Assembly: GCF_001518815.1 (NCBI RefSeq)
Contig: NZ_CP013987.1
Span: forward strand, 1,777,001 to 1,841,000
From: Pseudomonas oryzihabitans
GTDB taxonomy: Bacteria; Pseudomonadota; Gammaproteobacteria; Pseudomonadales; Pseudomonadaceae
Direction: 5' to 3'
DNA length: 64,000 nucleotides
Shown here: one piece after another, positions 1 through 64,000 of the stretch
Layout of the letters: every line of letters begins with the position of its first letter
Position numbering within the stretch: position 1 is the stretch's first letter
Notes under the pieces: generated by a model
Databases searched by the model: none
The model's input: the letters and a program-made list of their open reading frames with translations, nothing else
Told to the model about the DNA's origin: nothing
Position numbers and translations under genes: made by a program

Positions 1-1075
1 CATTCACGTCCACCATGCGCAGCTCCGCGCCGGCATGGGCGCCGTTGCCGGCAATGGCGGCGTGCTCGGAGAGCGAGCGCTCGCCGCTGGACAGCGCCAG
101 GACGCGCCAGGTCAGCTTGGCGCGACCCTCGCGCTCGCGGGTCATGGTGCTCTTGCCCATGCCGTTGGCGATGGCGTAGGCCATCTCCTGGACGCGCTTG
201 GGGTCGGCCCGCTTGATCTCGTCCAGGATCAGCACCGTGTCATTGCGTGAGGCCGCCTCGATCTCCACGCCGCCCTTGGACACGTCCCAGGACGCAGCAA
301 AGGTGCCGGGGTTGCCCCAGACCGACGCCGCGAGTAGCTGTGCCAGTGACTTGCCGCTCGAGGAATCGCCTACCAGGTGGATGCCGCCGCCGTTGATACC
401 CAGCTTGGCCAGTAGCGGCCCGGCGAGGGCGCAGCAGATGGACAGGATCAGCACCGGATTGCCCAGGCAGTAGGGCGCTATCTGCGCTTGCCAGTTGGTC
501 AGCGTACCCTTGCTGGTGAAGAGGTTCACCGCCCGGCCGGAGTCTTGATAGCGCACGTTGTCGCCGCCGATCACCCGCGATGGCAGGACAAAGGCGCCGG
601 ACTCATGCCAGCCCGGCTTGGTGGTGGTGGCGATCACCCTGGCCGGCGCGTGGTAGCTGGCGAGGTACGGCGCGACGTGGCGGCGTTGGTGGTACTCGAT
701 GGCCAGGCCCTGGCGCATGAGCGCCTTGAGCACCTCGTCGGCCTTGCCGGCCAGGGCTTCCATGGGCATGACCCACTCAATGCGCTTGCCGCGATAGCGA
801 AAGCTGAGCAGGCGACCAATGCTGCCGTCCTCGGTGTTCACCGTCTCGGCGTCGACGTGCAGCGGCGAGCAGATCCAGTAGTCGAAGGGCACCGGCTTGT
901 CTTCCGGACCGGTGTGCTTGACGCCGTGGTACCAGGTGCCTTCGCGGAATTGCTTGCCCTCCTTGAAGACCGGGCGGTCGTAGACGGCAAAGCACGGCCG
1001 ATCCAAGGTGTCACGGTCCGGGGCCTTGGGTTCGCCGACCAGGCTCAGGCCGCTTTTTGCTTCGGGCGTGCTCAT
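1..1075 (-). CDS. DUF927-type helicase/ATPase domain protein of an integrative element (C-terminus outside window)
   Basis: Reading leftward from the ATG at 1075 gives an open frame of about 358 codons that runs off the window edge. Around residue 236 is a Walker A motif, GDSSSGKS, and around residue 279 a Walker B-like TVLILDEIK. The sequence between and before them resembles DUF927 proteins, which accompany primases in P4-like satellites and genomic islands and probably act as replication helicases. The start overlaps the stop of the primase gene (ATGA at 1072-1075), so the two are likely coupled and form one replication module. The family assignment is by recognition; the helicase role is inferred. 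Confidence 0.82.
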   Translation of the reverse strand, partial: MSTPEAKSGLSLVGEPKAPDRDTLDRPCFAVYDRPVFKEGKQFREGTWYHGVKHTGPEDKPVPFDYWICSPLHVDAETVNTEDGSIGRLLSFRYRGKRIEWVMPMEALAGKADEVLKALMRQGLAIEYHQRRHVAPYLASYHAPARVIATTTKPGWHESGAFVLPSRVIGGDNVRYQDSGRAVNLFTSKGTLTNWQAQIAPYCLGNPVLILSICCALAGPLLAKLGINGGGIHLVGDSSSGKSLAQLLAASVWGNPGTFAASWDVSKGGVEIEAASRNDTVLILDEIKRADPKRVQEMAYAIANGMGKSTMTREREGRAKLTWRVLALSSGERSLSEHAAIAGNGAHAGAELRMVDVN

Positions 1076-2079
1076 GCCGGCACCTCCCAGCGTCCACTCT
1101 GCCAGAGGTGCAGGTCGTTGAAGTCGGATAGCTCGGCCGGGCCGTCATACGGCCAGTCCGGAAAGACCACCAGGGCCTCCGCCGCGGCGGCCGCCCGGTT
1201 CGCCGCGGCGCGGCCCGGATTGCCCAAGGTGAGGCGGTCGTCGTCGCCGGCGATCACCAGCTCGACGCGGCGGCCGAAGCGCTCGCGCATGGCCAGGGCC
1301 ACCGGTTTGAGGTTGCCGGCGTTGAGCGCGCAGACCACCGGCGCGCCGGTGTGGTGGTGCAGGGTGGCCCCGGTGGCCCAGCCCTCGCAGATGTACAGCC
1401 GGGCGCCGTCCTGGACCTTGCCCAATGGGCAATAGCAGCCCTGCACACGACCCCCGGCCAGAAAGCGCTTATTGCCCTGGCCATCGATGATCTGCAGGTT
1501 GACCAGGCGTCCGTCCAGGACCAGGGGCACGGCCAGCCGGCCGTGCGAGATCTGGCGCAGTCCGAACGGTTCGACCTGCTTGGCCTGCAGGTAGGTGTGC
1601 AGCCGATCCACCGGCTTGCCATGCTGCCAGAGCAAGGCCGCCTGGCGCGCCGCAGCGGTCTGCTTGTCGTGCAGCTGCGCCTCGGCGTCGCGCTGTTGCT
1701 GCTCGAGGCGCTGGCGAGTGGCCAGGGCGTCGGTCGAGGGTTGGCCATCCCCCCTGGCGAGCGCTTCGAAAAGCCCCAGGCCTAGACGTTGATCGATCTC
1801 CCGCGCCGCGTCGCCCTGACGGCAACCGCGTAGGTAGGCCAGCAGTGATACCAGGTCGCCGCCGTGGGCGGCGCTGTCGGCGAAGTCGTTCCACTTGCCG
1901 CTGTCCAGGGAGACGCCGAAGGAACCGGCCTGGCGATCGCCGCGTGCGGCGTTGGGCGCGACCCACTCGCGGCCCTGGCGACTGCCTTTCGGCAGCCACT
2001 CAGGGAGCAGGGTGGTGGCGTTGGCCAGGGCGTGGAGCGCGGCCTGCCGGATGATGTCGGGAATGCGACTCTCAGCCAT
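1072..2079 (-). CDS. Toprim-domain primase of P4-like element
   Basis: 335-residue protein. The N-terminal half has the GSFGVSLDSGKWNDFADS pattern of phage/island primases, followed by a charged linker. The C-terminal half is a Toprim domain with the glutamate in YICEGWATGA and the acidic cluster IAGDDD. Such proteins prime replication of satellite phages and integrative elements. The start at 2079 is preferred over the longer frame to 2136 because a GGAGGTGCC stretch precedes it and it slightly overlaps the upstream 92-residue gene. It sits in a run of short overlapping leftward genes and is coupled to the DUF927 gene by an ATGA overlap. Confidence 0.85.
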   Translation of the reverse strand: MAESRIPDIIRQAALHALANATTLLPEWLPKGSRQGREWVAPNAARGDRQAGSFGVSLDSGKWNDFADSAAHGGDLVSLLAYLRGCRQGDAAREIDQRLGLGLFEALARGDGQPSTDALATRQRLEQQQRDAEAQLHDKQTAAARQAALLWQHGKPVDRLHTYLQAKQVEPFGLRQISHGRLAVPLVLDGRLVNLQIIDGQGNKRFLAGGRVQGCYCPLGKVQDGARLYICEGWATGATLHHHTGAPVVCALNAGNLKPVALAMRERFGRRVELVIAGDDDRLTLGNPGRAAANRAAAAAEALVVFPDWPYDGPAELSDFNDLHLWQSGRWEVPA

Positions 2080-2350
2080 GGGGCACCTCCCCATACAGGC
2101 CGACGGTACGCGCCGCCTTGTAGAGATCCGTGGCATCGGCCAGCAGGATGCGGACCACCTCGGCGACGTTGAGCAGGTCTTGGCTGGCGGCGTCCTTGGT
2201 GGTCATGCAGGTGAGGCTATCGACCAGGCCATAGGCAGCGGTAAGGCGGTGCTCGGCGCAGTCCACTAGGGCAGCAAAGCCCGGCGTGGTATCCACCAGC
2301 AGGACCGAGGCATAGGTCGGGTTGAGGGTCAGAGGAATGAGGTTACTCAT
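2072..2350 (-). CDS. Small hypothetical protein of the element (DUF3077-like?)
   Basis: 92 residues, acidic to neutral, mostly helical by composition. The central stretch with a conserved-looking alternation of Ala, Leu and Asp (FAALVDCAEHRLTAAYGLVD) faintly resembles Pseudomonas DUF3077-type proteins; that is a weak impression. The gene overlaps the end of the 85-residue gene by 8 bases and the start of the primase by 8 bases, so it belongs to the same leftward operon. The function is unknown. Tight packing and the ATG at 2350 support it being real. Confidence 0.65.
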   Translation of the reverse strand: MSNLIPLTLNPTYASVLLVDTTPGFAALVDCAEHRLTAAYGLVDSLTCMTTKDAASQDLLNVAEVVRILLADATDLYKAARTVGLYGEVPHG

Positions 2351-2600
2351 GGCCGGCCTCCGTCTGCACCATGGCCAGGAGCAGGCGCAGCAGCGAGAGC
2401 GGCACCTGGCGGATATGGAGCTGGCCTACCTGTTCGGCGGCGTGGACGTCTGCGCGCAGCTGGTCTGTGACGCCGGGCTGATGGTTGAGGGCGTCGACGG
2501 CATCGAGCATCGCCTCGAGGGCGGGGCGCGAGGGCGACTGGCCGGCCGGGTTGGCCAACTCGGTCAGCAGCTGGTGGAGAGCACCGATGGAATCAGCCAT
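2343..2600 (-). CDS. Small hypothetical protein of the element
   Basis: 85 residues starting at the ATG at 2600, preceded by a strong ribosome binding site (GGAGGTGCGCC before ATG). A longer frame to 2711 exists, but its N-terminus is proline-rich read-through of the neighbouring gene. The translation is helical and leucine-rich with no recognisable domain. It overlaps the genes on both sides by a few bases, as expected inside a compact phage-like operon. The function is unknown; other explanations cannot be separated from sequence alone. Confidence 0.6.
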   Translation of the reverse strand: MADSIGALHQLLTELANPAGQSPSRPALEAMLDAVDALNHQPGVTDQLRADVHAAEQVGQLHIRQVPLSLLRLLLAMVQTEAGHE

Positions 2601-2859
2601 GGCGCACCTCCAGAACAGCGGTGGCCACCGGGGTGACGGCGGTAGGCGTGGCAGGACGAATGGAGAGGGTGGTGTCGGTAGCAGCGGCAGCTGGCGCGAG
2701 AGTGGCCTCAAGGGCGCGAGCGCGCTGCATGTGGTGGTTGTAACGGGCGAGACGGGTGGAAAGACTGGAATTTGCGTGCAGGGCAGCTAAGGCCATGGCC
2801 TTGTGTGCGGCGACGCGGATACAGCGGGGGGACGGATTGAGGGCGTGCGAACGCTTCAT
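2593..2859 (-). CDS. Small basic hypothetical protein of the element (ash/P4-leader-like region)
   Basis: 88 residues from the ATG at 2859, preceded by AGGAG about 9 bases upstream. The N-terminus is arginine and histidine rich, then comes an Ala/Leu-rich helix and a Thr/Pro-rich tail. The reading frame stays open upstream to an ATG at 3306 that also has a strong GAGGAG site, so the product may instead be a 237-residue protein. The upstream segment recalls the leader region before ash-like proteins of P4-type elements. The shorter form is reported because its composition and start look conventional. Confidence 0.5.
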   Translation of the reverse strand: MKRSHALNPSPRCIRVAAHKAMALAALHANSSLSTRLARYNHHMQRARALEATLAPAAAATDTTLSIRPATPTAVTPVATAVLEVRHG

Positions 2860-3306
2860 AGGGTGTAGCTCCTGTGCTGAGGAGCTGTCACCGCTCGCGG
2901 CCAAGCGAGGAATGGTGACAGCTGTACGCGGGTTGGCCGACCGGGGCACAAGGATCCCGGCACACCCGAAGGTGTCCCGCGCACAGCTGCCATAACTCGG
3001 AGCTGCAGACGCAAAAAAAGCGCCTGCAGTAGAGATCTGGGCGCCTGTGCGCCATGTGCTTGCCGACCGGCCAAGGTCGGTCGCGGAATTTGCCGCGACG
3101 TGAAGACTATAGGGCGTCTCAAGGAGGCTTGGCAAGGCTTGAGCGTGCTTTACCTGTAACAGGTCATGCTGCACCGCAGCGCCCGCCACGCGGGTCGAAC
3201 GGCTGAAAACGCTTAGGGCTGTGGTAGCCTTGCGGGTGCGGATTGATTGGTTCTGAGCCCTGGCAGCGTTGGCGCGCTTGCCGGGGCTTTGTCTTTTCTG
3301 AGACAT
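2860..3306 (-). other. Open in-frame leader region, possible ash-like coding or P4-like immunity/regulatory region
   Basis: This stretch lies between the 88-residue gene and the 89-residue gene. The minus-strand frame stays open from the ATG at 3306, which has a GAGGAG site 6 bases upstream, and joins the 88-residue gene. In P4 the equivalent position holds the immunity and regulatory region, so the segment may be coding, regulatory RNA, or both. The translation is Ser/Thr/Arg rich and has no recognised domain. Confidence 0.35.
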
Positions 3307-3377
3307 GCAAAACTCCTCTCCGCCGAGCAAGCCCGGCGGCGTATGCGTATGGATTCAGGAAGGGAAGCGGGGGCGAA

Positions 3378-3647
3378 TCAGCAGTCGGTCAGGATGGCCG
3401 GTGCAGGGCTGGTCTGACTGAAGGTCAGGGCATCGCCTGGCAGGCCGCTAGTGGTATGCCGGGCGCTGTTGGTTGTGCCTGACACGTTCAGCTCGATCTT
3501 GGCGCCCACGCGGTTCGGGCCGAGGGTGCGGAAGGTCTGCTGGCCGGGTTTGCGTGCCGCCTCGATGAGCGCGGCCTCGATGCTGGCGATGTCCTCAACG
3601 GCGAAGGTCAGGGTCTGGTTGTCGATGGTCAAGGTGCAGCGGTTCAT
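3378..3647 (-). CDS. Small hypothetical protein of the element
   Basis: 89 residues from the ATG at 3647, with a clear CAGGAGATCC ribosome binding site. The first 50 residues look like a compact alpha/beta domain with repeated beta-type segments (MNRCTLTIDNQTLTFAVED). The C-terminal 35 residues are Ser/Thr-rich and probably disordered. It follows the AlpA-like gene by 31 bases on the same strand. A longer frame to 3896 runs across the AlpA gene in another frame and is rejected. The function is unknown. Confidence 0.6.
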   Translation of the reverse strand: MNRCTLTIDNQTLTFAVEDIASIEAALIEAARKPGQQTFRTLGPNRVGAKIELNVSGTTNSARHTTSGLPGDALTFSQTSPAPAILTDC

Positions 3648-3678
3648 AGTGGATCTCCTGGGTAGGGAACTGGCGGGC

Positions 3679-3930
3679 CTAGGACGCAGCGCTGGCGAGC
3701 CGTCGCTCGGCGAGGCGGTCGGCGATCCATTGATCGATCTCCGCTTCCAGCCACGCGACGCTGGTCCGGCCGATGGGGACCGGCTCCGGGAAGGTGCCGG
3801 CACGAATGTCGGCATAGATCGCAGCCCGGCTCTTGCCGGTCTTGAGTTCCACCTCGCGGCGCCGCAGCAGGCGATTGCCCAGGTTGATGCGCTCAATGGG
3901 GCGGAATGCGCTCTGTGCCGGCTTGCTCAT
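3679..3930 (-). CDS. AlpA-family transcriptional regulator / excisionase-like protein
   Basis: 83 residues. The segment LLRRREVELKTGKSRAAIY followed by FPEPVPIGRTSVAW and an alpha-helical EIDQWIADRL tail is the AlpA-type winged-helix pattern. AlpA proteins of P4-like elements activate integrase or excision and bind DNA near the integrase. The start overlaps the stop of the preceding regulator (ATGA at 3927-3930), so the two are translationally coupled. This is the last of four chained small regulators and is probably a DNA-binding partner acting at the element's own promoters. Confidence 0.85.
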   Translation of the reverse strand: MSKPAQSAFRPIERINLGNRLLRRREVELKTGKSRAAIYADIRAGTFPEPVPIGRTSVAWLEAEIDQWIADRLAERRLASAAS

Positions 3931-4181
3931 GCACGTTGCTCCCGGGCAGCGATGCGACCTTCAATCCAGGCCTGCACTTCGCCCAGGACGAAGCCGACAG
4001 GAGCGTTACGGGCGGTGCTGTCGCTGAGCTTGACCGGCTTGGGGAAGGTCGGATCGGTCTTCATCAGACGATGCGCTGTGGTGCGGGAAAGGCAGGTCAA
4101 GGCGAGCAGCTCCGGCATACGCACGAACCGCAACGATTCCTGGCTGAAGCTGACGGACTTCTTGCTGGGGGTCGTGCTCAT
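3927..4181 (-). CDS. Second AlpA-like HTH regulator
   Basis: 84 residues from the ATG at 4181 (GAGGGAGGTGCAGC upstream). It carries RMPELLALTCLSRTTAHRL, then FPKPVKLSD and a GEVQAWIEGRI helix, the same layout as AlpA proteins but clearly diverged from the neighbour. It is joined by ATGA overlaps to the zinc-ribbon gene upstream and to the other AlpA gene downstream. Two AlpA-like proteins in series suggest distinct roles, for example excision control and activation of the replication genes; that split is inference. Confidence 0.82.
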   Translation of the reverse strand: MSTTPSKKSVSFSQESLRFVRMPELLALTCLSRTTAHRLMKTDPTFPKPVKLSDSTARNAPVGFVLGEVQAWIEGRIAAREQRA

Positions 4182-4636
4182 GCTGCACCTCCCTCTACCT
4201 GGCCAGCGCACGCCAGGTCGACAGGCTGCTCGAGGTCGTCCAGCGCCGCTCGACGGAGGGCGCTCGGCGCATAGGGCAGGGTGACGTCAGGGTTCGGCTG
4301 ACTGGATGGGCTGAGGCGATGGGTGATTTCATCGATACCCAGGAAGGTCGCGCCGCATACAGGATTCCGACAGATAAGGAAGGTGCGCGACAGAAGCGGG
4401 TGCTTGCTCGTCGAGCTGCGTTTCACTAGGGAGGCACCGCAGTCGGGACACCGGCGCCGCGGCGTGTTGTTTCGGGTGAATTTGGGAGTGTTTGTCATGG
4501 GTGGCACGCATTGGATTCTGGACGTGCCAAGCTTCCCTTGGACTGCCGAGGAACGATATGCGGCGGATTTGTAGCGAGCGCTGCCACAAGTAGCCAGAGG
4601 GGAGAGGATGGTTTGCCGGGGGCTTGAGAAGGTCAT
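4178..4636 (-). CDS. Ogr/Delta-like zinc-ribbon protein
   Basis: 152 residues from the ATG at 4636, or 106 from an internal ATG at 4498. The core has CPDCGASL and, about 25 residues later, CRNPVCGATF, a four-cysteine zinc-binding pattern like Ogr/Delta late-gene activators of P2/P4 phages. The 4636 start is chosen because a GGGAGGTGCCGA site precedes it and it overlaps the previous stop codon (ATGA), whereas 4498 has no visible site. The first 46 residues are unlike the family, so the shorter protein remains possible. Expected role: transcription activation of element or helper-phage genes. Confidence 0.7.
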   Translation of the reverse strand: MTFSSPRQTILSPLATCGSARYKSAAYRSSAVQGKLGTSRIQCVPPMTNTPKFTRNNTPRRRCPDCGASLVKRSSTSKHPLLSRTFLICRNPVCGATFLGIDEITHRLSPSSQPNPDVTLPYAPSALRRAALDDLEQPVDLACAGQVEGGAA

Positions 4637-4845
4637 TCGGCACCTCCCTGGCGGCGAGACTCCAGCCAGCGGGCGACGTCCTGCTCGCGATACCGCACCA
4701 GTCGCCCGACCTTCAGGAAGGGCAGGTCATGGCGGCCGGTGCTGCGCCAGGTGGCCAGTGTGCGAAGGGAGACGCCCAGCGCCTGGGCTGCGCGGCGGGG
4801 CGTCCAGAGATCAGCGCAATGCGCTGTAGGTGAGGGATGGTGCAT
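4633..4845 (-). CDS. Excisionase-like helix-turn-helix protein
   Basis: 70 residues from the ATG at 4845, preceded by CGGAGACGAAG. The sequence WTPRRAAQALGVSLRTLATW followed by LPFLKVGRLVRYREQDVARWL is the classic small excisionase / MerR-like HTH (HTH_17 type). It is the first of four regulators linked by ATGA overlaps. A 15-codon longer frame exists but lacks a ribosome binding site. Its likely role is DNA binding at the attachment site or at an element promoter. Confidence 0.8.
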   Translation of the reverse strand: MHHPSPTAHCADLWTPRRAAQALGVSLRTLATWRSTGRHDLPFLKVGRLVRYREQDVARWLESRRQGGAE

Positions 4846-4938
4846 CTTCGTCTCCGTAATGCGTTCTCGATGACGGAGCGAAGGGTGCAAGGTTGCAGTG
4901 CCTGACCGGTAATTTTTCCGAATTCCGAATTCGGAAAA

Positions 4939-5865
4939 TCAGGGTTGCAGGTGCCTTAGCGCTGCGCTCAGCGTTTTGCTGAAGCCATCGCTTTTCAGTT
5001 CGTAGTTGTGCTCAACCGCTATACGCGCAAGCTCTTTCGAAATGGTCGAGCAGTTGGGTCTGCCGCCACACGAGAGTCCTCTCTTCCGATTTCCCATCTT
5101 CTCGAGTTGATCGAGTTTGTCACCCAATTCTGCAATCAGGTGGGCAGCGAAACCAATTGTTCTGAGTAATGGCTCCGGGCGCTTGGATGCAGTAGTTGTG
5201 GGTGGCAGCACGTTGCTTGCCTCTGGGCGATTAGCAACGGGATAAGCCATCCATGGCGCGGGACTGTGGATGAAAGGAATATCTTCTGGGCTGTCCTCGT
5301 CTGGCGACTTGAGGAGGTTCAAGTTACAGAGGCAAGGGGGGAGCTGCGGTTGACCAGGTAAAGTTGCTGCAAGCTGCTCCAGATCAGTGATATGGATAAA
5401 GAAGTCATAGTGACCTTCCTTCAGGCTGATAGCCTTTCCATCATCACCGACTCGATAGCAGGCACCGACGGTTATCACTCCACTATCCAGCGGATTGATT
5501 TGAACAGTAATGCCAATAGGCTGTTGATGTCCTGCCCTGCAGTTACTAGCAAAAATTTGATAATGGGCAATTGGTACAGGTCCCTCGAAATGAATTATAA
5601 ATTCCGATTTATCTAGAAAAACAGGTACCGGCGACTCGACGTAACGTGCAAAGAATGGCGGCAGTTTCTTCATTCTTTCTTCGTCGTAAACGATACTAAA
5701 AACGCCTAGGTCTGCGTCATCGATTGGCCAATAATGCGCCCGGATGATGTTGTTAGTCGCAGCCCTATCAATAGCGTCTTCATCAAACTTTCGTCCGGTT
5801 TTGTCCGACAGGTAGGCGGCGGCCTCTGAATAGTTGAGCCACTCTTTGAATTCATAAGATGACAT
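4939..5865 (-). CDS. Hypothetical island protein with N-terminal HTH-like segment, probable cargo
   Basis: 308 residues, visibly AT-richer than its neighbours and with more rare codons, which suggests a foreign origin. The N-terminus (LNYSEAAAYLSDKTGRKFDE) looks like the DNA-binding module found at the start of many prophage and island proteins. The middle has a beta-rich region with no motif I recognise. The C-terminal 60 residues (ISKELARIAVEHN and SKTLSAALRHL) recall the tail of the same island family. It ends a few bases from the integrase on the same strand. The function is unknown; it could be element maintenance or defence cargo. Confidence 0.7.
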   Translation of the reverse strand: MSSYEFKEWLNYSEAAAYLSDKTGRKFDEDAIDRAATNNIIRAHYWPIDDADLGVFSIVYDEERMKKLPPFFARYVESPVPVFLDKSEFIIHFEGPVPIAHYQIFASNCRAGHQQPIGITVQINPLDSGVITVGACYRVGDDGKAISLKEGHYDFFIHITDLEQLAATLPGQPQLPPCLCNLNLLKSPDEDSPEDIPFIHSPAPWMAYPVANRPEASNVLPPTTTASKRPEPLLRTIGFAAHLIAELGDKLDQLEKMGNRKRGLSCGGRPNCSTISKELARIAVEHNYELKSDGFSKTLSAALRHLQP

Positions 5866-5870
5866 TGAGA

Positions 5871-7106
5871 TTATCCTTTGGCTTGAAAGTCGACCGTAAC
5901 GACATTGCCTTTTTCAAGTTTGTCCAAATGATCCGCATACCACTGCATCATCACTCGCCGCTGATCGAGGTAGATGGCCTTGTTATAAACGCCTGCAACG
6001 CCCTGCTCGGCATGAGCGAGTTGCGCCTCGACATGCTCGCGAGGAAACCCATGTTCTCGAAGTGTCGTCGAGGCGATATGGCGGAAGCCGTGGCCCGTCT
6101 GCCTGCCCTCGTAGCCCATACGCCGGAGAGCCATGTTGAAGGCCATGTTGCTCCGAGGCTTCTTGCGATCGTTGCGGCCGGGCAGCAGTAGAGGATAGTG
6201 CCCGTTCAGCTCCTGTAGCCCCTTGAGCAGCTCGAGCGCCTGGCGGGATAAGGGCACTAGATGATCGCGCCGCTTCTTCATACGGGCCGCAGGGATGTTC
6301 CAGATTGCGGCCTCGAGGTCGAACTCAGACCAAGGCGCCTCGCGCAGCTCACTTGGCCGCACACCCGTCAGCATCAGCAGCTTCAGGCCAAGCCGGATGT
6401 CATGTGCATGGGGATAAGCACCCATCGCTCGCAGCAGCTCGGGCAGCTCTTCTTGGGAGACGTGGGCGTAGTTCTCAGCTGGCTTGGTTTGCAGGAACCT
6501 GTGCAGCCCTTCGAGCGGGTTGTGGGTAGCCCGTCCCGTGACCCTGGCAAGGTCGTAGATCTCCTTGCAGAAGCGGCGCACGTTGCCCATCTGGTCGATG
6601 ATGCCTTTGCGCTCCATGCCCCGCAGAAACTCCATCCACTCGATGGGCATGATCTCAGTGAAGGGGCGGGGGCCGAAGACGGGGAAAACGTGCAGCTCGA
6701 GGGCGCCGATGATTCGCCGGGCGGTGCCATCCTCCCAGCGTGGCTTGCGTGCGTCGTACCACTCGCGCGCCAGCTTCTCGAAGGTATTGGTGGCGGCGAG
6801 CGCCTCGGCTGCCTTGCGCTCGCGCTTGGTCAGCATCGGGCTCTTGCCGCTGGCGACCTCGGCTTTCAACTCTGCGGCCTTGGCACGGGCGGCGGCACCA
6901 CTCACGGCCGGGTAGGCGCCCAGGCCGAGCCAGGACCATTTGCCGTCTGGCTTCTTGTAGCGAAGCTCCCAGCTTTTCTGGCCGTTGGGTTTGACGCGGA
7001 AGTAGAGGCCGTTGCCATCCTGCTCGCGGTAGACGGCGGCTTCAGGCTCGAGGCTGAAGAGGGCGGTGTCGGAAAGGGGGCGACGCTTGATGTCCTGGCG
7101 CTTCAT
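5871..7106 (-). CDS. intP4-like: P4-type tyrosine recombinase (integrase)
   Basis: 411 residues from the ATG at 7106. The N-terminal arm-binding domain (DUF4102-like, LWFRVKP-type, seen as LYFRVKPNGQKSWELRY) is followed by a SAM-like core domain and a catalytic domain. Catalytic residues visible are Arg in TGVRPSELREAPW (about 250), HGFR (His 339, Arg 342) and a Tyr in VYNKAIYLDQRR near the C-terminus. The gene points away from the tRNA-Pro 3' end about 170 bases off, the normal layout for elements that integrate into a tRNA. It should excise and integrate this element. A 16-codon longer frame lacks support. Confidence 0.95.
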   Translation of the reverse strand: MKRQDIKRRPLSDTALFSLEPEAAVYREQDGNGLYFRVKPNGQKSWELRYKKPDGKWSWLGLGAYPAVSGAAARAKAAELKAEVASGKSPMLTKRERKAAEALAATNTFEKLAREWYDARKPRWEDGTARRIIGALELHVFPVFGPRPFTEIMPIEWMEFLRGMERKGIIDQMGNVRRFCKEIYDLARVTGRATHNPLEGLHRFLQTKPAENYAHVSQEELPELLRAMGAYPHAHDIRLGLKLLMLTGVRPSELREAPWSEFDLEAAIWNIPAARMKKRRDHLVPLSRQALELLKGLQELNGHYPLLLPGRNDRKKPRSNMAFNMALRRMGYEGRQTGHGFRHIASTTLREHGFPREHVEAQLAHAEQGVAGVYNKAIYLDQRRVMMQWYADHLDKLEKGNVVTVDFQAKG

Positions 7107-7204
7107 CCTTGTATGCCTTTGGTTCGAATTTTCCCAAGGCATACACACTGGCATACACCATGGGTTGGGATGACCAGAGACTACATGGAACCACCAGAAA
7201 CAAC

Positions 7205-7227
7205 AAAGCCCGCACTGGGCGGGCTTT
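7205..7227. terminator. Hairpin terminator between integrase and tRNA-Pro
   Basis: Perfect 9-bp stem AAAGCCCGC / GCGGGCTTT with a 5-base loop, followed by T-rich sequence on both sides. It lies just past the tRNA 3' end and probably ends transcription from the tRNA before the element. Confidence 0.75.
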
Positions 7228-7272
7228 TGAGGCTGTTTTTGGTACCACTTGGGGCAACCAGAAACAAGGTAA

Positions 7273-7300
7273 TGGTCGGAGCGACTGGATTCGAACCAGC
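7273..7300 (-). other. Putative attachment site: 3' part of tRNA-Pro
   Basis: The TTCGAATCC...CGCTCCGACCA end of tRNA-Pro faces the integrase gene. P4-type integrases recombine at such 3' tRNA ends and leave a direct repeat at the far side of the element. The second copy is not in this window, so the exact core is not defined. Confidence 0.45.
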
Positions 7301-7349
7301 GACCTTCTCGTCCCGAACGAGACGCGCTACCAAGCTGCGCTACGCTCCG
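7273..7349 (-). tRNA. tRNA-Pro(CGG)
   Basis: 77-base gene with CCA encoded. The acceptor stem CGGAGCG pairs with CGCTCCG, the T-loop contains GGTTCGAATCC, and the anticodon loop TTCGGGA gives anticodon CGG (proline). It is intact, so insertion of the element at its 3' end restored the gene. Confidence 0.95.
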
Positions 7350-7425
7350 TAATGGATGGCGCGCATTCTACCTAAAACTCATGCAAGCACAAGGGGTTAG
7401 GTAAAAAAATCGCGCCGGGCAGGAA

Positions 7426-7647
7426 TCAGAGCTCTTTGATGGTGCGAACCTGGTCCTTGTTGATGCGGGTCGGCTTGCCGTCGAGCTGCTTGAAGGTATA
7501 GAAGCCCGAGTCGTCGTCATACTTCGGCGTGTCGGTGGCCTGGATCTCGCGGCCATCGTTGAGGGTGATGACGCTGGGCGTGGAGCAGCCGGCGAGCAGG
7601 GCGCTGGCAACGACCAGCAGGGCGGCGGGGAGCAGGTGCTTGTTCAT
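7426..7647 (-). CDS. YgdI/YgdR family small lipoprotein
   Basis: 73 residues from the ATG at 7647 (AAGGAGACTGCCCC upstream). A signal peptide with lipobox LLAGC at about residue 20 predicts a lipoprotein with Cys +1. The mature part (VITLNDGREIQATDTPKYDD ending in QVRTIKEL) is the small SH3-like YgdI/YgdR domain. These are envelope lipoproteins of unknown detailed function. It stands alone between tRNA-Pro and mobA, on the same strand as mobA. The family call is firm from the beginning and end motifs. Confidence 0.88.
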   Translation of the reverse strand: MNKHLLPAALLVVASALLAGCSTPSVITLNDGREIQATDTPKYDDDSGFYTFKQLDGKPTRINKDQVRTIKEL

Positions 7648-7756
7648 GGGGCAGTCTCCTTTCTTGGCAACCAAGCGGGCTTAGGACCGCGCGTCTGGGG
7701 CCGAGTTCGTCCCAGAACCGTCCGGTCACTTGCGCTGGCGCCGCGGTTCGCTGCGT

Positions 7757-8332
7757 TCACCCCGGCTGTTGCAGCGCCGTGGGATCGTTGAAGTTGGCGA
7801 GGCGGGCATCGTCCTTGGCGAACTCCACGCCGGTCAGGCCGAGGGGCAGCAGCGCCCCACGCGGGCTGCGCTCGCCCTGGGCCCAAGCCTGGCGCAGCGC
7901 GGGCAGCAGGTGTCGGGGGAGGGCGGTGAACAGGGGCTGCCAATAGCCGTCCTGGCGTGCCATGACCGGCCCCTGGGTCGCCTGCGCTGCCGCTAGCAGC
8001 TGGTAAACGAGGGTGGCATCGAGACGCGGCGCATCGCAGGGCAGCAGCAGCACCCAGTCATGGCGCGCCACGGCGAGGCCGGCGAGGATGCCGGCCAGGG
8101 GGCCCGGAAAGTCCGGCTCTTCATCGGCCACCACCTGGTCGGCCCACTGGGCATAGCGCGCTGCATTGCGATTGCAGGAGATCACCAGGTCGTCGGTGAG
8201 CGAGCGCACCGCGGCCTGAACATGGGCCACTAGCGGCTGCCCCTGCCATTCCACTAGCCCCTTGTCGCGTCCACCCATGCGCTGCCCACGGCCACCGGCA
8301 AGGATGAGGATGGAGGCGGGCAGGAGTGACAT
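7757..8332 (-). CDS. mobA: Molybdenum cofactor guanylyltransferase MobA
   Basis: 191 residues from the ATG at 8332 with GAGGT upstream. The nucleotide-binding signature LAGGRGQRMGGRDKGL is at residues 11-26, the metal-binding LLPCDAPRL is near residue 100, and the length is normal. MobA transfers GMP from GTP to molybdopterin to make the bis-MGD cofactor in the cytoplasm. The moaB-moeA pair for earlier cofactor steps lies 1 kb to the right on the other strand, forming a functional neighbourhood. The longer frame to 8389 has a low-complexity start. Confidence 0.93.
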   Translation of the reverse strand: MSLLPASILILAGGRGQRMGGRDKGLVEWQGQPLVAHVQAAVRSLTDDLVISCNRNAARYAQWADQVVADEEPDFPGPLAGILAGLAVARHDWVLLLPCDAPRLDATLVYQLLAAAQATQGPVMARQDGYWQPLFTALPRHLLPALRQAWAQGERSPRGALLPLGLTGVEFAKDDARLANFNDPTALQQPG

Positions 8333-8550
8333 GCAGGGGACCTCGGGTGGGCGTTGGCGCGCTGGCCGGAAGGGAAATCGGGCGACCATCCTAGCCGAGT
8401 TTCGCCAGCGGCCCCGTCAAGAACGCGGGTTGGCCTGGTTCGGGCGCTGGGCTAGACTCGGGCGCGCCCGCTGGAAAGTGGCGTGCTAGACACCTTTTAT
8501 CCCATTCGCACAGCGGGCGGGAGTTCCCGCCCAAAAGGAGTTTGGAAACG

Positions 8551-9042
8551 ATGAAGACGATGCTGTTATCCGTCCTGGCCATGGCGGCGCTGCCCGCCCT
8601 TGGCGCAGGTGGTGGTGAACCGCCCTCGGTCAAGGTCACCTTTGGCCAGCCGACCATCCGGCAAAAGCTGTTCTACGAAAAGCTCTACGAGAAGAAGCCC
8701 TATCCCGACGCCACCCTCTATTACTACGACAATGGCGTCTACAAGATCATCTCCCCGGGCGAGGAGCACTACGGCGTCTACGTGGTGCACGGCAAGCTGA
8801 CCGATGACCAGTACCAGGTGGATTTCATCTCGCTGCCGTCCGCGGACTGGGGCGGCAAGACGGCCCGGCACTTCCTCAAGTTCGATCGCAAGGCCGGCAC
8901 CTTCAAGCAGCAGGCGACCTGGGAGGAAGATCCGGACATCGCGCCGCAATACGGCCGCTTCAGTCAGGACACCAACGACATCGCCGATCCGCGCCCCATC
9001 AAGTGGGACACCCATGCCGAAGGCGAGCAGCGCAAGCGCTAG
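8551..9042 (+). CDS. Secreted hypothetical protein
   Basis: 163 residues from the ATG at 8551, with AAAAGGAG about 12 bases upstream; an in-frame TTG 9 bases earlier is less likely. Residues 1-18 form a signal peptide ending near ALGAGG, so the protein is periplasmic or secreted. The rest is Tyr- and Lys-rich (LFYEKLYEKKPYPDATLYYYD) with beta-strand character and no domain I recognise. It is monocistronic and ends before a hairpin. No function is proposed. Confidence 0.75.
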   Translation: MKTMLLSVLAMAALPALGAGGGEPPSVKVTFGQPTIRQKLFYEKLYEKKPYPDATLYYYDNGVYKIISPGEEHYGVYVVHGKLTDDQYQVDFISLPSADWGGKTARHFLKFDRKAGTFKQQATWEEDPDIAPQYGRFSQDTNDIADPRPIKWDTHAEGEQRKR

Positions 9043-9052
9043 GCCAGGGCCA

Positions 9053-9090
9053 GAGACGCTCCCTTCTGGTTGAAGGGGCGTCGGCTTTTC
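9053..9090 (+). terminator. Terminator-like hairpin after secreted protein gene
   Basis: Imperfect inverted repeat GACGCTCCCTTC / GAAGGGGCGTC with loop TGGTT, followed by GGCTTTTCC. It lies 11 bases after the stop codon and has one bulged base. Confidence 0.55.
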
Positions 9091-9281
9091 CTCTAGGCTG
9101 TGGTGATGCAGCCCTCCCGGACCTTTCCGTTGACCGTGGCCGACAGTGCCCCTTTCTGTGGGCGCGGTCGCCCTCTGGCGGTTGCCAGCCCGCCGCTCAC
9201 CACCCCCGGGAAACCCGCTGCCCGTCCAGCGGTCTCCCGCTGCACGCCTTCTTCCCTCGCATACTTCGGAAACCCAAGCAG

Positions 9282-9821
9282 ATGAGCCACAAAGCCGAGG
9301 CGGTTTTCGTACCGCTGAACATCGCCGTGCTGACGGTCAGTGACACCCGGACCTTCGACAACGACACCTCAGGTCAGCTGTTCGTCGACCGCCTGGAGTC
9401 CGCCGGGCATTTCCTCGCCGCCCGCGTGCTGCTCAAGGATGACCTCTACAAGATCCGCGCCCAGGTCGCCCAATGGATCGCCGAAGACCAGGTGCAGGTG
9501 GTCCTTATCACTGGCGGCACCGGTTTCACCGGTCGCGACAGCACCCCGGAAGCCGTGGCCTGCCTGCTGGACAAGCAGGTGGATGGCTTCGGCGAGCTGT
9601 TCCGCCAGATCTCCGTGGCCGACATCGGTACCTCCACGGTGCAGTCCCGCGCCCTGGCGGGACTCGCCAACGGTACCCTGGTCTGCTGCCTGCCGGGCTC
9701 GACCAATGCCTGCCGCACTGCCTGGGACGGCATCCTCGCCGAGCAGCTGGACAACCGTCATCGCCCCTGCAACTTCGTGCCGCACCTCAAGCAGGCCGAA
9801 CCCTGCGGGCCACGCGGATGA
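9282..9821 (+). CDS. moaB: Molybdenum cofactor biosynthesis protein MoaB
   Basis: 179 residues starting at the ATG at 9282. It carries the MoaB/Mog signatures NIAVLTVSDTRTFDNDTSG, LITGGTGFTGRDSTPEA and LPGSTNACRTAWDGIL. MoaB/Mog-type proteins adenylylate molybdopterin before molybdate insertion. Its stop overlaps the moeA start (ATGA at 9818-9821), so the two enzymes of the insertion step are co-translated. A 240-base GC-rich leader with hairpin potential precedes the gene. The longer frame back to 9003 overlaps unrelated sequence and is rejected. Confidence 0.94.
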   Translation: MSHKAEAVFVPLNIAVLTVSDTRTFDNDTSGQLFVDRLESAGHFLAARVLLKDDLYKIRAQVAQWIAEDQVQVVLITGGTGFTGRDSTPEAVACLLDKQVDGFGELFRQISVADIGTSTVQSRALAGLANGTLVCCLPGSTNACRTAWDGILAEQLDNRHRPCNFVPHLKQAEPCGPRG

Positions 9822-11014
9822 GCCTGCTGTCGCTGGAAGAAGCCCTGGCCCGTCTGCTGGCCATGGCGGCCGAAGACGGTCCCTTGCCCCAGGAGCGCGT
9901 GGCCCTGGGAGACGCTGACAGCCGCATCCTGGCCGCCCCGCTGATCGCCGATCTGGATCTGCCGCCGTGGGACAACAGCGCCATGGACGGCTATGCCCTG
10001 CGGCTGGATGACTGGCAGGGCGAGCCGCTACGGGTTTCCCAGCGCATCTTCGCCGGCCAGGCGCCCGCGCCCCTGGAGCCGGGAACCTGCGCACGGATCT
10101 TTACCGGCGCGCCGGTGCCCGCCGGTGCCGACTGCGTGGAAATGCAGGAAAACGCCGAGGTCCTCGACGACGGTCGGGTGCGCTTCGTCGAGATGCTGCG
10201 GCCGGGCCGCAACATCCGCCGCCGCGGCAACGAGGTCAAGGTGGGTGACGAGGTGCTGTCGGCCGGGACCGTCCTGGGCCCGGTGGAGCTGGGCGTCGCC
10301 GCCTCGCTGGGGCGTGCCCAGCTCGAAGTCCATCGACGGCTCAAGGTCGCGGTGCTGTCCACCGGTGACGAACTCGTCGCGCCTGGCCAGCCACTCGGGC
10401 CGGGGCAGATCTACAACAGCAATCGCGCCCTGCTGATCAGCTGGCTACGGCGGCTGGGGTGCGAGGTGTCGGACCAGGGCATCCTGCCGGATGACCTCGC
10501 CGAGACCCGCAAGCGCCTGGGCTCGCTGCAGGCCGACCTGATCCTCTCCACTGGTGGCGTCTCCGTCGGTGAGGCCGATTATCTCGGCCAGGCCCTGCGC
10601 GAAGAGGGCGAGCTGACGCTGTGGAAGCTGGCGCTCAAACCAGGCAAGCCACTGACCTGCGGACGCTTCCGGGGTATCCCCCTGATCGGGCTGCCGGGCA
10701 ATCCGGCCTCGACGCTGGTGACCTTCGGTCTGCTGGCGCGGCCCTATCTGCTGCGCCGGGCCGGCAAGATCGACGTGGCGCCCTTGAGTGTCGAGGTGCC
10801 GGCTGGTTTCGACTGGCCACGGGCGGGTGCGCGTCGCGAATACCAGCGCGCGCGGCTGGAGAATGGCCGGGCGGTACCTCACCGCAACCAGGGCTCCAAC
10901 GTGCTGCAAACCGCGGCCTGGGCCCATGGTCTGGTAGAGCTCCGCGAGGACCGTACCTTCGCCGAGGGCGATCCGGTGCGCTTCATCCCGCTGGCCGAAT
11001 TGCTCAAGGCGTAG
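9818..11014 (+). CDS. moeA: Molybdopterin molybdenumtransferase MoeA
   Basis: 398 residues. N-terminal markers are PPWDNSAMDGYALR and FTGAPVPAGADCVEMQE. The central domain has LSTGDEL and YNSNRALLISWLRRLG, then LSTGGVSVGEADY, and later LKPGKPLTCGRFRGIPLIGLPGNP (shown in part). MoeA inserts molybdate into adenylylated molybdopterin. The start is fixed by the 4-base overlap with moaB and by the normal family length. With moaB and the nearby mobA it covers the late steps of molybdenum cofactor synthesis. Confidence 0.95.
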   Translation: MSLLSLEEALARLLAMAAEDGPLPQERVALGDADSRILAAPLIADLDLPPWDNSAMDGYALRLDDWQGEPLRVSQRIFAGQAPAPLEPGTCARIFTGAPVPAGADCVEMQENAEVLDDGRVRFVEMLRPGRNIRRRGNEVKVGDEVLSAGTVLGPVELGVAASLGRAQLEVHRRLKVAVLSTGDELVAPGQPLGPGQIYNSNRALLISWLRRLGCEVSDQGILPDDLAETRKRLGSLQADLILSTGGVSVGEADYLGQALREEGELTLWKLALKPGKPLTCGRFRGIPLIGLPGNPASTLVTFGLLARPYLLRRAGKIDVAPLSVEVPAGFDWPRAGARREYQRARLENGRAVPHRNQGSNVLQTAAWAHGLVELREDRTFAEGDPVRFIPLAELLKA

Positions 11015-11140
11015 CAAGCCGGAGGTCGCGACTGAACGTGGCCGTTGGGCCACAGTCCTAGTCTCCAGATTCGCTCGCCGGGCACTGCCCGGCACCTGAC
11101 GCGGCATCTCGCCGCGCAGAGCCAACCTTGGACGACAGAC

Positions 11141-12085
11141 ATGACGACGACAGGCACCCTGGCTGACGCAGCCCTGGTCATTCTCAATGGCAAGGAAACC
11201 GGCAACGAGGAGGTCCGGGAGGCGATCCTCGAACGGCGCGCCGCCGGCCATCGCATCGATGTGCGAGTGACCTGGGAAGAAGACGACGCCGCGCGCTTCG
11301 TCGAGCAGGCGACCCGCGAGGGCTACGGCACCCTGGTGGCGGCTGGCGGCGACGGTACCCTGCGCGCGGTGGCCGAAGCCATGGCCCAGAACCACAGCCA
11401 GGCGCGCCTCGGTCTGCTGCCGCTGGGCACCGCCAATGATTTCGCCCGCGCCGCCGGCGTGCCGGTAGAGCCTGCGGCAGCCCTGGCGCTGCTCGATGGC
11501 CCAACCAGCGCCATCGACCTGGTGGCAGCCGATGGTCAGCTGTTCCTCAACATGGCCACCGGTGGCTTTGGCTCCCAGGTCACCGCCAACACCCCAGGTG
11601 AACTCAAGCGCCTGCTCGGCGGGGCGGCCTATCTGCTCACCGGCCTGACCCGCTTCGCCGAGGTGCATTCGGCCCACGGCCATTTTCGTGGGCCGGGATT
11701 CGAGTGGGAAGGCGAATTCCTCGCCCTTGGCATCGGCAACGGCCGCCAGGCGGGTGGGGGGCATGTGCTCTGTCCCACGGCCGTGGTCAACGATGGCCTG
11801 CTCGATATCGGCATCCTGCCGGCCTCCCAGGACGTGCTCGGCACCCTTGGCGAATTCCTCAGCAAGGGGTTCAGCACCGAGGAGATGTTTGTCCGTGCGC
11901 GCCTGCCCTGGGTGGAGCTGGAGGCCGCCGAAGGCCTGGACATGAACCTCGATGGCGAACCGGTCAAGCGCGACCGGGTGAGATTCGAGGTGCGTCCGGG
12001 TATCCTGCAGGTCTGTCTACCGGTGGATTCGCCCCTGCTGGGCGAGACTGCCGGCACGCTAGCCGAACCGGCAGCGACGTCCTAA
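11141..12085 (+). CDS. yegS: YegS-like lipid kinase (diacylglycerol kinase catalytic family)
   Basis: 314 residues from the ATG at 11141; the ribosome site is weak. The nucleotide loop VAAGGDGTLRAVAEA is at about residue 70 and LGLLPLGTANDFARA follows, both typical of the DAGK_cat fold. The C-terminal half has GGGHVLCPTAVVNDGLLDI and a NLDGEP element. YegS phosphorylates lipids such as phosphatidylglycerol in vitro; the in vivo substrate is not certain. A structured dispersed repeat starts at the base after its stop codon. Confidence 0.92.
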   Translation: MTTTGTLADAALVILNGKETGNEEVREAILERRAAGHRIDVRVTWEEDDAARFVEQATREGYGTLVAAGGDGTLRAVAEAMAQNHSQARLGLLPLGTANDFARAAGVPVEPAAALALLDGPTSAIDLVAADGQLFLNMATGGFGSQVTANTPGELKRLLGGAAYLLTGLTRFAEVHSAHGHFRGPGFEWEGEFLALGIGNGRQAGGGHVLCPTAVVNDGLLDIGILPASQDVLGTLGEFLSKGFSTEEMFVRARLPWVELEAAEGLDMNLDGEPVKRDRVRFEVRPGILQVCLPVDSPLLGETAGTLAEPAATS

Positions 12086-12241
12086 GAAGGTGTTCACGAG
12101 CTCGCGAGCTAGAGACAAACAAGGCGAAAATGCCTGAGGAAGCGGAGTTTACGAATTGTAAATGAGCATTCCGACGGGGCTGGCCCTCCAGGGCATTTTC
12201 AGCACAGTTTGGCCGACGCCCAGCGGATTGTGAGCAGCTTC
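12086..12241 (-). repeat. Structured dispersed repeat, copy 1 (inverted relative to copies 2 and 3)
   Basis: About 156 bases with near-matching ends (GAAGGTGTTCAC ... GTGAGCAGCTTC). Inside are the shared blocks GCGAGCTAGAGACAAACAAGG, GGAAGCGGAGTTTACG and TGTAAATGAGCATTCCGA, and an inner pairing of GAAAATGCC with GGGCATTTTC. A short loop pairs TTTAC with GTAAA. It begins at the base after the yegS stop codon and ends 25 bases before crtZ. Confidence 0.85.
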
Positions 12242-12266
12242 CAAGCAGGTGGCTGCGGAGGTAACG

Positions 12267-12794
12267 TTGGAATTACTGATCAATGCGGGAATCGTGCTGG
12301 CGACCGTGGCGGGTATGGAAGCCTTCGCCTGGTGGTCGCACAAGTACATCATGCACGGCTGGGGGTGGGGCTGGCATGAATCCCACCATCGCCCGCGCAC
12401 CGGCTGGTTCGAGAAGAACGACCTCTACGCCATCGTCTTCGCCGGCCTCGCCATCCTGCTGATCGCCCTCGGCAATGCCGGTTACTGGCGCCTGCAGTGG
12501 ATAGGCGCGGGCATGACGCTCTACGGCCTGCTGTACTTCATCGCCCACGATGGTCTGGTGCACCAACGCTGGCCATTCCGCTACGTTCCGCGCAATGGCT
12601 ATCTGAAGCGCCTCTATCAGGCGCATCGCATGCACCATGCGGTGGATGGTCGAGAGGGCTGCGTGTCCTTCGGCTTCCTGCTGGCGCCGACCACGCAAAA
12701 ACTCAAGCAGCAGCTGCGTGAGATACACGGTGGCGCGCTGGATTCCTCGCGCGAACGCAAGGCGCGGGACCAGGCTGAAGAGGGCGTGGAGTAG
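12267..12794 (+). CDS. crtZ: Beta-carotene hydroxylase CrtZ
   Basis: 175 residues. The four histidine clusters of the di-iron hydroxylase family are all present: HKYIMHG, HESHH, HDGLVH and HRMHH. Hydrophobic helices around them fit an integral membrane enzyme. It hydroxylates beta-carotene at C3 and C3' to give zeaxanthin. A TTG start at 12267 is chosen because GGAGGT lies 6 bases upstream and the product then begins at the usual CrtZ N-terminus; an upstream GTG at 12249 would bury that site. The sequence is close to Pantoea-type CrtZ. It faces the rest of the crt cluster. Confidence 0.95.
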   Translation: MELLINAGIVLATVAGMEAFAWWSHKYIMHGWGWGWHESHHRPRTGWFEKNDLYAIVFAGLAILLIALGNAGYWRLQWIGAGMTLYGLLYFIAHDGLVHQRWPFRYVPRNGYLKRLYQAHRMHHAVDGREGCVSFGFLLAPTTQKLKQQLREIHGGALDSSRERKARDQAEEGVE

Positions 12795-12801
12795 GAGAGG
12801 G

Positions 12802-12824
12802 CTGCGCCTCCGAGGGAGGCGCAG
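12802..12824. terminator. Hairpin between crtZ and the convergent gene
   Basis: Perfect 10-bp stem CTGCGCCTCC / GGAGGCGCAG with a 3-base loop in the 37-base gap between the two convergent stop codons. There is no T-run, so it may act as a bidirectional stop or an RNA-stabilising hairpin. Confidence 0.55.
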
Positions 12825-12831
12825 TGGGGTA

Positions 12832-13368
12832 TCAGGCGACGGCGGGGGTGTCGTAGGCGGCGAACAACGAGTGTGCATACTGGCTGCGCTCGCTTTCGTT
12901 GCGCAGCAGATCGATGAATTCCTTGGCGGGCGGATTCAGGGTTCCAGCCTCGGCGGCGGTGACCACCTGAGCCTGTTCACCCGCGGCCAGATCAGCGAAG
13001 CCCGCACCGAGACGCTCGGTGCAGTAGGCATCCACCACGGTCAGGCCATCACGCAGCAGGTCGCGCAGATTGGCGCCCTGTTGCACCTGCACCTGATCGT
13101 CGAAGGGATCGATGATGTTGGGGCGATCGCCATGGGCATAGGGCGTGAGCATGTGGCGGTCGATGAATTCGGGCAGGCGGGTATCGGCCTGTTCGCTGTC
13201 GGCCCGCAGATGCGCGCAGAGCGCGACCAAAGTGCGCCACTGGGTGGCGGTGAAGAATTCGGGCTTGTAACCGGACTGCGCGTTAGCGGAAAGGCCAAGG
13301 GCAAGTAGTGACGAGGAGGCAGCGAAGCGATCGTGTGAAACAGCCGTTTCCGTCTTGTGCATGTGCAA
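12832..13368 (-). CDS. Gluconate 2-dehydrogenase subunit 3-like protein (solo)
   Basis: 178 residues (first ATG at 13368; a second ATG lies two codons downstream). The segment FFTATQWRTLVALCAHL, then LPEFIDRHMLTPYAHG and later LRDGLTVVDAYC, matches the small gamma subunit of membrane gluconate/sorbitol dehydrogenases (Gluconate_2-dh3). That subunit normally has a twin-arginine leader; here the leader is short and lacks the RR motif, although a hydrophobic SSSLLALGLSANA stretch remains. No GMC-type large subunit or cytochrome subunit is nearby. The role is therefore uncertain. Confidence 0.72.
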   Translation of the reverse strand: MHMHKTETAVSHDRFAASSSLLALGLSANAQSGYKPEFFTATQWRTLVALCAHLRADSEQADTRLPEFIDRHMLTPYAHGDRPNIIDPFDDQVQVQQGANLRDLLRDGLTVVDAYCTERLGAGFADLAAGEQAQVVTAAEAGTLNPPAKEFIDLLRNESERSQYAHSLFAAYDTPAVA

Positions 13369-13534
13369 ATCCCATACTCGTAGGCTGACTACCGGATGCA
13401 GCGCTCTGGCTCATGCATCCATCCATCCGCGGCCCGCGAGGGGTCGCTTTAATCCGACCCGTTTATCGCATAAAAGTTTGCCGTTGGTCATCCCCGAGAT
13501 GCACGCAAATGTGACCGCCGCTCTATGGCGGGCG

Positions 13535-14470
13535 TCAGCGGCGCGGCCGGGTCCAGAGCGCGGCCGGGCGCGCCTCGTTGCGCTGGTGCCGCGAGAGCAT
13601 GGCGCGGGCGGCACCGCGGCAGACCAGACGCAGCTTGTCGGCGGTGCTGGTGCTGACGCGCTGATCCCAGGCGTGAGCGCCCAGTTGCAGCACCTGCACG
13701 CCGATCTCGCGATAGACGCCCCGCGCGGTGGCGATGGCCCAGGCCGAGCGCAGGGGCAGGGCGGCGATGCCCTGGCGCGCCGAGTCGTAGTAGGGCTCGG
13801 CCAGGCGCACCAGGCGCTCGGCCAGTTGCGCCACGGCATCGCGATGCCGGGGTTCGGCCAGTTCGGCGGTGGGGACGCCCAGCTCGTCGAGCCATAGGCG
13901 CGGCAGGTAGATACGCCCGATACGGGCATCCTCGACGATGTCGCGGGCGATGTTGGTGAGCTGGAAGGCCATGCCCAGGTCGCAGGCGCGATCCAGGGTC
14001 TCCTCGTCTTCGGCGCCCATGATGCGCGCCATCATCACGCCTACCACGCCAGCGACGTGGTAGCAGTACTCCAGGGTGTCTTCCAGCTCCACATAGACGC
14101 GCTCCTCGACATCCATGCGAAAGCCAGCCAGGTGGTCCAGCGGCAGCGCCAGGGGAATGCCGTGGCGCTTGACCACCCGTTGGAAGGCAGCAAAAGCCGG
14201 ATCCCGCAGCGACTCATCGCCGTAGGCCGCGCGGGTCAGACGTTCCAGTTCGGCCAGGCGCTCCCGGCCACCCAGGCGGTCGCCCTCGACCTGGCCATGG
14301 CCCAGCTCCTGGCCGTCGATGACATCGTCGCAATGGCGGCACCAGGCATACAGCAGCACCGCGCTCTCGCGGGTCTCTGGCGCGAACAGCTTGGCGGCGG
14401 CGGCAAAGCTCTTGGAGCCGACGGCGATGCTCTGTTCGGCGTGATCGACGACGTCATGGGTGGCAGTCAT
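13535..14470 (-). CDS. crtB: Phytoene synthase CrtB
   Basis: 311 residues. The first aspartate-rich motif is in YAWCRHCDDVIDG (about residues 41-53) and the second in QLTNIARDIVEDA (about 190). The signature region AFQLTNIARDIVEDARIGR matches bacterial squalene/phytoene synthases. The enzyme condenses two geranylgeranyl diphosphates to phytoene. It begins 2 bases after the crtI stop and is the last gene of the leftward operon idi-crtX-crtY-crtI-crtB. Length and start fit the family. Confidence 0.95.
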   Translation of the reverse strand: MTATHDVVDHAEQSIAVGSKSFAAAAKLFAPETRESAVLLYAWCRHCDDVIDGQELGHGQVEGDRLGGRERLAELERLTRAAYGDESLRDPAFAAFQRVVKRHGIPLALPLDHLAGFRMDVEERVYVELEDTLEYCYHVAGVVGVMMARIMGAEDEETLDRACDLGMAFQLTNIARDIVEDARIGRIYLPRLWLDELGVPTAELAEPRHRDAVAQLAERLVRLAEPYYDSARQGIAALPLRSAWAIATARGVYREIGVQVLQLGAHAWDQRVSTSTADKLRLVCRGAARAMLSRHQRNEARPAALWTRPRR

Positions 14471-14472
14471 GG

Positions 14473-15969
14473 CTAACCGTGCTCCTCGAGGATGACGCTG
14501 GCGGTGGCCTTGGCTGAGCCCACCACGCCCGGAACGCCGGCACCGGGATGGGTCCCCGCGCCGACCAGATAGAGGTTGGGAATGACACTATCGCGATTGT
14601 GCGGCCGGAACCAGGCGCTCTGGGTGAGGATGGGCTCCAGGGAGAAGGCCGAGCCGTGGTAGGCGTTCAGCTCCTGGTGGAAATCGGCGGGGGTGAAGAT
14701 GCGCGAGGTGACCAGGTGCTCACGCAGCCCCGGCATGTAGCGCTCTTCCAGGTAGGCGAGGATCTTGTCGCGCAGGCGCGGGCCTTCCACGCTCCAGTCG
14801 ACGTCGGCATTGCCCAGGTGTGGTACCGGCGCCAGCACGTAGTGGGCACTCTGGCCGGGTGGCGCCAGCGAGGGGTCGGTGACGCAGGGCGAGTGCAGAT
14901 AGAGCGAGAAGTCGTCCGGTACGCCGGGGCCCTTGAACAGCTCGTCGATGAGGCCGCGATAGCGCTGGCCGAAGCAGACCATGTGGTGTTCGAGGCCCAC
15001 CGGCGGCCGGCTCAGGCCGAAGTGGATGACGAACAGCGACATGCTGTGTCTCTTGCGCTTGAGGCGGTTGCTCTCGACCACGCCATGGGTGTGGTGACCG
15101 AGCAGCTTGCGATAGGTATGCACCACGTCGGCGTTGGAGGCCACCAGATCGGCCTCGATCTGGCTGCCATCGGCCAGGCAGACGCCGGTGGCGCGATTGC
15201 CTTCAGTGAGGATACGTCCCACCGGCGCGTTCAGCCGTACTTCGCCGCCGAGATCGGTAAAGAGCTTCAGCAGACCCAGGACCAGTTGATGGGTACCGCC
15301 CTTGGCGAACCAGACGCCCCACTTGCGCTCCAGCGCGTGGATCAGCGCATAGATCGAGGAGGTGGCGAAGGGATTGCCGCCCACCAGCAGGGTATGGAAC
15401 GACAGCGCCTGGCGCAGTTTTTCGCTCTTCACGAAACGCGACACCTGGGCGTAGACGCTGCGCCAGGCACTGAGCTGGAGCAGCTTGGGTCCGGCGGCGA
15501 GCATGTCGCTCACCTTGAGGAAGGGCTTGGCGCCCAGGCGGATATAGCCTTCCTCGAACACCGCCTGGGAATAGGCGAGAAAGCGCTGGTAGCCCGCCAC
15601 ATCGTCCGGTTCCAGGGCGCGGATCTGTTCGTCCAGTCGGGCCTGGTCGTTGACGTAGTCGAAACGGGTGCCGTCTTCCCAGCACAGCTGGTAGAAGGGG
15701 CTGACCGGGAGGAGCTCAACATAGTCGCTCATCCGCCGACCACTGAGGGCGAACAGCTCTTCGAGCGCTGAGGGATCGGTGATGACGGTGGGGCCGGCAT
15801 CGAAGGTGAAGCCCGCGTCCTCATAGACGTAGGCACGGCCACCGGGCTTGTCGCGACCCTCGATGAGGGTGGTGGCGATGCCGGCCGACTGCAGGCGGAT
15901 CGCCAGGGCGATACCGCCAAAGCCGGCGCCGATGACGATGGCCCGCTTGGGCACGTTACCTTGGGTCAT
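14473..15969 (-). CDS. crtI: Phytoene desaturase CrtI
   Basis: 498 residues from the ATG at 15969, which overlaps the crtY stop (ATGA). The N-terminal FAD-binding fold is IVIGAGFGGIALAIRLQSAG with EGRDKPGGRAYVYEDAGFTF after it. The C-terminal carotenoid-desaturase signature is GAGTHPGAGVPGVVGSAKAT. CrtI performs four desaturations of phytoene to lycopene. The frame remains open upstream to 16458, but that part lies within crtY on the same strand in another frame and is not coding. The length is normal for four-step bacterial CrtI. Confidence 0.96.
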   Translation of the reverse strand: MTQGNVPKRAIVIGAGFGGIALAIRLQSAGIATTLIEGRDKPGGRAYVYEDAGFTFDAGPTVITDPSALEELFALSGRRMSDYVELLPVSPFYQLCWEDGTRFDYVNDQARLDEQIRALEPDDVAGYQRFLAYSQAVFEEGYIRLGAKPFLKVSDMLAAGPKLLQLSAWRSVYAQVSRFVKSEKLRQALSFHTLLVGGNPFATSSIYALIHALERKWGVWFAKGGTHQLVLGLLKLFTDLGGEVRLNAPVGRILTEGNRATGVCLADGSQIEADLVASNADVVHTYRKLLGHHTHGVVESNRLKRKRHSMSLFVIHFGLSRPPVGLEHHMVCFGQRYRGLIDELFKGPGVPDDFSLYLHSPCVTDPSLAPPGQSAHYVLAPVPHLGNADVDWSVEGPRLRDKILAYLEERYMPGLREHLVTSRIFTPADFHQELNAYHGSAFSLEPILTQSAWFRPHNRDSVIPNLYLVGAGTHPGAGVPGVVGSAKATASVILEEHG

Positions 15970-17132
15970 GGTGCTTCCTTGGACTGAGGGGGACGCGCCA
16001 GCGCAGCATCCAGTGCCGGTTTCAGCGGTACCGGCGGTTTGCCGGAAAGGATGCGCAGGCGATCGAAGGCGGTAAGGCGGCCGGCGTAGAACCGCTGGAT
16101 CAGCGGTTCGCCGAGGCCGTAGAACCGTTGCATGACACGCACCCGGTGTTCGGGGCGGCCAGCGAGAAAGAGCATGCGGTTGAGCAGGCGGAAAAAGCCT
16201 TGGCCCTGCCAGCGGCCCCGGGCATAGTCCCGCAGGATATCGCGCAGCGTCGCACTGGAGGTGAAGGGCTGGGCGGCCAGGTGCTCCGCCAGGCGCACCG
16301 CTTCGGGCAGCGAATAGCCGGTGGTGGGATGGAACAGCCCCGCAGCCAGGCCAATGGGCGCACCGTCCGTGACATTGCGCCAGTAGCGGCCGAGATCGCC
16401 GCCCAGGGTGATGGGCAGCACGCCCTGTTCCTCGCGCAGCACCTCGGCGATTTCCCAATCCTGCTGGCGGGCGTAGTCGGCCAGATGCTGGCGCAGACGT
16501 TCGACGGGAAGGCTTTCGCCGTCGGCGTAGTAGGTGTCTTCGATCAGCAGGCGATCCGGGGCCAGCGGCAGGCTGTAGACGAAGCGATAGCCGTCCAGCT
16601 GATCGACGGTGGCGTCCATCACGATGGGTTCGGCGAGGCCGTGGGGGTGGGTAAGACGCACCTCCTGGCCGAGAAATTTCTGATAGCCGAGCCAGAGCGC
16701 CGGATCGGGTCGCGGCCCCCGGGCGTCGATCACCGCGCCCGCGGCCAGGGTGTAGCCATCGGCGAAGACCACGCCGTCGTCCTGCAGCCGCAACACCTCG
16801 CGGCCCAGCAACAGGCGCTCGGCCGGCAGCCGTGCGCTCAGCACCTCATGGAAGCGCTCGGCGCTGATGCTGGCGTAGCCGCTACCGAGCTGCCGCTGCC
16901 GCTCGGGGAAGCGCACCTCGTAGCCCGGCCAGCGGTGGGCGACCAGGGGCGCGATCCAGGCATGCTGGGGCGCGGTGAGGTCTGGCTCGTGGAAGGACCA
17001 GGTGTGATTGCCACCCAGGCGCGGGCCGGCCTCCACCAGGCGCCAGTCCAGCTCCGGGCGGGTTTCGGCCAGGCGCAGGGCGAGCAATCCCCCGGCCAGG
17101 CCACCCCCGACGATCAGCAGGTCAGGGCGCAT
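15966..17132 (-). CDS. crtY: Lycopene beta-cyclase CrtY
   Basis: 388 residues from the ATG at 17132. The dinucleotide-binding LIVGGGLAGGLLALRL is at the N-terminus, GGNHTWSFHEPDL follows near residue 40, and PTTGYSLPEAVRLAEHL lies in the second half, all typical of CrtY. It cyclises lycopene to beta-carotene at the membrane. The start overlaps the end of crtX by 11 bases and the stop overlaps crtI. A longer frame to 17261 runs into crtX and is not needed. Confidence 0.95.
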   Translation of the reverse strand: MRPDLLIVGGGLAGGLLALRLAETRPELDWRLVEAGPRLGGNHTWSFHEPDLTAPQHAWIAPLVAHRWPGYEVRFPERQRQLGSGYASISAERFHEVLSARLPAERLLLGREVLRLQDDGVVFADGYTLAAGAVIDARGPRPDPALWLGYQKFLGQEVRLTHPHGLAEPIVMDATVDQLDGYRFVYSLPLAPDRLLIEDTYYADGESLPVERLRQHLADYARQQDWEIAEVLREEQGVLPITLGGDLGRYWRNVTDGAPIGLAAGLFHPTTGYSLPEAVRLAEHLAAQPFTSSATLRDILRDYARGRWQGQGFFRLLNRMLFLAGRPEHRVRVMQRFYGLGEPLIQRFYAGRLTAFDRLRILSGKPPVPLKPALDAALARPPQSKEAP

Positions 17133-18390
17133 GATGCAGTCCTCGCCGGGCCAGGCCATCCACCAACCGTGCAGCGGCGGTGGCACCCCCGGCCGCCGCC
17201 GCGATGGGCACGAAGCGTTCGGCCGCCCGGCGATAGCTGGGATCGGCCAGGACCGCGCCAAGGGCCTGGGCGAGGCGTGCCTTGCTGGCTAGCCGCGGCG
17301 CCAGGCAAAGGCCGGCGCCGACCCGCTCCAGGCGCCGGGCGATGCCCGGCTGATCGAAGACCATGGGCAGGGCCAGCATGGGTTTGCCGGCCGCTAGGGC
17401 GTCCAGCACGGTATTGAAACCGCCATGGGTGATGACGGCATCGGCGCGGGCAATGGCGGCTTCCTGGGGCGCGAAGTCGGTGACCCAGGTGGCGCCATCG
17501 TCGAGCAGGCGGCGCTCGGCGGTGCCATCCAGCCGCCCGCAGTGGGCGATCAGCACCTGAACGTCCAGCTGGCGACAGGCCTGGGCGACGCGGCGGAACA
17601 GCGGTAGCCGTCCGCCCTGCAGCGTGCCGAAGGAGGCGAAGACGAAGGGTCGGCGCGGATCTATCTCCAGCGCCAGATGCTGTTCGCGAGCCGCCGGCGG
17701 ACGCAGCGGGCCTACCTCGTGGAAGTGGGGCGGCGGCGCACGGCGGGGAAAGTCGAAGCCCGGCAGACACTGGCTCAGCTGCAGATAGGGCGAGAAGCAG
17801 TCATCCAGGGTACGCCGCTCGCCAAGACCGAAAGCCTGGGCCTGGCGCTGGATCACCTTGCCCTGGCCACGCATGATCAGGTCGAACACCTGGGTGGCGC
17901 CCTGGACGATCTGCCGCTCCCGCTCGCTGCCAGGATAGGCGAAGGGCAGGGTGGGCAACGGCAGGTGGGGTTCGCGATTCATCGGCACGGCGCACGCCAA
18001 GGAGGCATAGGGCAGGCCGAGATGCTCTCCAAGTAGGCCGCCGGCCGGCTCCATCTGATCGGCGATGAGGCAATCGACGCCCAGGTCACGCAAGGCTCCC
18101 GGGCCTTCGCGGCAGAACAGTTCGGTATTGCGTGCCATGTCGGCGATCACCCCGAACACCGACCAAGGCTTGCTGCTGGCGGTACGGGCGAGCAAGGGGC
18201 CCAGGCTGCCACGCGGATGGCTGGTCGCACCTATGGCCTGGAAGTCGATCCCGGCCGGAAGCGGCCGGTCGCCGACCTCCGCCTGGTGCAACAGGGTGAC
18301 CCGATGACCAAGCGCGACCAGCGCCTCGCCCAGCACTAGATGGGTGGACAGGTGGCTCGGCAGCGGCGGCGAGATCAGGGCGACATGCAT
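17122..18390 (-). CDS. crtX: Zeaxanthin glucosyltransferase CrtX
   Basis: 422 residues from the ATG at 18390; a GTG at 18426 would add 12 residues and overlap idi. The family start pattern HVALISPPLPSHLSTHLVLG supports the shorter form, although neither start has a clear ribosome site. The C-terminal UDP-sugar region WVTDFAPQEAAIARADAVIT followed by HGGFNTVLDALAAGKPML is the glycosyltransferase family 1 donor site. It adds glucose to the hydroxyls of zeaxanthin. It is preceded by idi and followed by crtY in one operon. Confidence 0.92.
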   Translation of the reverse strand: MHVALISPPLPSHLSTHLVLGEALVALGHRVTLLHQAEVGDRPLPAGIDFQAIGATSHPRGSLGPLLARTASSKPWSVFGVIADMARNTELFCREGPGALRDLGVDCLIADQMEPAGGLLGEHLGLPYASLACAVPMNREPHLPLPTLPFAYPGSERERQIVQGATQVFDLIMRGQGKVIQRQAQAFGLGERRTLDDCFSPYLQLSQCLPGFDFPRRAPPPHFHEVGPLRPPAAREQHLALEIDPRRPFVFASFGTLQGGRLPLFRRVAQACRQLDVQVLIAHCGRLDGTAERRLLDDGATWVTDFAPQEAAIARADAVITHGGFNTVLDALAAGKPMLALPMVFDQPGIARRLERVGAGLCLAPRLASKARLAQALGAVLADPSYRRAAERFVPIAAAAGGATAAARLVDGLARRGLHHAP

Positions 18391-18416
18391 GGCGGCGTCC
18401 GGTCGGGTGTCGGCCA

Positions 18417-19466
18417 CTATGGGCACCGGGCCGAGGTGGCGTCCAGCAGCTCGGCCTGGCGCAACTGCGCCAGATCGGCCGAACCGGTGCAGAAGCAGGC
18501 GATGCGCAGCTGCTCGATCACCACCTGGAAATGCGCGATCACCGCCTCGGTCGACTCGGTAGCACCGGGGAGAGCGGCCGCCGCCTGACCCGCGAGGTCT
18601 GCGCCGAGGCGAATGGCCTTGGCCACGTCGATGCCGTCGCGGATGCCGCCCGAGGCGATCACCGTTGCTTGCGGGCAGGCGGCGCGTACCTGACGCAGGC
18701 TTTCGGCGGTGGGGATGCCCCAGTCGGCGAAGGCTCGGGCGATGGCACGCTGCTGCGCGTCACGGGCGCGCTCGGCTTCCACGGCAGCCCAGCTGGTCCC
18801 GCCCGCGCCCGCTACGTCCAGCACGGCTACGCCCACGTCGATCAGCTGCCGAGCAGCGCGACCGGAGAGCCCGGCGCCCACTTCCTTGACGACGACCGGT
18901 ACGGCCAGATGTGTAACCAGGTTTTCCAGCGCGGCCAGAATGCCCCGCCAAGTGCGATCACCACCGGCCTGTACGGCTTCCTGCAGCGGATTGAGATGCA
19001 CGATCAAGGCGTCTGCCTCGATCATCTCCACCGCCCGCCGCGCCTCGGTGAGGCCATAGCCGGCCACCAGCTGCGCGGCGCCAAAATTGGCCAGCAGCGG
19101 TACGTCCGGCGCCAGGCGGCGCAATTCACCGGTCAGGCCCTGGTCGCCCCCCTGCTGCAGGGCGATGCGCTGGGAGCCGACGGCCAGGGCGATACCCAGG
19201 GCCTGGGCCGCTTCGGCCAGATGCCGGTTGATCAGCGCCGCCCGCTCTGGACCGCCGGTCATGGAGCTGATGAGCAGGGGCGCTGCCAGCGGACGGTCGA
19301 ACAGGCGCGTGCCCAGGTCGACGTCGTCGAGATTCAGTTCGGGCAGGGCGTCATGGGTGAAGCGAAAGGCCTCCAGGCCCGTGGTGACGGCGCTGCGGGC
19401 CTTGTGGGGATCCAGCACGATGTCCAGATGATCGTTCTTGCGGCTTGCCAGTTCCCAATCCACCAT
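18417..19466 (-). CDS. fni: Type II isopentenyl-diphosphate delta-isomerase
   Basis: 349 residues. The N-terminus [11 protein letters not shown], the FMN/phosphate elements [11 protein letters not shown] and AVGSQRIAL, the later [15 protein letters not shown] and the final [15 protein letters not shown] are diagnostic of the FMN- and NADPH-dependent type II enzyme. It interconverts IPP and DMAPP, the precursors used by crtE. It is the first gene of the leftward carotenoid operon, with its ATG at 19466, 135 bases from the divergent crtE start. The same gene type is embedded in Pantoea crt clusters. Confidence 0.95.
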
Positions 19467-19601
19467 GTCTTCTAGAGTCCGCCCTGAATGACCTTTCGTC
19501 GGTCGTTGTGGTCTGGTAGGGGACGACGGGTTCGCTTTGCGAAGACCGAATCCACCGAGGTGCGACCGTTCGTCGGTTCCACATATGGAGTATCTCGACT
19601 C
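19467..19601. promoter_or_regulatory. Divergent promoter region of the carotenoid genes with repeated sites
   Basis: This 135-base gap must hold promoters for the fni-crtXYIB operon and for crtE. Two similar 16-mers lie 74 bases apart in the same orientation, GACCTTTCGTCGGTCG (19490-19505) and GACCGTTCGTCGGTTC (19564-19579), matching at 13 positions. Between them is a perfect palindrome TTCGC-TTT-GCGAA (19531-19543). These are candidate binding sites for a shared regulator. No carotenoid regulator gene such as litR/carH is in the window. Confidence 0.5.
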
Positions 19602-20483
19602 ATGGCGACCGTATTAGTGCCGAACGCGACAGACAATTTTGCCGCTACGCTCCAAGGGCAGCGTACCCGTATCGACGAGCGTCTGGCAGTACTGTTGCCG
19701 GCCGGTGATGATCCGGTCGCCGAGGCCATCCGCAGTGGCGTCATGGCGCCCGGCAAGCGGTTGCGTCCGCTGCTGATGGTGCTGGCGGCCGACGACCTGG
19801 GCCAGCCCGACGAGGCCGTGCTCGACCTGGGCTGTGCGGTGGAGATGGTCCATGCGGCCTCGCTGTTCCTCGACGACATGCCCTGCATGGACGATGCCCG
19901 GCTACGCCGTGGCCGGCCGACCCTGCATGTACAGTTTGGTGAAGACGTCGCCATGCTGGCGGCAGTGGCCCTGCTCAGCCACGCCCTGCGCCTGGTCGCC
20001 GGGCTGGCCGCGGTGCCGGCCGAGACCCGCACCCAGATGGTCTGCCAGTTAGCGGATGCCGTTGGCACGGCCGGTCTGGTCTGCGGCCAGTACCACGATC
20101 TGCATGGCGGACGGCAGGCCCGCCCGGCCGATGCCATCGCCCTCACCAACCAGCTCAAGACCGGCGCGCTGTTTTCCGCCGCCATGGGCATGGCCAGCGC
20201 GACCCTGGTCACCTCCGCGCAGCAGCGCGAGGCGTTTCAGGTCTTCGCCTGCCAGTTGGGTCTGGCCTTCCAGTTGCTCGACGACCTCGACGATGGCAAG
20301 GGCCTGGGCAAGGATGCTGACAAGGATGGTGACAAATCCACCCTGGTCAGCCTGCTGGGTCGCGATCATGCCCAGCGCCAGCTGCAGAGCCATCTCAGGC
20401 AGGCACGCGAAGCGCTTGCCCAGGCCGATTGCGCCGACGGCGCCTTGGCCGGGCTACTCGATATCGTCTTTCGTCCGCGTTAG
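19602..20483 (+). CDS. crtE: Geranylgeranyl diphosphate synthase CrtE
   Basis: 293 residues from the ATG at 19602. First aspartate-rich motif [19 protein letters not shown], second motif LLDDLDDG, and the PGKRLRPLL element near residue 50 are typical of short-chain polyprenyl synthases of the CrtE/IspA group. Position next to the crt operon indicates GGPP synthesis for phytoene. The frame is open upstream to 19488, but those codons cover the divergent promoter region. A GGAG lies 11 bases before the ATG, a rather long spacing. Confidence 0.94.
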
Positions 20484-20550
20484 GGCGAATTCTCCCGGAT
20501 CTGGCCCTCTAAACCCTGGATAGCCTTTTTCCTGTGAGAGGAGCGTGAAG

Positions 20551-20775
20551 ATGTCGAAGTGGAAGATTGCCTACAGCAACAGTGACGGCAACACCTCGGT
20601 GGTTTCCACCGAAGCCGAGCAGAAGCCGGACATGGAACGCGTCGCCCAGATCGTGCGTGACGATGCTCTGGAAGAGTACGACGACAGCGAAGTACCGCGG
20701 GATTACGACGAACCCACGGTAGCCCTGCTGGAACGCCATGGCATCACCATCACCGGGATCACCGAAGAAGGCTGA
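20551..20775 (+). CDS. Small acidic hypothetical protein
   Basis: 74 residues from the ATG at 20551, with GAGAGGAG 8 bases upstream. The sequence is hydrophilic and acidic, with a pattern of beta strand, helix (MERVAQIVRDDALEEYDDSE) and a second helix (PTVALLERHG) then a strand. No family is recognised. It lies 68 bases after crtE on the same strand and could be co-transcribed, but nothing links it to carotenoids. The strong start supports a real gene. Confidence 0.68.
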   Translation: MSKWKIAYSNSDGNTSVVSTEAEQKPDMERVAQIVRDDALEEYDDSEVPRDYDEPTVALLERHGITITGITEEG

Positions 20776-20793
20776 TTCTCAAGGTGTCTGGCT

Positions 20794-21453
20794 CTAGCGC
20801 AAGGGCCAGATACCGCCATCCCCCACCACGAAGATCCGCCGCGCTGGGTTGGGCGCCAGCAGGTGCCCGCCGGTGAAGTCACCAAAGGCCGGCAGGATCA
20901 GCACCTCATCATTTTCCAGACAGAAGCAGGGCAGACGCAGTGCCTGTCGTCCCCGGCCGTGCAGCCGAAACGCCGGATGGATGTGCCCGGCCAGCACCGG
21001 CAGTCGCGGATGGGGATCGGGTTCGTGCTGCAGCGACAGACCCTCCAGTTCCAGCGGCTCACCCACCACCTCGATGCCCAGATTCGCCGGGGGATCCCCG
21101 GCGCGCCGGTCATGGTTGCCGCGGATCAACAGCAGGCGTAGCTCGGCCTGGCGCTCGCGCCAGCGCGCCAGGGTGTCCAGGGTCAGGGGCGCGCGGGATT
21201 CCGGAGCATGCAGGAAGTCGCCCAGGAAGATGATCTCGCGACAGTCGTAGCGCGCCAGCAGGGCATCCAGCCGGGCGATGTTGCCCGCCGTGGTGCCATG
21301 GGGCACAGGCTGACCCAGCGCCCGAAACGCGGCGGCCTTACCAAAGTGGATGTCCGCTACCAGCAGCGCTTGGCGCGCTGGCCAATAGATCGCCTTTTCC
21401 GCGAGCAGCCAGAGTTCGACTCCGGCGAGGATGAGGGGGTGATAGGCAGGCAT
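20794..21453 (-). CDS. pdeM: PdeM-like metallophosphoesterase (ligase-associated DNA damage response type)
   Basis: 219 residues from the ATG at 21453 with GGAGACGTC upstream. Metal-binding motifs of calcineurin-like phosphoesterases are clear: LLVADIHFGK (DxH), IFLGDFLH (GDxxH), LIRGNHDRR (GNHD) and VLAGHIHPAF (GHxH). The overall sequence matches PdeM, which in many proteobacteria is linked to an ATP-dependent ligase, Lhr-type helicase and exonuclease. None of those partners is in this window, so its cellular role here is open. Confidence 0.88.
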   Translation of the reverse strand: MPAYHPLILAGVELWLLAEKAIYWPARQALLVADIHFGKAAAFRALGQPVPHGTTAGNIARLDALLARYDCREIIFLGDFLHAPESRAPLTLDTLARWRERQAELRLLLIRGNHDRRAGDPPANLGIEVVGEPLELEGLSLQHEPDPHPRLPVLAGHIHPAFRLHGRGRQALRLPCFCLENDEVLILPAFGDFTGGHLLAPNPARRIFVVGDGGIWPLR

Positions 21454-21623
21454 GACGTCTCCAGAAAAGCTCCCTGCTCTGATAGCGGTCATGTGCCAGG
21501 GTTCAGCGTGTCGCATGCTGGGCAGCACAGCCAGCTTGTAGCGATGGCGATCCGCCGATGCGACCACGCCGGCAGGTAAAGAGGGAGCTCGGGATCATCG
21601 CGGCCATTACCTCTCAGGCTAGT

Positions 21624-21650
21624 TGTAGGAGCGGCCCACGGCCGCGATCC
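21624..21650. repeat. REP element (Pseudomonas type)
   Basis: GTAGGAGCGGCC-CAC-GGCCGCGA with a perfect GCGGCC/GGCCGC stem, the typical form of Pseudomonas repetitive extragenic palindromes. It is a single unit in the gap between pdeM and the DUF1315 gene. Confidence 0.75.
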
Positions 21651-21749
21651 GTTCGCACGGTAGGGCCTATGACCGCCATTGAGCCAGGCCAGGTGCACCG
21701 CGGCGGGCAGCCCGGTAAACTGGCGGTTCACTAGAGTCCGGAGCGACCC

Positions 21750-22013
21750 ATGTCGACATCCTTCGCCCAGATGCTGGAAAACATCACCCCCGATATCTAC
21801 GACGGCCTGAAGCTGGCCGTGGAGATCGGCAAGTGGCCCGACGGCCGCAAACTCAGTCGTGACCAGGTCGAGCTCTGTCTGCAGGCAGTGATTGCCTACG
21901 AGGCCAAGCACCTGCCCGAAGACCAGCGGACCGGTTATATGGGCCCCCAGGAATGCGCCTCCAAGTCGGTGCCCATCGAGAACATCCTGTTCAAGTCCGA
22001 CGCCATTCACTGA
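21750..22013 (+). CDS. DUF1315 (YeaC-like) protein
   Basis: 87 residues. The N-terminus with ITPDIYDGLKLAVEIGKWPD followed by LSRDQVELCLQAVIAYEAKH is the DUF1315/YeaC pattern, and the C-terminus ends with the usual polar strand. These small cytoplasmic proteins are widespread in gammaproteobacteria and have no assigned function. The gene precedes DUF2797 and pepN, a grouping also found in other Pseudomonas. Copy 2 of the structured repeat lies between this gene and DUF2797. Confidence 0.88.
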   Translation: MSTSFAQMLENITPDIYDGLKLAVEIGKWPDGRKLSRDQVELCLQAVIAYEAKHLPEDQRTGYMGPQECASKSVPIENILFKSDAIH

Positions 22014-22074
22014 TCGGCCACGCCCTACCCGACGAGGTGCCCTTCGCCAGAAGAGGCACTTCGCGTCTTTATCA

Positions 22075-22214
22075 GAGCCCGCCCAACGTCTGCTGCGCGT
22101 CGGCCAAACGGCGTTGAAAAGGCCTTCGGAATGCTCATTTACCATTCGTAAACTCCGCTTCCTCAGGCCTTTTCGCCTTGTTTGTCGCTAGCTCGCGAGA
22201 CGTTGAGCGGGCTC
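22075..22214 (+). repeat. Structured dispersed repeat, copy 2
   Basis: 140 bases bounded by GAGCCCGCCCAACGTC and GACGTTGAGCGGGCTC (15 of 16 bases pair). Inside, GAAAAGGCCT pairs perfectly with AGGCCTTTTC, and TTTAC with GTAAA around a 5-base loop. Shared blocks with copies 1 and 3 include TGCGCGTCGGCCAAAC and CTTGTTTGTCGCTAGCTCGC. It is opposite in orientation to copy 1 and the same as copy 3. Confidence 0.88.
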
Positions 22215-22239
22215 TTAGAAACCGAGAAGCACCACCGTG

Positions 22240-23073
22240 ATGACCGAACTGGGCCGTGGCGCCCTGCGCAAGATGGCCGTGACCCTGGCCGACCCCGTCA
22301 ACTATGCCTTCCGCCTCGATGAGCGCGAGGTGCCGGTCAACCCGCTGATCGGCCGCCGCGTGCGCCTCGAATACCTGGGCGCCATCCATTGCACGCACTG
22401 CGGTCGCAAGACCCGCAAGAGCTTCAGCCAGGGCTATTGCTATCCCTGCTTCATTGCCCTGGCCCAGTGCGACAGCTGCATCGTCAGCCCGGAGAAGTGC
22501 CACTACGAGCACGGCACCTGCCGCCAGCCGGAGTGGGGCGAAGCCCACTGCATGGTGCCCCACGTGGTCTACCTGGCCAATTCCTCGGGCCTCAAGGTGG
22601 GCATCACCCGCGCCACCCAGCTGCCCACTCGCTGGATCGACCAGGGCGCCTACCAGGCGCTGCCGATCCTGAGGGTCGCCACCCGGCAGCAATCCGGCCT
22701 GGTGGAGGACGTGTTGCGTAGCCAGGTGGGCGACCGCACCAACTGGCGCGCCATGCTCAAGGGCGTCGCCGCGCCGGAAGACCTGGTGGCGGTACGCGAG
22801 CGCATCTTCGATGCCTGCGCCCAGGGCCTGGACGATCTCCAGGGCCGTTTCGGCCTGCAGGCGATCCAGCCGGTGGTCGACATGGCGCCCATCGAGATCC
22901 ATTATCCGGTCACGGTCTATCCCACCAAGGTGGTCAGTCATGACCTGGAAAAGACGCCTGTGGTGGAAGGCACGCTGCTGGGCATCAAGGGTCAATACCT
23001 GATGTTCTACACCGGCGTGATCAACATTCGCAAGTACACGGCCTATCAGCTGGCCGTGTCCGTTTCCGAGTAA
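22240..23073 (+). CDS. DUF2797 domain protein
   Basis: 277 residues; the ATG at 22240 is preferred over the adjacent GTG at 22237. The N-terminal third has paired cysteine motifs (HCTHCGR, CYPCF, CDSC, CRQPEWGEAHC) that probably bind zinc. The segment VVYLANSSGLKVGITRATQL resembles a GIY-YIG-like core, then a long region follows without motifs. DUF2797 proteins are common in Pseudomonas next to pepN and have no established function. The gene ends 12 bases before pepN, so the two are probably co-transcribed. Confidence 0.85.
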   Translation: MTELGRGALRKMAVTLADPVNYAFRLDEREVPVNPLIGRRVRLEYLGAIHCTHCGRKTRKSFSQGYCYPCFIALAQCDSCIVSPEKCHYEHGTCRQPEWGEAHCMVPHVVYLANSSGLKVGITRATQLPTRWIDQGAYQALPILRVATRQQSGLVEDVLRSQVGDRTNWRAMLKGVAAPEDLVAVRERIFDACAQGLDDLQGRFGLQAIQPVVDMAPIEIHYPVTVYPTKVVSHDLEKTPVVEGTLLGIKGQYLMFYTGVINIRKYTAYQLAVSVSE

Positions 23074-23085
23074 GGATGTAAACCC

Positions 23086-25725
23086 ATGCGCACCGACCAG
23101 CCCCAGACCATCTACCTCAAGGACTACCAGGCGCCCGAGTACCTCATCGAGGAAACCCGCCTGCGCTTCGAGCTGCACGACGACCAGACCCTGGTGCACG
23201 CCGAGCTGCGCCTGCAGCGTAATCCGGCGCGTGGCGCCGGCTTGCCGCCGCTGGTGCTGCACGGCGAGGAGCTGGAGTTGCTGGCGGTCGCGCTGGACGA
23301 TCAGGCGCTGGCCGCTGGCGATTACCAGGTCGAGGCGGGCAGCCTGACCCTGCAGCCGCAGGGCGAGGCCTTCGTGCTCAAGACCTCAGTGCGCATCCAT
23401 CCGGAAAGCAACACCGCCCTGGAAGGGCTGTACGTCTCCGGCAAGATGTTCTGCACCCAGTGCGAGGCCGAGGGCTTCCGCAAGATCACCTACTACCTGG
23501 ATCGCCCGGACGTGATGAGCGTCTTCACCACCACGGTGGAGGCCGACAAGGCCAAGTACCCGATCCTGCTCTCCAACGGCAACCCCGTGGCCAGCGGCGA
23601 CACCGAGGGTGGTCGGCACTGGGCCACCTGGGAAGATCCCTTCCCCAAGCCGGCCTATCTGTTCGCCCTCGTGGCCGGTGACCTCTGGTGCGTGGAAGAC
23701 AGCTACCGCACCGGCAGCGGCCGCGACGTGGCCCTGCGTATCTATGTCGAGCCGGAAAACATCGGCAAGCTGCAGCACGCCATGGACAGCCTGAAGAAAT
23801 CCATGCGCTGGGACGAAGAGGCCTATGGCCGCGAATATGATCTGGACATCTTCATGATCGTGGCGGTGAACGACTTCAACATGGGCGCCATGGAAAACAA
23901 GGGGCTCAACATCTTCAACTCCAGCGCCGTGCTGGCCAGCCCGCGCACCGCCACCGACGCCGCTCACCAGCGCGTCGAGGCCATCGTCGCCCACGAGTAC
24001 TTCCACAACTGGTCGGGCAACCGCGTGACCTGCCGCGACTGGTTCCAGCTGTCGCTCAAGGAAGGCTTCACCGTGTTCCGTGATGCCGGCTTCAGCTCCG
24101 ACATGAATTCGCCAACGGTCAAGCGCATTGAGGACGTGGCCTTCCTGCGCACCAACCAGTTCGCCGAGGACGCCGGCCCCATGGCCCACCCGGTGCGTCC
24201 GGATCACTTCATCGAGATCTCCAACTTCTACACCCTGACGGTGTACGAGAAGGGCGCCGAGGTGGTGCGGATGCTGCACACCCTGTTGGGCCCCGATGGC
24301 TTCCGCAAGGGCACCGATCTCTACTTCGAGCGTCACGATGGCCAGGCGGTGACCTGCGATGATTTCGTCAAGGCGCTGGAAGACGCCAATGGCGCCGACT
24401 TCAGCCAGTTCAAGCGCTGGTACAGCCAGTCCGGTACCCCGCGCCTGGCGGTCAGCGAGCAGTACGATGCGGCGGCCAAGACCTATCGCCTGACCTTCCG
24501 CCAGAGCTGTCCGCCTACCCCGGGCCAGCCGACCAAGGAGCCCTTCGTCATCCCGGTCCAGCTGGGCCTGCTGGATGGCCAGGGCCGCGAGCTGCCTCTG
24601 CGCCTGGAAGGCGAAGCCGCCGCCCAGGGCACCGACCGGGTGCTGTCGGTCACCCAGGCCGAGCAGACCTTCACCTTCGTCGACGTGCCCGAGCAGCCGC
24701 TGCCTTCGCTGCTGCGTGGCTTCTCCGCGCCGGTCAAGCTCAGCTTCCCCTACAGCCGCGAGCAGCTGACCTTCCTCATGCAGCATGACAGCGACGGCTT
24801 CAATCGCTGGGATGCTGGTCAGCAACTGGCGGTGCAGGTGCTGCAGGAGATGATCGCCGGCCAGCCGCTGGACACCCGTCTGGTGGAGGCCCTGCGCACC
24901 GTGGCGGCGGACGAGTCCCTCGATCCGGCCATGGTCGCCGAGATGCTGTCGCTGCCGTCCGAGGCCTACCTGGTGGAGCTGTCCGAACAGGCCGATCCGG
25001 GGGCCATCCATGGCGCTCGTCGCCAGGCCCGCCGTGCCATCGCCGAGGCCCTGCGCGACGTGCTCTGGCAGCGCTACCGCAGCGCTCGTGAGGAATCGAG
25101 TGCCACGCCCTACCAGGCCAGCGCCGACCATATCGCGCGTCGCAGCCTGCAGAACGCCGCCCTGGGCTATCTGATGCTGCTGGAAGAGCCGGAAGCCCGC
25201 GATGCCGCCCTGGAGCAGTTCGAGCACGCCGACAACATGACCGAGCGCCTGGCCGCGCTGAGTGCCCTGGTCAATTCTGGCTTCGAGCAGGAGAAGGCGG
25301 AGGTGCTGGCGCGCTTCCACGAGGAGTTCAAGGCCGATCCGCTGGTCATGGACACTTGGCTCAGCGTCCAGGCTTCCAGTCCGCTGCCGGGCGGCCTGGC
25401 CCGCGTCCAGGCGCTGATGGAGAACCCGGTCTTCACCCTGAAGAACCCCAACAAGGTGCGGGCGCTGATCGGGGCCTTCGCCAACGCCAACCTGGTCAAC
25501 TTCCACGCCGAGGATGGCAGCGGCTACCGCTTCCTGGCCGACCAGATCATCACCCTCAACCGGCTCAATCCGCAGATCGCGTCGCGCCTGCTCACGCCCC
25601 TGACCCGCTGGAAGAAGTACGGTCCTGCGCGTCAGGCCCTGATGCGCGCCGAACTGGAGCGCATCCTGGCCAGCGGCGAGCTGTCCAGCGATGTCTATGA
25701 GGTGGTGAGCAAGAGCTTGGCGTAG
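23086..25725 (+). CDS. pepN: Aminopeptidase N
   Basis: 879 residues, the normal size for bacterial PepN (M1 family). The exopeptidase motif is in FNMGAMENKGLNIFN (about residue 265) and the zinc site is HEYFHNW with the downstream LKEGFTVFRD glutamate. The C-terminal half is helical, as in the family. It removes N-terminal residues from peptides in the cytoplasm. The start at 23086 has AAGGATG upstream. It is followed by a rho-independent terminator at 25820-25842. Confidence 0.97.
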   Translation: MRTDQPQTIYLKDYQAPEYLIEETRLRFELHDDQTLVHAELRLQRNPARGAGLPPLVLHGEELELLAVALDDQALAAGDYQVEAGSLTLQPQGEAFVLKTSVRIHPESNTALEGLYVSGKMFCTQCEAEGFRKITYYLDRPDVMSVFTTTVEADKAKYPILLSNGNPVASGDTEGGRHWATWEDPFPKPAYLFALVAGDLWCVEDSYRTGSGRDVALRIYVEPENIGKLQHAMDSLKKSMRWDEEAYGREYDLDIFMIVAVNDFNMGAMENKGLNIFNSSAVLASPRTATDAAHQRVEAIVAHEYFHNWSGNRVTCRDWFQLSLKEGFTVFRDAGFSSDMNSPTVKRIEDVAFLRTNQFAEDAGPMAHPVRPDHFIEISNFYTLTVYEKGAEVVRMLHTLLGPDGFRKGTDLYFERHDGQAVTCDDFVKALEDANGADFSQFKRWYSQSGTPRLAVSEQYDAAAKTYRLTFRQSCPPTPGQPTKEPFVIPVQLGLLDGQGRELPLRLEGEAAAQGTDRVLSVTQAEQTFTFVDVPEQPLPSLLRGFSAPVKLSFPYSREQLTFLMQHDSDGFNRWDAGQQLAVQVLQEMIAGQPLDTRLVEALRTVAADESLDPAMVAEMLSLPSEAYLVELSEQADPGAIHGARRQARRAIAEALRDVLWQRYRSAREESSATPYQASADHIARRSLQNAALGYLMLLEEPEARDAALEQFEHADNMTERLAALSALVNSGFEQEKAEVLARFHEEFKADPLVMDTWLSVQASSPLPGGLARVQALMENPVFTLKNPNKVRALIGAFANANLVNFHAEDGSGYRFLADQIITLNRLNPQIASRLLTPLTRWKKYGPARQALMRAELERILASGELSSDVYEVVSKSLA

Positions 25726-25809
25726 ATCGGTTCGGCAGCGCGCCCGCTCGGGCTGCGAAATCCATAGGGTGGGCTGAGCGACGCGACGCCCAACCTTGCC
25801 CGCCGCCCC

Positions 25810-25842
25810 AAAGCCCGACGCCCAGCCGTTGGGCTTTTTTTT
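25810..25842 (+). terminator. Rho-independent terminator of pepN
   Basis: GCCCA-GCCGT-TGGGC hairpin followed by eight T residues, 85-115 bases after the pepN stop. The rest of 25726-26069 holds no gene that I can support; its last part should contain the promoter of the next gene. Confidence 0.8.
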
Positions 25843-26069
25843 GCCCGTCATCTTCCTTGCGGCTAGAGTCCAGAGATCGTCTGTCACCCGATCCGCCAAG
25901 CAGTCGTGTGCACCTCGTCCCCGCGCAGGCGCCGCCTGGCTGATAGAGATGTTTTCGGCTGACGGCTGTATTCAAATCAGCTGCAGGACGAGGTGTAGCC
26001 GCCGACAGGGCAGGCGATAGGTCTCGATGGGCCACCAGGCCCACCCACCGTCAGAGAGGGAAGCGGTAG

Positions 26070-26678
26070 ATGAATCATGCACAGCTGATGGATTGGGGCT
26101 TCGTCCTCATAACCCTGTGCAACATCCTGCTGATTGCCCTGGTGGTGTTTCTCCTGTGGCAGCGCTACGTTGCTGGCGACGCCGCGACCAAGAGCGAGGC
26201 CGCCAGCGAGGAACAGCCGCCGCCTGTTCCCGTGGCGGTAGAAAACCTGCCTGCCGACACCCCGCCACCACAGCTGCCCACCAGCACCGCCCCGGTTGCG
26301 AACCGTAACGTCGATCTCTTCGACGAAGGTCCGGAAGAGGTCTATGACGCCAACTATCCCGAGTGGAAGAAGAGCGACGACCCCTATGTCGAGGAGCTGC
26401 TGTCGCACCGCGAAGCCCTGGAGCTCAAGGTGGACAACATGGTCATGAGGCTCACCCGCGCGCACAAGGTGGTGACCGGCCTGCGGGCGCAGAATCGCGA
26501 GCTGCGCGCCTCCGAGGCCCAGGCACAGCGCCTGCAAGAGGAGCTGATCCGGACCCAGACCACCCTCGCCCAGATTCGCCAGGAGCGGGATGCCCTGATG
26601 GCCGAGGTAAAGCACAGCCGCAAGGCGGACGCGCCTCCACGCAATCCGACCGACGCGGGCGCGCCATCCGCACCTTGA
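26070..26678 (+). CDS. Membrane-anchored coiled-coil protein, paralogue A
   Basis: 202 residues. A single hydrophobic helix at about residues 10-31 (WGFVLITLCNILLIALVVFL) anchors the protein with a short N-terminal tail. A Pro/Ala-rich linker follows, then a conserved NYPEWKKSDDPYVEELLSHR segment and a coiled coil to near residue 185. The same layout and motifs recur in the gene at 28133-28966, so the two are paralogues. No known domain is recognised. The product is probably an inner-membrane protein with a cytoplasmic or periplasmic coiled coil. Confidence 0.78.
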   Translation: MNHAQLMDWGFVLITLCNILLIALVVFLLWQRYVAGDAATKSEAASEEQPPPVPVAVENLPADTPPPQLPTSTAPVANRNVDLFDEGPEEVYDANYPEWKKSDDPYVEELLSHREALELKVDNMVMRLTRAHKVVTGLRAQNRELRASEAQAQRLQEELIRTQTTLAQIRQERDALMAEVKHSRKADAPPRNPTDAGAPSAP

Positions 26679-26939
26679 CCGGTGATTTCCCGGGCGGTGC
26701 TTCACCAGCCATCTTCCCAATCAGCGCATCCGTCGCGCTGAGCGGCGGTCCTTATGGCTTGTCTCTACAGCGCCCTATCCACGGTACGTAACGCTTGCCG
26801 CAGCGCCTTTATCCAGATCGATGTCCAGCTGACGCGCCGTCACGACCTGATCCCAATCTGGTAGAGGCGGTAAAGGCTCTCTACGTCATGAGCGCGAGAC
26901 GTTGCAGGCGGTGATGCTGGTGCGCCAGCAGGCCCACTC

Positions 26940-27075
26940 AGCGTAGCGGCACGCACCCTGGTCCTGGAGGGGTTGCTCTGTCTGGTCGAAGCGGATAATA
27001 AGGTTGAAACCCGCAAGCTAGAGCTTCTAAGGCTGTATTGCGCGATGCTGGAATTGCCATTTCCCGTCATAGGAG
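26940..27075 (+). pseudogene. Possible decayed coding remnant
   Basis: The frame holding VLEGLLCLVEADNKVETRK and LELLRLYCAMLELPFP looks protein-like, recalling the C-terminal helical part of some Pseudomonas M48-type peptidases, but it has no good start and stops soon after. The remaining parts of the 548-base gap 26679-27226 show no gene; the last 100 bases should include the promoter of the response regulator gene. The resemblance is weak. Confidence 0.3.
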
Positions 27076-27226
27076 ATCGCCTTTCCTGCGCCGATGCCGA
27101 GCTATCGCAGGAATCCCGCCGTTCGGCGGTTACTGGCCAAATGACATCGGGCGCGTGATTCAAGCCTGCAGCCGAGGCGTATGTCCAAGAAGGGATAGCC
27201 GGGTGCCCACAACTCAGGGATGAAGC

Positions 27227-28129
27227 ATGAAGTTCCTCGTAGTAGACGACAGTCGAGCGGTCCAGACCATCATCAAGCGCATTCTGGTCAGTACGGGCTA
27301 CAAGGATATCGAGTTGCGGGTCGCGTCCACCGGTAGTGAGGCTCTGGCCCTGCTGAAGAACTGGACGCCGAATCTGGTGCTCACCGACTGGCACATGCCC
27401 GGCATGAGTGGCCTAGAACTGCTCCAGGCGATCCGCCAGCGGGTGGGGGCCGATATCCATGTGGGCTTTGTCACCACCGAGTCCTCGGCGCGCAACATCC
27501 AGGAGGCCTACCGCAATGGCGCGGCCTTCGTCGTCACCAAGCCCTTTACCCAGGACACCTTGCAGCAGGCGGTGCTCACGGTGCTCCAGGATGGCGCCAG
27601 TGCCGAACAGGCCATCGGATCCTCCGGTCGCGAGAGCCTGCCGATGCCGACCCGCTTCAAGCCTGATCCACAAAGTATTCGCCAATTGCTCGGCCGGTCG
27701 TCCATCGCTTGCCAGATCGAGCCCATGGCCCCGATTCCGGTCGACCGCCTGGCCTTGCCCTATGTGATTGGCATCTATGGCCATCCGCAGAGCAAGGCGC
27801 TGGAAGCGGTGTGTCTGCTGGATCTCAACGCGGCCTGTATTCTCGGCGGGTCCCTCGCGGGCCTTGCTCCCGGCGCCATCCATGCCGCCATCGCCAGCGG
27901 GACCCTGAGTCGGGAGATCTACGAGAACGCTACCGCCTTTCTGGCGGACCTCAACGGCATGATCTCCGCCGGCAAGGGTGGCGCACCGCTGGTGCTCAGT
28001 ACCAGCCACCTGGTGCAGAAGCCTTTCGAGAAGCTCTACAGCCTCTGGCGGCAAAACAACGGTCGAGCCGATTTCAGCCTGTCCTTTCCCGAACTCGGCG
28101 ACGGTTTCATCGCCTTCCTGCTGAGCTAG
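27227..28129 (+). CDS. CheY-like response regulator with C-terminal CheX/CheC-like domain
   Basis: 300 residues from the ATG at 27227 (CAGGGATGAAGC upstream). Residues 1-120 form a receiver domain with the acidic pair in FLVVDDSR, phospho-acceptor Asp54 in LVLTDWHMPGM, a Thr in FVTTESS and Lys in VVTKPF. Residues 170-300 form a second domain (YVIGIYGHPQSKALEAVC, then ADLNGMISAG) that resembles CheX/CheC phosphatases, but the usual Glu-x-x-Asn residues are not clearly kept. It lies 3 bases before the coiled-coil paralogue B. No histidine kinase is nearby. Confidence 0.82.
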   Translation: MKFLVVDDSRAVQTIIKRILVSTGYKDIELRVASTGSEALALLKNWTPNLVLTDWHMPGMSGLELLQAIRQRVGADIHVGFVTTESSARNIQEAYRNGAAFVVTKPFTQDTLQQAVLTVLQDGASAEQAIGSSGRESLPMPTRFKPDPQSIRQLLGRSSIACQIEPMAPIPVDRLALPYVIGIYGHPQSKALEAVCLLDLNAACILGGSLAGLAPGAIHAAIASGTLSREIYENATAFLADLNGMISAGKGGAPLVLSTSHLVQKPFEKLYSLWRQNNGRADFSLSFPELGDGFIAFLLS

Positions 28130-28132
28130 GGA

Positions 28133-28966
28133 ATGGACGACTCGCGCTTCGTCGAATGGGGTTTCCTGCTGGTCACCCTGTCCAACGTATTGCTCATCGC
28201 CCTGGTCATGACGCTGCTCTGGCAACGGCTCTTTCCACCCCCCGTAGCGGTGACCGAGGACGAGGAGACCGCCGAGCCCGGCGAGTCCCTGGCACTCGGT
28301 AGCCAGGCCGAGACCGCGGCCAGCCTGATTGACGATGCGCGGCAAGCGGATGTCGAACCCCTGGGCCAGGCCATGAGCGACAGCCTGGACCTGGTGGGCC
28401 GCCTCGACGGGGTCGAGGGCGATGACTACCCGGACTGGAAGAAGACCAACCAGCCCTATATCGACGACCTGCTGTCCCACCGCGAGAATCTGGAGTTCAG
28501 GCTGGACGATCTCAAGTCCAAGCTGGATCGAGCACACAAGCTGATCAGCAACCTGCACGTGCAGAATCGCGAAATGCGCGGTGCGGAGGCGAAGTTGCAG
28601 CGCCTGAGTCTCGACCACGATCGGGTCCAGGGAGCCCTGCTGGAAATGCGCCGCGAGCGCGATCAGCTCAAGACCAAGGTGCAGCGGCTCGGCGAAGAGC
28701 TGCTGCGCCAGCGGCAGCAGCTGGCCCCGGCCGCTGCGCCGGAGGGGGATGGACGATTGCAGGAGGAGCTGGAAACCCTGCGTGAAAGCCTCGAAGAAGA
28801 ACGCGCGAAGTTGTCGCGGACCTTGGTGGAGAAGGAGTTCATCGAGCAGGTATTCATCGACACCGATGCGGTCACCGACAACTACCAGGCCCTGCAGCGC
28901 GAGCATGCCGCACTGCAGGAGCAGTTGCGCGCGTTACAGGCCAGGCTAGCCGTCAGTCAGTCCTGA
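28133..28966 (+). CDS. Membrane-anchored coiled-coil protein, paralogue B
   Basis: 277 residues. The single N-terminal helix WGFLLVTLSNVLLIALVMTL is followed by an acidic linker, then DYPDWKKTNQPYIDDLLSHR and a long coiled coil (about residues 125-275). The transmembrane and YPxWKK...LLSHRE motifs are shared with the protein at 26070-26678; the coiled coil here is about 80 residues longer. It starts 3 bases after the response regulator stop, so the two are co-translated. Its last 10 bases overlap the convergent hydrolase gene. The function is unknown. Confidence 0.8.
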   Translation: MDDSRFVEWGFLLVTLSNVLLIALVMTLLWQRLFPPPVAVTEDEETAEPGESLALGSQAETAASLIDDARQADVEPLGQAMSDSLDLVGRLDGVEGDDYPDWKKTNQPYIDDLLSHRENLEFRLDDLKSKLDRAHKLISNLHVQNREMRGAEAKLQRLSLDHDRVQGALLEMRRERDQLKTKVQRLGEELLRQRQQLAPAAAPEGDGRLQEELETLRESLEEERAKLSRTLVEKEFIEQVFIDTDAVTDNYQALQREHAALQEQLRALQARLAVSQS

Positions 28967-30147
28967 TAGAGGGCATCGCGGATGGCGTCGGGGAAGGGCC
29001 CGCTCATGCCGGCGATCGCCGTATTGGTCAGGATCACCACGCTCAATTCGCGCGCCGGGTCGATGAACCAGGCGTTGCCGTAGACGCCACCCCACTGCAG
29101 GGTGCCAGGCGTCTGCGGTGTCTTCGCCAGCCGGGCATCGCGCAGCACCGCCGCGCCCAGGCTGAACCCCCAGCCAGGGGCGTCTTCGCGTTGCAGCCCT
29201 GGGATCTGATCTTCCATGAACAGCCGTTGACTGGCTGGTTGCAGCAGCTTGCCCTGGCGGAGTGCCTCCAGGAAGGCCAGATAGTCACCTGCGCTTCCTT
29301 GCATGCCGCCACCGCCCGAGGCGAAGGCGTTCGCCGAAAGGGCGCGCGCCGGGGAATAGAGGATGCCGCCCTTGGGCAGCGGCAGCAGATAGGGCTCGCT
29401 CATGGGTTCGGGGCGTGGATAGCCGTCGCGATAGGCGGTCGCCAGGCGCGCGGGGTCGGTGACGTGGAAGGTCAGATCCTGCAGCGCGAGCGGTGCCGAT
29501 ACCTCGCGCTGGACCACGGCGGGCAGCGGCAGCCCTGTCGCGGCGGCGATCACACCACCCATCACGTCCAGGCCAAGGGAGTAGCGCCAGTGGCTGCCGG
29601 GGCCGAAGTCCAGCGGCACGCCCGCCAGGCGCCTTAGATTCTCTTCCAGGGTCAGGGTAGCGCCATCGAGGCCGTCGGATACTCCGGCTTGGTGATAGGG
29701 ACCATCCCGCTCTTCGCCAAAGCCGTAGTGCAGCCCGGAGGTATGGCTGAGCAGCTGCGCCAGGGTGGGCACGGCCGGCGTGCCGTCGGCCAGGCGCGTG
29801 GTGAAGTAGGGCAGGTAGCGACTGACGGGAGCCTGCAGGTCCAGCTGGCCCTGGTCCGCCAGGCGGAGTGCCGTGACGGCCACCACCGGCTTGGTGAGGG
29901 AGGCGAAGCGGAACAGCTGGTCTTGCTGCATGGCGCGGCCGGCCTCACGGTCGGCGAAGCCGGCCGCGCGGTGATACACCACCCGTCCCTGGCGAGCGAC
30001 CATGACCACGGTGCCGACGATGCGTTGCTGGGCGATGGCGCGCTCCAGGATCGGATCCAGGCGGGCGGCGAGCGCGGCGTCCTCGGCCTGGGCGAGGGGA
30101 ACGCTGAGGCCGAGACCGAGGGCGCTGGCGAGCAGTAGGGAAGACAT
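28957..30147 (-). CDS. Secreted serine hydrolase of the beta-lactamase class C / EstB fold
   Basis: 396 residues from the ATG at 30147. A signal peptide ([19 protein letters not shown]) predicts export. The SxxK active-site motif is in [10 protein letters not shown], and [17 protein letters not shown] (Tyr) and [18 protein letters not shown] follow, as in beta-lactamase-related esterases and D-peptidases. It lacks strong evidence of true beta-lactamase activity. It is convergent with the coiled-coil gene, which it overlaps by 10 bases. A longer upstream frame to 30408 lies in the def gene and is rejected. Confidence 0.87.
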
Positions 30148-30205
30148 CTGGTTTAAGCTCCTGACGGATGCCGGCGGCTGGACCGGCCAAAGAAGGAATC
30201 CTCGC

Positions 30206-30745
30206 ATGATTCGCGACATTTTGAAGATGGGTGATCCCCGACTGCTACGGGTGGCGCCGCCGGTGGCTGCCGCGCGCCTCGGCTCGGCCGAGCTGCATGG
30301 GCTGATCCAGGACATGTTCGACACCATGGCCGCCGCCGGAGGCGTTGGTCTGGCCGCGCCGCAGATCGGGGAGGACCTGCAGCTCATGGTCTTCGGCTTC
30401 GAACGCAACGCCCGCTACCCCGATGCCCCGCCCGTGCCGCTGCAGGTCTTGATCAATCCGCATATCGAGGTGCTCGATGCCAGCGAAGAGCTGGGCTGGG
30501 AGGGGTGCCTGTCGATTCCGGGTCTGCGCGGCGAGGTGCCGCGGCCGCGGCGAATTCGCTATCGCGGCGTGGACGGTGACGGCCGCCCGGTGGAGCGGGA
30601 GGCGGAGGGCTTCCATGCGCGGGTGGTGCTGCATGAGTACGACCATCTGATCGGTCGTCTCTACCCATCGCGCATCCAGGACTTCGCCCGCTTCGGCTTC
30701 ACCGAGGTGCTCTTTCCCGAGCTGACGCCGGCTGCCCAGCGCTAG
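30206..30745 (+). CDS. def: Peptide deformylase (second copy type)
   Basis: 179 residues from the ATG at 30206 with AAGGAATCCTCGC upstream. The three deformylase motifs are present: [18 protein letters not shown] and the metal site HEYDHLIGR (family consensus HEFDHL). The enzyme removes the formyl group from nascent proteins. It is not next to fmt, so it is likely the additional deformylase found in Pseudomonas genomes. It ends 4 bases before the convergent DsbA-family gene. Divergent from the hydrolase gene, with 58 bases between starts. Confidence 0.94.
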
Positions 30746-30749
30746 GCGC

Positions 30750-31379
30750 TCAGGCGTCCAGCTGCGCCCGCACGGCCGCCGCGAGCTGGGCGAAGGGCAC
30801 TGCCCCGTCCAGCGCCTGGGCTTCTTCGATAGGGGCTCGTGCGGATCTGAGCAGCAGGGTCGGCACGGCGGTGATGCCCAGGGCTTCGGCGCGATCCTCG
30901 GCGTGCAGCACCACATCGGTATGCTCGCCACGGGCGAGGCTGGCCTTGAGTGCCTCGCTGTCGAGCCCGTTGCGGCGTGCCAGATCGAGCAGGACCTCCA
31001 GGTCACCGATATCGCGACCCTCTTCGAAGAAGGCCTGGAAGACCGCGAGGTGGAAGGCGTCGAAGCGGTCGTGGTCGCGCGCGAACTCCGCCGCTTCCAA
31101 GGCCAGGCGGCTGCGCGGTTGTACCGGCGGCAGGCGCAGCACCATGCCGTACTCGGCGGCCATGGGGTAGACCGCGCGATCCCAGGTCCGGCGCAGGTAG
31201 TCGCCCGCGGGGTCGAGGGTGGGGGTGGGGTCGGGGCGTAGTTCGAAGGCATGCCATTCGATGGCAAGGCTGTCGCCGAACTCCTCCTGCAGGCGCGCCA
31301 GCTGGGGCAGTTCCAGATAGCAGAAGGGGCAGACGTAGTCGCTCCAGACATCCAGACGAACGCTCGGGGTGGCGGTCAT
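30750..31379 (-). CDS. DsbA-family (FrnE-like) oxidoreductase
   Basis: 209 residues from the ATG at 31379 (CCGGAGCACTGCC upstream). The N-terminal thioredoxin-fold strand DVWSDYVCPFCYLE holds a CPFC active site, and the C-terminal AEALGITAVPTLLL with cis-Pro supplies the other half of the site. It has no signal peptide, so it is cytoplasmic and related to FrnE / HCCA-isomerase-like proteins. It may act in thiol-disulfide or glutathione chemistry. Longer frames upstream lack a ribosome site. Confidence 0.9.
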   Translation of the reverse strand: MTATPSVRLDVWSDYVCPFCYLELPQLARLQEEFGDSLAIEWHAFELRPDPTPTLDPAGDYLRRTWDRAVYPMAAEYGMVLRLPPVQPRSRLALEAAEFARDHDRFDAFHLAVFQAFFEEGRDIGDLEVLLDLARRNGLDSEALKASLARGEHTDVVLHAEDRAEALGITAVPTLLLRSARAPIEEAQALDGAVPFAQLAAAVRAQLDA

Positions 31380-31638
31380 GGCAGTGCTCCGGAAGGGCAT
31401 GGTGTCCGTCGGACCGCGAGCAGGCGCGGATGTTCGGCGATGATGGATTTTCCGAACCAGACAGGCAGGCGCCGAGCACCGTCCTGTCGGTTGTTCTTCA
31501 TATCTGGAAACCGAATTCCCGCCGCTCAATTGCGTGAAGTGGGTGGCGCTCCGCGATCCAGAGGCTTGCCTTGAACCAGTCTCGGCGCTCAGGTTCGTAT
31601 CGCTGCACCTCTTCTTTCACGCGCTAAGGGCTATCACC

Positions 31639-32577
31639 TTGGGTTTTTTCGACCGCAAACTGACATTCCTTCGGCAGACCTTCTCCTACGTCGGCTGGTC
31701 GGTGTTCTGGCTTCTGCTGTGGGACATCGCTATCACCGTCGACTACATGATCTTCGTCGATCAGCGGGCGCAACTGCCCAGCATCCCGCTGACCCTGATC
31801 GGCTCGGCGCTGATCGTGCTGACCAGCTTCCGCAACACCAGTGCCTATCAGCGCTGGTGGGAGGCGCGCACCCTCTGGGGCGGCATGGTCAACAGCTCAC
31901 GCAGCTTTACCCGGCAGGCGCTGACGCTCATCGACGACGGCGACGAACACTTCAACGCCATCAAGACGGTCCTCATCGAGCGCCACCTTGCTTATGTCCG
32001 CTGCCTGGCCTGCCAGCTCAGCGGGGATCCCTTGCCCAAGGAGGTACGTACCTACCTGGGCAAGGAGGAGTGGGCGATGCGCAAGGAGACCAACAACTTC
32101 GCCAACGCCATCCTCAGCGGTTCCTCCAGCCTGATCGCCCTGGAGTATCGCGCCGGTCGGCTGGACAGCATTCGCCTGGAGCGTCTCGAGGCCACCTTCG
32201 TCGACATGTCCAACTGGCAGGGCGGCATGGAGCGGATCGCCAATACGCCCTTGCCCTATCCCTATGTGAACTTCCCGCGGCTGTTCATCTTTCTGTTCTG
32301 CGTGCTGATGCCCATCGGCCTGGTGGAAAGTCTGGAGTGGTACACGCCGCTGGCCTCCACGGTGGTGGGTTTCATCTTCCTGGCGATGGAAAAGGTCGGC
32401 ACCGATCTGCAGAACCCCTTCCAGCGCAGTCGGCACCAGATCACCATGGGCACCATCTGCAACACCATCGAAGGCAATCTGCGCACCATGCTGCGCGATG
32501 CCCGTGGCGGTTACGCCTCGGTCAGCGAGATCGTGCGGGATTCGCGGATGAATTCGCCGGAGAGGGATTCCGTCTGA
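31639..32577 (+). CDS. Bestrophin-family (YneE/UPF0187) membrane protein
   Basis: 312 residues if it starts at the TTG at 31639, which has AAGGG 8 bases upstream; the frame is open back to 31534 and the start is uncertain. Four hydrophobic segments include VGWSVFWLLLWDIAITVDY and FIFLFCVLMPIGLVESL, and TSFRNTSAYQRWWEARTLWG plus FLAMEKVGTDLQNPF are bestrophin signatures. Bacterial bestrophins form pentameric ion channels. It stands alone, divergent from the DsbA-family gene. Confidence 0.88.
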   Translation: MGFFDRKLTFLRQTFSYVGWSVFWLLLWDIAITVDYMIFVDQRAQLPSIPLTLIGSALIVLTSFRNTSAYQRWWEARTLWGGMVNSSRSFTRQALTLIDDGDEHFNAIKTVLIERHLAYVRCLACQLSGDPLPKEVRTYLGKEEWAMRKETNNFANAILSGSSSLIALEYRAGRLDSIRLERLEATFVDMSNWQGGMERIANTPLPYPYVNFPRLFIFLFCVLMPIGLVESLEWYTPLASTVVGFIFLAMEKVGTDLQNPFQRSRHQITMGTICNTIEGNLRTMLRDARGGYASVSEIVRDSRMNSPERDSV

Positions 32578-32629
32578 CGGCCTGGACGGCACCCGGCGGC
32601 CAGTACGGCCGGGTGCCCGAACCGGCGCT

Positions 32630-33781
32630 CTACTTGAAGTCCCACTGCATCTGCGCGGGGATGCTGATGTCCCGCGAGGAGTGCACGCAGACGTCCAGGT
32701 AGTCGGTGAAGCGCGGCGGGGCAGCGATGCCTTCGTCGAGCAGGCGCTGATTGTCGAACAGGTAGTTCAGGTCGGCGAAGCCGCCGTACAGCTTGAGCGC
32801 GCGCAGCACCAGGCGCGGATTGGCCGGGCCGATGCGTTCGTTGAAGTCCGCGGCCAGTTCCTTGAGGTCGGCACTGTCCACCTGCCGATAACGATCGCCC
32901 ACCGGGGCATCACCCATGGCACCGGCATAGGCCTCGTCGATCTCGCCAAAGGTGCAGGCGCCCGCATTACCCGCGGAGATGTGGTACAGGCTGTAGCTCA
33001 GCTTGGGCTTCAGTGCCAGTTCCACCAAGGCTTCGGCGCAGTAGTCCACCGGGATGACATCGATCTGTTCATCGAGGCCGCAGGTGAAGCGCTCCAGGGC
33101 GAAGCCCATGCGGAATACCCAGAAGATACTTCCCGAGGCCTTGCAGCCCGAACGGCGGTGGCCCACGACGATGGAGGGGCGCGCCACCACCAGCGGCAGC
33201 AGCGGCAACTCATTGCGCAACTTCAGTTCGATGGCCGCCTTGGACGCGGTGTAGTCCACCAACTGCTGGTCCGGCTCGGGAAAGTCCCAGGTCTCGGCGA
33301 CCGGCGATTCGCGCTGGGGGCCGCAGGCCATGGCGGTGCTGACATGCAGGAAGCGTTTCAAGCGACGGGACTGGGCGCAGGCCTCGGCCAGGGCGAAGGT
33401 GCCTTCGACATTGACCGGCCAGATCTTGGGATTGCGCGAGAAGGAGGCCACTGCCGCGCAGTTGATGACCTCGTCCAGCGCCAGCAGCTGGGGCCTGGCG
33501 GCCTCGATCCACTGGGTATCGAGCAGATCGCCGCAGAGGATTTGCTCGGGTTGCAGCCGGGCGGCCAGATGTTCGTCGACGTCGTGCATGCGCAGGTTCT
33601 GCAGCAGGCGCTCCAGGCCTTCCGCCTGGGTAGCGGCGCGGACGAGGAATCTCAGGCCTTCGATATGTCCCAGCTCCAACAGGCGCAGGGTGACGGCGCC
33701 GCCGAGAAAGCCGGTGGCTCCGGTGACGAGGATACGGCGCTGCGGGGCGGTGAACTGGATGGAGGAGACGGGAAGCGACAT
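32630..33781 (-). CDS. Stand-alone thioester-reductase / fatty acyl-CoA reductase-like SDR
   Basis: 383 residues from the ATG at 33781; the frame upstream to 33865 is not needed. The NAD(P)-binding ILVTGATGFLGGAVTLRLLE is at the N-terminus, followed by a substrate domain with VEGTFALAEACAQS, LHVSTAMACG and DYTASKAAIEL (Tyr and Lys of the extended SDR site). This is the male-sterility / thioester-reductase pattern, normally fused to synthetases, here free. The substrate is unknown; a long-chain acyl thioester is possible. The gene is monocistronic. Confidence 0.85.
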   Translation of the reverse strand: MSLPVSSIQFTAPQRRILVTGATGFLGGAVTLRLLELGHIEGLRFLVRAATQAEGLERLLQNLRMHDVDEHLAARLQPEQILCGDLLDTQWIEAARPQLLALDEVINCAAVASFSRNPKIWPVNVEGTFALAEACAQSRRLKRFLHVSTAMACGPQRESPVAETWDFPEPDQQLVDYTASKAAIELKLRNELPLLPLVVARPSIVVGHRRSGCKASGSIFWVFRMGFALERFTCGLDEQIDVIPVDYCAEALVELALKPKLSYSLYHISAGNAGACTFGEIDEAYAGAMGDAPVGDRYRQVDSADLKELAADFNERIGPANPRLVLRALKLYGGFADLNYLFDNQRLLDEGIAAPPRFTDYLDVCVHSSRDISIPAQMQWDFK

Positions 33782-33922
33782 TGGGGAGGGCCCTGGTAGG
33801 GTGAACGTGGGCGTAACCTTAAGGTACGTCGCTGAAGGATTTATTAAGGCCGGGGAACCCCTCAAGGCTGGCGTCTTTCTAGATGCTTGCCTTTACCGAC
33901 CGATACCTGTCTGGAGACCCCT

Positions 33923-34162
33923 ATGGAACTTCCCGTTCACGACCTGACGACCCTTTTCGAGCAACTGGGCCTGGATTCCGATCCGGCTGCCATCGATGCT
34001 TTCATCGCCAGCCATTCACCGCTGCCTGACGAGGTGAAGGTCTCGGAAGCCGATTTCTGGTCACCGTCGCAAAAGGCGTTCCTGAAGGACGAGATCATGG
34101 AAGATGCCGATTGGGCACCGATCGTCGACGAGCTGAACGTCCGCCTGCATCGCCATGACTAA
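33923..34162 (+). CDS. DUF2789 family protein
   Basis: 79 residues from the ATG at 33923 with GGAGACCCCT upstream. DLTTLFEQLGLDSDPAAIDA, then SHSPLPDEVKVSEADFWSPS and a final helical EDADWAPIVDELNVRL match DUF2789, a small cytoplasmic family widespread in Pseudomonas with no assigned role. It is separated by 61 bases from the next small gene on the same strand. An earlier in-frame start at 33887 is less likely. Confidence 0.9.
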   Translation: MELPVHDLTTLFEQLGLDSDPAAIDAFIASHSPLPDEVKVSEADFWSPSQKAFLKDEIMEDADWAPIVDELNVRLHRHD

Positions 34163-34223
34163 CGTACAGGGCCGAGTCCTTTCGGCTCTGTAGTCCTTCC
34201 CTTTCCGCGTCTGGAGATTTGCC

Positions 34224-34355
34224 ATGAACGCCGTCTATGCCCAGCAGCAGCCGAACGATCCGCCCGTCGCCGACGATGAAGACGAGGTAAGCGAAGAGCA
34301 GCTCGACGAATCCGTCGAGGAAACCTTTCCCGCAAGTGATCCTATTTCGCCCTGA
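34224..34355 (+). CDS. 43-residue acidic protein with LDESVEETFPASDPIS motif
   Basis: A very short frame from the ATG at 34224 (CTGGAGATTTGCC upstream) encodes 43 residues and a TGA at 34353. The C-terminus LDESVEETFPASDPISP is a motif I recognise from small conserved bacterial proteins, where a pattern of LDExLxxTFPASDPxS recurs. The first half is Gln/Pro/Asp rich and probably unstructured. It sits after the DUF2789 gene on the same strand with its own ribosome site. The function is unknown. The motif and start make it credible despite its size. Confidence 0.68.
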   Translation: MNAVYAQQQPNDPPVADDEDEVSEEQLDESVEETFPASDPISP

Positions 34356-34540
34356 TGGATGCCTGGCGCCGTTTCGACGGCGCTGTTCCTACCCCTGATC
34401 CTGCTTTCTTGCACATTCGTCGTGCCACTTCCCTCCGCTGACCAGTCATTCGCCTTGTGACTGCTAAGGTGACCGCGTCGCATGCGCACTGCGACGGGGC
34501 ACGGAAGCGGCCCAATGGATCGTTCATCGCAGGGAATCCC

Positions 34541-35530
34541 ATGATCAAGACCTTTCTCGCCACCCTGGCCGGGTCGTTGCTCGCGCTGGCCGCGCCGCTG
34601 GCCGTCGCCGACCCCATCGTCATCAAGTTCGCCCATGTGGTCACGGACGACACGCCCAAGGGGCGCGGTGCGTTGCAGTTCCAGAAGCTGGTGCAGGAGC
34701 GTCTGGCCGGCAAGGTCAAGGTCGAGGTCTATCCCAGCTCCACCCTGGTAGGCGACGCCGACGAACTGGAGGCCTTGCGCAGCAACCGGGTGCAGATGCT
34801 GGCCCCTTCGGTCTCCAAGCTGAATGCGTTGTCCAAGGCGCTCAGGGTCTACGATCTCCCCTATCTGTTCGACAACCTGGAGGCGGTCAAGCGCTTCCAG
34901 CGCCGTGACAAGAGCCGTGAACTGCTGGGCAGCCTGGTCACCCACGGCATCACCGGGTTGGCCTATTGGAACAACGGTGGCCGTCAGCTTTCCGCCACGC
35001 GGGAAATCCACGCGCCTGCCGATCTCAAGGGCCTGACCTTCCGCGTCGAATCTTCCGAAGTCCTCGCCGCCTACTACCAGCAGCTGGGCGCCGAGGCGGT
35101 CCAGCTGCCGTTCGCCCAGGTCTACGACGCCTTGCGGACCGGCAAGGTGCAAGGCGCGGAGAATCCCTGGTCGAACCTGCTGGGGCAGAAGATCAACACC
35201 GTGCAGCCCTACATCGTCGAGGACAATCACAGCTTCTTGACCTATATGCTCATTACCAACACCAGCTTCTGGAACGCTCTGCCCTTCGAGATCCGTAGCG
35301 ACTTGGAGGCGATCCTCGACGAGGTGACCCAGTCCGTGAACCGCGATGCGGAGGGCATCAACGCCAAGGCCCGCGAGCGGGTGACGGCATCCGGCACCAG
35401 CAAGATCCTGGTGCCAACGCCCGCCGAGCGCGAGGCCTGGCGCGCCGCCGTAATGCCCCTGATCAAGAAATACGAGGGCGAGGTGGGCAGCGACGTCCTG
35501 CGGGCTGCCGAGGCGGCCAATCGGCGCTGA
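34541..35530 (+). CDS. dctP: TRAP dicarboxylate-type transporter substrate-binding protein
   Basis: 329 residues from the ATG at 34541. Signal peptide ends near LAAPLAVADP. The mature protein shows the DctP-family path IVIKFAHVVTDDTPKGRGAL, VEVYPSSTLVGDADELEALR, and the ligand-binding region TFRVESSEVLAAYYQQLGA followed by PFAQVYDALRTGKVQGAENP. It should capture a carboxylate in the periplasm. No DctQ or DctM membrane subunit is adjacent, so it is an orphan here; its partners may be elsewhere. It starts 185 bases after the 43-residue gene. Confidence 0.9.
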   Translation: MIKTFLATLAGSLLALAAPLAVADPIVIKFAHVVTDDTPKGRGALQFQKLVQERLAGKVKVEVYPSSTLVGDADELEALRSNRVQMLAPSVSKLNALSKALRVYDLPYLFDNLEAVKRFQRRDKSRELLGSLVTHGITGLAYWNNGGRQLSATREIHAPADLKGLTFRVESSEVLAAYYQQLGAEAVQLPFAQVYDALRTGKVQGAENPWSNLLGQKINTVQPYIVEDNHSFLTYMLITNTSFWNALPFEIRSDLEAILDEVTQSVNRDAEGINAKARERVTASGTSKILVPTPAEREAWRAAVMPLIKKYEGEVGSDVLRAAEAANRR

Positions 35531-35602
35531 GATTGCACGGGCGTCCACTCTGGATTTGCGGCAAACTGGCACGGCGTCATCCCGACAACAAGAGGAATAG
35601 CC

Positions 35603-36724
35603 GTGCAGCACGCGGTCATCAGCGGTAGTGGGCTCTATACGCCGCCCGAAAGCATTTCCAACGACGAACTGGTCGCGTCGTTCAACCAGTGGGCCGGCCA
35701 GTGGAACGCCGAGCATGCCGACGCCATCGCCCAGGGCAGCCTGGCGCCCCAGCCGGAATCCAGCGCCGCCTTCATCGAGAAGGCCTCCGGCATCCGCAGC
35801 CGCCATGTGGTCGACAAGGCGGGCATTCTCGATCCGGCGCGCATGGTGCCGCGCATCCCCGAACGGACCAATGACGAACCCTCGATCCTCTGCGAGATGG
35901 GCGTCGCTGCGGCCCGCGAAGCCCTGGAACGAGCGGGACGTACCGCCGCCGACATCGACGGTGTCATCGTTGCCTGCTCCAATCTGCAGCGCCCCTATCC
36001 GGCGGTAGCCATCGAGGTCCAGGCCGCCCTGGGTATCCAGGGCTATGGCTTCGACATGAACGTCGCCTGCTCATCGGCGACCTTTGGCCTGCAGACCGCC
36101 GCCAACGCCGTGCAACTGGGCCAGGCCCGGGCGGTACTGGTGATCGATCCGGAAATCTGCACGGGCCACCTCAACTTCCGTGACCGCGACAGCCACTTCA
36201 TCTTTGGCGATGCCGCCACCGCCCTGGTGGTGGAACGCGCCGACCAGGCCATCTCGGCGCATCGTTTCGAGATCCTGGGCACCAGGCTGTTCACCCAGTT
36301 CTCCAACAACATCCGCAACAACTTCGGCTTCCTCAACCGCGCGGCGGAGGAGGGCATGACCAATCCGGACAAGCTGTTCGTCCAGGAAGGGCGCAAGGTG
36401 TTCAAGGAGGTCTGTCCGCTGGTAGCCGAACTGATCGCCAACCACCTCACCGAGCTGGACATTCCGGTCGAGCGGGTGTCGCGTTTCTGGTTGCACCAGG
36501 CCAACCTGGCGATGAACCACCTCATCGTCAAACGCCTGCTGGGGCGCGAGCCTGAGGCCAACGAGGCGCCGGTCATCCTGGATACCTATGGCAACACCAG
36601 CTCGGCAGGCTCGGTCATCGCGCTGCATCTGCATCATGAGGATCTGGCCAGCGGTAGCCTCGGCGTACTCAGCTCCTTCGGTGCGGGCTACTCCATCGGC
36701 AGCGTGATTCTGCGCAAGGTCTGA
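35603..36724 (+). CDS. Beta-ketoacyl-ACP synthase III homologue
   Basis: 373 residues from a GTG at 35603 with AGGAATAGCC upstream. Catalytic Cys is in NVACSSATFGLQTAA, His in FWLHQANLAMNHL and Asn in DTYGNTSSAGSV, the thiolase-fold triad of FabH-like enzymes. It is longer than housekeeping FabH and resembles the Pseudomonas homologue reported to feed beta-oxidation acyl-CoA into fatty acid synthesis (PA3286 in P. aeruginosa); that equivalence is recalled, not tested. It is monocistronic between dctP and the ParB-like gene. Confidence 0.88.
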   Translation: MQHAVISGSGLYTPPESISNDELVASFNQWAGQWNAEHADAIAQGSLAPQPESSAAFIEKASGIRSRHVVDKAGILDPARMVPRIPERTNDEPSILCEMGVAAAREALERAGRTAADIDGVIVACSNLQRPYPAVAIEVQAALGIQGYGFDMNVACSSATFGLQTAANAVQLGQARAVLVIDPEICTGHLNFRDRDSHFIFGDAATALVVERADQAISAHRFEILGTRLFTQFSNNIRNNFGFLNRAAEEGMTNPDKLFVQEGRKVFKEVCPLVAELIANHLTELDIPVERVSRFWLHQANLAMNHLIVKRLLGREPEANEAPVILDTYGNTSSAGSVIALHLHHEDLASGSLGVLSSFGAGYSIGSVILRKV

Positions 36725-36794
36725 TCGACGGCAGGAGTCTTCCCGGGATGACCGTTGTCGGACCTGGGAAGACATCTTGAGTAAGGGAAACCCC

Positions 36795-37673
36795 GTGCAG
36801 CCAGGAAGCCTGCTCCGGGTACAGCTGCGACAGCTGCGCCCCACCCAGCCCGCGATCGGTCATGACCAGGTGCTGTACAAGCTTGGCAAGTACGCCTGCG
36901 ACCGGCGCAAGCTGTTCGACGACTACTGTGAAGCCAACGGCCAGCACCTGAGTGGTGGATTCCAGCCCAGCACCAGCCTGCGTTCCGCAGGCGATACCCT
37001 GGGCGCCAGGCCGCCCGGAACCTACCCGGACGAAATGAAGACCGTCGTCATAGGGCCGGAGCAGCAGCTCTATCTCACCGACGGCCACCACACCTTTTCC
37101 GCCTTCTGGGAACATCCCGGCGGTGGCCCCGAGACCTGGGTATGGGTCAGGGTCACCGACGATTTCAGTGCGTCCGCGACCATGGCGGAGTTCTGGATTC
37201 GCCTGCTGGATGAACGCAAGGCCTGGCTCAAGGATCCCCAGGGGCGGCCGATCCTGCCCGAACAGCTCCCAGCATCTCTGGGGCTCACCGCCATGGCGGA
37301 CGATCCCTATCGCGCCCTGGTGTATTTCACGCGCCAGATCGGCTACGACAAGCCACGTACTCCAGACGGTCGGGTATTGCCGTCGGAATTCCTGGAGTTC
37401 TACTGGGCCGAATGGCTGCGCATGCTGCTGCCCTTGCAGGGCTACGATCTCGATGATCGCAAGCGTTACGCCAAGCTCGTCGAGCAGGCGGCCAAGTTGA
37501 TGGTGGCGAACCCCGGCATGCTGATCGGCAGTTCGGGGCGTACCGCGCTGGAGATGGGCGGTTACCGAGCGGTGGACAAGAAGGTACTGCGCAAGCTTTC
37601 TGCCAGCGATGGCAAGTTCACCTACCTGCTGGCCGCCCGCGCCCAGCGTGCGGCCCTGTCCCGGGCGATCTAG
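36795..37673 (+). CDS. ParB-like nuclease-domain protein (ParBc_2 type)
   Basis: 292 residues from a GTG at 36795 with AAGGG 7 bases upstream; a TTG 18 bases earlier is less well placed. The N-terminus QLRQLRPTQPAIGHDQVLYK followed by KTVVIGPEQQLYLTDGHHTF is a ParB-like fold as in the ParB-like nuclease / chromosome partitioning-related family, with the DGHHT site. The rest is helical and lacks motifs that I know. It is probably cytoplasmic or, less likely, secreted; no signal peptide is evident. Confidence 0.75.
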   Translation: MQPGSLLRVQLRQLRPTQPAIGHDQVLYKLGKYACDRRKLFDDYCEANGQHLSGGFQPSTSLRSAGDTLGARPPGTYPDEMKTVVIGPEQQLYLTDGHHTFSAFWEHPGGGPETWVWVRVTDDFSASATMAEFWIRLLDERKAWLKDPQGRPILPEQLPASLGLTAMADDPYRALVYFTRQIGYDKPRTPDGRVLPSEFLEFYWAEWLRMLLPLQGYDLDDRKRYAKLVEQAAKLMVANPGMLIGSSGRTALEMGGYRAVDKKVLRKLSASDGKFTYLLAARAQRAALSRAI

Positions 37674-37724
37674 CCGATTCAAGGCATAAGTGTCTGTTAC
37701 TAGCAGCTTTTTTTCTCTTTGGTG

Positions 37725-37753
37725 TTGACAGGGGAGGCCGGGCCTCTTAACAT
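37725..37753 (+). promoter_or_regulatory. Consensus sigma70 promoter of the tRNA array
   Basis: A perfect -35 TTGACA, a 17-base spacer and a -10 TAACAT, followed by a GC-rich discriminator (GCGCACCG), 20 bases before the first tRNA-Ala. The GC-rich discriminator is typical of stringently controlled stable RNA promoters. Confidence 0.85.
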
Positions 37754-37772
37754 GCGCACCGTCCTGACCGAC

Positions 37773-37848
<76 letters not shown>

Positions 37849-37889
37849 AATTTCGATTTCGCCTGCGGGGGAAATCGGTAGAAGGTTTC

Positions 37890-37965
37890 GTCCCCTTCGT
37901 CTAGTGGCCTAGGACACCGCCCTTTCACGGCGGTAACAGGGGTTCGAGTCCCCTAGGGGACGCCA
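37890..37965 (+). tRNA. tRNA-Glu(TTC), copy 1
   Basis: 76 bases with CCA encoded; acceptor GTCCCCT/AGGGGAC, anticodon loop CTTTCAC gives TTC. Confidence 0.97.
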
Positions 37966-38005
37966 TATCAGTCACGTATCCCAGACGTGACAAGATGCTG
38001 TACTT

Positions 38006-38081
<76 letters not shown>

Positions 38082-38115
38082 ATTTAGTGATCCGCAAGGG
38101 TCGCACCAGGGTAAC

Positions 38116-38191
38116 GTCCCCTTCGTCTAGTGGCCTAGGACACCGCCCTTTCACGGCGGTAACAGGGGTTCGAGTCCCCTAGGGGACGCCA
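38116..38191 (+). tRNA. tRNA-Glu(TTC), copy 2
   Basis: Identical to copy 1. Confidence 0.97.
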
Positions 38192-38231
38192 TATCGGTCA
38201 CGTATCCCAGACGTGACAAGATGCTGTACTT

Positions 38232-38307
<76 letters not shown>

Positions 38308-38341
38308 ATTTAGTGATCCGCAAGGGTCGCACCAGGGTAAC

Positions 38342-38417
38342 GTCCCCTTCGTCTAGTGGCCTAGGACACCGCCCTTTCACGGCGGTAACAGGGGTTCGAG
38401 TCCCCTAGGGGACGCCA
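38342..38417 (+). tRNA. tRNA-Glu(TTC), copy 3
   Basis: Identical to copies 1 and 2, 226 bases after copy 2. It is followed by a strong terminator. Confidence 0.97.
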
Positions 38418-38428
38418 CACTCGAAAGA

Positions 38429-38452
38429 AACCGCCTCACGGCGGTTTTTTTT
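38429..38452 (+). terminator. Rho-independent terminator of the tRNA array
   Basis: AACCGCC-TCAC-GGCGGTT stem followed by a run of eight T residues, 12 bases after the last tRNA-Glu. Confidence 0.93.
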
Positions 38453-38550
38453 CGTCCGCACGAAAGCCATTCACCAGGGTCTTTCCCAGGTGCCCGTCAG
38501 GGCATTGATTGTGTTAGACCTGTACGCCGAGTCCAAGCAAGGGGAGTGGG

Positions 38551-39693
38551 ATGATCGTCGAGTATCTCTACAGCCTGGCCCAGGTGTCTGCCGAGCAGTG
38601 GAACGGTTTGCTGGTGGACGACCAGCCCTTTCTGCGGCATGAATTCCTCTCCACCCTGGAAGACAGTGGCAGCCTGGGGCAGGGGACCGGCTGGCAGCCG
38701 GCGCACCAGATCCTCAAGGATGCCCAGGGACAGCTGCTCGCCGCGATGCCGGCCTATCTCAAGGCGCACTCCTATGGCGAATACGTCTTCGACTGGGCTT
38801 GGGCCGATGCCTGCCGCCGAGCCGGGATCGACTACTATCCCAAGCTGCTGGCCGCCGTGCCCTTCTCGCCGGTACAAGGCGCGCGCCTGCTGGGTGAGCC
38901 AGCCGCCTGCGCGACCCTGCTCGACGCCACCACGGGCAGCCTGGCCGGTCTGGAGCTCTCCAGCCTGCACGTCAACTTCACTGACCCCAAGGCCGATGCC
39001 GTGCTGCAGGATCGCGATGGCTGGCTGGCCCGCCTCGGTTGCCAGTTCCACTGGCATAATCGCGGCTACCGCGACTATGGCGATTTTCTCGCAGCCTTGA
39101 CCTCGCGCAAGCGCAAGCAGTTGCGCAAGGAGCGCGATCAGGTTGCTGGCCTGGGGGTGAGTTTCGCGTGGCGCAAAGGCGATGAGTTGAGCGAGGCGGA
39201 GTGGGACTTCGTCTATGCCTGCTATGCCAATACCTATGAGGTGCGCGGCCAGGATCCCTATCTGACGCGCGCCTTCTTCAGCCTGCTGGCGGAACGGCTG
39301 CCCGAGGCCATTCGTGTGGTGCTGGTGCGCCAGGGCAGCCGGCCGGTAGCCATGGCCTTCTACCTGAGAGACGGCGACACCCTCTATGGTCGCTACTGGG
39401 GCTGCCTGCAGGAATTCGACCAGCTGCATTTCGAGACCTGCTTCTACCAGGGCATCGAGTACGCCATCGCCGAAGGACTGCAGCGCTTCGATGCCGGCGC
39501 CCAGGGCGAGCACAAGCTGATTCGCGGCTTCGAACCTACGCTGACCCGTTCCTGGCACTACTTGGTGCATCCGGGGCTCAGAGCGGCCGTGGCCGAGTTT
39601 CTCGATCAGGAGCGAGCAGGGGTCCAGGCTTATGCCCGACAAGCCGCCGAAGCCTTGCCCTACCGCCAGGAGGATGGCGCGGCCTCATGCTGA
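38551..39693 (+). CDS. GNAT-fold / DUF482 (peptidogalycan biosynthesis-like) protein
   Basis: 380 residues from the ATG at 38551 (AAGGGGAGTGGG upstream). Conserved features of the DUF482 family are [17 protein letters not shown] near the start, [30 protein letters not shown] in the middle and [20 protein letters not shown] near the end. The fold is related to Fem/GNAT acyltransferases; the substrate is unknown. It overlaps the ynfA-like gene by 7 bases, so the pair is co-translated. Confidence 0.9.
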
Positions 39694-40016
39694 ACTATCT
39701 CTGGTTCCTGCTGGCCGCGCTGTTCGAGATCGCGGGCTGCTACGCCTTCTGGCTCTGGCTGCGTCTGGATCGCAGTCCCTGGTGGATAGTCCCGGGTCTC
39801 GCCAGCTTGGTGCTCTTCGCCTTGCTGCTGACCCGTATCGAATCTGCCTACGCCGGTCGCGCCTATGCCGCCTATGGCGGCATCTATGTAGTGGCCTCGC
39901 TGGGTTGGCTGGCGCTGGTCGAGCGCACTCGCCCGACCTGGACGGACCTGGCGGGTGGCTTGCTCTGCGTAGCGGGGGCGCTGGTGATCCTGCTGGCGCC
40001 GCGGGGCAGCGCCTAG
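39687..40016 (+). CDS. YnfA family (UPF0060) membrane protein
   Basis: 109 residues with four predicted transmembrane helices. [20 protein letters not shown] at the start and [20 protein letters not shown] later are the family signatures; YnfA is a small multidrug resistance-like protein of the inner membrane. It begins inside the end of the DUF482 gene. Its specific transport role is unproven in Pseudomonas. The length equals that of the E. coli protein. Confidence 0.94.
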
Positions 40017-40031
40017 GCGGTCGGTAGGACC

Positions 40032-40262
40032 CTAGTCGTCGAGCAGCTCGGGGGGCACATCGCGCCTTAGCACCAGCTGGCACAGAGCACTGTCCGGATC
40101 GAAGAGGATGACGGCTTCGCCGGTTTCCAGGGCGCGCCGGGCGCGCTGGGTGCGGGTCGCCAGGGGCGTTTCGTCACCGTTGTCGGTGCCGTCGCGGGTA
40201 ACGAAGTCTTCCAGCAGGTTGTCGAGGGTGGCGGCAGCGAGCTGGTCGTGGGGGATGATCAT
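40032..40262 (-). CDS. YheU family (UPF0270) protein
   Basis: 76 residues. The start MIIPHDQLAAATLDNLLEDF followed by TRDGTDNGDETPL and GEAVILFDPDS is the YheU pattern along the whole length. It is a small cytoplasmic protein of unknown function found throughout gammaproteobacteria. It is convergent with ynfA and precedes the NAGGN peptidase on the same strand, 54 bases away. Confidence 0.93.
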   Translation of the reverse strand: MIIPHDQLAAATLDNLLEDFVTRDGTDNGDETPLATRTQRARRALETGEAVILFDPDSALCQLVLRRDVPPELLDD

Positions 40263-40316
40263 GGAGAGGTGCCTGGAAAAAGGCGCCCAGGATACCCCAG
40301 GCGCGATAGTCGAACG

Positions 40317-41504
40317 CTATTTGCTGCTGTCGCCGACGACCTCTTCCAGGGGCGGCAGATGCGTCTGGTTGTCCATCTGGGTGTCCTCCGGCAGCAGCTG
40401 ATGACCAAAGCGGTCCAGCGAGCTGTCGGCGGGCTGGGCATCGCTGTCGAACACCGGTGGGCTAAGCATGTAGCCGGTCAGCAGCTGACTGAGCGCCGCC
40501 AGGCTGACGATATGGGTGCGCTCGTAGCCGTGGGTGGCATCGCAGCCAAAGGCGAGCAGGGCGACCCGTACGTCCTGGCCGGAGCTGATCGCCGAGTGGG
40601 CGTCGCTGTAGTAGTAGCGGAACAGGTCGCGCCGGACCGGGATGTCATTGCGTTGCGCCAGGCGTAGCAGGTGCCGCGACAGGTGATAGTCGTAGGGGCC
40701 CGCGGAGTCCTGCATGGCGACGCTGACCCGATGCTCGTCGGACCTCTGACCCGGCGCGACCGGGGCGATGTCGATACCGACGAATTCGCTGACGTCCCAG
40801 GGCAGGGCACCGGCAGCCCCTGAGCCCACTTCTTCGGTGATGGTGAACAGCGGATGGCAGTCGATGGGTGGGGTCTGGCCGGTTTCCTTGAGCATCTTCA
40901 AGGCGGTGAGCAGGGCAGCCACGCCCGCCTTGTCGTCCAGATGGCGCGAGCTGATGTAGCCGCTGTCGGTGAATTCCGGCAGCGGATCGAAGGCGACGAA
41001 GTCGCCGACCTGCACGCCCAGCTGCTCGGTCTCGTGGCGGCTCTTGGTCACGGCATCGAGGCGTAGCTCGATGTGATCCCAGGTCACCGGCATCTTGTCG
41101 ATCTCGGTATTGAAGGCATGGCCGGAGGCCAGGAGCGGCAATACGCTGCCTCTCAGGGTGCCATCGTCAGTGAACAGGCTGACCCGACTGCCTTCAGCGA
41201 AGCGGCTGGACCAGTGGCCCACGGCCGCCAGGCCCAGGCGACCGTTGTCCTTGATCTCGCGGACGATGGCACCAATGGTGTCCAGGTGCGCGGAGACCGC
41301 CCGGTCCGGACTCTCCTTGTGGCCCTTGATGGTGGCGCGGATGGTGCCACGCCGCGTGAGCTCGAAGGGGATGTCGAGTTCGTTGAGCCGCTCGGCGACG
41401 TACATGACGATGGTGTCGGTGAAACCGGTGGGGCTGGGAATCGCCAGCAGGTCCAGCAGGACCTTGCGCAGGTAATCCAGATCCGGTTCAGGCAATCGAT
41501 TCAT
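40317..41504 (-). CDS. NAGGN-system M42-type peptidase
   Basis: 395 residues. An M42/M18-like metallopeptidase with metal ligands in AVSAHLDTIGAI, SSRHLDDKAGVAALLTAL, ITEEVGSGAAG and GCDATHGYERTHIVSL. It is the third gene of the N-acetylglutaminylglutamine amide cluster and overlaps the synthetase stop (ATGA at 41501-41504). In this system it is thought to process or recycle the osmolyte; the activity has not been shown by sequence. It is cytoplasmic. Confidence 0.93.
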   Translation of the reverse strand: MNRLPEPDLDYLRKVLLDLLAIPSPTGFTDTIVMYVAERLNELDIPFELTRRGTIRATIKGHKESPDRAVSAHLDTIGAIVREIKDNGRLGLAAVGHWSSRFAEGSRVSLFTDDGTLRGSVLPLLASGHAFNTEIDKMPVTWDHIELRLDAVTKSRHETEQLGVQVGDFVAFDPLPEFTDSGYISSRHLDDKAGVAALLTALKMLKETGQTPPIDCHPLFTITEEVGSGAAGALPWDVSEFVGIDIAPVAPGQRSDEHRVSVAMQDSAGPYDYHLSRHLLRLAQRNDIPVRRDLFRYYYSDAHSAISSGQDVRVALLAFGCDATHGYERTHIVSLAALSQLLTGYMLSPPVFDSDAQPADSSLDRFGHQLLPEDTQMDNQTHLPPLEEVVGDSSK

Positions 41505-43240
41505 AGCGGAACCTCCCGGGATAGCGGGAACAACAGGTCGATGAAGCGCTCGGCGGTGGGGCGTGGCTCGTGATTGGCCAGGCCCGGACGTTCGTTGGCT
41601 TCGATGATGACGTAGTCGGGTGAGTCGGCGGCGGGGACCAGCAGGTCCATGCCGGTGACGGGGATGTCCAATGCGCGCGCGGCCTGGATGGCCGCGTCGG
41701 CGAGCACCGGATGCAGGCTATCGGTGACGTCCTCCAGGATGCCGCCAGTGTGCAGATTGGCCGTCTTGCGCACGGCCAGGTGGGTGCCGGCGGGCAGCAC
41801 GCTGTCCCAGTCGTGACCGGCGCCGCGGATGGCGCGCTCGGTTTCCTCGTCCATCGGGATGCGCGACTCGCCGCCGGTAGCTGCCTGGCGGCGGCGGCTC
41901 TGGGCTTCGATCAGGTCCCTGACGCTATGCTGGCCATCGCCGACGATTTCCGCCGGGCGGCGGATGGCGGCAGCCACTACTTCGTGGCCAATGACCACCA
42001 CGCGCAGATCGAGGCCCTGGTGAAAGCTTTCCAGCAGCACGCGATCGTCATGGCGCTGCGCCGCCTGGATGGCGGTGGCAAGGTGCTCGGCGTCGCGGAT
42101 ATCCACGGCCACGCCCTTGCCTTGTTCGCCATTGACCGGCTTGACCACCAGGGCGCCATGCTTTTCCAGAAAGGCAGTGTTGTCTTCCTCGCTGCCAGCC
42201 AGTTGCTGCTCCGGTACCTTCAGCCCGGCACGGGCCAGGGTGCGACTGGTCAGCACCTTGTCGGCGCAGAGGGTCATGGTCACAGCGGAGGTGAGATCGG
42301 TGAGGGATTCGCGGCAACGAATGCGCCTGTTGCCCTGGATCAAGGTGAAAAGACCCCCTTCGGCATCGTCCACCTGCACCTCGATGCCACGCCGCAGGGC
42401 TTCGTCGACAATGATCCGTGCATAGGGATTCAGCTCGGCGGCAGGGCCGGGGCCGAGGAACAGCGTCTGATTGATGCCGTTCTTGCACTTGATGGCGAAG
42501 GTCTGCAGCTGACGGAAACCCAGCTTGTCGTAGAGTCGCTTGGCTTGCAGGTTGTCATGCAGCACCGACAGGTCCAGGTAGGCTAGGCCGCGGCTGGCAT
42601 AGTGTTCGATCAGGTGGCGAACCAGCGCCTCGCCGACCCCAGGCCGGCTGCACTCGGGCGAGACCGCCAGGCACCACAGCGAGGAGCCGCCATCCGGATC
42701 CCGGAAGGCCTTGACGTGACTGAGGCCCATCACCGAGCCGATGATGGCGCCGCTGTCGTCGTCTTCCGCCAGCCAGTAGACCGGACCGCCCTTGTGCCGG
42801 GGCGTCAGCCGCTCGGTGTCGACGGGCAGCATGTGTCGTTGCTGATAGAGTCGGTTGATCTCGTTCCAGTCTTGCGCGGAGCAGGCGCGGCGGATACGAA
42901 AGCCGCGATAGATCCGGCGCGCCGGGCGATAGTCGCTGAACCAGACCCGCAGGGTATCGCTAGGATCGAGAAACAGCTGCTGTGGCGCCTGGGCCAGCAC
43001 CTGGTGCGGTGCGGCCACATAGAGCGCGATATCGCGCTCGCCCGGCGTCTCGTTGAGCAGCTCCTTGGCCAGACTGGCGGGGTCGGGATAGGTATGGCCG
43101 ACGAGCAGCCGTCCCCAGCCGCAATGAAGGCAGAGCGGCTGGGAGGTCGGATGGTCGCCTTCCGCCAGGCGTGCCTGCAGCCGTTCGTAGGAGGGCGTCT
43201 GGGCACGCTGGAGGCGCTGGTTGTAGCTGGTCGCTTTCAT
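41501..43240 (-). CDS. ngg: N-acetylglutaminylglutamine synthetase (GNAT + ATP-grasp fusion)
   Basis: 579 residues. Residues 110-270 form a GNAT acetyltransferase domain (SLWCLAVSPECSRPGVGEAL, then LDLSVLHDNLQAKRLYDKLG), and residues 290-575 an ATP-grasp ligase (ALVVKPVNGEQGKGVAVDI, then YVIIEANERPGLANH). The fusion is diagnostic of the synthetase that builds N-acetyl-Gln-Gln. It lies 13 bases after the amidotransferase and overlaps the peptidase, forming a three-gene operon for osmotic stress protection. Confidence 0.95.
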   Translation of the reverse strand: MKATSYNQRLQRAQTPSYERLQARLAEGDHPTSQPLCLHCGWGRLLVGHTYPDPASLAKELLNETPGERDIALYVAAPHQVLAQAPQQLFLDPSDTLRVWFSDYRPARRIYRGFRIRRACSAQDWNEINRLYQQRHMLPVDTERLTPRHKGGPVYWLAEDDDSGAIIGSVMGLSHVKAFRDPDGGSSLWCLAVSPECSRPGVGEALVRHLIEHYASRGLAYLDLSVLHDNLQAKRLYDKLGFRQLQTFAIKCKNGINQTLFLGPGPAAELNPYARIIVDEALRRGIEVQVDDAEGGLFTLIQGNRRIRCRESLTDLTSAVTMTLCADKVLTSRTLARAGLKVPEQQLAGSEEDNTAFLEKHGALVVKPVNGEQGKGVAVDIRDAEHLATAIQAAQRHDDRVLLESFHQGLDLRVVVIGHEVVAAAIRRPAEIVGDGQHSVRDLIEAQSRRRQAATGGESRIPMDEETERAIRGAGHDWDSVLPAGTHLAVRKTANLHTGGILEDVTDSLHPVLADAAIQAARALDIPVTGMDLLVPAADSPDYVIIEANERPGLANHEPRPTAERFIDLLFPLSREVPL

Positions 43241-43253
43241 GCCTTGTGCACCC

Positions 43254-45026
43254 TCACAGTCCGTGTTCGCTCATCCAGAGGTTGAGCGCGGCGAGTTGCC
43301 AGAGCTTGGAACCACGCAGGGGCGTGATGCGATCGGCCGGATTGGTCAGCAGGCGATCGATCTCGGCGGTGTCGAACAAACCGCGATCCTGGCTGGGATC
43401 CAGCAGCAGCTCGCGTACCCAGGTCAGGGTGTTGCCTTCCAGGTGCTTGAGGCCCGGCACCGGGAAATACCCCTTGGGTCGGTCGATCACCTTCTGAGGG
43501 ATAACCTTGCGCGCGGCGGCCTTGAGTACCTGCTTGCCGCCGTCGCCCAGTTTGAACTCGGCGGGAATGCGTGCCGAGAGTTCGGCCAGGCGATAGTCGA
43601 GGAAGGGCACCCGAGCTTCCAGGCCCCAGGCCATGGTCATGTTGTCGACCCGCTTGACCGGGTCATCCACCAGCATCACGGTGCTGTCCAGGCGCAGGGC
43701 CTTGTCGACCCCGGCGCTGGCGCCCGGCTTGGCGAAGTGCTGACGGACGAAGGCTTCGGCGGCGTCTCCCTCCAGGCGTACACCCGCCTGCACGGTGGCG
43801 GCGTACTGGGCGTAGTCGCGGTCGAAGAAGGCGGCGCGGTAGGCGGCGAAGGGGTCGGCGGCGCCATGCACCTGGGGATACCAGTGGTAGCCGGCGAAGA
43901 GTTCGTCCGCGCCCTGACCGCTCTGGACCACCTTGCAGTGCTTGGAGACCTCACGGGAGAGCAGGTAGAAGGCGATGCAATCGTGGCTCACCATGGGCTC
44001 GCTCATGGCCGAGAAGGCACGCGGCAGCTGCTGGATGATCTCGTCTTCGGCGATGCGCAGTTGATGGTGGCGAGTGCCGTAGTGATTGGCTATCAGATCG
44101 GAGTACTGGAATTCGTCACCACGTTCGCCACCGGCATCCTCGAAGCCGATGGAGAAGGTCAGCAGGTCCTTGACGCCCGAGTCGTGCAGCAGGCCGACCA
44201 GCAGGCTGGAATCCACGCCCCCCGACAGCAATACGCCCACCTCGCGCGCGGCGCGTTGGCGGACCGCGACGGCATCCTTGAGGCCATGCAGGACCCGTTC
44301 GGCCCAATCGTCCAGGGTGTAGCGGCGCTCCTCTTCACGGGGGCCGTAGTCCAGGTTCCACCAGGTCTCCTGATGCTGCTGGCCCGAGGCATCCACGGTC
44401 ATCCAGGTCGCTGGCGGCAGCTTCTGCACGCCCTTCAGGATGGTGCGCGGCGCTGGCACCACGGCATGGAAGTTCAGGTAGTGGTTGAGCGCGACCGGAT
44501 CGATGCTTGTGTCGACGTCGCCGGCTTCCAGCAGGGCAGGCAGGCTGGAGGCGAATCTCAGGCGCTTGTCGGTGAACGACAGATACAGCGGCTTGATACC
44601 CAGGCGATCCCGGGCGATGAATAGCCGACCGCTGTCTCGCTCCCAGATGGCGAAGGCGAACATGCCGTTGAGCTTGGGCAGCATATCCTTGCCCCAGGCG
44701 TGATAAGCCTTGAGCAGGATTTCGGTGTCACCCCCGGAATAAAAGCTATAACCCTTGGCTTCCAGCTCGGTACGCAGTTCCGGATAGTTGTAGATGGCGC
44801 CGTTGAACACCATGGACAGACCCAGTTCCGGCTCGATCATGGGTTGGCCCGAAGCTTCCGCCAGATCCATGATCTTCAGCCGGCGATGGCCCAGGGCGAC
44901 CGGTCCCTGGCTGTGGAAGCCCCAGGCATCGGGTCCGCGCTGTTCGAGGCGGTGGGTAATGCGCTCCACCACGCTGATGGCTGCGGGTTGTTGATCGAAA
45001 CGAAGCTCTCCGGCGATGCCGCACAT
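43254..45026 (-). CDS. asnO: N-acetylglutaminylglutamine amidotransferase (asparagine synthase-like)
   Basis: 590 residues. The N-terminal Ntn glutaminase begins MCGIAGEL with catalytic Cys2 and contains RGPDAWGFHSQGP and VFNGAIYNYPELR. The C-terminal synthetase domain has the ATP pyrophosphatase loop VLLSGGVDSSLL. It is the amidation step that gives N-acetylglutaminylglutamine amide. First gene of the operon. The 393-base upstream gap carries the promoter and, on the other strand, the rpmE2 control region. Confidence 0.95.
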   Translation of the reverse strand: MCGIAGELRFDQQPAAISVVERITHRLEQRGPDAWGFHSQGPVALGHRRLKIMDLAEASGQPMIEPELGLSMVFNGAIYNYPELRTELEAKGYSFYSGGDTEILLKAYHAWGKDMLPKLNGMFAFAIWERDSGRLFIARDRLGIKPLYLSFTDKRLRFASSLPALLEAGDVDTSIDPVALNHYLNFHAVVPAPRTILKGVQKLPPATWMTVDASGQQHQETWWNLDYGPREEERRYTLDDWAERVLHGLKDAVAVRQRAAREVGVLLSGGVDSSLLVGLLHDSGVKDLLTFSIGFEDAGGERGDEFQYSDLIANHYGTRHHQLRIAEDEIIQQLPRAFSAMSEPMVSHDCIAFYLLSREVSKHCKVVQSGQGADELFAGYHWYPQVHGAADPFAAYRAAFFDRDYAQYAATVQAGVRLEGDAAEAFVRQHFAKPGASAGVDKALRLDSTVMLVDDPVKRVDNMTMAWGLEARVPFLDYRLAELSARIPAEFKLGDGGKQVLKAAARKVIPQKVIDRPKGYFPVPGLKHLEGNTLTWVRELLLDPSQDRGLFDTAEIDRLLTNPADRITPLRGSKLWQLAALNLWMSEHGL

Positions 45027-45351
45027 GGTTCTGTGCCTCTTGAATCCTTGGGATGCGGCGCGGTGAGTTCAATCCCGAACCCGGCGTGCGCATCCAATGC
45101 GTGTGGACTTCTCGCAATCCTTGAGAAGCCAATGCAATGGCGCTGTGCGTGTGGGAGGCGTGGAGCGGACAGGTCGTCTGTCTGGCGCTCCAGGTCTGAA
45201 CGCACGCATCGACCGACAGCAGGTCTCAGAGAGGGTGGGGTGCCGCCGGTCAGGGCCTCAGGTTACGAGCCCCGGGCACGGCGGATGGTTCCATGCGAAT
45301 GGCCGTGGCTGCCGCCACCGTCACAGGTGGGGCTGCCGGATCGGCTTCAAT
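45027..45351. other. Promoter-side gap between asnO and rpmE2
   Basis: No gene is supported here. One feature stands out: CTTCTC (45108-45113) and GAGAAG (45123-45128) form an inverted repeat separated by 9 bases about 85 bases upstream of the asnO start, a possible operator for the osmolyte operon. The right end contains the Zur-like site described separately. Confidence 0.35.
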
Positions 45352-45370
45352 ATGTTATAATGTATCTTTA
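45350..45370 (+). promoter_or_regulatory. Zur-like box upstream of rpmE2
   Basis: ATGTTATAATGTATCTTT (45352-45369) shares a perfect left half (ATGTTATAAT) with the zinc-uptake regulator consensus and lies 50-68 bases before the rpmE2 start. Zinc-free L31 paralogues are known Zur targets in several bacteria. Confidence 0.6.
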
Positions 45371-45419
45371 ATGTGCCGAAGACATCCTGTCATCGGTGCT
45401 CCAGATCAGGAGAGCCTTC

Positions 45420-45680
45420 ATGAGACCCGGTATCCATCCCAACTACCGTCCTGTGCTGTTCCACGACACCACGTCGGACACCTATTTCCTGATTCGCTCC
45501 ACCGCCGAGAGCGACCGCACCCAGGAATACGAAGGTCAGACCTATCCCTATATCAGCCTCGACGTGTCCAGCGCGTCCCACCCGATCTACACCGGCGAGC
45601 AGCGTCAGATGAAGGTCGAAGGCCGCGTCTCGAGCTTCAACAAGAAGTTCGCCGGCTTTCCGGGTGGCAACAGCAAGTAG
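45420..45680 (+). CDS. rpmE2: Ribosomal protein L31 type B (zinc-independent)
   Basis: 86 residues from the ATG at 45420 with CAGGAGAGCCTTC upstream. [20 protein letters not shown] with no cysteines and the C-terminal [17 protein letters not shown] are the type B L31 pattern. Lack of the CxxC zinc ribbon means it can replace zinc-binding L31 when zinc is scarce. A Zur-like box precedes it. It is monocistronic and followed within 25 bases by the convergent metR. Confidence 0.94.
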
Positions 45681-45703
45681 CGTCCCACGGGCAGCGCGCC
45701 GGC

Positions 45704-46621
45704 TCAGCGCGCGCTGCTGACCCCTTCGAGGGTGGCGAAGGAGGTGTCCTTGGCGGTCAGCAGGAAATCCTGCATGAAGGGCGCCTCCAGCATGTCTTCG
45801 CGGATCGCCGCATAGAGCGTCGCATAGAGTCCCTTCTCTCCCAGTCGGCGCGCCGTGACATAGCCGCGTGAGCTGTATTCGTGGATCGCCCAGTTGGGCA
45901 AACAGCAGACCCCGCGACCCGACGCCACCAGTTGCAGCATCATCACCGTCATTTCCGCCGTGCGAATCGACAGCGGCTCGACATCGGCCGGATCGAGAAA
46001 GCGGGTGAAGATATCCAAGCGATCGCGTTCCACCGGATAGGTGATCTGGGTCTCCTGAGCGAGATCCCCGGGCACGATGAAGGGACGCTGTGCCAGTGGG
46101 TGTTGGTTGGCCACCGCCAGCAGGGCTTCGTAGGTGAACAGCGGCACGTAGGTGACGCCCGAAAGATCCACCGGATCGGCTGTCACCACCAGATCCAGAT
46201 CGCCTCGGGCCAGGGCGGGCAAGGGGGCGAAGGAGAAACCGGAGGCCAGGTCCAGCTCCACTTCCGGCCAGGAATCACGAAATTGATCGATGGTGGGCAT
46301 CAGCCACTGAAAGCAGCTGTGGCATTCGATGGCCATATGCAGCCGTCCCGCCGTTCCGCCCACCAATCGTGCGAGGTCTCGCTCGGCACTGCGCAAGTGG
46401 GGCAATACCGCATCGGCGGTCTGCAGCAGCCGCAGGCCGGCACTGGTGAAGCGGATGGGCTTGGTCTTGCGAATGAACAGGGGGGTACCCAGGCGCTCTT
46501 CCAGTTCCTTGAACTGATGGGAGAGGGCGGATTGGGTCAGGTGCAGACGCTCCGCTGCTTCCACCAGGCTGGAGGATTCGCGGAGAGCATGCAGGGTTTT
46601 CAGGTGGCGAATTTCGAACAT
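45704..46621 (-). CDS. metR: LysR-type regulator MetR
   Basis: 305 residues from the ATG at 46621 (a six-codon longer start at 46639 is possible; neither has a good ribosome site). FEIRHLKTLHALRESSSLVE and HLTQSALSHQFKELEERLG are the MetR HTH. The C-terminal substrate domain ends with FLLTAKDTSFATLE. MetR activates methionine genes with homocysteine as co-activator. A TGAA-N5-TTCA site at 46652-46664 fits autoregulation. No metE or metH is in the window. Confidence 0.9.
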   Translation of the reverse strand: MFEIRHLKTLHALRESSSLVEAAERLHLTQSALSHQFKELEERLGTPLFIRKTKPIRFTSAGLRLLQTADAVLPHLRSAERDLARLVGGTAGRLHMAIECHSCFQWLMPTIDQFRDSWPEVELDLASGFSFAPLPALARGDLDLVVTADPVDLSGVTYVPLFTYEALLAVANQHPLAQRPFIVPGDLAQETQITYPVERDRLDIFTRFLDPADVEPLSIRTAEMTVMMLQLVASGRGVCCLPNWAIHEYSSRGYVTARRLGEKGLYATLYAAIREDMLEAPFMQDFLLTAKDTSFATLEGVSSAR

Positions 46622-46649
46622 GGCGCTGGCACTGGACATAAAGGCGCAT

Positions 46650-46666
46650 CATGAAGACTTTTCATG
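46650..46666. promoter_or_regulatory. MetR box upstream of metR
   Basis: ATGAAGACTTTTCAT contains TGAA-N5-TTCA, the MetR recognition consensus, about 30 bases before the metR start. Confidence 0.6.
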
Positions 46667-46734
46667 GTGCTGCCTATGCTCTACCGTGCTCGGCGAGCTG
46701 TTGCAGTGTCTAGCGCCGTGGAAAAACATGTCGA

Positions 46735-46761
46735 TCCCTGAGCGGATAGCCCGCTCAGGGA
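46735..46761 (-). terminator. Rho-independent terminator of glpD
   Basis: Perfect 11-bp stem TCCCTGAGCGG / CCGCTCAGGGA, loop of five, with a T-rich tract following on the minus strand, 10 bases after the glpD stop. Confidence 0.82.
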
Positions 46762-46770
46762 CAGGCTTCT

Positions 46771-48300
46771 TCAGGCGGCGTTACTGTCTTTTGCGGCTTG
46801 GGCCGGTTCTGAATGCGCGAGGAAGTCTTCCAGCGCAGCCCGCTCGGCATCGGTGAATACCAGGCCCAGCTTGGTCCGTCGCCAGAGTACGTCATCGGCA
46901 CTGGTGACCCACTCGTGGCGTTGCAGGTATTCCACCTCGCGCACATGGAGATCAGCGCCCAGCACCGCACCTAGGTCCTCGACCGAGCGCGAATCACCCA
47001 GCAGGGTCCAGACGCGACTGCCGTAGGTGGTCGCCCAGCGCTGCGCCAGGGCAGGCGTCAGGCCACTGACCTTGTCCAGCAATTCACGAGTCAGCGCCTG
47101 CGGCGTGGTCATGTTTTCGCCACCGGGCAGCGGTGCGGAGGCTGTCCAGCTGTTGCCTAGCTTGGGGAAGAAGGGCTGCAGCTGCGCCATCGCCGACTCG
47201 GCGAGCTTGCGGTAGGTGGTCAGCTTGCCACCGAATACCGACAGCAGTGGCGCGCCCTGTTCTTCAGCCAGCGACAGGGTGTAGTCGCGGGTGATGGCGG
47301 AAGGATTGTCCGACTCGTCGTCGCACAGCGGACGGACACCAGAGAAGGTGTGCAGGACGTCGTCACGGCTAAGTTGCTTGCGGAAGTGAGCATTGGCCAC
47401 GCCCAGCACATAGTCGATTTCCTGATCGGTGATGGTCACCTTGGCCGGGTCGCCCTGGTATTCGCGATCCGTGGTGCCGACCATGGTGTACTGGCCCAGG
47501 TAGGGGATAGCGAAGACGATGCGGCGGTCTTCGTTCTGCATGATGTAGGCCTGGTCGCCTTCATACAGCTTGGGCACGATGACATGGCTGCCCTGGATCA
47601 GGCGGATGCCATAGGGCGACTTCTGCTGCAGGTCCTGGCGAATGAAGCTGGCGACCCAGGGGCCTGCCGCGTTCACCAGCGCCTTGGCACGAATCTGCCG
47701 ACGGCCCTGAGGGCCCTCGATCTCGACGTCCCAATGACCGTCAACCCGGCGGGCGCTGACGCAACGGGTACGGGTCACGATGTCGGCACCCTTGTCGCGC
47801 GCCTGCATGGCGTTGAGCACCACCAGGCGCGCATCGTCCACCCAGCAATCGGAATATTCGAAGCCGCGCTTGATCTCGGCCTTGAGCGGTCCTTGTGCGT
47901 CGAACTTGAGACCACGGGAGCCCGGCAGCTTTTCCCGCTTGCCCAGGTGGTCATAAAGGAAGAGGCCAGCACGGATCATCCAGGCCGGCCGCAGGTGCGG
48001 GCGGTGCGGCAGGACGAAGCGCATGGGCTTGACGATGTGCGGCGCCTTGGCCAGCAACACCTCGCGCTCAGCCAGGGCTTCGCGCACCAGGCGGAATTCG
48101 TGGTGTTCCAGATAGCGGAGGCCACCGTGGATCAGCTTGCTGCTGGCGGAAGAGGTGTGACTCGCCAGATCGTCGCGTTCACAAAGAAACACCGACAGTC
48201 CACGACCCGCTGCATCGGCCGCAATGCCTACGCCATTGATACCACCACCGATGACGGCGAGATCGTAAGTCCGGGGAGTTGCAGTGGATGCCTGGGCCAT
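46771..48300 (-). CDS. glpD: Aerobic glycerol-3-phosphate dehydrogenase
   Basis: 509 residues from the ATG at 48300 (AGGAGGCATC upstream). The FAD-binding LAVIGGGINGVGIAADAAGR is at residues 14-33 and SSASSKLIHGGLRYLEHHEF follows, with VNAAGPWVASF and FSGVRPLCDD later; all are typical. It oxidises glycerol-3-phosphate to dihydroxyacetone phosphate at the inner membrane, feeding the quinone pool. It is the last gene of the leftward glycerol cluster and has its own GlpR-like sites. Confidence 0.96.
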   Translation of the reverse strand: MAQASTATPRTYDLAVIGGGINGVGIAADAAGRGLSVFLCERDDLASHTSSASSKLIHGGLRYLEHHEFRLVREALAEREVLLAKAPHIVKPMRFVLPHRPHLRPAWMIRAGLFLYDHLGKREKLPGSRGLKFDAQGPLKAEIKRGFEYSDCWVDDARLVVLNAMQARDKGADIVTRTRCVSARRVDGHWDVEIEGPQGRRQIRAKALVNAAGPWVASFIRQDLQQKSPYGIRLIQGSHVIVPKLYEGDQAYIMQNEDRRIVFAIPYLGQYTMVGTTDREYQGDPAKVTITDQEIDYVLGVANAHFRKQLSRDDVLHTFSGVRPLCDDESDNPSAITRDYTLSLAEEQGAPLLSVFGGKLTTYRKLAESAMAQLQPFFPKLGNSWTASAPLPGGENMTTPQALTRELLDKVSGLTPALAQRWATTYGSRVWTLLGDSRSVEDLGAVLGADLHVREVEYLQRHEWVTSADDVLWRRTKLGLVFTDAERAALEDFLAHSEPAQAAKDSNAA

Positions 48301-48314
48301 GATGCCTCCTGTGA

Positions 48315-48350
48315 AACGAACATAATTATTCGGTTTCGAACATAATAGCC
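48315..48350. promoter_or_regulatory. GlpR-like operators upstream of glpD
   Basis: ACGAACATAATTATTCGG and TTTCGAACATAATAG, 15-50 bases before the start, each match half or more of the GlpR consensus (ATGTTCG...CGAACAT). They fit repression by the adjacent glpR product. Confidence 0.62.
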
Positions 48351-48452
48351 CAGCAAAAACACAGGTTCTAGCCAAGCCTGTGTCTTCAGACCGCTAAAAC
48401 GAAAAAAAACGAATATTGAGGAGGGTGAGGCGACGAATGGTCGCCCCTCGGA

Positions 48453-49217
48453 CTAGCGCGAGCGTGCCACTTCCACCTTGACCTGCCACTCGCGCAGGCA
48501 GCGAGCGAAGGCGGGCGAGGGTTCCTGCTCGGTGAAGAGCTGGTCTATCTGTTCGAGGCTGCCCAGTCGAATCATGGCGTTGCGACCAAATTTGCTGGAG
48601 TCGGCGGCGAGAAACACCTGGCGGGCGTTATGGATGATGGCCTGGGAGACGCAGACTTCCTGATAGTCGAAATCCAGCAGGGTGCCGTCCTCGTCGATGC
48701 CGCTGATGCCAACCAGGGCGTAGTCGACCTTGAACTGCTTGATGAAGTCAGCGGTAGCCTGACCCACCACGCCACCGTCGCTGCGTACCTTGCCGCTGGC
48801 GATGAGGACGTCGAAATCGTCCTTGGCGCTGAGGATGTTGGCCACATGGAGGTTGTTGGTGATGATCTTGAGGCTGCGATGCCCGAGCAGGGCATGGGCG
48901 ATGGCCTCGGTGGTGGTACCGATGTTGATGAACAGCGAGGCGTGGTCGGGTACGGCGGCGGCCACGGCTTCGGCGATCAGGCGCTTTTCCTCACGCATCT
49001 GACCGGCCCTCATGCTGTATTCGGTATTTTCCACGCTGGAATCATGGGCGGCGCCGCCATGGTAGCGTCGCAGCAGGCCGGCTTCGGCGAGCTGATTGAT
49101 GTCGCGGCGGATCGTCTGGGGAGTAACGGAGAAGTGCTGGGCCAGCTCTTCGATGCTGACGTAGCCACGCTCACGAACCAGTTCGAGAATCTGCTGTTGG
49201 CGGGGCGCCAGGCTCAT
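48453..49217 (-). CDS. glpR: DeoR-family glycerol regulon repressor
   Basis: 254 residues from the ATG at 49217 with AAGGA upstream. The N-terminal HTH ([40 protein letters not shown]) is followed by the sugar-phosphate-binding SIS-like domain with [15 protein letters not shown]. GlpR represses glp genes until glycerol-3-phosphate binds. The gene lies between glpK and glpD, as in other Pseudomonas. The frame reaches back to 49301 across the upstream terminator and is not used. Confidence 0.94.
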
Positions 49218-49301
49218 TACGGCTTCCTTGAGGTGATCGAGTAAATTCACAGAGGATGCCGTAGGTCGTTCATAGTGGAAAGCGCTTGTCGCGTAAAGCA
49301 A

Positions 49302-49325
49302 GACCGGCGTCGGAAGACGCCGGTC
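49302..49325 (-). terminator. Terminator hairpin between glpK and glpR
   Basis: Perfect GACCGGCGTC / GACGCCGGTC stem with a 4-base loop, 9 bases after the glpK stop. The following minus-strand T content is moderate. Confidence 0.72.
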
Positions 49326-49334
49326 GTTTCGCTG

Positions 49335-50873
<1,539 letters not shown>

Positions 50874-51746
50874 TCAGGACGCTTTGGAAGCGGAGTTCAC
50901 TTCGGTACGGGAGCTTGCCTCGGCCTTGGCCGGAACATCGCAGGCACCCGAGGCCAGGCCGGGCAGGTGACGGCAGATCAGCGCCTTGTAACCAGCGGCG
51001 CCCAGGCAGGCACCGACGATGGGGCCGAAGATGGGTACCAGGAAGTAGGGGATGTCGCGGCCGCCGGTGAAGGCGATCTCACCCCAGCCCGCGAAGAAGG
51101 TCATCAGCTTGGGCCCGAAATCCCGGGCTGGGTTCATGGCGAAACCGGTCAGCGGGCCCATGGAACCGCCGATCACGGCGATCAGCAGGCCGATCAGCAG
51201 GGGCGCGAGAGGGCCGCGGGGCAGGCCGTTGCCGTCGTCGGTAAGGGCCATGATCATGGCCAGCAGAATGGCGGTGATAACGGCTTCGACCAGGAAGGCC
51301 TGACCGACCGACAGGGACGGATGGGGATAGGTCGAGAAGACACCGGCCAGCTCCAGGCTCGCCTGGCTGCCGCGGACCATGTGGTGCGCCTGTTCATAAT
51401 CGAAAAACAGGCTGCTGTAGAGGCCGTAGACCAGCGCCGCGCCGCAGAAGGCACCGGCGACCTGGGCCAGGATGTAGGCCGGAACCTTGCGTCTTTCGAA
51501 GCCACCGAACAACCAGAGAGCGATGGTGACCGCCGGGCTCAGGTGCGCACCGGAAACACCGGCGGACAGATAGACCGCCATGCTCACGCCGACGCCCCAG
51601 ATGATACTGATTTCCCACAGCCCAAGGGTGGCACCGCCGACTTTCGCCGCCGCCACGCAACCGGTACCGAAGAAGATGAGCAGGGCAGTACCGAGGAATT
51701 CGGCGATGCATTGACCGCGTAGAGTTGGAGCGAGAAGAGTACTCAT
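50874..51746 (-). CDS. glpF: Glycerol uptake facilitator
   Basis: 290 residues, six predicted helices plus two half-helices. The second channel motif is normal (FAMNPARDFGP). The first motif reads AHLSPAVTIA, with Ser in place of the near-universal Asn of NPA (codon AGC instead of AAC). The remainder (CIAEFLGTALLIFFGTGCVA, GLWEISIIWGVGVSMAVYLS) is typical of Pseudomonas GlpF. It forms the glycerol channel in the inner membrane and is first in the glpFK operon. Confidence 0.93.
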   Translation of the reverse strand: MSTLLAPTLRGQCIAEFLGTALLIFFGTGCVAAAKVGGATLGLWEISIIWGVGVSMAVYLSAGVSGAHLSPAVTIALWLFGGFERRKVPAYILAQVAGAFCGAALVYGLYSSLFFDYEQAHHMVRGSQASLELAGVFSTYPHPSLSVGQAFLVEAVITAILLAMIMALTDDGNGLPRGPLAPLLIGLLIAVIGGSMGPLTGFAMNPARDFGPKLMTFFAGWGEIAFTGGRDIPYFLVPIFGPIVGACLGAAGYKALICRHLPGLASGACDVPAKAEASSRTEVNSASKAS

Positions 51747-51789
51747 GGGGGGAGCCTCATGGTTGTTGTATTTATAGGTGGCCCTAGAG

Positions 51790-51812
51790 CCATTTGTTCG
51801 CAACCGAAAATC
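51790..51812. promoter_or_regulatory. GlpR-like operator upstream of glpF
   Basis: ATTTGTTCGCAACCGAAAAT resembles the GlpR consensus (TGTTCG-N4-CGAACA) and lies about 45 bases before the glpF start. The rest of the 294-base gap 51747-52040 holds no gene. Confidence 0.58.
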
Positions 51813-52040
51813 TAATTTCAAATATGAAAACTGTCAAAGCTCCTGAGCGCAAAAACAGTGACGACGTTCGACAATTCATTGCCAATGCGACGCCGCCTGC
51901 TACTTTGGTCATATAGGCCCGAGCGACAACCTGCCCGTTATCAGGTCTGAAGTAATGATGTCGCTGCCAGAGCCTGCCTGAGACCAGGTGCTTACGCGAC
52001 CTCACGCCTGCTGTTCTTTCTTTCTGCCCAGGTAGCGCGC

Positions 52041-52823
52041 ATGTCCCTAGAATTTCACCAGGTCGATGCCTTCACCGATCAACCCTTTCGTGGCAACCCT
52101 GCGGCCGTGTACCGCCTAGACAGCTGGCCTGCCGACGATCTGCTGCAACGGATCGCCACCGAGCACAACCTATCGGAAACCGCCTTCGTGGTGCGTGAGG
52201 GCGAGACCTGGCGGATCCGCTGGTTCACCCCGCGCGTTGAGGTGCCGCTGTGCGGCCATGCCACCCTGGCCGCTGCCCATGTGCTGTTCGAAAGCTATGG
52301 GGAAGCAGGCGATCGGCTGGAGTTCATCAGTCAGTCCGGTGTGTTACGGGTGTTTCGCGAGGCCGAGGGGCTGCTGGCGCTCGATTTTCCGGCACTGGTC
52401 CCCTCGGAGCTGGGTGTGACCCCTGAGCTGGAGCGAGCCCTGCGAGTCTCGCCCGTGGATGCCCTGGCGGCGGACAAGCTGCTGGTGCTGCTGGAGTCGG
52501 AGGAGGCCGTGCGCGAGTGCAAGCCGGACCTGACCGCCATCGCCAGGCTGCCCTGGCAGGGCGTCATCGTCACTGCCCGGGGGCGGGACGTCGACTTCGT
52601 CTCGCGCTTCTTCGCGCCGGCAGTTGGTGTGGACGAGGATCCGGTCACCGGCTCGGCCCATTGCAGCCTGATCCCCTATTGGTCGCGACGGCTGGCCAAG
52701 CGCATGCTTACCGCACAACAGCTCTCGGCGCGGGGAGGTCAGCTCTGGTGTCGGCTCGACGGAGACCGGGTGAGTATCGCCGGACGCGCGGTCACCGTAT
52801 TCAGGGGCCAGCTGCTGCTGTGA
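52041..52823 (+). CDS. PhzF-family epimerase/isomerase-like protein
   Basis: 260 residues. The family start FHQVDAFTDQPFRGNPAAVY, then NLSETAFVVREG, FTPRVEVPLCGHATLAAAHV and DPVTGSAHCSL are the PhzF signatures, including the catalytic Glu in LSETAF. These proteins isomerise small cyclic substrates; most chromosomal members have no assigned substrate. No phenazine genes are nearby. It is convergent with argF. Confidence 0.92.
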   Translation: MSLEFHQVDAFTDQPFRGNPAAVYRLDSWPADDLLQRIATEHNLSETAFVVREGETWRIRWFTPRVEVPLCGHATLAAAHVLFESYGEAGDRLEFISQSGVLRVFREAEGLLALDFPALVPSELGVTPELERALRVSPVDALAADKLLVLLESEEAVRECKPDLTAIARLPWQGVIVTARGRDVDFVSRFFAPAVGVDEDPVTGSAHCSLIPYWSRRLAKRMLTAQQLSARGGQLWCRLDGDRVSIAGRAVTVFRGQLLL

Positions 52824-52868
52824 ACCGGCCGCCTCGGATGCCTGGCGCATCCAAGGAGGCTAACGTCC

Positions 52869-53786
52869 TCAGGCGTGTAGCGGCGGCGCGATGAGGAATT
52901 CGAGCAGCGCCTTCTGGGCGTGGAGGCGATTTTCGGCTTCGTCCCAGACCACGGCTCGGGGATCGTCCAGCAGGGTATGGCTGATCTCCTCGCCACGGTG
53001 GGCCGGCAGGCAGTGCATGAACAGCACGTCCTCGGCGGCGCCGTCGAGCAGTTCGGCATTGACCTGATAGGGCTTGAAGGCTGCCAGACGCAGGCGGGTT
53101 TCCTCTTCCTGCCCCATGGAGGTCCAGACGTCGGTACTGACGAGGTGCGCCTGGGCCACGGCCTCACGGGGATCGCGGGTCAGCTGAACCCGATCACCGG
53201 CGCGTTCGAGAAAGCGCGGATTGGGCTCATAGCCTTCCGGGCAGGCGATGCGCAGGGTGAAGTCGAGTTGCTCGGCCGCCTCGATGTAGCTGTTGCACAT
53301 GTTGTTACCGTCGCCGATCCAGGCCACGGTCTTGCCGCGGATGTCGCCCCGGTGTTCGAAGAAGGTCTGCATGTCCGCCAGCAGCTGGCAGGGATGCAGG
53401 TCGTCCGACAGGCCATTGATCACCGGTACCTGGGAGTTGGCCGCGAAGGTGGTCAGCATCTCGTGGGCATAGGTGCGGATCATCACGCCATCGAGCATGC
53501 TGGACATGACCCGGGCACTGTCCGGGACTGGCTCGCCGCGGCCGAGTTGGGTATCGCGGGAGGACAGGAAGATCGCCTGGCCGCCGAGCTGGATCATGCC
53601 GGCCTCGAAAGAAAGGCGGGTACGGGTCGAGGCCTTCTCGAAGATCATACCCAGGACGCGATTACGCAGGGGCTCATGGAGCATGCCCTGGTTGCGCAAC
53701 GCCTTGAGTTCGATGCCGCGTGCGATGAGTTGCCGGAGTTCCTCGGGGGAACAATCCATGAAAGAGAGAAAGTGGCGAACCGTCAT
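52869..53786 (-). CDS. argF: Ornithine carbamoyltransferase (anabolic)
   Basis: 305 residues. Carbamoyl-phosphate site [16 protein letters not shown] at about residue 49, later [12 protein letters not shown], and the ornithine site [12 protein letters not shown]. It makes citrulline from ornithine and carbamoyl phosphate. With argG 5 kb away it covers two steps of arginine synthesis, an arrangement conserved in Pseudomonas. The length is normal. A possible ArgR site lies upstream. Confidence 0.96.
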
Positions 53787-53894
53787 TTCGTTACCCTAGC
53801 GTCCCGTCCCGGTAACGGCCACCCGTGAAGGGCGCGGCGAACCTGAGAGCATGCCGTTTTACACGGCGGAAAGACCAAAGGCGAAATGGTATAA

Positions 53895-53915
53895 GTTCAT
53901 GTCGCATTTTACCAC
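53895..53915 (-). promoter_or_regulatory. Possible ArgR site in the argF promoter
   Basis: TGTCGCATTTTACC (53900-53913) resembles one half of the Pseudomonas ArgR pattern (TGTCGC-N8). It is about 115 bases upstream of argF. The second half is weak. Confidence 0.3.
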
Positions 53916-53969
53916 CATCGCACGCTGGCACCTTTTCAGGCCTGCCAACGCGCGGTGGGGTAGAGCTCG

Positions 53970-53993
53970 GGAGCACTCCGGACAGAGTGCTCC
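53970..53993. terminator. Terminator-like hairpin after the DUF3597 gene
   Basis: Perfect 9-bp stem GGAGCACTC / GAGTGCTCC with a 6-base loop; no clear T-run. It is 8 bases beyond the stop of the leftward gene. Confidence 0.55.
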
Positions 53994-54001
53994 GGCAGGG
54001 C

Positions 54002-54406
54002 TTACAGCAGGTCAGCGGGAACGTTGCCGCCATTGTCGGCGAGTTTCTGCAGGACGGCCTTGTGCAGCCACATGTTCATCTCGGCAGAGTCACTCATCTT
54101 GTCGGCAGGGCAGTTCAGTTCCTTGGCCAGTTCCTGGCGCGCGGTCAGGCTGCTGTCCAGGTCGAGGAGCTTGAGCAGGTCGACGATGGAGGTCTTCCAA
54201 TTGAGCTGTTCGCCTTTCTGGGCGGCCAGGCCGTCGAGCTTGGCGGCGACGTCCACCTGGCTCATGGGGGCGGCGCTGCCGGTCGAAGCCGGGTTTCCGG
54301 CGGGTGCGGCGGTATCGGTCGCGCCAGCGGTGGGGGCTGCGGCGGGGGTATCCGCGTGGGCTTCACCAATGCCGAGCTTCGAGAGGATCTTGCTGAACAG
54401 GCTCAT
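54002..54406 (-). CDS. DUF3597 family protein
   Basis: 134 residues. A short N-terminus MSLFSKILSKLG, an Ala/Thr/Pro-rich linker, then the DUF3597 core VDVAAKLDGLAAQKGEQLNW with SIVDLLKLLDLDSSLTARQE and a final HKAVLQKLADNGGNVPADLL (shown in part). The family lacks LysM-type domains here and has no assigned function; it may be a stress-related cytoplasmic protein. It lies between argF and grxD, as in other Pseudomonas genomes. Confidence 0.92.
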   Translation of the reverse strand: MSLFSKILSKLGIGEAHADTPAAAPTAGATDTAAPAGNPASTGSAAPMSQVDVAAKLDGLAAQKGEQLNWKTSIVDLLKLLDLDSSLTARQELAKELNCPADKMSDSAEMNMWLHKAVLQKLADNGGNVPADLL

Positions 54407-54650
54407 GGAGTTCTCCTGGGGTCTTGGATCAGGCGCATCACGTGGCGCCTACCCTTAACCTGACCACAGCCTCGCCGCCAAAGTTTGCCAAGTGGCCTAC
54501 CGAATCACCGCCGGCGGAGCGAACGGCCTTGAATGAGCGTGGTCGATTGGCAGGTCGAGCCGCGCCTGTTTCGGGCTGGACGTCGCGGAAATCCCGGCGT
54601 TCCACCGGCCTTTCCGTTACAATCGTCCCACCGTATTAGCGAGGTGCATC

Positions 54651-54977
54651 GTGGAAATCATCGATACCATCAAAGACCAGATTGCCAACAATCCTGTGCT
54701 GCTCTACATGAAGGGTTCGCCGAACGCGCCTCAGTGCGGCTTCTCTTCCCGTGCCGCTCAGGTACTGATGGCCTGTGGCGAAAAATTCGCCTATGTCGAT
54801 ATCCTGCAGAATCCGGAAATCCGCGCCAATCTGCCCAAGTACGCCAACTGGCCGACCTTTCCCCAGCTGTGGGTTGGCGGCGAGCTGGTCGGCGGCAGTG
54901 ATATCCTGGCCGAGCTGTACGAAAAGGGTGAGCTGCAGACCCTGATCAAGCAGGCCGTGGAGCAGAAGGACGCCTGA
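54651..54977 (+). CDS. grxD: Monothiol glutaredoxin Grx4
   Basis: 108 residues from a GTG at 54651 with GAGGTGCATC upstream. The CGFS active site is in APQCGFSSRAAQVL and WPTFPQLWVGGELVGGSDI forms the glutathione site. Grx4 carries and transfers [2Fe-2S] clusters and takes part in iron regulation. It sits next to bfr and bfd, consistent with an iron-homeostasis neighbourhood. It ends at a bidirectional terminator. Confidence 0.96.
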   Translation: MEIIDTIKDQIANNPVLLYMKGSPNAPQCGFSSRAAQVLMACGEKFAYVDILQNPEIRANLPKYANWPTFPQLWVGGELVGGSDILAELYEKGELQTLIKQAVEQKDA

Positions 54978-54991
54978 GTCCTCCGCCACAA

Positions 54992-55018
54992 AAAAAGCCC
55001 GCATCATGCGGGCTTTTT
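54992..55018. terminator. Bidirectional terminator between grxD and bfr
   Basis: AAAAAGCCCGCA-TCA-TGCGGGCTTTTT, a perfect stem with A and T runs on the two sides, in the 58-base gap between convergent genes. Confidence 0.92.
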
Positions 55019-55035
55019 CATGGGCGTCTGCTCGA

Positions 55036-55512
55036 TCAATCGTCGTCGTGCATCTGCGACTGGATGTAGTTCTCGATCCCGACGCTGGCGATGAGGCTCA
55101 GCTGGGTTTCCAGCCAATCGATGTGCTCTTCCTCGGATTCGAGGATGCTCTTGAGCATGTCGCGGCTCACGTAGTCCCGCACGCTTTCACAATAGGTGAT
55201 GGCTTCACGCAGGTCAGCCACGGCGCTGATCTCCAGGCGCAGGTCGCACTGGATCATCTCCTGGGTGTTCTCGCCGATCATCAGCTTGCCCAGATCCTGC
55301 AGGTTGGGCAGGCCTTCCAGGAACAGGATGCGCTCGATCAGGCGATCGGCGTGCTTCATCTCGTCGATGGATTCCTTGTACTCGTGATGACCCAGCTTGC
55401 GGATACCCCAGTCGTTGTACATCCGCGAGTGCAGGAAATACTGGTTGATGGCCACCAGTTCGTTGCCGAGGATCTTGTTCAAATGCTGGATGACGGTGAT
55501 ATCGCCTTTCAT
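55036..55512 (-). CDS. bfr: Bacterioferritin (heme-binding, BfrB type)
   Basis: 158 residues. Ferroxidase ligands are seen in [20 protein letters not shown] and [20 protein letters not shown], where Met52 is the heme ligand, and in [14 protein letters not shown]. It forms the 24-mer iron store. The adjacent bfd gene supplies the ferredoxin that releases iron from it. A terminator separates it from bfd, so it has its own promoter. Confidence 0.96.
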
Positions 55513-55659
55513 GGCCGGACCTGCAAATCGGGTGGGATTGCCGGCAGTCTGAGCGTGGAAGGGCCCTTTGTCAAAAGCTTAAGTTGTTGAAAAATCGACG
55601 AAAATCGAACGGTAATCGAAAGCTTTTCCATCCTTTCCGTAAGCGTTTGATTAGACAAT

Positions 55660-55691
55660 AAAAAAGCCGGACACAAGGTCCGGCTTTTTTT
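55660..55691 (-). terminator. Rho-independent terminator of bfd
   Basis: AAAAAGCCGGAC / GTCCGGCTTTTTT stem with a five-base loop and T runs, 14 bases past the bfd stop. Confidence 0.9.
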
Positions 55692-55704
55692 GCAGGGATG
55701 TCGC

Positions 55705-55920
55705 TCAGGCGCGCGGGACGTCCAGGGCGTAGGCGAGCTGCTGGGCACCATGCAGCTCACCGAGGGTTTCCTTGACGACCTGCTTGGCGAGGCAGGCGCA
55801 CTTGCCGCACTGGGTGGCGCAACCCGTGCTTTCCCGGACTTCCCGATAACTGCAGCAGCCTTCATAGATGGCTTCGCGAATATGCTTGTCGGTCACGCCA
55901 CGGCAAAGACACACGTACAT
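55705..55920 (-). CDS. bfd: Bacterioferritin-associated ferredoxin
   Basis: 71 residues. The [2Fe-2S] cysteines are in MYVCLCRGVTDKHIRE (Cys4, Cys6) and ATQCGKCACLA (Cys38, Cys41). Bfd binds bacterioferritin and reduces its iron core so that iron is released. It is expressed at low iron; a Fur-like box lies 42-60 bases upstream of the start. The peroxiredoxin gene found between bfd and rnt in P. aeruginosa is absent here. Confidence 0.96.
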   Translation of the reverse strand: MYVCLCRGVTDKHIREAIYEGCCSYREVRESTGCATQCGKCACLAKQVVKETLGELHGAQQLAYALDVPRA

Positions 55921-55961
55921 GGATCGCCTGCTGTATGAGTGGAGGTGCCGCCAAAGCTAAT

Positions 55962-55980
55962 GACAATGAGAATGATTGTC
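55962..55980. promoter_or_regulatory. Fur box upstream of bfd
   Basis: GACAATGAGAATGATTGTC matches the 19-base Fur consensus at 15 positions and overlaps the expected bfd promoter. Confidence 0.7.
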
Positions 55981-56038
55981 AAAGTTGTAGGCGGCAAAAT
56001 CTCATTAAAGGCGTCCTTGGCGACAGGCGGTTGTCAGA

Positions 56039-56716
56039 TCAGTCCAGGTCGACCCAGCCGCCCATTTCCCGCCACCGATTGACGATGCCGCAAAACAGCT
56101 CGGCGGTCTTCTCGGTGTCGTAACGGGCCGAGTGGGCTTCACGATTGTCGAACTCGATGCCGGCCGCCTGGCAGGCCTTGGCCAGTACCGTCTGACCATA
56201 GGCCAGACCGGCCAGGGTGGCGGTATCGAAGCTGGAGAACGGGTGGAAGGGGTTGCGCTTCAGGCCGCAGCGCAGCACCGCGGCATTGAGAAAGCCCAGA
56301 TCGAAGCTGCTGTTATGGCCGACCAGGATGGCTCTCTTGCAGCCGCTGGCCTTGAGCGACTTGCGTACACCCTTGAAGATCTCGCTCAGCGCCTGCTCTT
56401 CGCCCACTGCCATGCGCAGCGGATGGTCGAGCTTGATGCCGGTGAACTCCAGCGCCGCAGCTTCGATATTGGCGCCAGCGAAGGGCTCGACGCGGAAGAA
56501 ATAGGTGTGATCCGGATAGAGCACTCCTTCCTCGTCCATGGCCACGGTGGTGGCGGCGATTTCCAGCAGGGCATCGGTGGCGGCGTTGAAGCCGCCGGTC
56601 TCGACGTCGATCACCACCGGCAGATAGCCGCGGAAGCGGCGCGCCATGGGGATGCGCGAGTCGGACATGGGCTGGCTGGCATCCAGTTCGTCGCTGAAGG
56701 TCTCATCCATGCTCAT
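56039..56716 (-). CDS. rnt: Ribonuclease T
   Basis: 225 residues. DEDDh exonuclease motifs are [20 protein letters not shown] (Asp, Glu), [14 protein letters not shown] (Asp) and [15 protein letters not shown] (His, Asp). RNase T trims the 3' ends of tRNA and other stable RNAs. Its start overlaps the pyrC stop (ATGA at 56713-56716), so it is co-translated with pyrC. The length is normal for Pseudomonas. Confidence 0.96.
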
Positions 56717-57756
56717 ACGCTCACCTCCAGACGCCAGCGCAAGGTCTCGCCCGCGCGCAGGGGAACCACCTCGTGATCGCCAAAGGGGAGGGAGGCCGGC
56801 GCCTGCCAGTCCTCGCGCACCAGGGTCACGGTCTCGGTGTTGCGCGGCAGGCCATAGAAGTCAGGGCCGAAGTGGCTGGCGAAGCCTTCCAGGCGGTCGA
56901 GGGCGTCGCGGCTCTCGAAGGCTTCGGCATAGAGCTCGAGCGCACCGTAGGCGGTATAGCAGCCGGCACAACCGCAGGCCGCTTCCTTGGCGTGACGGGC
57001 GTGGGGCGCCGAGTCGGTGCCGAGGAAGAACTTGGGGTTGCCGCTGGTGGCGGCGTCTAGCAGGGCGCTCTGGTGGGTGTTGCGCTTGAGGATCGGCAGG
57101 CAATAGAAATGCGGCCGGATGCCGCCCACCAGCATGTGGTTGCGGTTGTACAGCAGGTGATGGACGGTGATGGTGGCACCCACGTTGGCCGGGGCCTCGC
57201 GCACGAAGGCAGCGGCGTCGCCCGTGGTGATGTGTTCGAACACCACCTTCAGCGTCGGGAAGCGCTGGACGATACGCACCAGGTGCTCGTCGATGAATTT
57301 CTTCTCGCGGTCGAAGACGTCCACCTCGGCATGGGTGACCTCGCCATGCACCAGTAGCGGCAGGCCGATCTCGGCCATGGCTTCCAGGGTCGGGAAGAGG
57401 TTGTCGAGGGAGGTGACCCCGGAATCGGAGTTGGTGGTGGCTCCGGCCGGATAGAGCTTGGCGGCATGCACGAAACCGCTGGCCTTGGCACTGCGCACGT
57501 CTTCCGGGCTGGTGCGATCGGTGAGGTAGAGCACCATCAGCGGCTCGAAGCGGCTGCCCACCGGACGTGCGGCCAGGATGCGCTCGCGGTAGTCGGCGGC
57601 CTGCTCGGCATTGCGCACCGGTGGTACCAGGTTGGGCATGACGATGGCGCGACCGAATTCGCGGGCGGCGTCGGCGACGGTCTGCGGCAGGGCGGCGCCG
57701 TCGCGCAGGTGAATGTGCCAGTCATCGGGACGGGCAAGGGTGATCCGGTCGGTCAT
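56713..57756 (-). CDS. pyrC: Dihydroorotase
   Basis: 347 residues from the ATG at 57756. Metal ligands are visible in [13 protein letters not shown], the carboxylated Lys in [27 protein letters not shown] and LGTDSAPHA. It closes the dihydroorotate ring in pyrimidine synthesis. It heads a pyrC-rnt operon and is divergent from motY. A 20-codon longer frame lacks a ribosome site. Confidence 0.96.
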
Positions 57757-57898
57757 ACGGGATTCCAGGCTGCGGGAAAGTGGGGAAATGCTACCGGAAA
57801 AGGGGGTAGCCGGCACCCGTGCAGCGGGATCGCGCTCAAGTTTTCCGCGCCCTTGACCGATATGAAGCCCAGGTACTTTTTTCTTTCCGGAGCTCGAC

Positions 57899-58849
57899 GT
57901 GCGCCCGCGTTACCTCTTCCTTTCCTGTCTGCTGCTCGCCGTTCCGGCCTGGGGGATGACCTTCCAGAGTCGGCTCGAGAGCGTGGAGTGGAAGGTGGAG
58001 GGCGACATCTTCGCCTGTCGGCTGCTGCAGCCCATCCCGCGCTTCGGCAGCGGTGGTTTCCTGCGCCGCGCCGGCGAGGCCACGGTATTCGAGCTGCGCC
58101 CCAACGGTCAGTGGTTGCCGGTGGGCAGCGCCAGCCTCAAGGCCGCGGCGGTGCCCTGGAAGCCGGGCCTTGGCGACATCAGCCTCGGCTCGGTCAAGGT
58201 GGTGGAGGGGGAGCAGGCCCTGACGACCAGCGCGCAGCAGGCTCAGCGCCTGCTGGCGGGATTGATGGAAGGGCGCATGCCGCAGGTCAGTCGGCCGGGT
58301 GCCCTGGATGACCGCGTCGAGGTCCGGCTGCTGCCCGTGCACTTCGAGCCGGCCTACCAGCAGTTCCAGGCCTGTACCCAGAAGCTGCTGGCGGTCAACT
58401 TCGAGCAGATTCGCCATTCCCAGGTCGGCTTCCCGGGCGGTGGCGATACCCTGGACGACAGCGCCAAGGCCAAGCTCGATCTCATCGACGAGTACCTGAA
58501 GGCCGATCCGACGGTCAACCACGTCATCGTCTCGGGCTACAGCGACAACCAGGGCACCCGGCTGGACAATCGCCAGGAATCCCGGCTGCGTGCCATCGCC
58601 GTGATGGAGTACCTGAAGACCAAGGGCTTCCCCGCGGAGCAGATCGAGTTGCGCTTCTTTGGCGAGCAGTATCCGCTCGCACCCAACAACAGCAAGACCA
58701 ACCGGGCGCTCAACCGGCGCGTGACCCTGGTGTTCTCGCGGGTGCCGCCAAGCAGCGAGCCAGCGGCCGCGCCGACCACCAGTACCGCGGCCAATCCGAG
58801 TGAGCCACCGGCGCCGACCCCCGCCCCGCCAGCCAAGCCCAAGGGCTGA
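57899..58849 (+). CDS. motY: MotY-like sodium/flagellar-motor outer-ring protein
   Basis: 316 residues from a GTG at 57899 with GGAGCTCGAC upstream. A signal peptide ([15 protein letters not shown]) leads to a MotY N-terminal domain ([20 protein letters not shown]), and residues 180-275 form an OmpA/MotB peptidoglycan-binding domain ([34 protein letters not shown]). The C-terminal tail is Pro/Ala-rich. It supports the flagellar stator in Pseudomonas. The position next to pyrC matches P. aeruginosa. Confidence 0.92.
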
Positions 58850-58966
58850 TCCGCTGCAACCGCATGTCGCCCAGACATCAGAGTGCGTCGCGCCTCTGTA
58901 AAAGCGGCGATACCACCAGTAGAATTACCGCTTTCCGACTCAATGCAACACACGGGAGCGAACGGC

Positions 58967-60184
<1,218 letters not shown>

Positions 60185-60202
60185 GGGTGGCGACGCCATG
60201 CG

Positions 60203-60229
60203 AAACCCCAGCCTAGGCTGGGGTTTTTT
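60203..60229. terminator. Terminator between argG and the small acidic gene
   Basis: AAACCCCAGCC-TA-GGCTGGGGTTTTTT, a perfect stem with a T-run on the + strand, between convergent genes. Confidence 0.92.
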
Positions 60230-60234
60230 ATGGC

Positions 60235-60414
60235 TTACAGGTCGAAGTCGTACTCGGAGATCTGCCGCTTGAGTCGGCGTTCTTCGAGCATGTCGTCGAT
60301 CAGGCGCCGCTTGGTCAGGTTGGTCTTGCTGACGACGGGTTCCACCGTTTCGGGCGCTTCGCCATCGCTCTCGAAATCGTCGTCTACATCGATATCGCTT
60401 TTGTCTTCGGCCAT
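60235..60414 (-). CDS. Small conserved acidic protein (PA3525-adjacent type)
   Basis: 59 residues from the ATG at 60414 with AGGAGTTACCA upstream. An acidic N-terminal half (SDIDVDDDFESDGEAPETVE) is followed by a basic KTNLTKRRLIDDMLEERRLK segment and EYDFDL end. Such short PA3496-like proteins are found beside nth or argG in Pseudomonas; the function is unknown. The strong ribosome site and the conserved-looking helix make it convincing. Confidence 0.78.
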   Translation of the reverse strand: MAEDKSDIDVDDDFESDGEAPETVEPVVSKTNLTKRRLIDDMLEERRLKRQISEYDFDL

Positions 60415-60556
60415 TGGTAACTCCTGCAAGGCTGGACAGGGTCACACGCCAGTCATCGACAGGGCTGCGGGACCTTTTCGCGCACCTTATAGCGACAAAG
60501 CAGGGGCTGGTAAAAAAGATTTTTTCAATCGCTGAAGGGCTTTGGTGAGCCCTTTT

Positions 60557-61195
60557 TCAATCGTCCGAGGTTTTTGCCTTGTATTCGCAGAGGTCCTCGA
60601 TGCGGCAACTGCCACAGCGAGGCTTACGCGCCTGGCAGACGTAGCGGCCATGCAGGATGAGCCAGTGGTGGGCATCCAGCAGGTAATCCTTGGGCACCAC
60701 CTTGAGCAGCTTGAGCTCGACCACCACCACGTTCTTGCCGGGGGCCAGGTTGGTCCTGTTGCTGACCCGGAAGATGTGGGTATCCACCGCCATGGCGATC
60801 TGCCGGAAGGCCGTGTTGAGCACCACGTTGGCGGTCTTGCGACCGACCCCGGGCAGGGCTTCCAGGGCTTCGCGGGTCTGGGGTACCTCGCCGCCATGGC
60901 GCTCCAGCAGCAGCCGGCAGGTTTCGATGACGTTCTTGGCCTTGCCGTTGTAGAGGCCGATGGTCTTGATGTACTCCGACAGCCCTGCCACGCCCAGGTC
61001 GAGGATGGCCTGGGGCGTGTTAGCCACCGGATAGAGGCGCGCGGTGGCCTTGTTGACGCTGACGTCGGTGGCCTGGGCGGAGAGGATCACCGCGATCAGC
61101 AACTCGAAGGGCGAGGCATAGGCCAACTCCGTCTTGGGGTCGGGATTGTCCTCGTGCAGACGACGAAAGATTTCCAGGCGTTTGGCGGCGTTCAT
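60557..61195 (-). CDS. nth: Endonuclease III
   Basis: 212 residues. The helix-hairpin-helix [19 protein letters not shown] carries the catalytic Lys, [11 protein letters not shown] the Asp, and [17 protein letters not shown] holds the four cysteines of the [4Fe-4S] cluster (C-x6-C-x2-C-x5-C). It removes oxidised pyrimidines in base-excision repair. Its start overlaps the rnfB stop (ATGA at 61192-61195). The length is typical. Confidence 0.97.
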
Positions 61196-62166
61196 CGGGC
61201 GGTTCGCTCTTCGAGGGCGGCGAGATGAGAGGCGGCCTGCTGCGCGGCGCTGCCCAGCGCTTCGAGTTGCTCGCGCTGTTCGGCGGTGGGCGTGGCCCCA
61301 AAGGCGCGTTCGGCCTTGGTCAGCTGGGCACGCGCCAGGGTGGCGGCGATCCGCGCCTGCTTGAGGGCGGCGGGATCGGTAGCGACCGTCGCCAGGGCAG
61401 GTGCGCTGGCAGTGACGGGCGCTTGCTGCGCCTTGTCCAGGGCCGCCTGGGCCTGCTGGGCGGCTTCACGCAACTGCTGTACCTGGGTTTCCAGCGCGGG
61501 CGTGCCGTATTGGACCAGTTGCCGTTCGGCCTTCTGCAGGGCGACACGCGCCATGGCGGCAGCGATCTTCAGCGGCTTGAGCGAGGATTCCGCCGTGGCG
61601 GGGGGCTCTGCAACCGTGGCGGTCGCAGGTGGCACCTGACGGCGCTGGCGCTCGGCGTCCAGCCGTTCGCGGTCCCGCTGCAGGCGTGCCTGGCGGGTGT
61701 CGAAACGGCTGCGGTAGTACTGCGCGCGCTGACGTTCAGCCTGGCGATCGACCGGTGCCGGTACCGCCACCAGATCGATGCAGTCCACCGGACAGGGCGC
61801 CAGGCACAGCTCGCAACCACTGCATTCGCTTTCGATGACCGTGTGCATCAGCTTGGCCGCGCCAAGTATGGCGTCGGTGGGGCAGACCTGGATGCACTTG
61901 GTACAACCGATGCACTCGGCTTCGCGAATCACCGCACGCTGGCTAGGCGTGACCGGATAGGGCGAGTCCAGTGGCAGGGTCGGGCGCTGCAGCAGGGCCG
62001 AAAGCTCGACGATGGTGGCTGCGCCCCCGGGCGGGCACTTGTTGTGCGCCTCGCCCGCGGCGATGCCGGCGGCATAGGGCTGGCAGCCGGGATGGCCACA
62101 CTTGCCGCATTGGGTCTGGGGCAGCAGGGCGTCGATGGCGGTGATGAGGGTAGCGTGGGCGTTCAT
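61192..62166 (-). CDS. rnfB: RnfB/RsxB-like ferredoxin without membrane anchor
   Basis: 324 residues. The Fe-S cluster domain begins at once with [20 protein letters not shown], then two 4Fe-4S ferredoxin motifs follow ([32 protein letters not shown]). The usual N-terminal membrane helix of RnfB is missing. Residues 145-324 form a long Ala/Gln/Arg-rich region with coiled-coil character. The gene is coupled to nth. The other rnf genes (A, C, D, G, E) are absent between rnfB and nth, so it probably acts as a soluble electron carrier with unknown partners. Confidence 0.9.
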
Positions 62167-62201
62167 GATCAGGGTCGGGGCTGGGGGAAGAACGGCGCCC
62201 T

Positions 62202-62345
62202 GAGAGCCTGCTCAAAGTCGGCTGCGCGTCGGCCAAACTGCGTTGAAAATGGCTTCGGAATGCTCATTTACGCTTTGTAAACTCCGCTTCCTCAGCCATG
62301 TTCGCCTTGTTTGTCGCTAGCTCGCTCGCCTTTGAGCAGGCTCTC
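62202..62345 (+). repeat. Structured dispersed repeat, copy 3
   Basis: 144 bases with perfect 16-base ends GAGAGCCTGCTCAAAG and CTTTGAGCAGGCTCTC. It shares the inner blocks of copies 1 and 2 (TGCGCGTCGGCCAAAC, GGCTTCGGAATGCTCATTTAC, GTAAACTCCGCTTCCTCAG, TTGTCGCTAGCTCGC) and the inner GGCT/AGCC pairing. It lies between the metG 3' end and the rnfB start. Confidence 0.9.
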
Positions 62346-62358
62346 GGCGCCGTCTCTG

Positions 62359-64000
62359 TCACATCACCCGCTGGCCGGGCTTGGCGCCGCTGTCGGGGCT
62401 GAGCAGGTGGATCTCGCTGCCGCCGGGGCCGGCGGCCAGGACCATGCCTTCGGAGACGCCGAACTTCATCTTGCGCGGCGCCAGGTTGGCTACGTACAGG
62501 GTCAGGCGACCTTCGAGCTGACTCGGCTCCGGGTAGGCGCTCTTGATGCCGGAGAAGACGTTGCGCTTGGCATCGCCGATGTCCAGGGTCAGGCGCAGGA
62601 GCTTGTCGGCGCCTTCGACGAATTCGGCCTTTTCGATCAGGGCGATGCGCAGGTCGACCTTGGAGAAGGTGTCGAAGTCGATGGTCTCGGCCAGCGGGGC
62701 CTTGGTCAGTTCGCCATTGCCGGCGGGCTGGGCCGTGGCCTGGGCGGCCAGGTCTTCCTTGGAAGCGTCGATCATGGTCTGCACCTTGGCGGGTTCGATG
62801 CGGGTGAGCAGGGGCTGGAAGGCATTGAGCTGATGATTGGCCAGGCGGGTGTCGAGGTCGGCCCAGGTCAGGGGGGCGACGTTGAGGAAGGCCTCGGCGG
62901 CGGCGGTCAGGTTGGGCAGTACCGGCTTGAGCAGGATCGCCAGCTGGCGGAACAGCTCGATGCCCTGGGCGCAGATCGCCTGGACTTCGTCGGCCTTGCC
63001 GTCCTGCTTGGCCAGGCTCCAGGGCGCCTTGTCGGCAATCCAGGCGTTGGCGCGGTCGGCCAGGGCCATGATCTCGCGCATGGCACGACCGAAGTCACGG
63101 GTCTCGTAGGCCTCGGCGATGCTGGGCGTGGCGGCGCGGAAGGCGGCTTCCAGTTCGGGGGCGGCCTGGGCGTCCACCAGCAGGCCGGCGTTGCCCTTGT
63201 GGATGAAACCGGCGCAGCGGCTGGCGATGTTGACCACCTTGCCCACCAGGTCGGAATTGACCTTCTGCACGAAGTCCTCGAGGTTCAGGTCGATGTCCTC
63301 GACATGGCGCGAGAGCTTGGCGGCGAAGTAGTAGCGCAGGTATTCGGGATTCAGATGATCCAGGTAGGTGCGCGCCTTGATGAAGGTGCCGCGGGACTTG
63401 GACATCTTCTGGCCGTCGACGGTAAGGAAACCGTGGACGTTCAGCGCCGTCGGCTTGCGGTAGCCGGCGCCTTCGAGCATGGCCGGCCAGAACAGCGCAT
63501 GGAAGTTGACGATGTCCTTGCCGATGAAGTGGTACAGCTCGGCCACGCTGTCCTTGGCCCAGTAGGCGTCGAAGTCCAGGTCGTCGCGACGGTCGCAGAG
63601 GTTCTTGAAGCTGGCCATGTAGCCGATGGGCGCGTCCAGCCAGACATAGAAGTACTTGCCTGGGGCGTCGGGGATCTCGAAGCCGAAGTAGGGCGCATCG
63701 CGGGAGATGTCCCATTCCTGCAGGCCGGCATCCAGCCATTCGGCGATCTTGTTGGCCACCGACTCCTGCAGGGCGCCGCTGCGGGTCCAGCCCTTGAGCA
63801 TCTCGGCGAAGTCGGGAAGCTTGAAGAAGAAGTGCTCGGATTCGCGCAGCACCGGGGTCGCGCCGGAGATGGCCGATTTGGGATCCTTCAGTTCGGTGGG
63901 CGCGTAGGTGGCGCCGCACTTCTCGCAGTTGTCGCCGTACTGGTCGGCGCTGCCACACTTGGGACAGGTGCCCTTGATGAAGCGGTCGGCCAGGAACATC
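62359..64000 (-). CDS. metG: Methionyl-tRNA synthetase (N-terminus outside window)
   Basis: About 547 C-terminal residues are visible. The zinc knuckle [18 protein letters not shown], the adenylation region GHxxYVW-type [11 protein letters not shown] and the KMSKSRGTF loop mark a class I MetRS. The final 110 residues ([40 protein letters not shown]) are the C-terminal tRNA-binding domain found in dimeric MetRS. It charges both initiator and elongator tRNA-Met. The gene ends 13 bases before the structured repeat. Confidence 0.97.

Follow-up and report, generated by a model that had tools for sequence, protein, structure and literature searches.

A palindromic intergenic repeat of Pseudomonas oryzihabitans as a probable MITE superfamily with IS5-family ends

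Introduction

MITEs are usually viewed as deletion derivatives of one insertion sequence (IS), confined to a lineage. MITEPsy1 of Pseudomonas syringae pv. phaseolicola is described, in the available part of its report, as a non-coding element of 100 nt with six copies in strain 1448A (PMC3189936). According to the same part, its 18-nt terminal repeats are near those of the IS5-family element ISPsy2, it duplicates a 4-nt CTAG/YTAA target, it has moved in vivo, and MITEPsy1-like sequences occur in Pseudomonas, Marinobacter, Klebsiella and plasmid pRSB105 (PMC3189936). The accessible portion of another report gives QMITE1 of Coxiella as lacking orthologues in other genomes (PMC5896051).

Three copies of a repeat in a 64,000-nucleotide stretch of the Pseudomonas oryzihabitans genome (the window) prove to be members of a family of imperfect palindromes of about 146 bp. 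The family is probably a superfamily of non-autonomous MITEs mobilised in trans by IS5-family transposases.

The window copies and their empty sites

A first-pass annotation had reported three copies of a repeat whose ends differ between copies while still pairing within each. The copies lie where it placed them, copy 1 on the minus strand, and contain the inner blocks and paired ends that it quoted. All three are intergenic, as it said, and copy 1 sits exactly at the upstream ORF's stop codon.

12086..12241, minus strand: copy 1 without target duplication (162 bp with it), carrying an extra inner module
12083..12085, plus strand: copy 1 target copy TAA, which serves as the upstream ORF's stop codon (empty allele: TGA)
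12242..12244, plus strand: the other copy 1 target copy, CAA, a decayed TNA
12140..12170, minus strand: conserved apex of copy 1, AATGCTCATTTAC-N5-GTAAACTCCGCTT
12175..12191, minus strand: optional inner module of copy 1, about 16 additional bases, limits approximate
22075..22214, plus strand: copy 2 without target duplication
22075..22090, plus strand: left terminal inverted repeat/outer stem of copy 2, class I
22199..22214, plus strand: right terminal inverted repeat/outer stem of copy 2
22072..22074, plus strand: left target copy of copy 2, TCA
22215..22217, plus strand: right target copy of copy 2, TTA
22130..22160, plus strand: conserved apex of copy 2
62204..62343, plus strand: copy 3 without target duplication
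62201..62203, plus strand: left target copy of copy 3, TGA
62344..62346, plus strand: right target copy of copy 3, TCG (TAA in the G005 orthologue)
62259..62289, plus strand: conserved apex of copy 3
62192..62200, plus strand: left half of a host hairpin, ACGGCGCC followed by C, whose loop copy 3 occupies
62346..62353, plus strand: right half of the host hairpin, GGCGCCGT

Each copy is an insertion, since relatives lack it. Copy 1 is missing in seven of nine relatives, is present in G002, and is replaced at the same site in G005 by an independent element. The site of copy 2 is empty in eight of nine relatives, and G005 has a longer version. Copy 3 is present in four of nine near relatives; its site is empty in the other five (G003, G007, G008, G010 and G011).

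The host hairpin around copy 3 is GC-rich. Insertion into terminator loops was rejected as a general rule: palindromic flanks (score of at least 8) occur in 4 of 102 against 0.7% in the control, and in 2 of 103 against 0.6%. Such flanks are rare overall, so the loop insertion of copy 3 is not general.

Family size and distribution

BLAST with copy 3 as query gives 46 matches genome-wide at E <= 1, some of them fragments of a single copy. The first-pass annotation had suggested a covariance-model search; a model made from 30 copies returns 53 rows, or 52 distinct copies, in this genome at E <= 0.1, and hundreds of matches across the genus. Matches number 52 to 84 per genome in P. oryzihabitans itself, G002, G003, G007, G008, G009 and G011 (G007 84, G009 76), 85 in G010, 14 in G004, three in G001 and one in G012. 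The matched elements are short, non-coding and multi-copy, about 125-240 bp long, intergenic and mostly chromosomal; no annotated feature lies beneath the plasmid matches listed, in a gene table that is incomplete. Many genes per genome carry the element at their 3' end. No half cores split by a gene were seen in 219 loci, one altered copy excepted, and when frames within 900 bp of the copies were clustered in search of a partner gene, the top 40 rows seemed to be mostly frames running through the element itself.

In a survey of 398 Pseudomonadota genomes with stricter filters and seven candidates scored per genome, 90 have matches. The apex is absent in two of seven inspected survey genomes from outside the class, and some of the 90 may therefore carry another hairpin element. 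A scan that required 20 fixed apex bases found at least 119 stretches, 80 of them listed, in which apex conservation is by construction; among the matches listed, relatives of the element occur in MAGs of Bacteroidota and Desulfobacterales.

The first-pass annotation knew no published name for the element, and Rfam and literature searches gave none. Rfam at its gathering score left the element unmatched across the whole window, and at a relaxed E-value over three loci it gave three matches, all off the element. A full-text search with core strings returned unrelated papers only.

Fold, paired changes and kind of pairing

Copy 2 folds as RNA at -72.9 kcal/mol (z = -7.3), a value equalled by none of 200 shuffles. 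The paired changes described in the first-pass annotation are real. Of the cells in a MAFFT alignment of 30 copies, 148 are changed on both sides of a pair against 44.6 after shuffling, and none of 500 shuffles reaches 148, with the reservation that alignment cells share ancestry and are non-independent. With the partners slid, both-side changes reach at most 33 against 148 for the true structure, which has an advantage over the slid versions because it came from that same alignment. Sixteen unpaired positions are conserved at 81-100% in 43 model-found rows, the model having been built from fixed-apex rows.

Stable folding, covariation above shuffles and conserved unpaired bases would suit a structured RNA at message 3' ends, kept for the effect of the folded transcript on the upstream message, which it would stabilise, terminate or tune. 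The kind of pairing speaks against it. Among the same 43 rows, which were found by models R1 or R2 (R2 built from the fixed-apex scan) and from which columns pairing in fewer than 60% of rows were omitted, pairs are 89.0% Watson-Crick, 1.7% G-U and 3.7% A-C. Counts of G-U against A-C are 98 to 173 and 90 to 173. The excess of A-C, the commoner of the two, is weak and equals G-U on the opposite strand; neither strand has a G-U excess of the size seen in tRNA (8.9% G-U in 19 tRNAs from the same loci). Pairs that are almost purely Watson-Crick, with G-U rarer than A-C, leave the RNA reading unsupported, and the low tolerance of G-U points to pairing between DNA arms rather than RNA.

Opposite-strand duplicate matches were removed before the G-U/A-C counts and before the flank, target, IS-end, orthologue, position-31 and stop-codon counts. 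When 70 of the 76 G009 copies were compared, only 13 of 50 P. oryzihabitans copies were found to have a G009 counterpart with both flanks, a patchiness that speaks for a mobile element and against the RNA. Ten clean orthologue pairs hold four compensatory changes against about 0.15 expected; this sum leaves out three of the 13 pairs, in which very different elements occupy the same site. Over all 13 pairs there are 12 compensatory, eight other double and 63 single changes. Pairing is thus restored above chance at fixed sites, and not all of the covariation was set at insertion. The ten clean pairs nonetheless hold 22 single changes, a preponderance that again counts against the RNA. On this evidence a structured RNA is an unlikely explanation.

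Mutation rather than selection might also match the stems: template switching during replication of the palindrome would copy one arm onto the other at no selective cost. Watson-Crick-only matching with few G-U or A-C pairs, the compensatory changes at fixed sites and a joint switch of both ends to a new IS end would all follow from it. Mismatches that it should erase nevertheless persist, namely a T.G mismatch at position 31 kept in 150 of 167 rows and the 16 unpaired positions, and changes at fixed sites are mostly single and unrepaired. Template switching is quite unlikely to be the main source of the matched arms.

Ends, targets and the IS5-family match

The outer stems are terminal inverted repeats of up to 16-20 perfect pairs. 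TNA borders the left end of 54 and the right end of 45 of the 64 class I elements. The target-site duplications that the first-pass annotation thought worth looking for are present: the TNA copies are identical in 27 of 64 class I elements against 11.4 +- 2.7 after shuffling (0 of 2000 shuffles as high). Of 161 other elements, 41 have YTAR at the two ends with equal offset, and it is identical in 21 of these 41 against 12.8 shuffled (3 of 2000 shuffles as high). The ends and their TNA or YTAR targets are like those of the IS1031-like and IS5/IS427-like subgroups of the IS5 family.

Genus relatives contain IS5-type elements, 835-918 bp long and in some cases with disrupted reading frames, that bear the same ends as the element. 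Out of 430 element ends, 47, 59, 22, 14, 14, 9 and 2 lie within two mismatches of seven IS5-type repeats; at least 263 match none of the seven at that distance. No element end is near four other IS repeats of those genomes, and shuffled repeats likewise give zero. First ORFs of two IS5-type elements match NCBIfam NF033580 (IS5), under its full-length cut-off. By eye, the IS ends and the element diverge after about 18 bp; with the visible likeness confined to the outer 17-18 bp or so, the element may well be something other than a simple internal deletion of such an IS.

As for the linked transposase that the first-pass annotation proposed to look for, IS5-family elements with matching ends exist in genus relatives, and the P. 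oryzihabitans genome itself has none. Searches for DDE_Tnp_1 and DUF4096 gave no match in this genome, G002, G003, G007, G008, G009 or G011; such genes are present in G001, G004 and G012, the element-poor genomes. Like the 263 or more element ends without a near IS end, this tells against the IS5 reading: the partner must have been lost from those seven genomes or be a different protein. DDE_Tnp_1 occurs in nine of 20 distant genomes. At four distant loci (L415, L413, L423 and L435) IS ends resemble element ends by eye, an uncontrolled likeness that serves as a lead only.

A palindromic, intergenic, high-copy and mostly chromosomal repeat could also be REPIN-like and depend on a RAYT (Y1) transposase for its movement, and the P. 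oryzihabitans genome does have a Y1_Tnp match. REPIN/RAYT membership was rejected, however, because the copy-rich genomes G007, G009 and G010 have no Y1_Tnp match at E <= 0.001, and because the target duplications and terminal repeats are those of a DDE system. REPINs are not known to make a target duplication. A RAYT-moved element is very improbable.

Of the two readings that the first-pass annotation offered for the paired changes, mobility is strongly supported by the empty sites, target duplications and IS5-family ends, and it may depend on the hairpin; selection on a folded RNA is not supported by the kind of pairing, in which G-U is scarcer than A-C.

Stop-codon placement

The left end lies exactly on the upstream gene's stop codon in 54 of 101 copies from four genus genomes, and the right end does so in 12. 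This set holds 50 P. oryzihabitans loci together with 20 from G006, 20 from G009 and 10 from G002, the last three picked by high score; three rows duplicate a place from another locus (L385, two of L386), orthologues are tallied once per species, and at least six of the 54 cases represent a single insertion shared by two or three species. If all TNA sites in the gaps were used equally, 37.4 of 68 would be expected at a stop against the 54 observed, so the enrichment is moderate, and the placement follows partly from the shortness of the gaps. The orientation bias is the stronger part of the pattern: TNA targets fall at the left stop 45 times and at the right stop four times in the genus set, and 17 and three times in the diverse sets. 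At non-stop sites the purine to pyrimidine ratio is 12:10 in the genus set and 19:10 in the diverse sets, the latter a possible sign of a mild target preference.

Oriented placement would put one strand in the message and so lends something to the RNA reading. Over the whole gene context, however, 32 copies are co-directional and 24 anti-directional, without a clear strand preference. The stop-codon bias emerged only from exact distances, and a literature search found no report of a mobile element with such a habit.

Proposed explanation and significance

Copies insert precisely, duplicate their target, covary by Watson-Crick pairs only, are patchily present and frequently insert at stop codons. 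Several classes of ends coincide, at the level of sequence, with those of IS5-family elements. Under mobilisation by IS5-family transposases, the outer 17-18 bp or so of both arms would be a terminal inverted repeat copying IS5-family ends, through which a resident IS5-family transposase, present or past, could move the element in trans. Insertion would occur at TNA for class I ends or at YTAR for other classes, with duplication of the target. A hairpin core about 100 bp long, its unpaired bases fixed, would be carried through genera and phyla beneath different ends; paired changes in the outer stem would mark lineages that swapped both ends together, and those in the inner stem would reflect arms kept matched. 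The trans mobilisation in this scheme may be presumed.

From the paired changes in stems outside the terminal repeats and the conserved unpaired bases, we infer that mobility depends on the hairpin. The DNA hairpin would be the form under selection, and the core would aid transposition, for example by juxtaposing both ends once the palindrome is extruded or has become single-stranded. An ordinary MITE needs neither a conserved core nor covariation of inner stems.

A wider proposal is put forward tentatively, as possible but doubtful: that one hairpin module has passed through at least three phyla with its fold and unpaired bases kept and its ends exchanged, becoming movable by whichever IS5-type (possibly IS1182-type) transposase the host holds; that the hairpin is part of the DDE mechanism; and that placement on stop codons in one orientation in the P. 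oryzihabitans group is a safe-site habit in which the stop is regenerated. With one hairpin core that outlives its ends and occurs across phyla, the origin of terminal repeats and the part played by DNA hairpins in DDE transposition become open to test. A mobile element that spared its host by settling on stop codons would be following an unusual strategy.

Comparison with known elements

A single hairpin core found across phyla beneath differing ends is unusual. IS5-family insertion sequences are alike in ends and in TNA/YTAR targets; the element itself has no transposase gene. ERIC/IRU, Correia/NEMIS and RUP (PMC2229807) and QMITE1/2 of Coxiella (PMC5896051) are, in the available parts of their reports, similarly short, mostly intergenic and MITE-like with long stem-loops. 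They differ in their terminal repeats and targets, and those parts report no core shared across phyla (PMC2229807, PMC5896051).

The P. fluorescens repeats R0-R200 are also intergenic, some with inverted repeats, and share a tail-to-tail bias according to the accessible text (PMC2718517). They range from 50 to 352 bp and were compared by description rather than by consensus sequence; the element may be identical to one of them, such as R6 (177 bp) (PMC2718517). REPINs are likewise palindromic intergenic mobile DNA of Pseudomonas (see PMC3116915). They differ in having RAYT as partner.

MITEPsy1, again by the available part of its report, shares with the element its non-coding nature, IS5-family-like ends and a short target duplication (PMC3189936). 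Compared by description only, it differs in being 100 nt long with six copies, and that part describes no hairpin with paired changes (PMC3189936). MITEPsy1 and the YTAR classes may have a common origin.

Copies and anatomy of the hairpin repeat

The three copies described in the first-pass annotation are real and belong to a family of imperfect palindromes about 146 bp long. Each has a 3-bp target copy on each side (window positions):

12086-12241, minus strand, copy 1
22075-22214, plus strand, copy 2
62204-62343, plus strand, copy 3

With copy 3 as BLAST query, the 4.83-Mb chromosome yields 46 matches, a few of which cover fragments only. The annotation had suggested a covariance-model search. 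R1, a model built from 30 copies of the source genome, returns 53 rows (52 distinct) in that genome at E <= 0.1. Matches at E <= 0.001 occur in 30 of the 37 genomes searched (a set that includes the source genome), with 52 to at least 85 matches in ten genus members and 1, 3 and 14 in three others, the best 85 candidates per genome being scored and strand duplicates counted in. From the outside inwards, the hairpin consists of:

outer stem, about 17-18 bp, hypervariable, in classes
shoulder, conserved
inner stem, about 4-5 bp, variable
apex, AATGCTCATTTAC-N5-GTAAACTCCGC, conserved, innermost

Outer-stem classes include GAGCCTGTTCAAAGTCT, GAACCTGTTCACGATCT, TAGGTTCTGTACGAAAAGT, GGCTTTGTCTGAAAAGT and TAGCAGGCCGTTGAAAAAC. 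Some copies carry optional inner modules at fixed places. In loci L101, L124, L152 and others like them, the right inner arm is lengthened by a long GC-rich insert in which GATTCGCTGGCGCTCACCC...GTTACTCCCGTTGGTCG recurs.

Elsewhere in the window, a C4 antisense RNA match (2911-2997, minus strand, 84.8 bits) suggests a prophage region, and six tRNA genes at 37773-38417 (plus strand) alternate between Ala(GGC) and Glu(TTC), making three pairs.

Insertion sites and turnover

Copy 3 is absent in five of nine near relatives and present in four; the empty site is a short hairpin with the loop CTGR, and the site is uninformative in three more distant genus members. Copy 1 is absent in seven of nine relatives and carried by one, G002; in another, G005, a different element (locus L534) was independently inserted at the copy 1 stop codon (window 12083). 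Copy 2 is absent in eight of nine, and G005 carries a longer form. A search for target-site duplications, also proposed in the annotation, finds them. In class I, the outer-stem class with TNA targets, TNA stands at 54 of 64 left ends and 45 of 64 right ends, and the target copies are identical in 27 of 64 elements versus 11.4 ± 2.7 after shuffling (0 of 2000 shuffles as high). Among 161 elements of the other classes, 41 have YTAR at a matching offset on both ends and 120 do not; the YTAR pairs are identical in 21 of 41 versus 12.8 expected (3 of 2000 shuffles as high).

Element turnover is fast. Counterparts with both flanks are found in the relative G009 for 13 of 50 source-genome copies (70 of 76 G009 copies compared), and three of these 13 site-matched pairs hold very different elements at one site. 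At those three (L008/L504, L380/L481 and L386/L503) the flanks are conserved, suggesting replacement or repeated insertion. The remaining ten pairs differ by 22 single and 4 compensatory changes over 511 paired positions (summed by hand, the three very different pairs left out), where about 0.15 compensatory changes are expected by chance. Inserted copies thus mostly decay, with pairing restored to some extent.

Paired changes in RNA or DNA

The paired stem changes noticed between the window copies extend to the family. In a MAFFT alignment of 30 source-genome copies, which also yielded the structure scored, 90.3% of cells pair versus 80.9% after shuffling, 148 cells are changed on both sides versus 44.6 (0 of 500 shuffles as high), and the covariation score is 0.296 versus 0.142; all slid versions of the structure fall far below the real one. 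When 179 rows drawn from diverse bacteria are compared, all four Watson-Crick pairs occur in most columns of the outer and inner stems, in alignments whose fitting to the model biases pairing upwards. Even the apex changes in pairs, from AATGC/CCGC to AATCC/CCGG within the class and from TTTAC/GTAAA to CGTAC/GTACG in relatives that belong to a different class of the same phylum.

These changes had been attributed to a folded RNA or to hairpin-dependent mobility. Empty sites and target duplications support mobile insertion. The pair content does not support selection on a folded RNA. In 43 rows found by model rather than by apex pattern (columns below 60% paired omitted), pairs are 89.0% Watson-Crick, 1.7% G-U, 3.7% A-C and 5.6% others, versus 8.9% G-U in 19 tRNAs of the same loci (ARAGORN brackets may omit mismatches). 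A-C exceeds G-U about 2:1 in paired columns of two larger alignments, one from four genus genomes and one from the fixed-apex scan (173 vs 98 and 173 vs 90), an excess that would equal G-U on the opposite strand; orthologue changes lack it (20 vs 19). The low G-U content is taken to mean that the arms pair as DNA, which leaves the weak A-C asymmetry unexplained.

A candidate transposase partner

The annotation had proposed looking for a linked transposase. Genus relatives carry IS5-type elements, 835 to 918 bp long, whose ends are the same sequences as the outer stems; their DUF4096/DDE_Tnp_1 frames are broken in some cases. Seven IS ends lie within two mismatches of 47, 59, 22, 14, 14, 9 and 2 of 430 element ends; four other IS ends from the same genomes (three also with DUF4096) match 0 of 430, as do shuffled IS ends. 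NF033580 (IS5 family) matches the first ORFs of two such ISs at 95.6 and 100.9 bits, below its full-length cut-off of 110. Compared by eye, IS ends and element diverge inward of the outer 17-18 bp, so the element looks unlike a simple deletion of those ISs. PF01609 and PF13340 have no match in the source genome or six other high-copy relatives, and the source-genome copies therefore look like passengers whose driver is gone. Genomes G001, G004 and G012 show the inverse pattern, counter to a simple copy-number link with the transposase. RAYTs were considered as movers and rejected as a poor fit.

Stop codons and orientation

Four genus genomes supply 101 copies whose flanks are long enough for analysis. 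Among these, a gene end lies within 150 nt of the left end in 70, and its stop codon is the target copy in 54 of these (at least six being one insertion shared by two or three species); at the right end this holds for 12 of 65. The empty copy 1 allele has the same stop codon, closing a long ORF. In diverse sets, stop-codon targets number 19 left versus 5 right and 9 versus 3. Stop-codon insertions make up 54 of 68, versus 37.4 expected if all gap TNAs were used equally. TNA targets at stops are 45 left versus 4 right in the genus set and 17 versus 3 in the diverse sets; at non-stop sites, purine:pyrimidine is 12:10 and 19:10, respectively. Orientation bias is a stronger signal than enrichment at stops. 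Both independent insertions at the copy 1 stop codon have the rarer orientation. One candidate cause of this unexplained bias is that the sense strand of the element affects the message.

Spread across bacteria

Scanning with 20 of the apex bases held constant finds at least 119 stretches. Hosts among the 80 matches listed include many Pseudomonas groups, Halomonas, Salinicola, Marinobacter, Nitrosomonadales and Methylococcaceae, together with Desulfobacterales, Alistipes, Rikenellaceae, Bacteroidaceae and other Bacteroidota MAGs. Because several of these hosts are MAGs, binning errors may have contributed, but variants specific to Bacteroidota recur, which makes such errors unlikely as the sole cause.

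R2, a model from the scan loci, matches 90 of 398 Pseudomonadota genomes (39 of 212 genera) at E <= 1e-8; 56 of these genomes belong to other classes. The apex is present (at most five edits) in 18 of 20 stretches then read. L517 and L518 (G105 and G180), from two of seven outside-class genomes read, lack it, so some of the 90 may carry another hairpin element. These two loci are a different long-hairpin repeat with ends TAGGGCCTGTTCACAATTG and an R2 score of about 85 bits. Plasmids rarely carry the element (3, 8 and 18 of 72,556 records for three queries), one query finds none among 50,697 phage records, and viral contigs hold it in 8 stretches.

Comparison with known elements

The family has the tested features of a MITE, with movement putative, and its changing ends match IS ends in the cases seen. 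MITEPsy1 (PMC3189936) or a P. fluorescens repeat (PMC2718517) may belong to it. The family is distinct among MITEs because its core is conserved across phyla under changing ends and because of its stop-codon habit.
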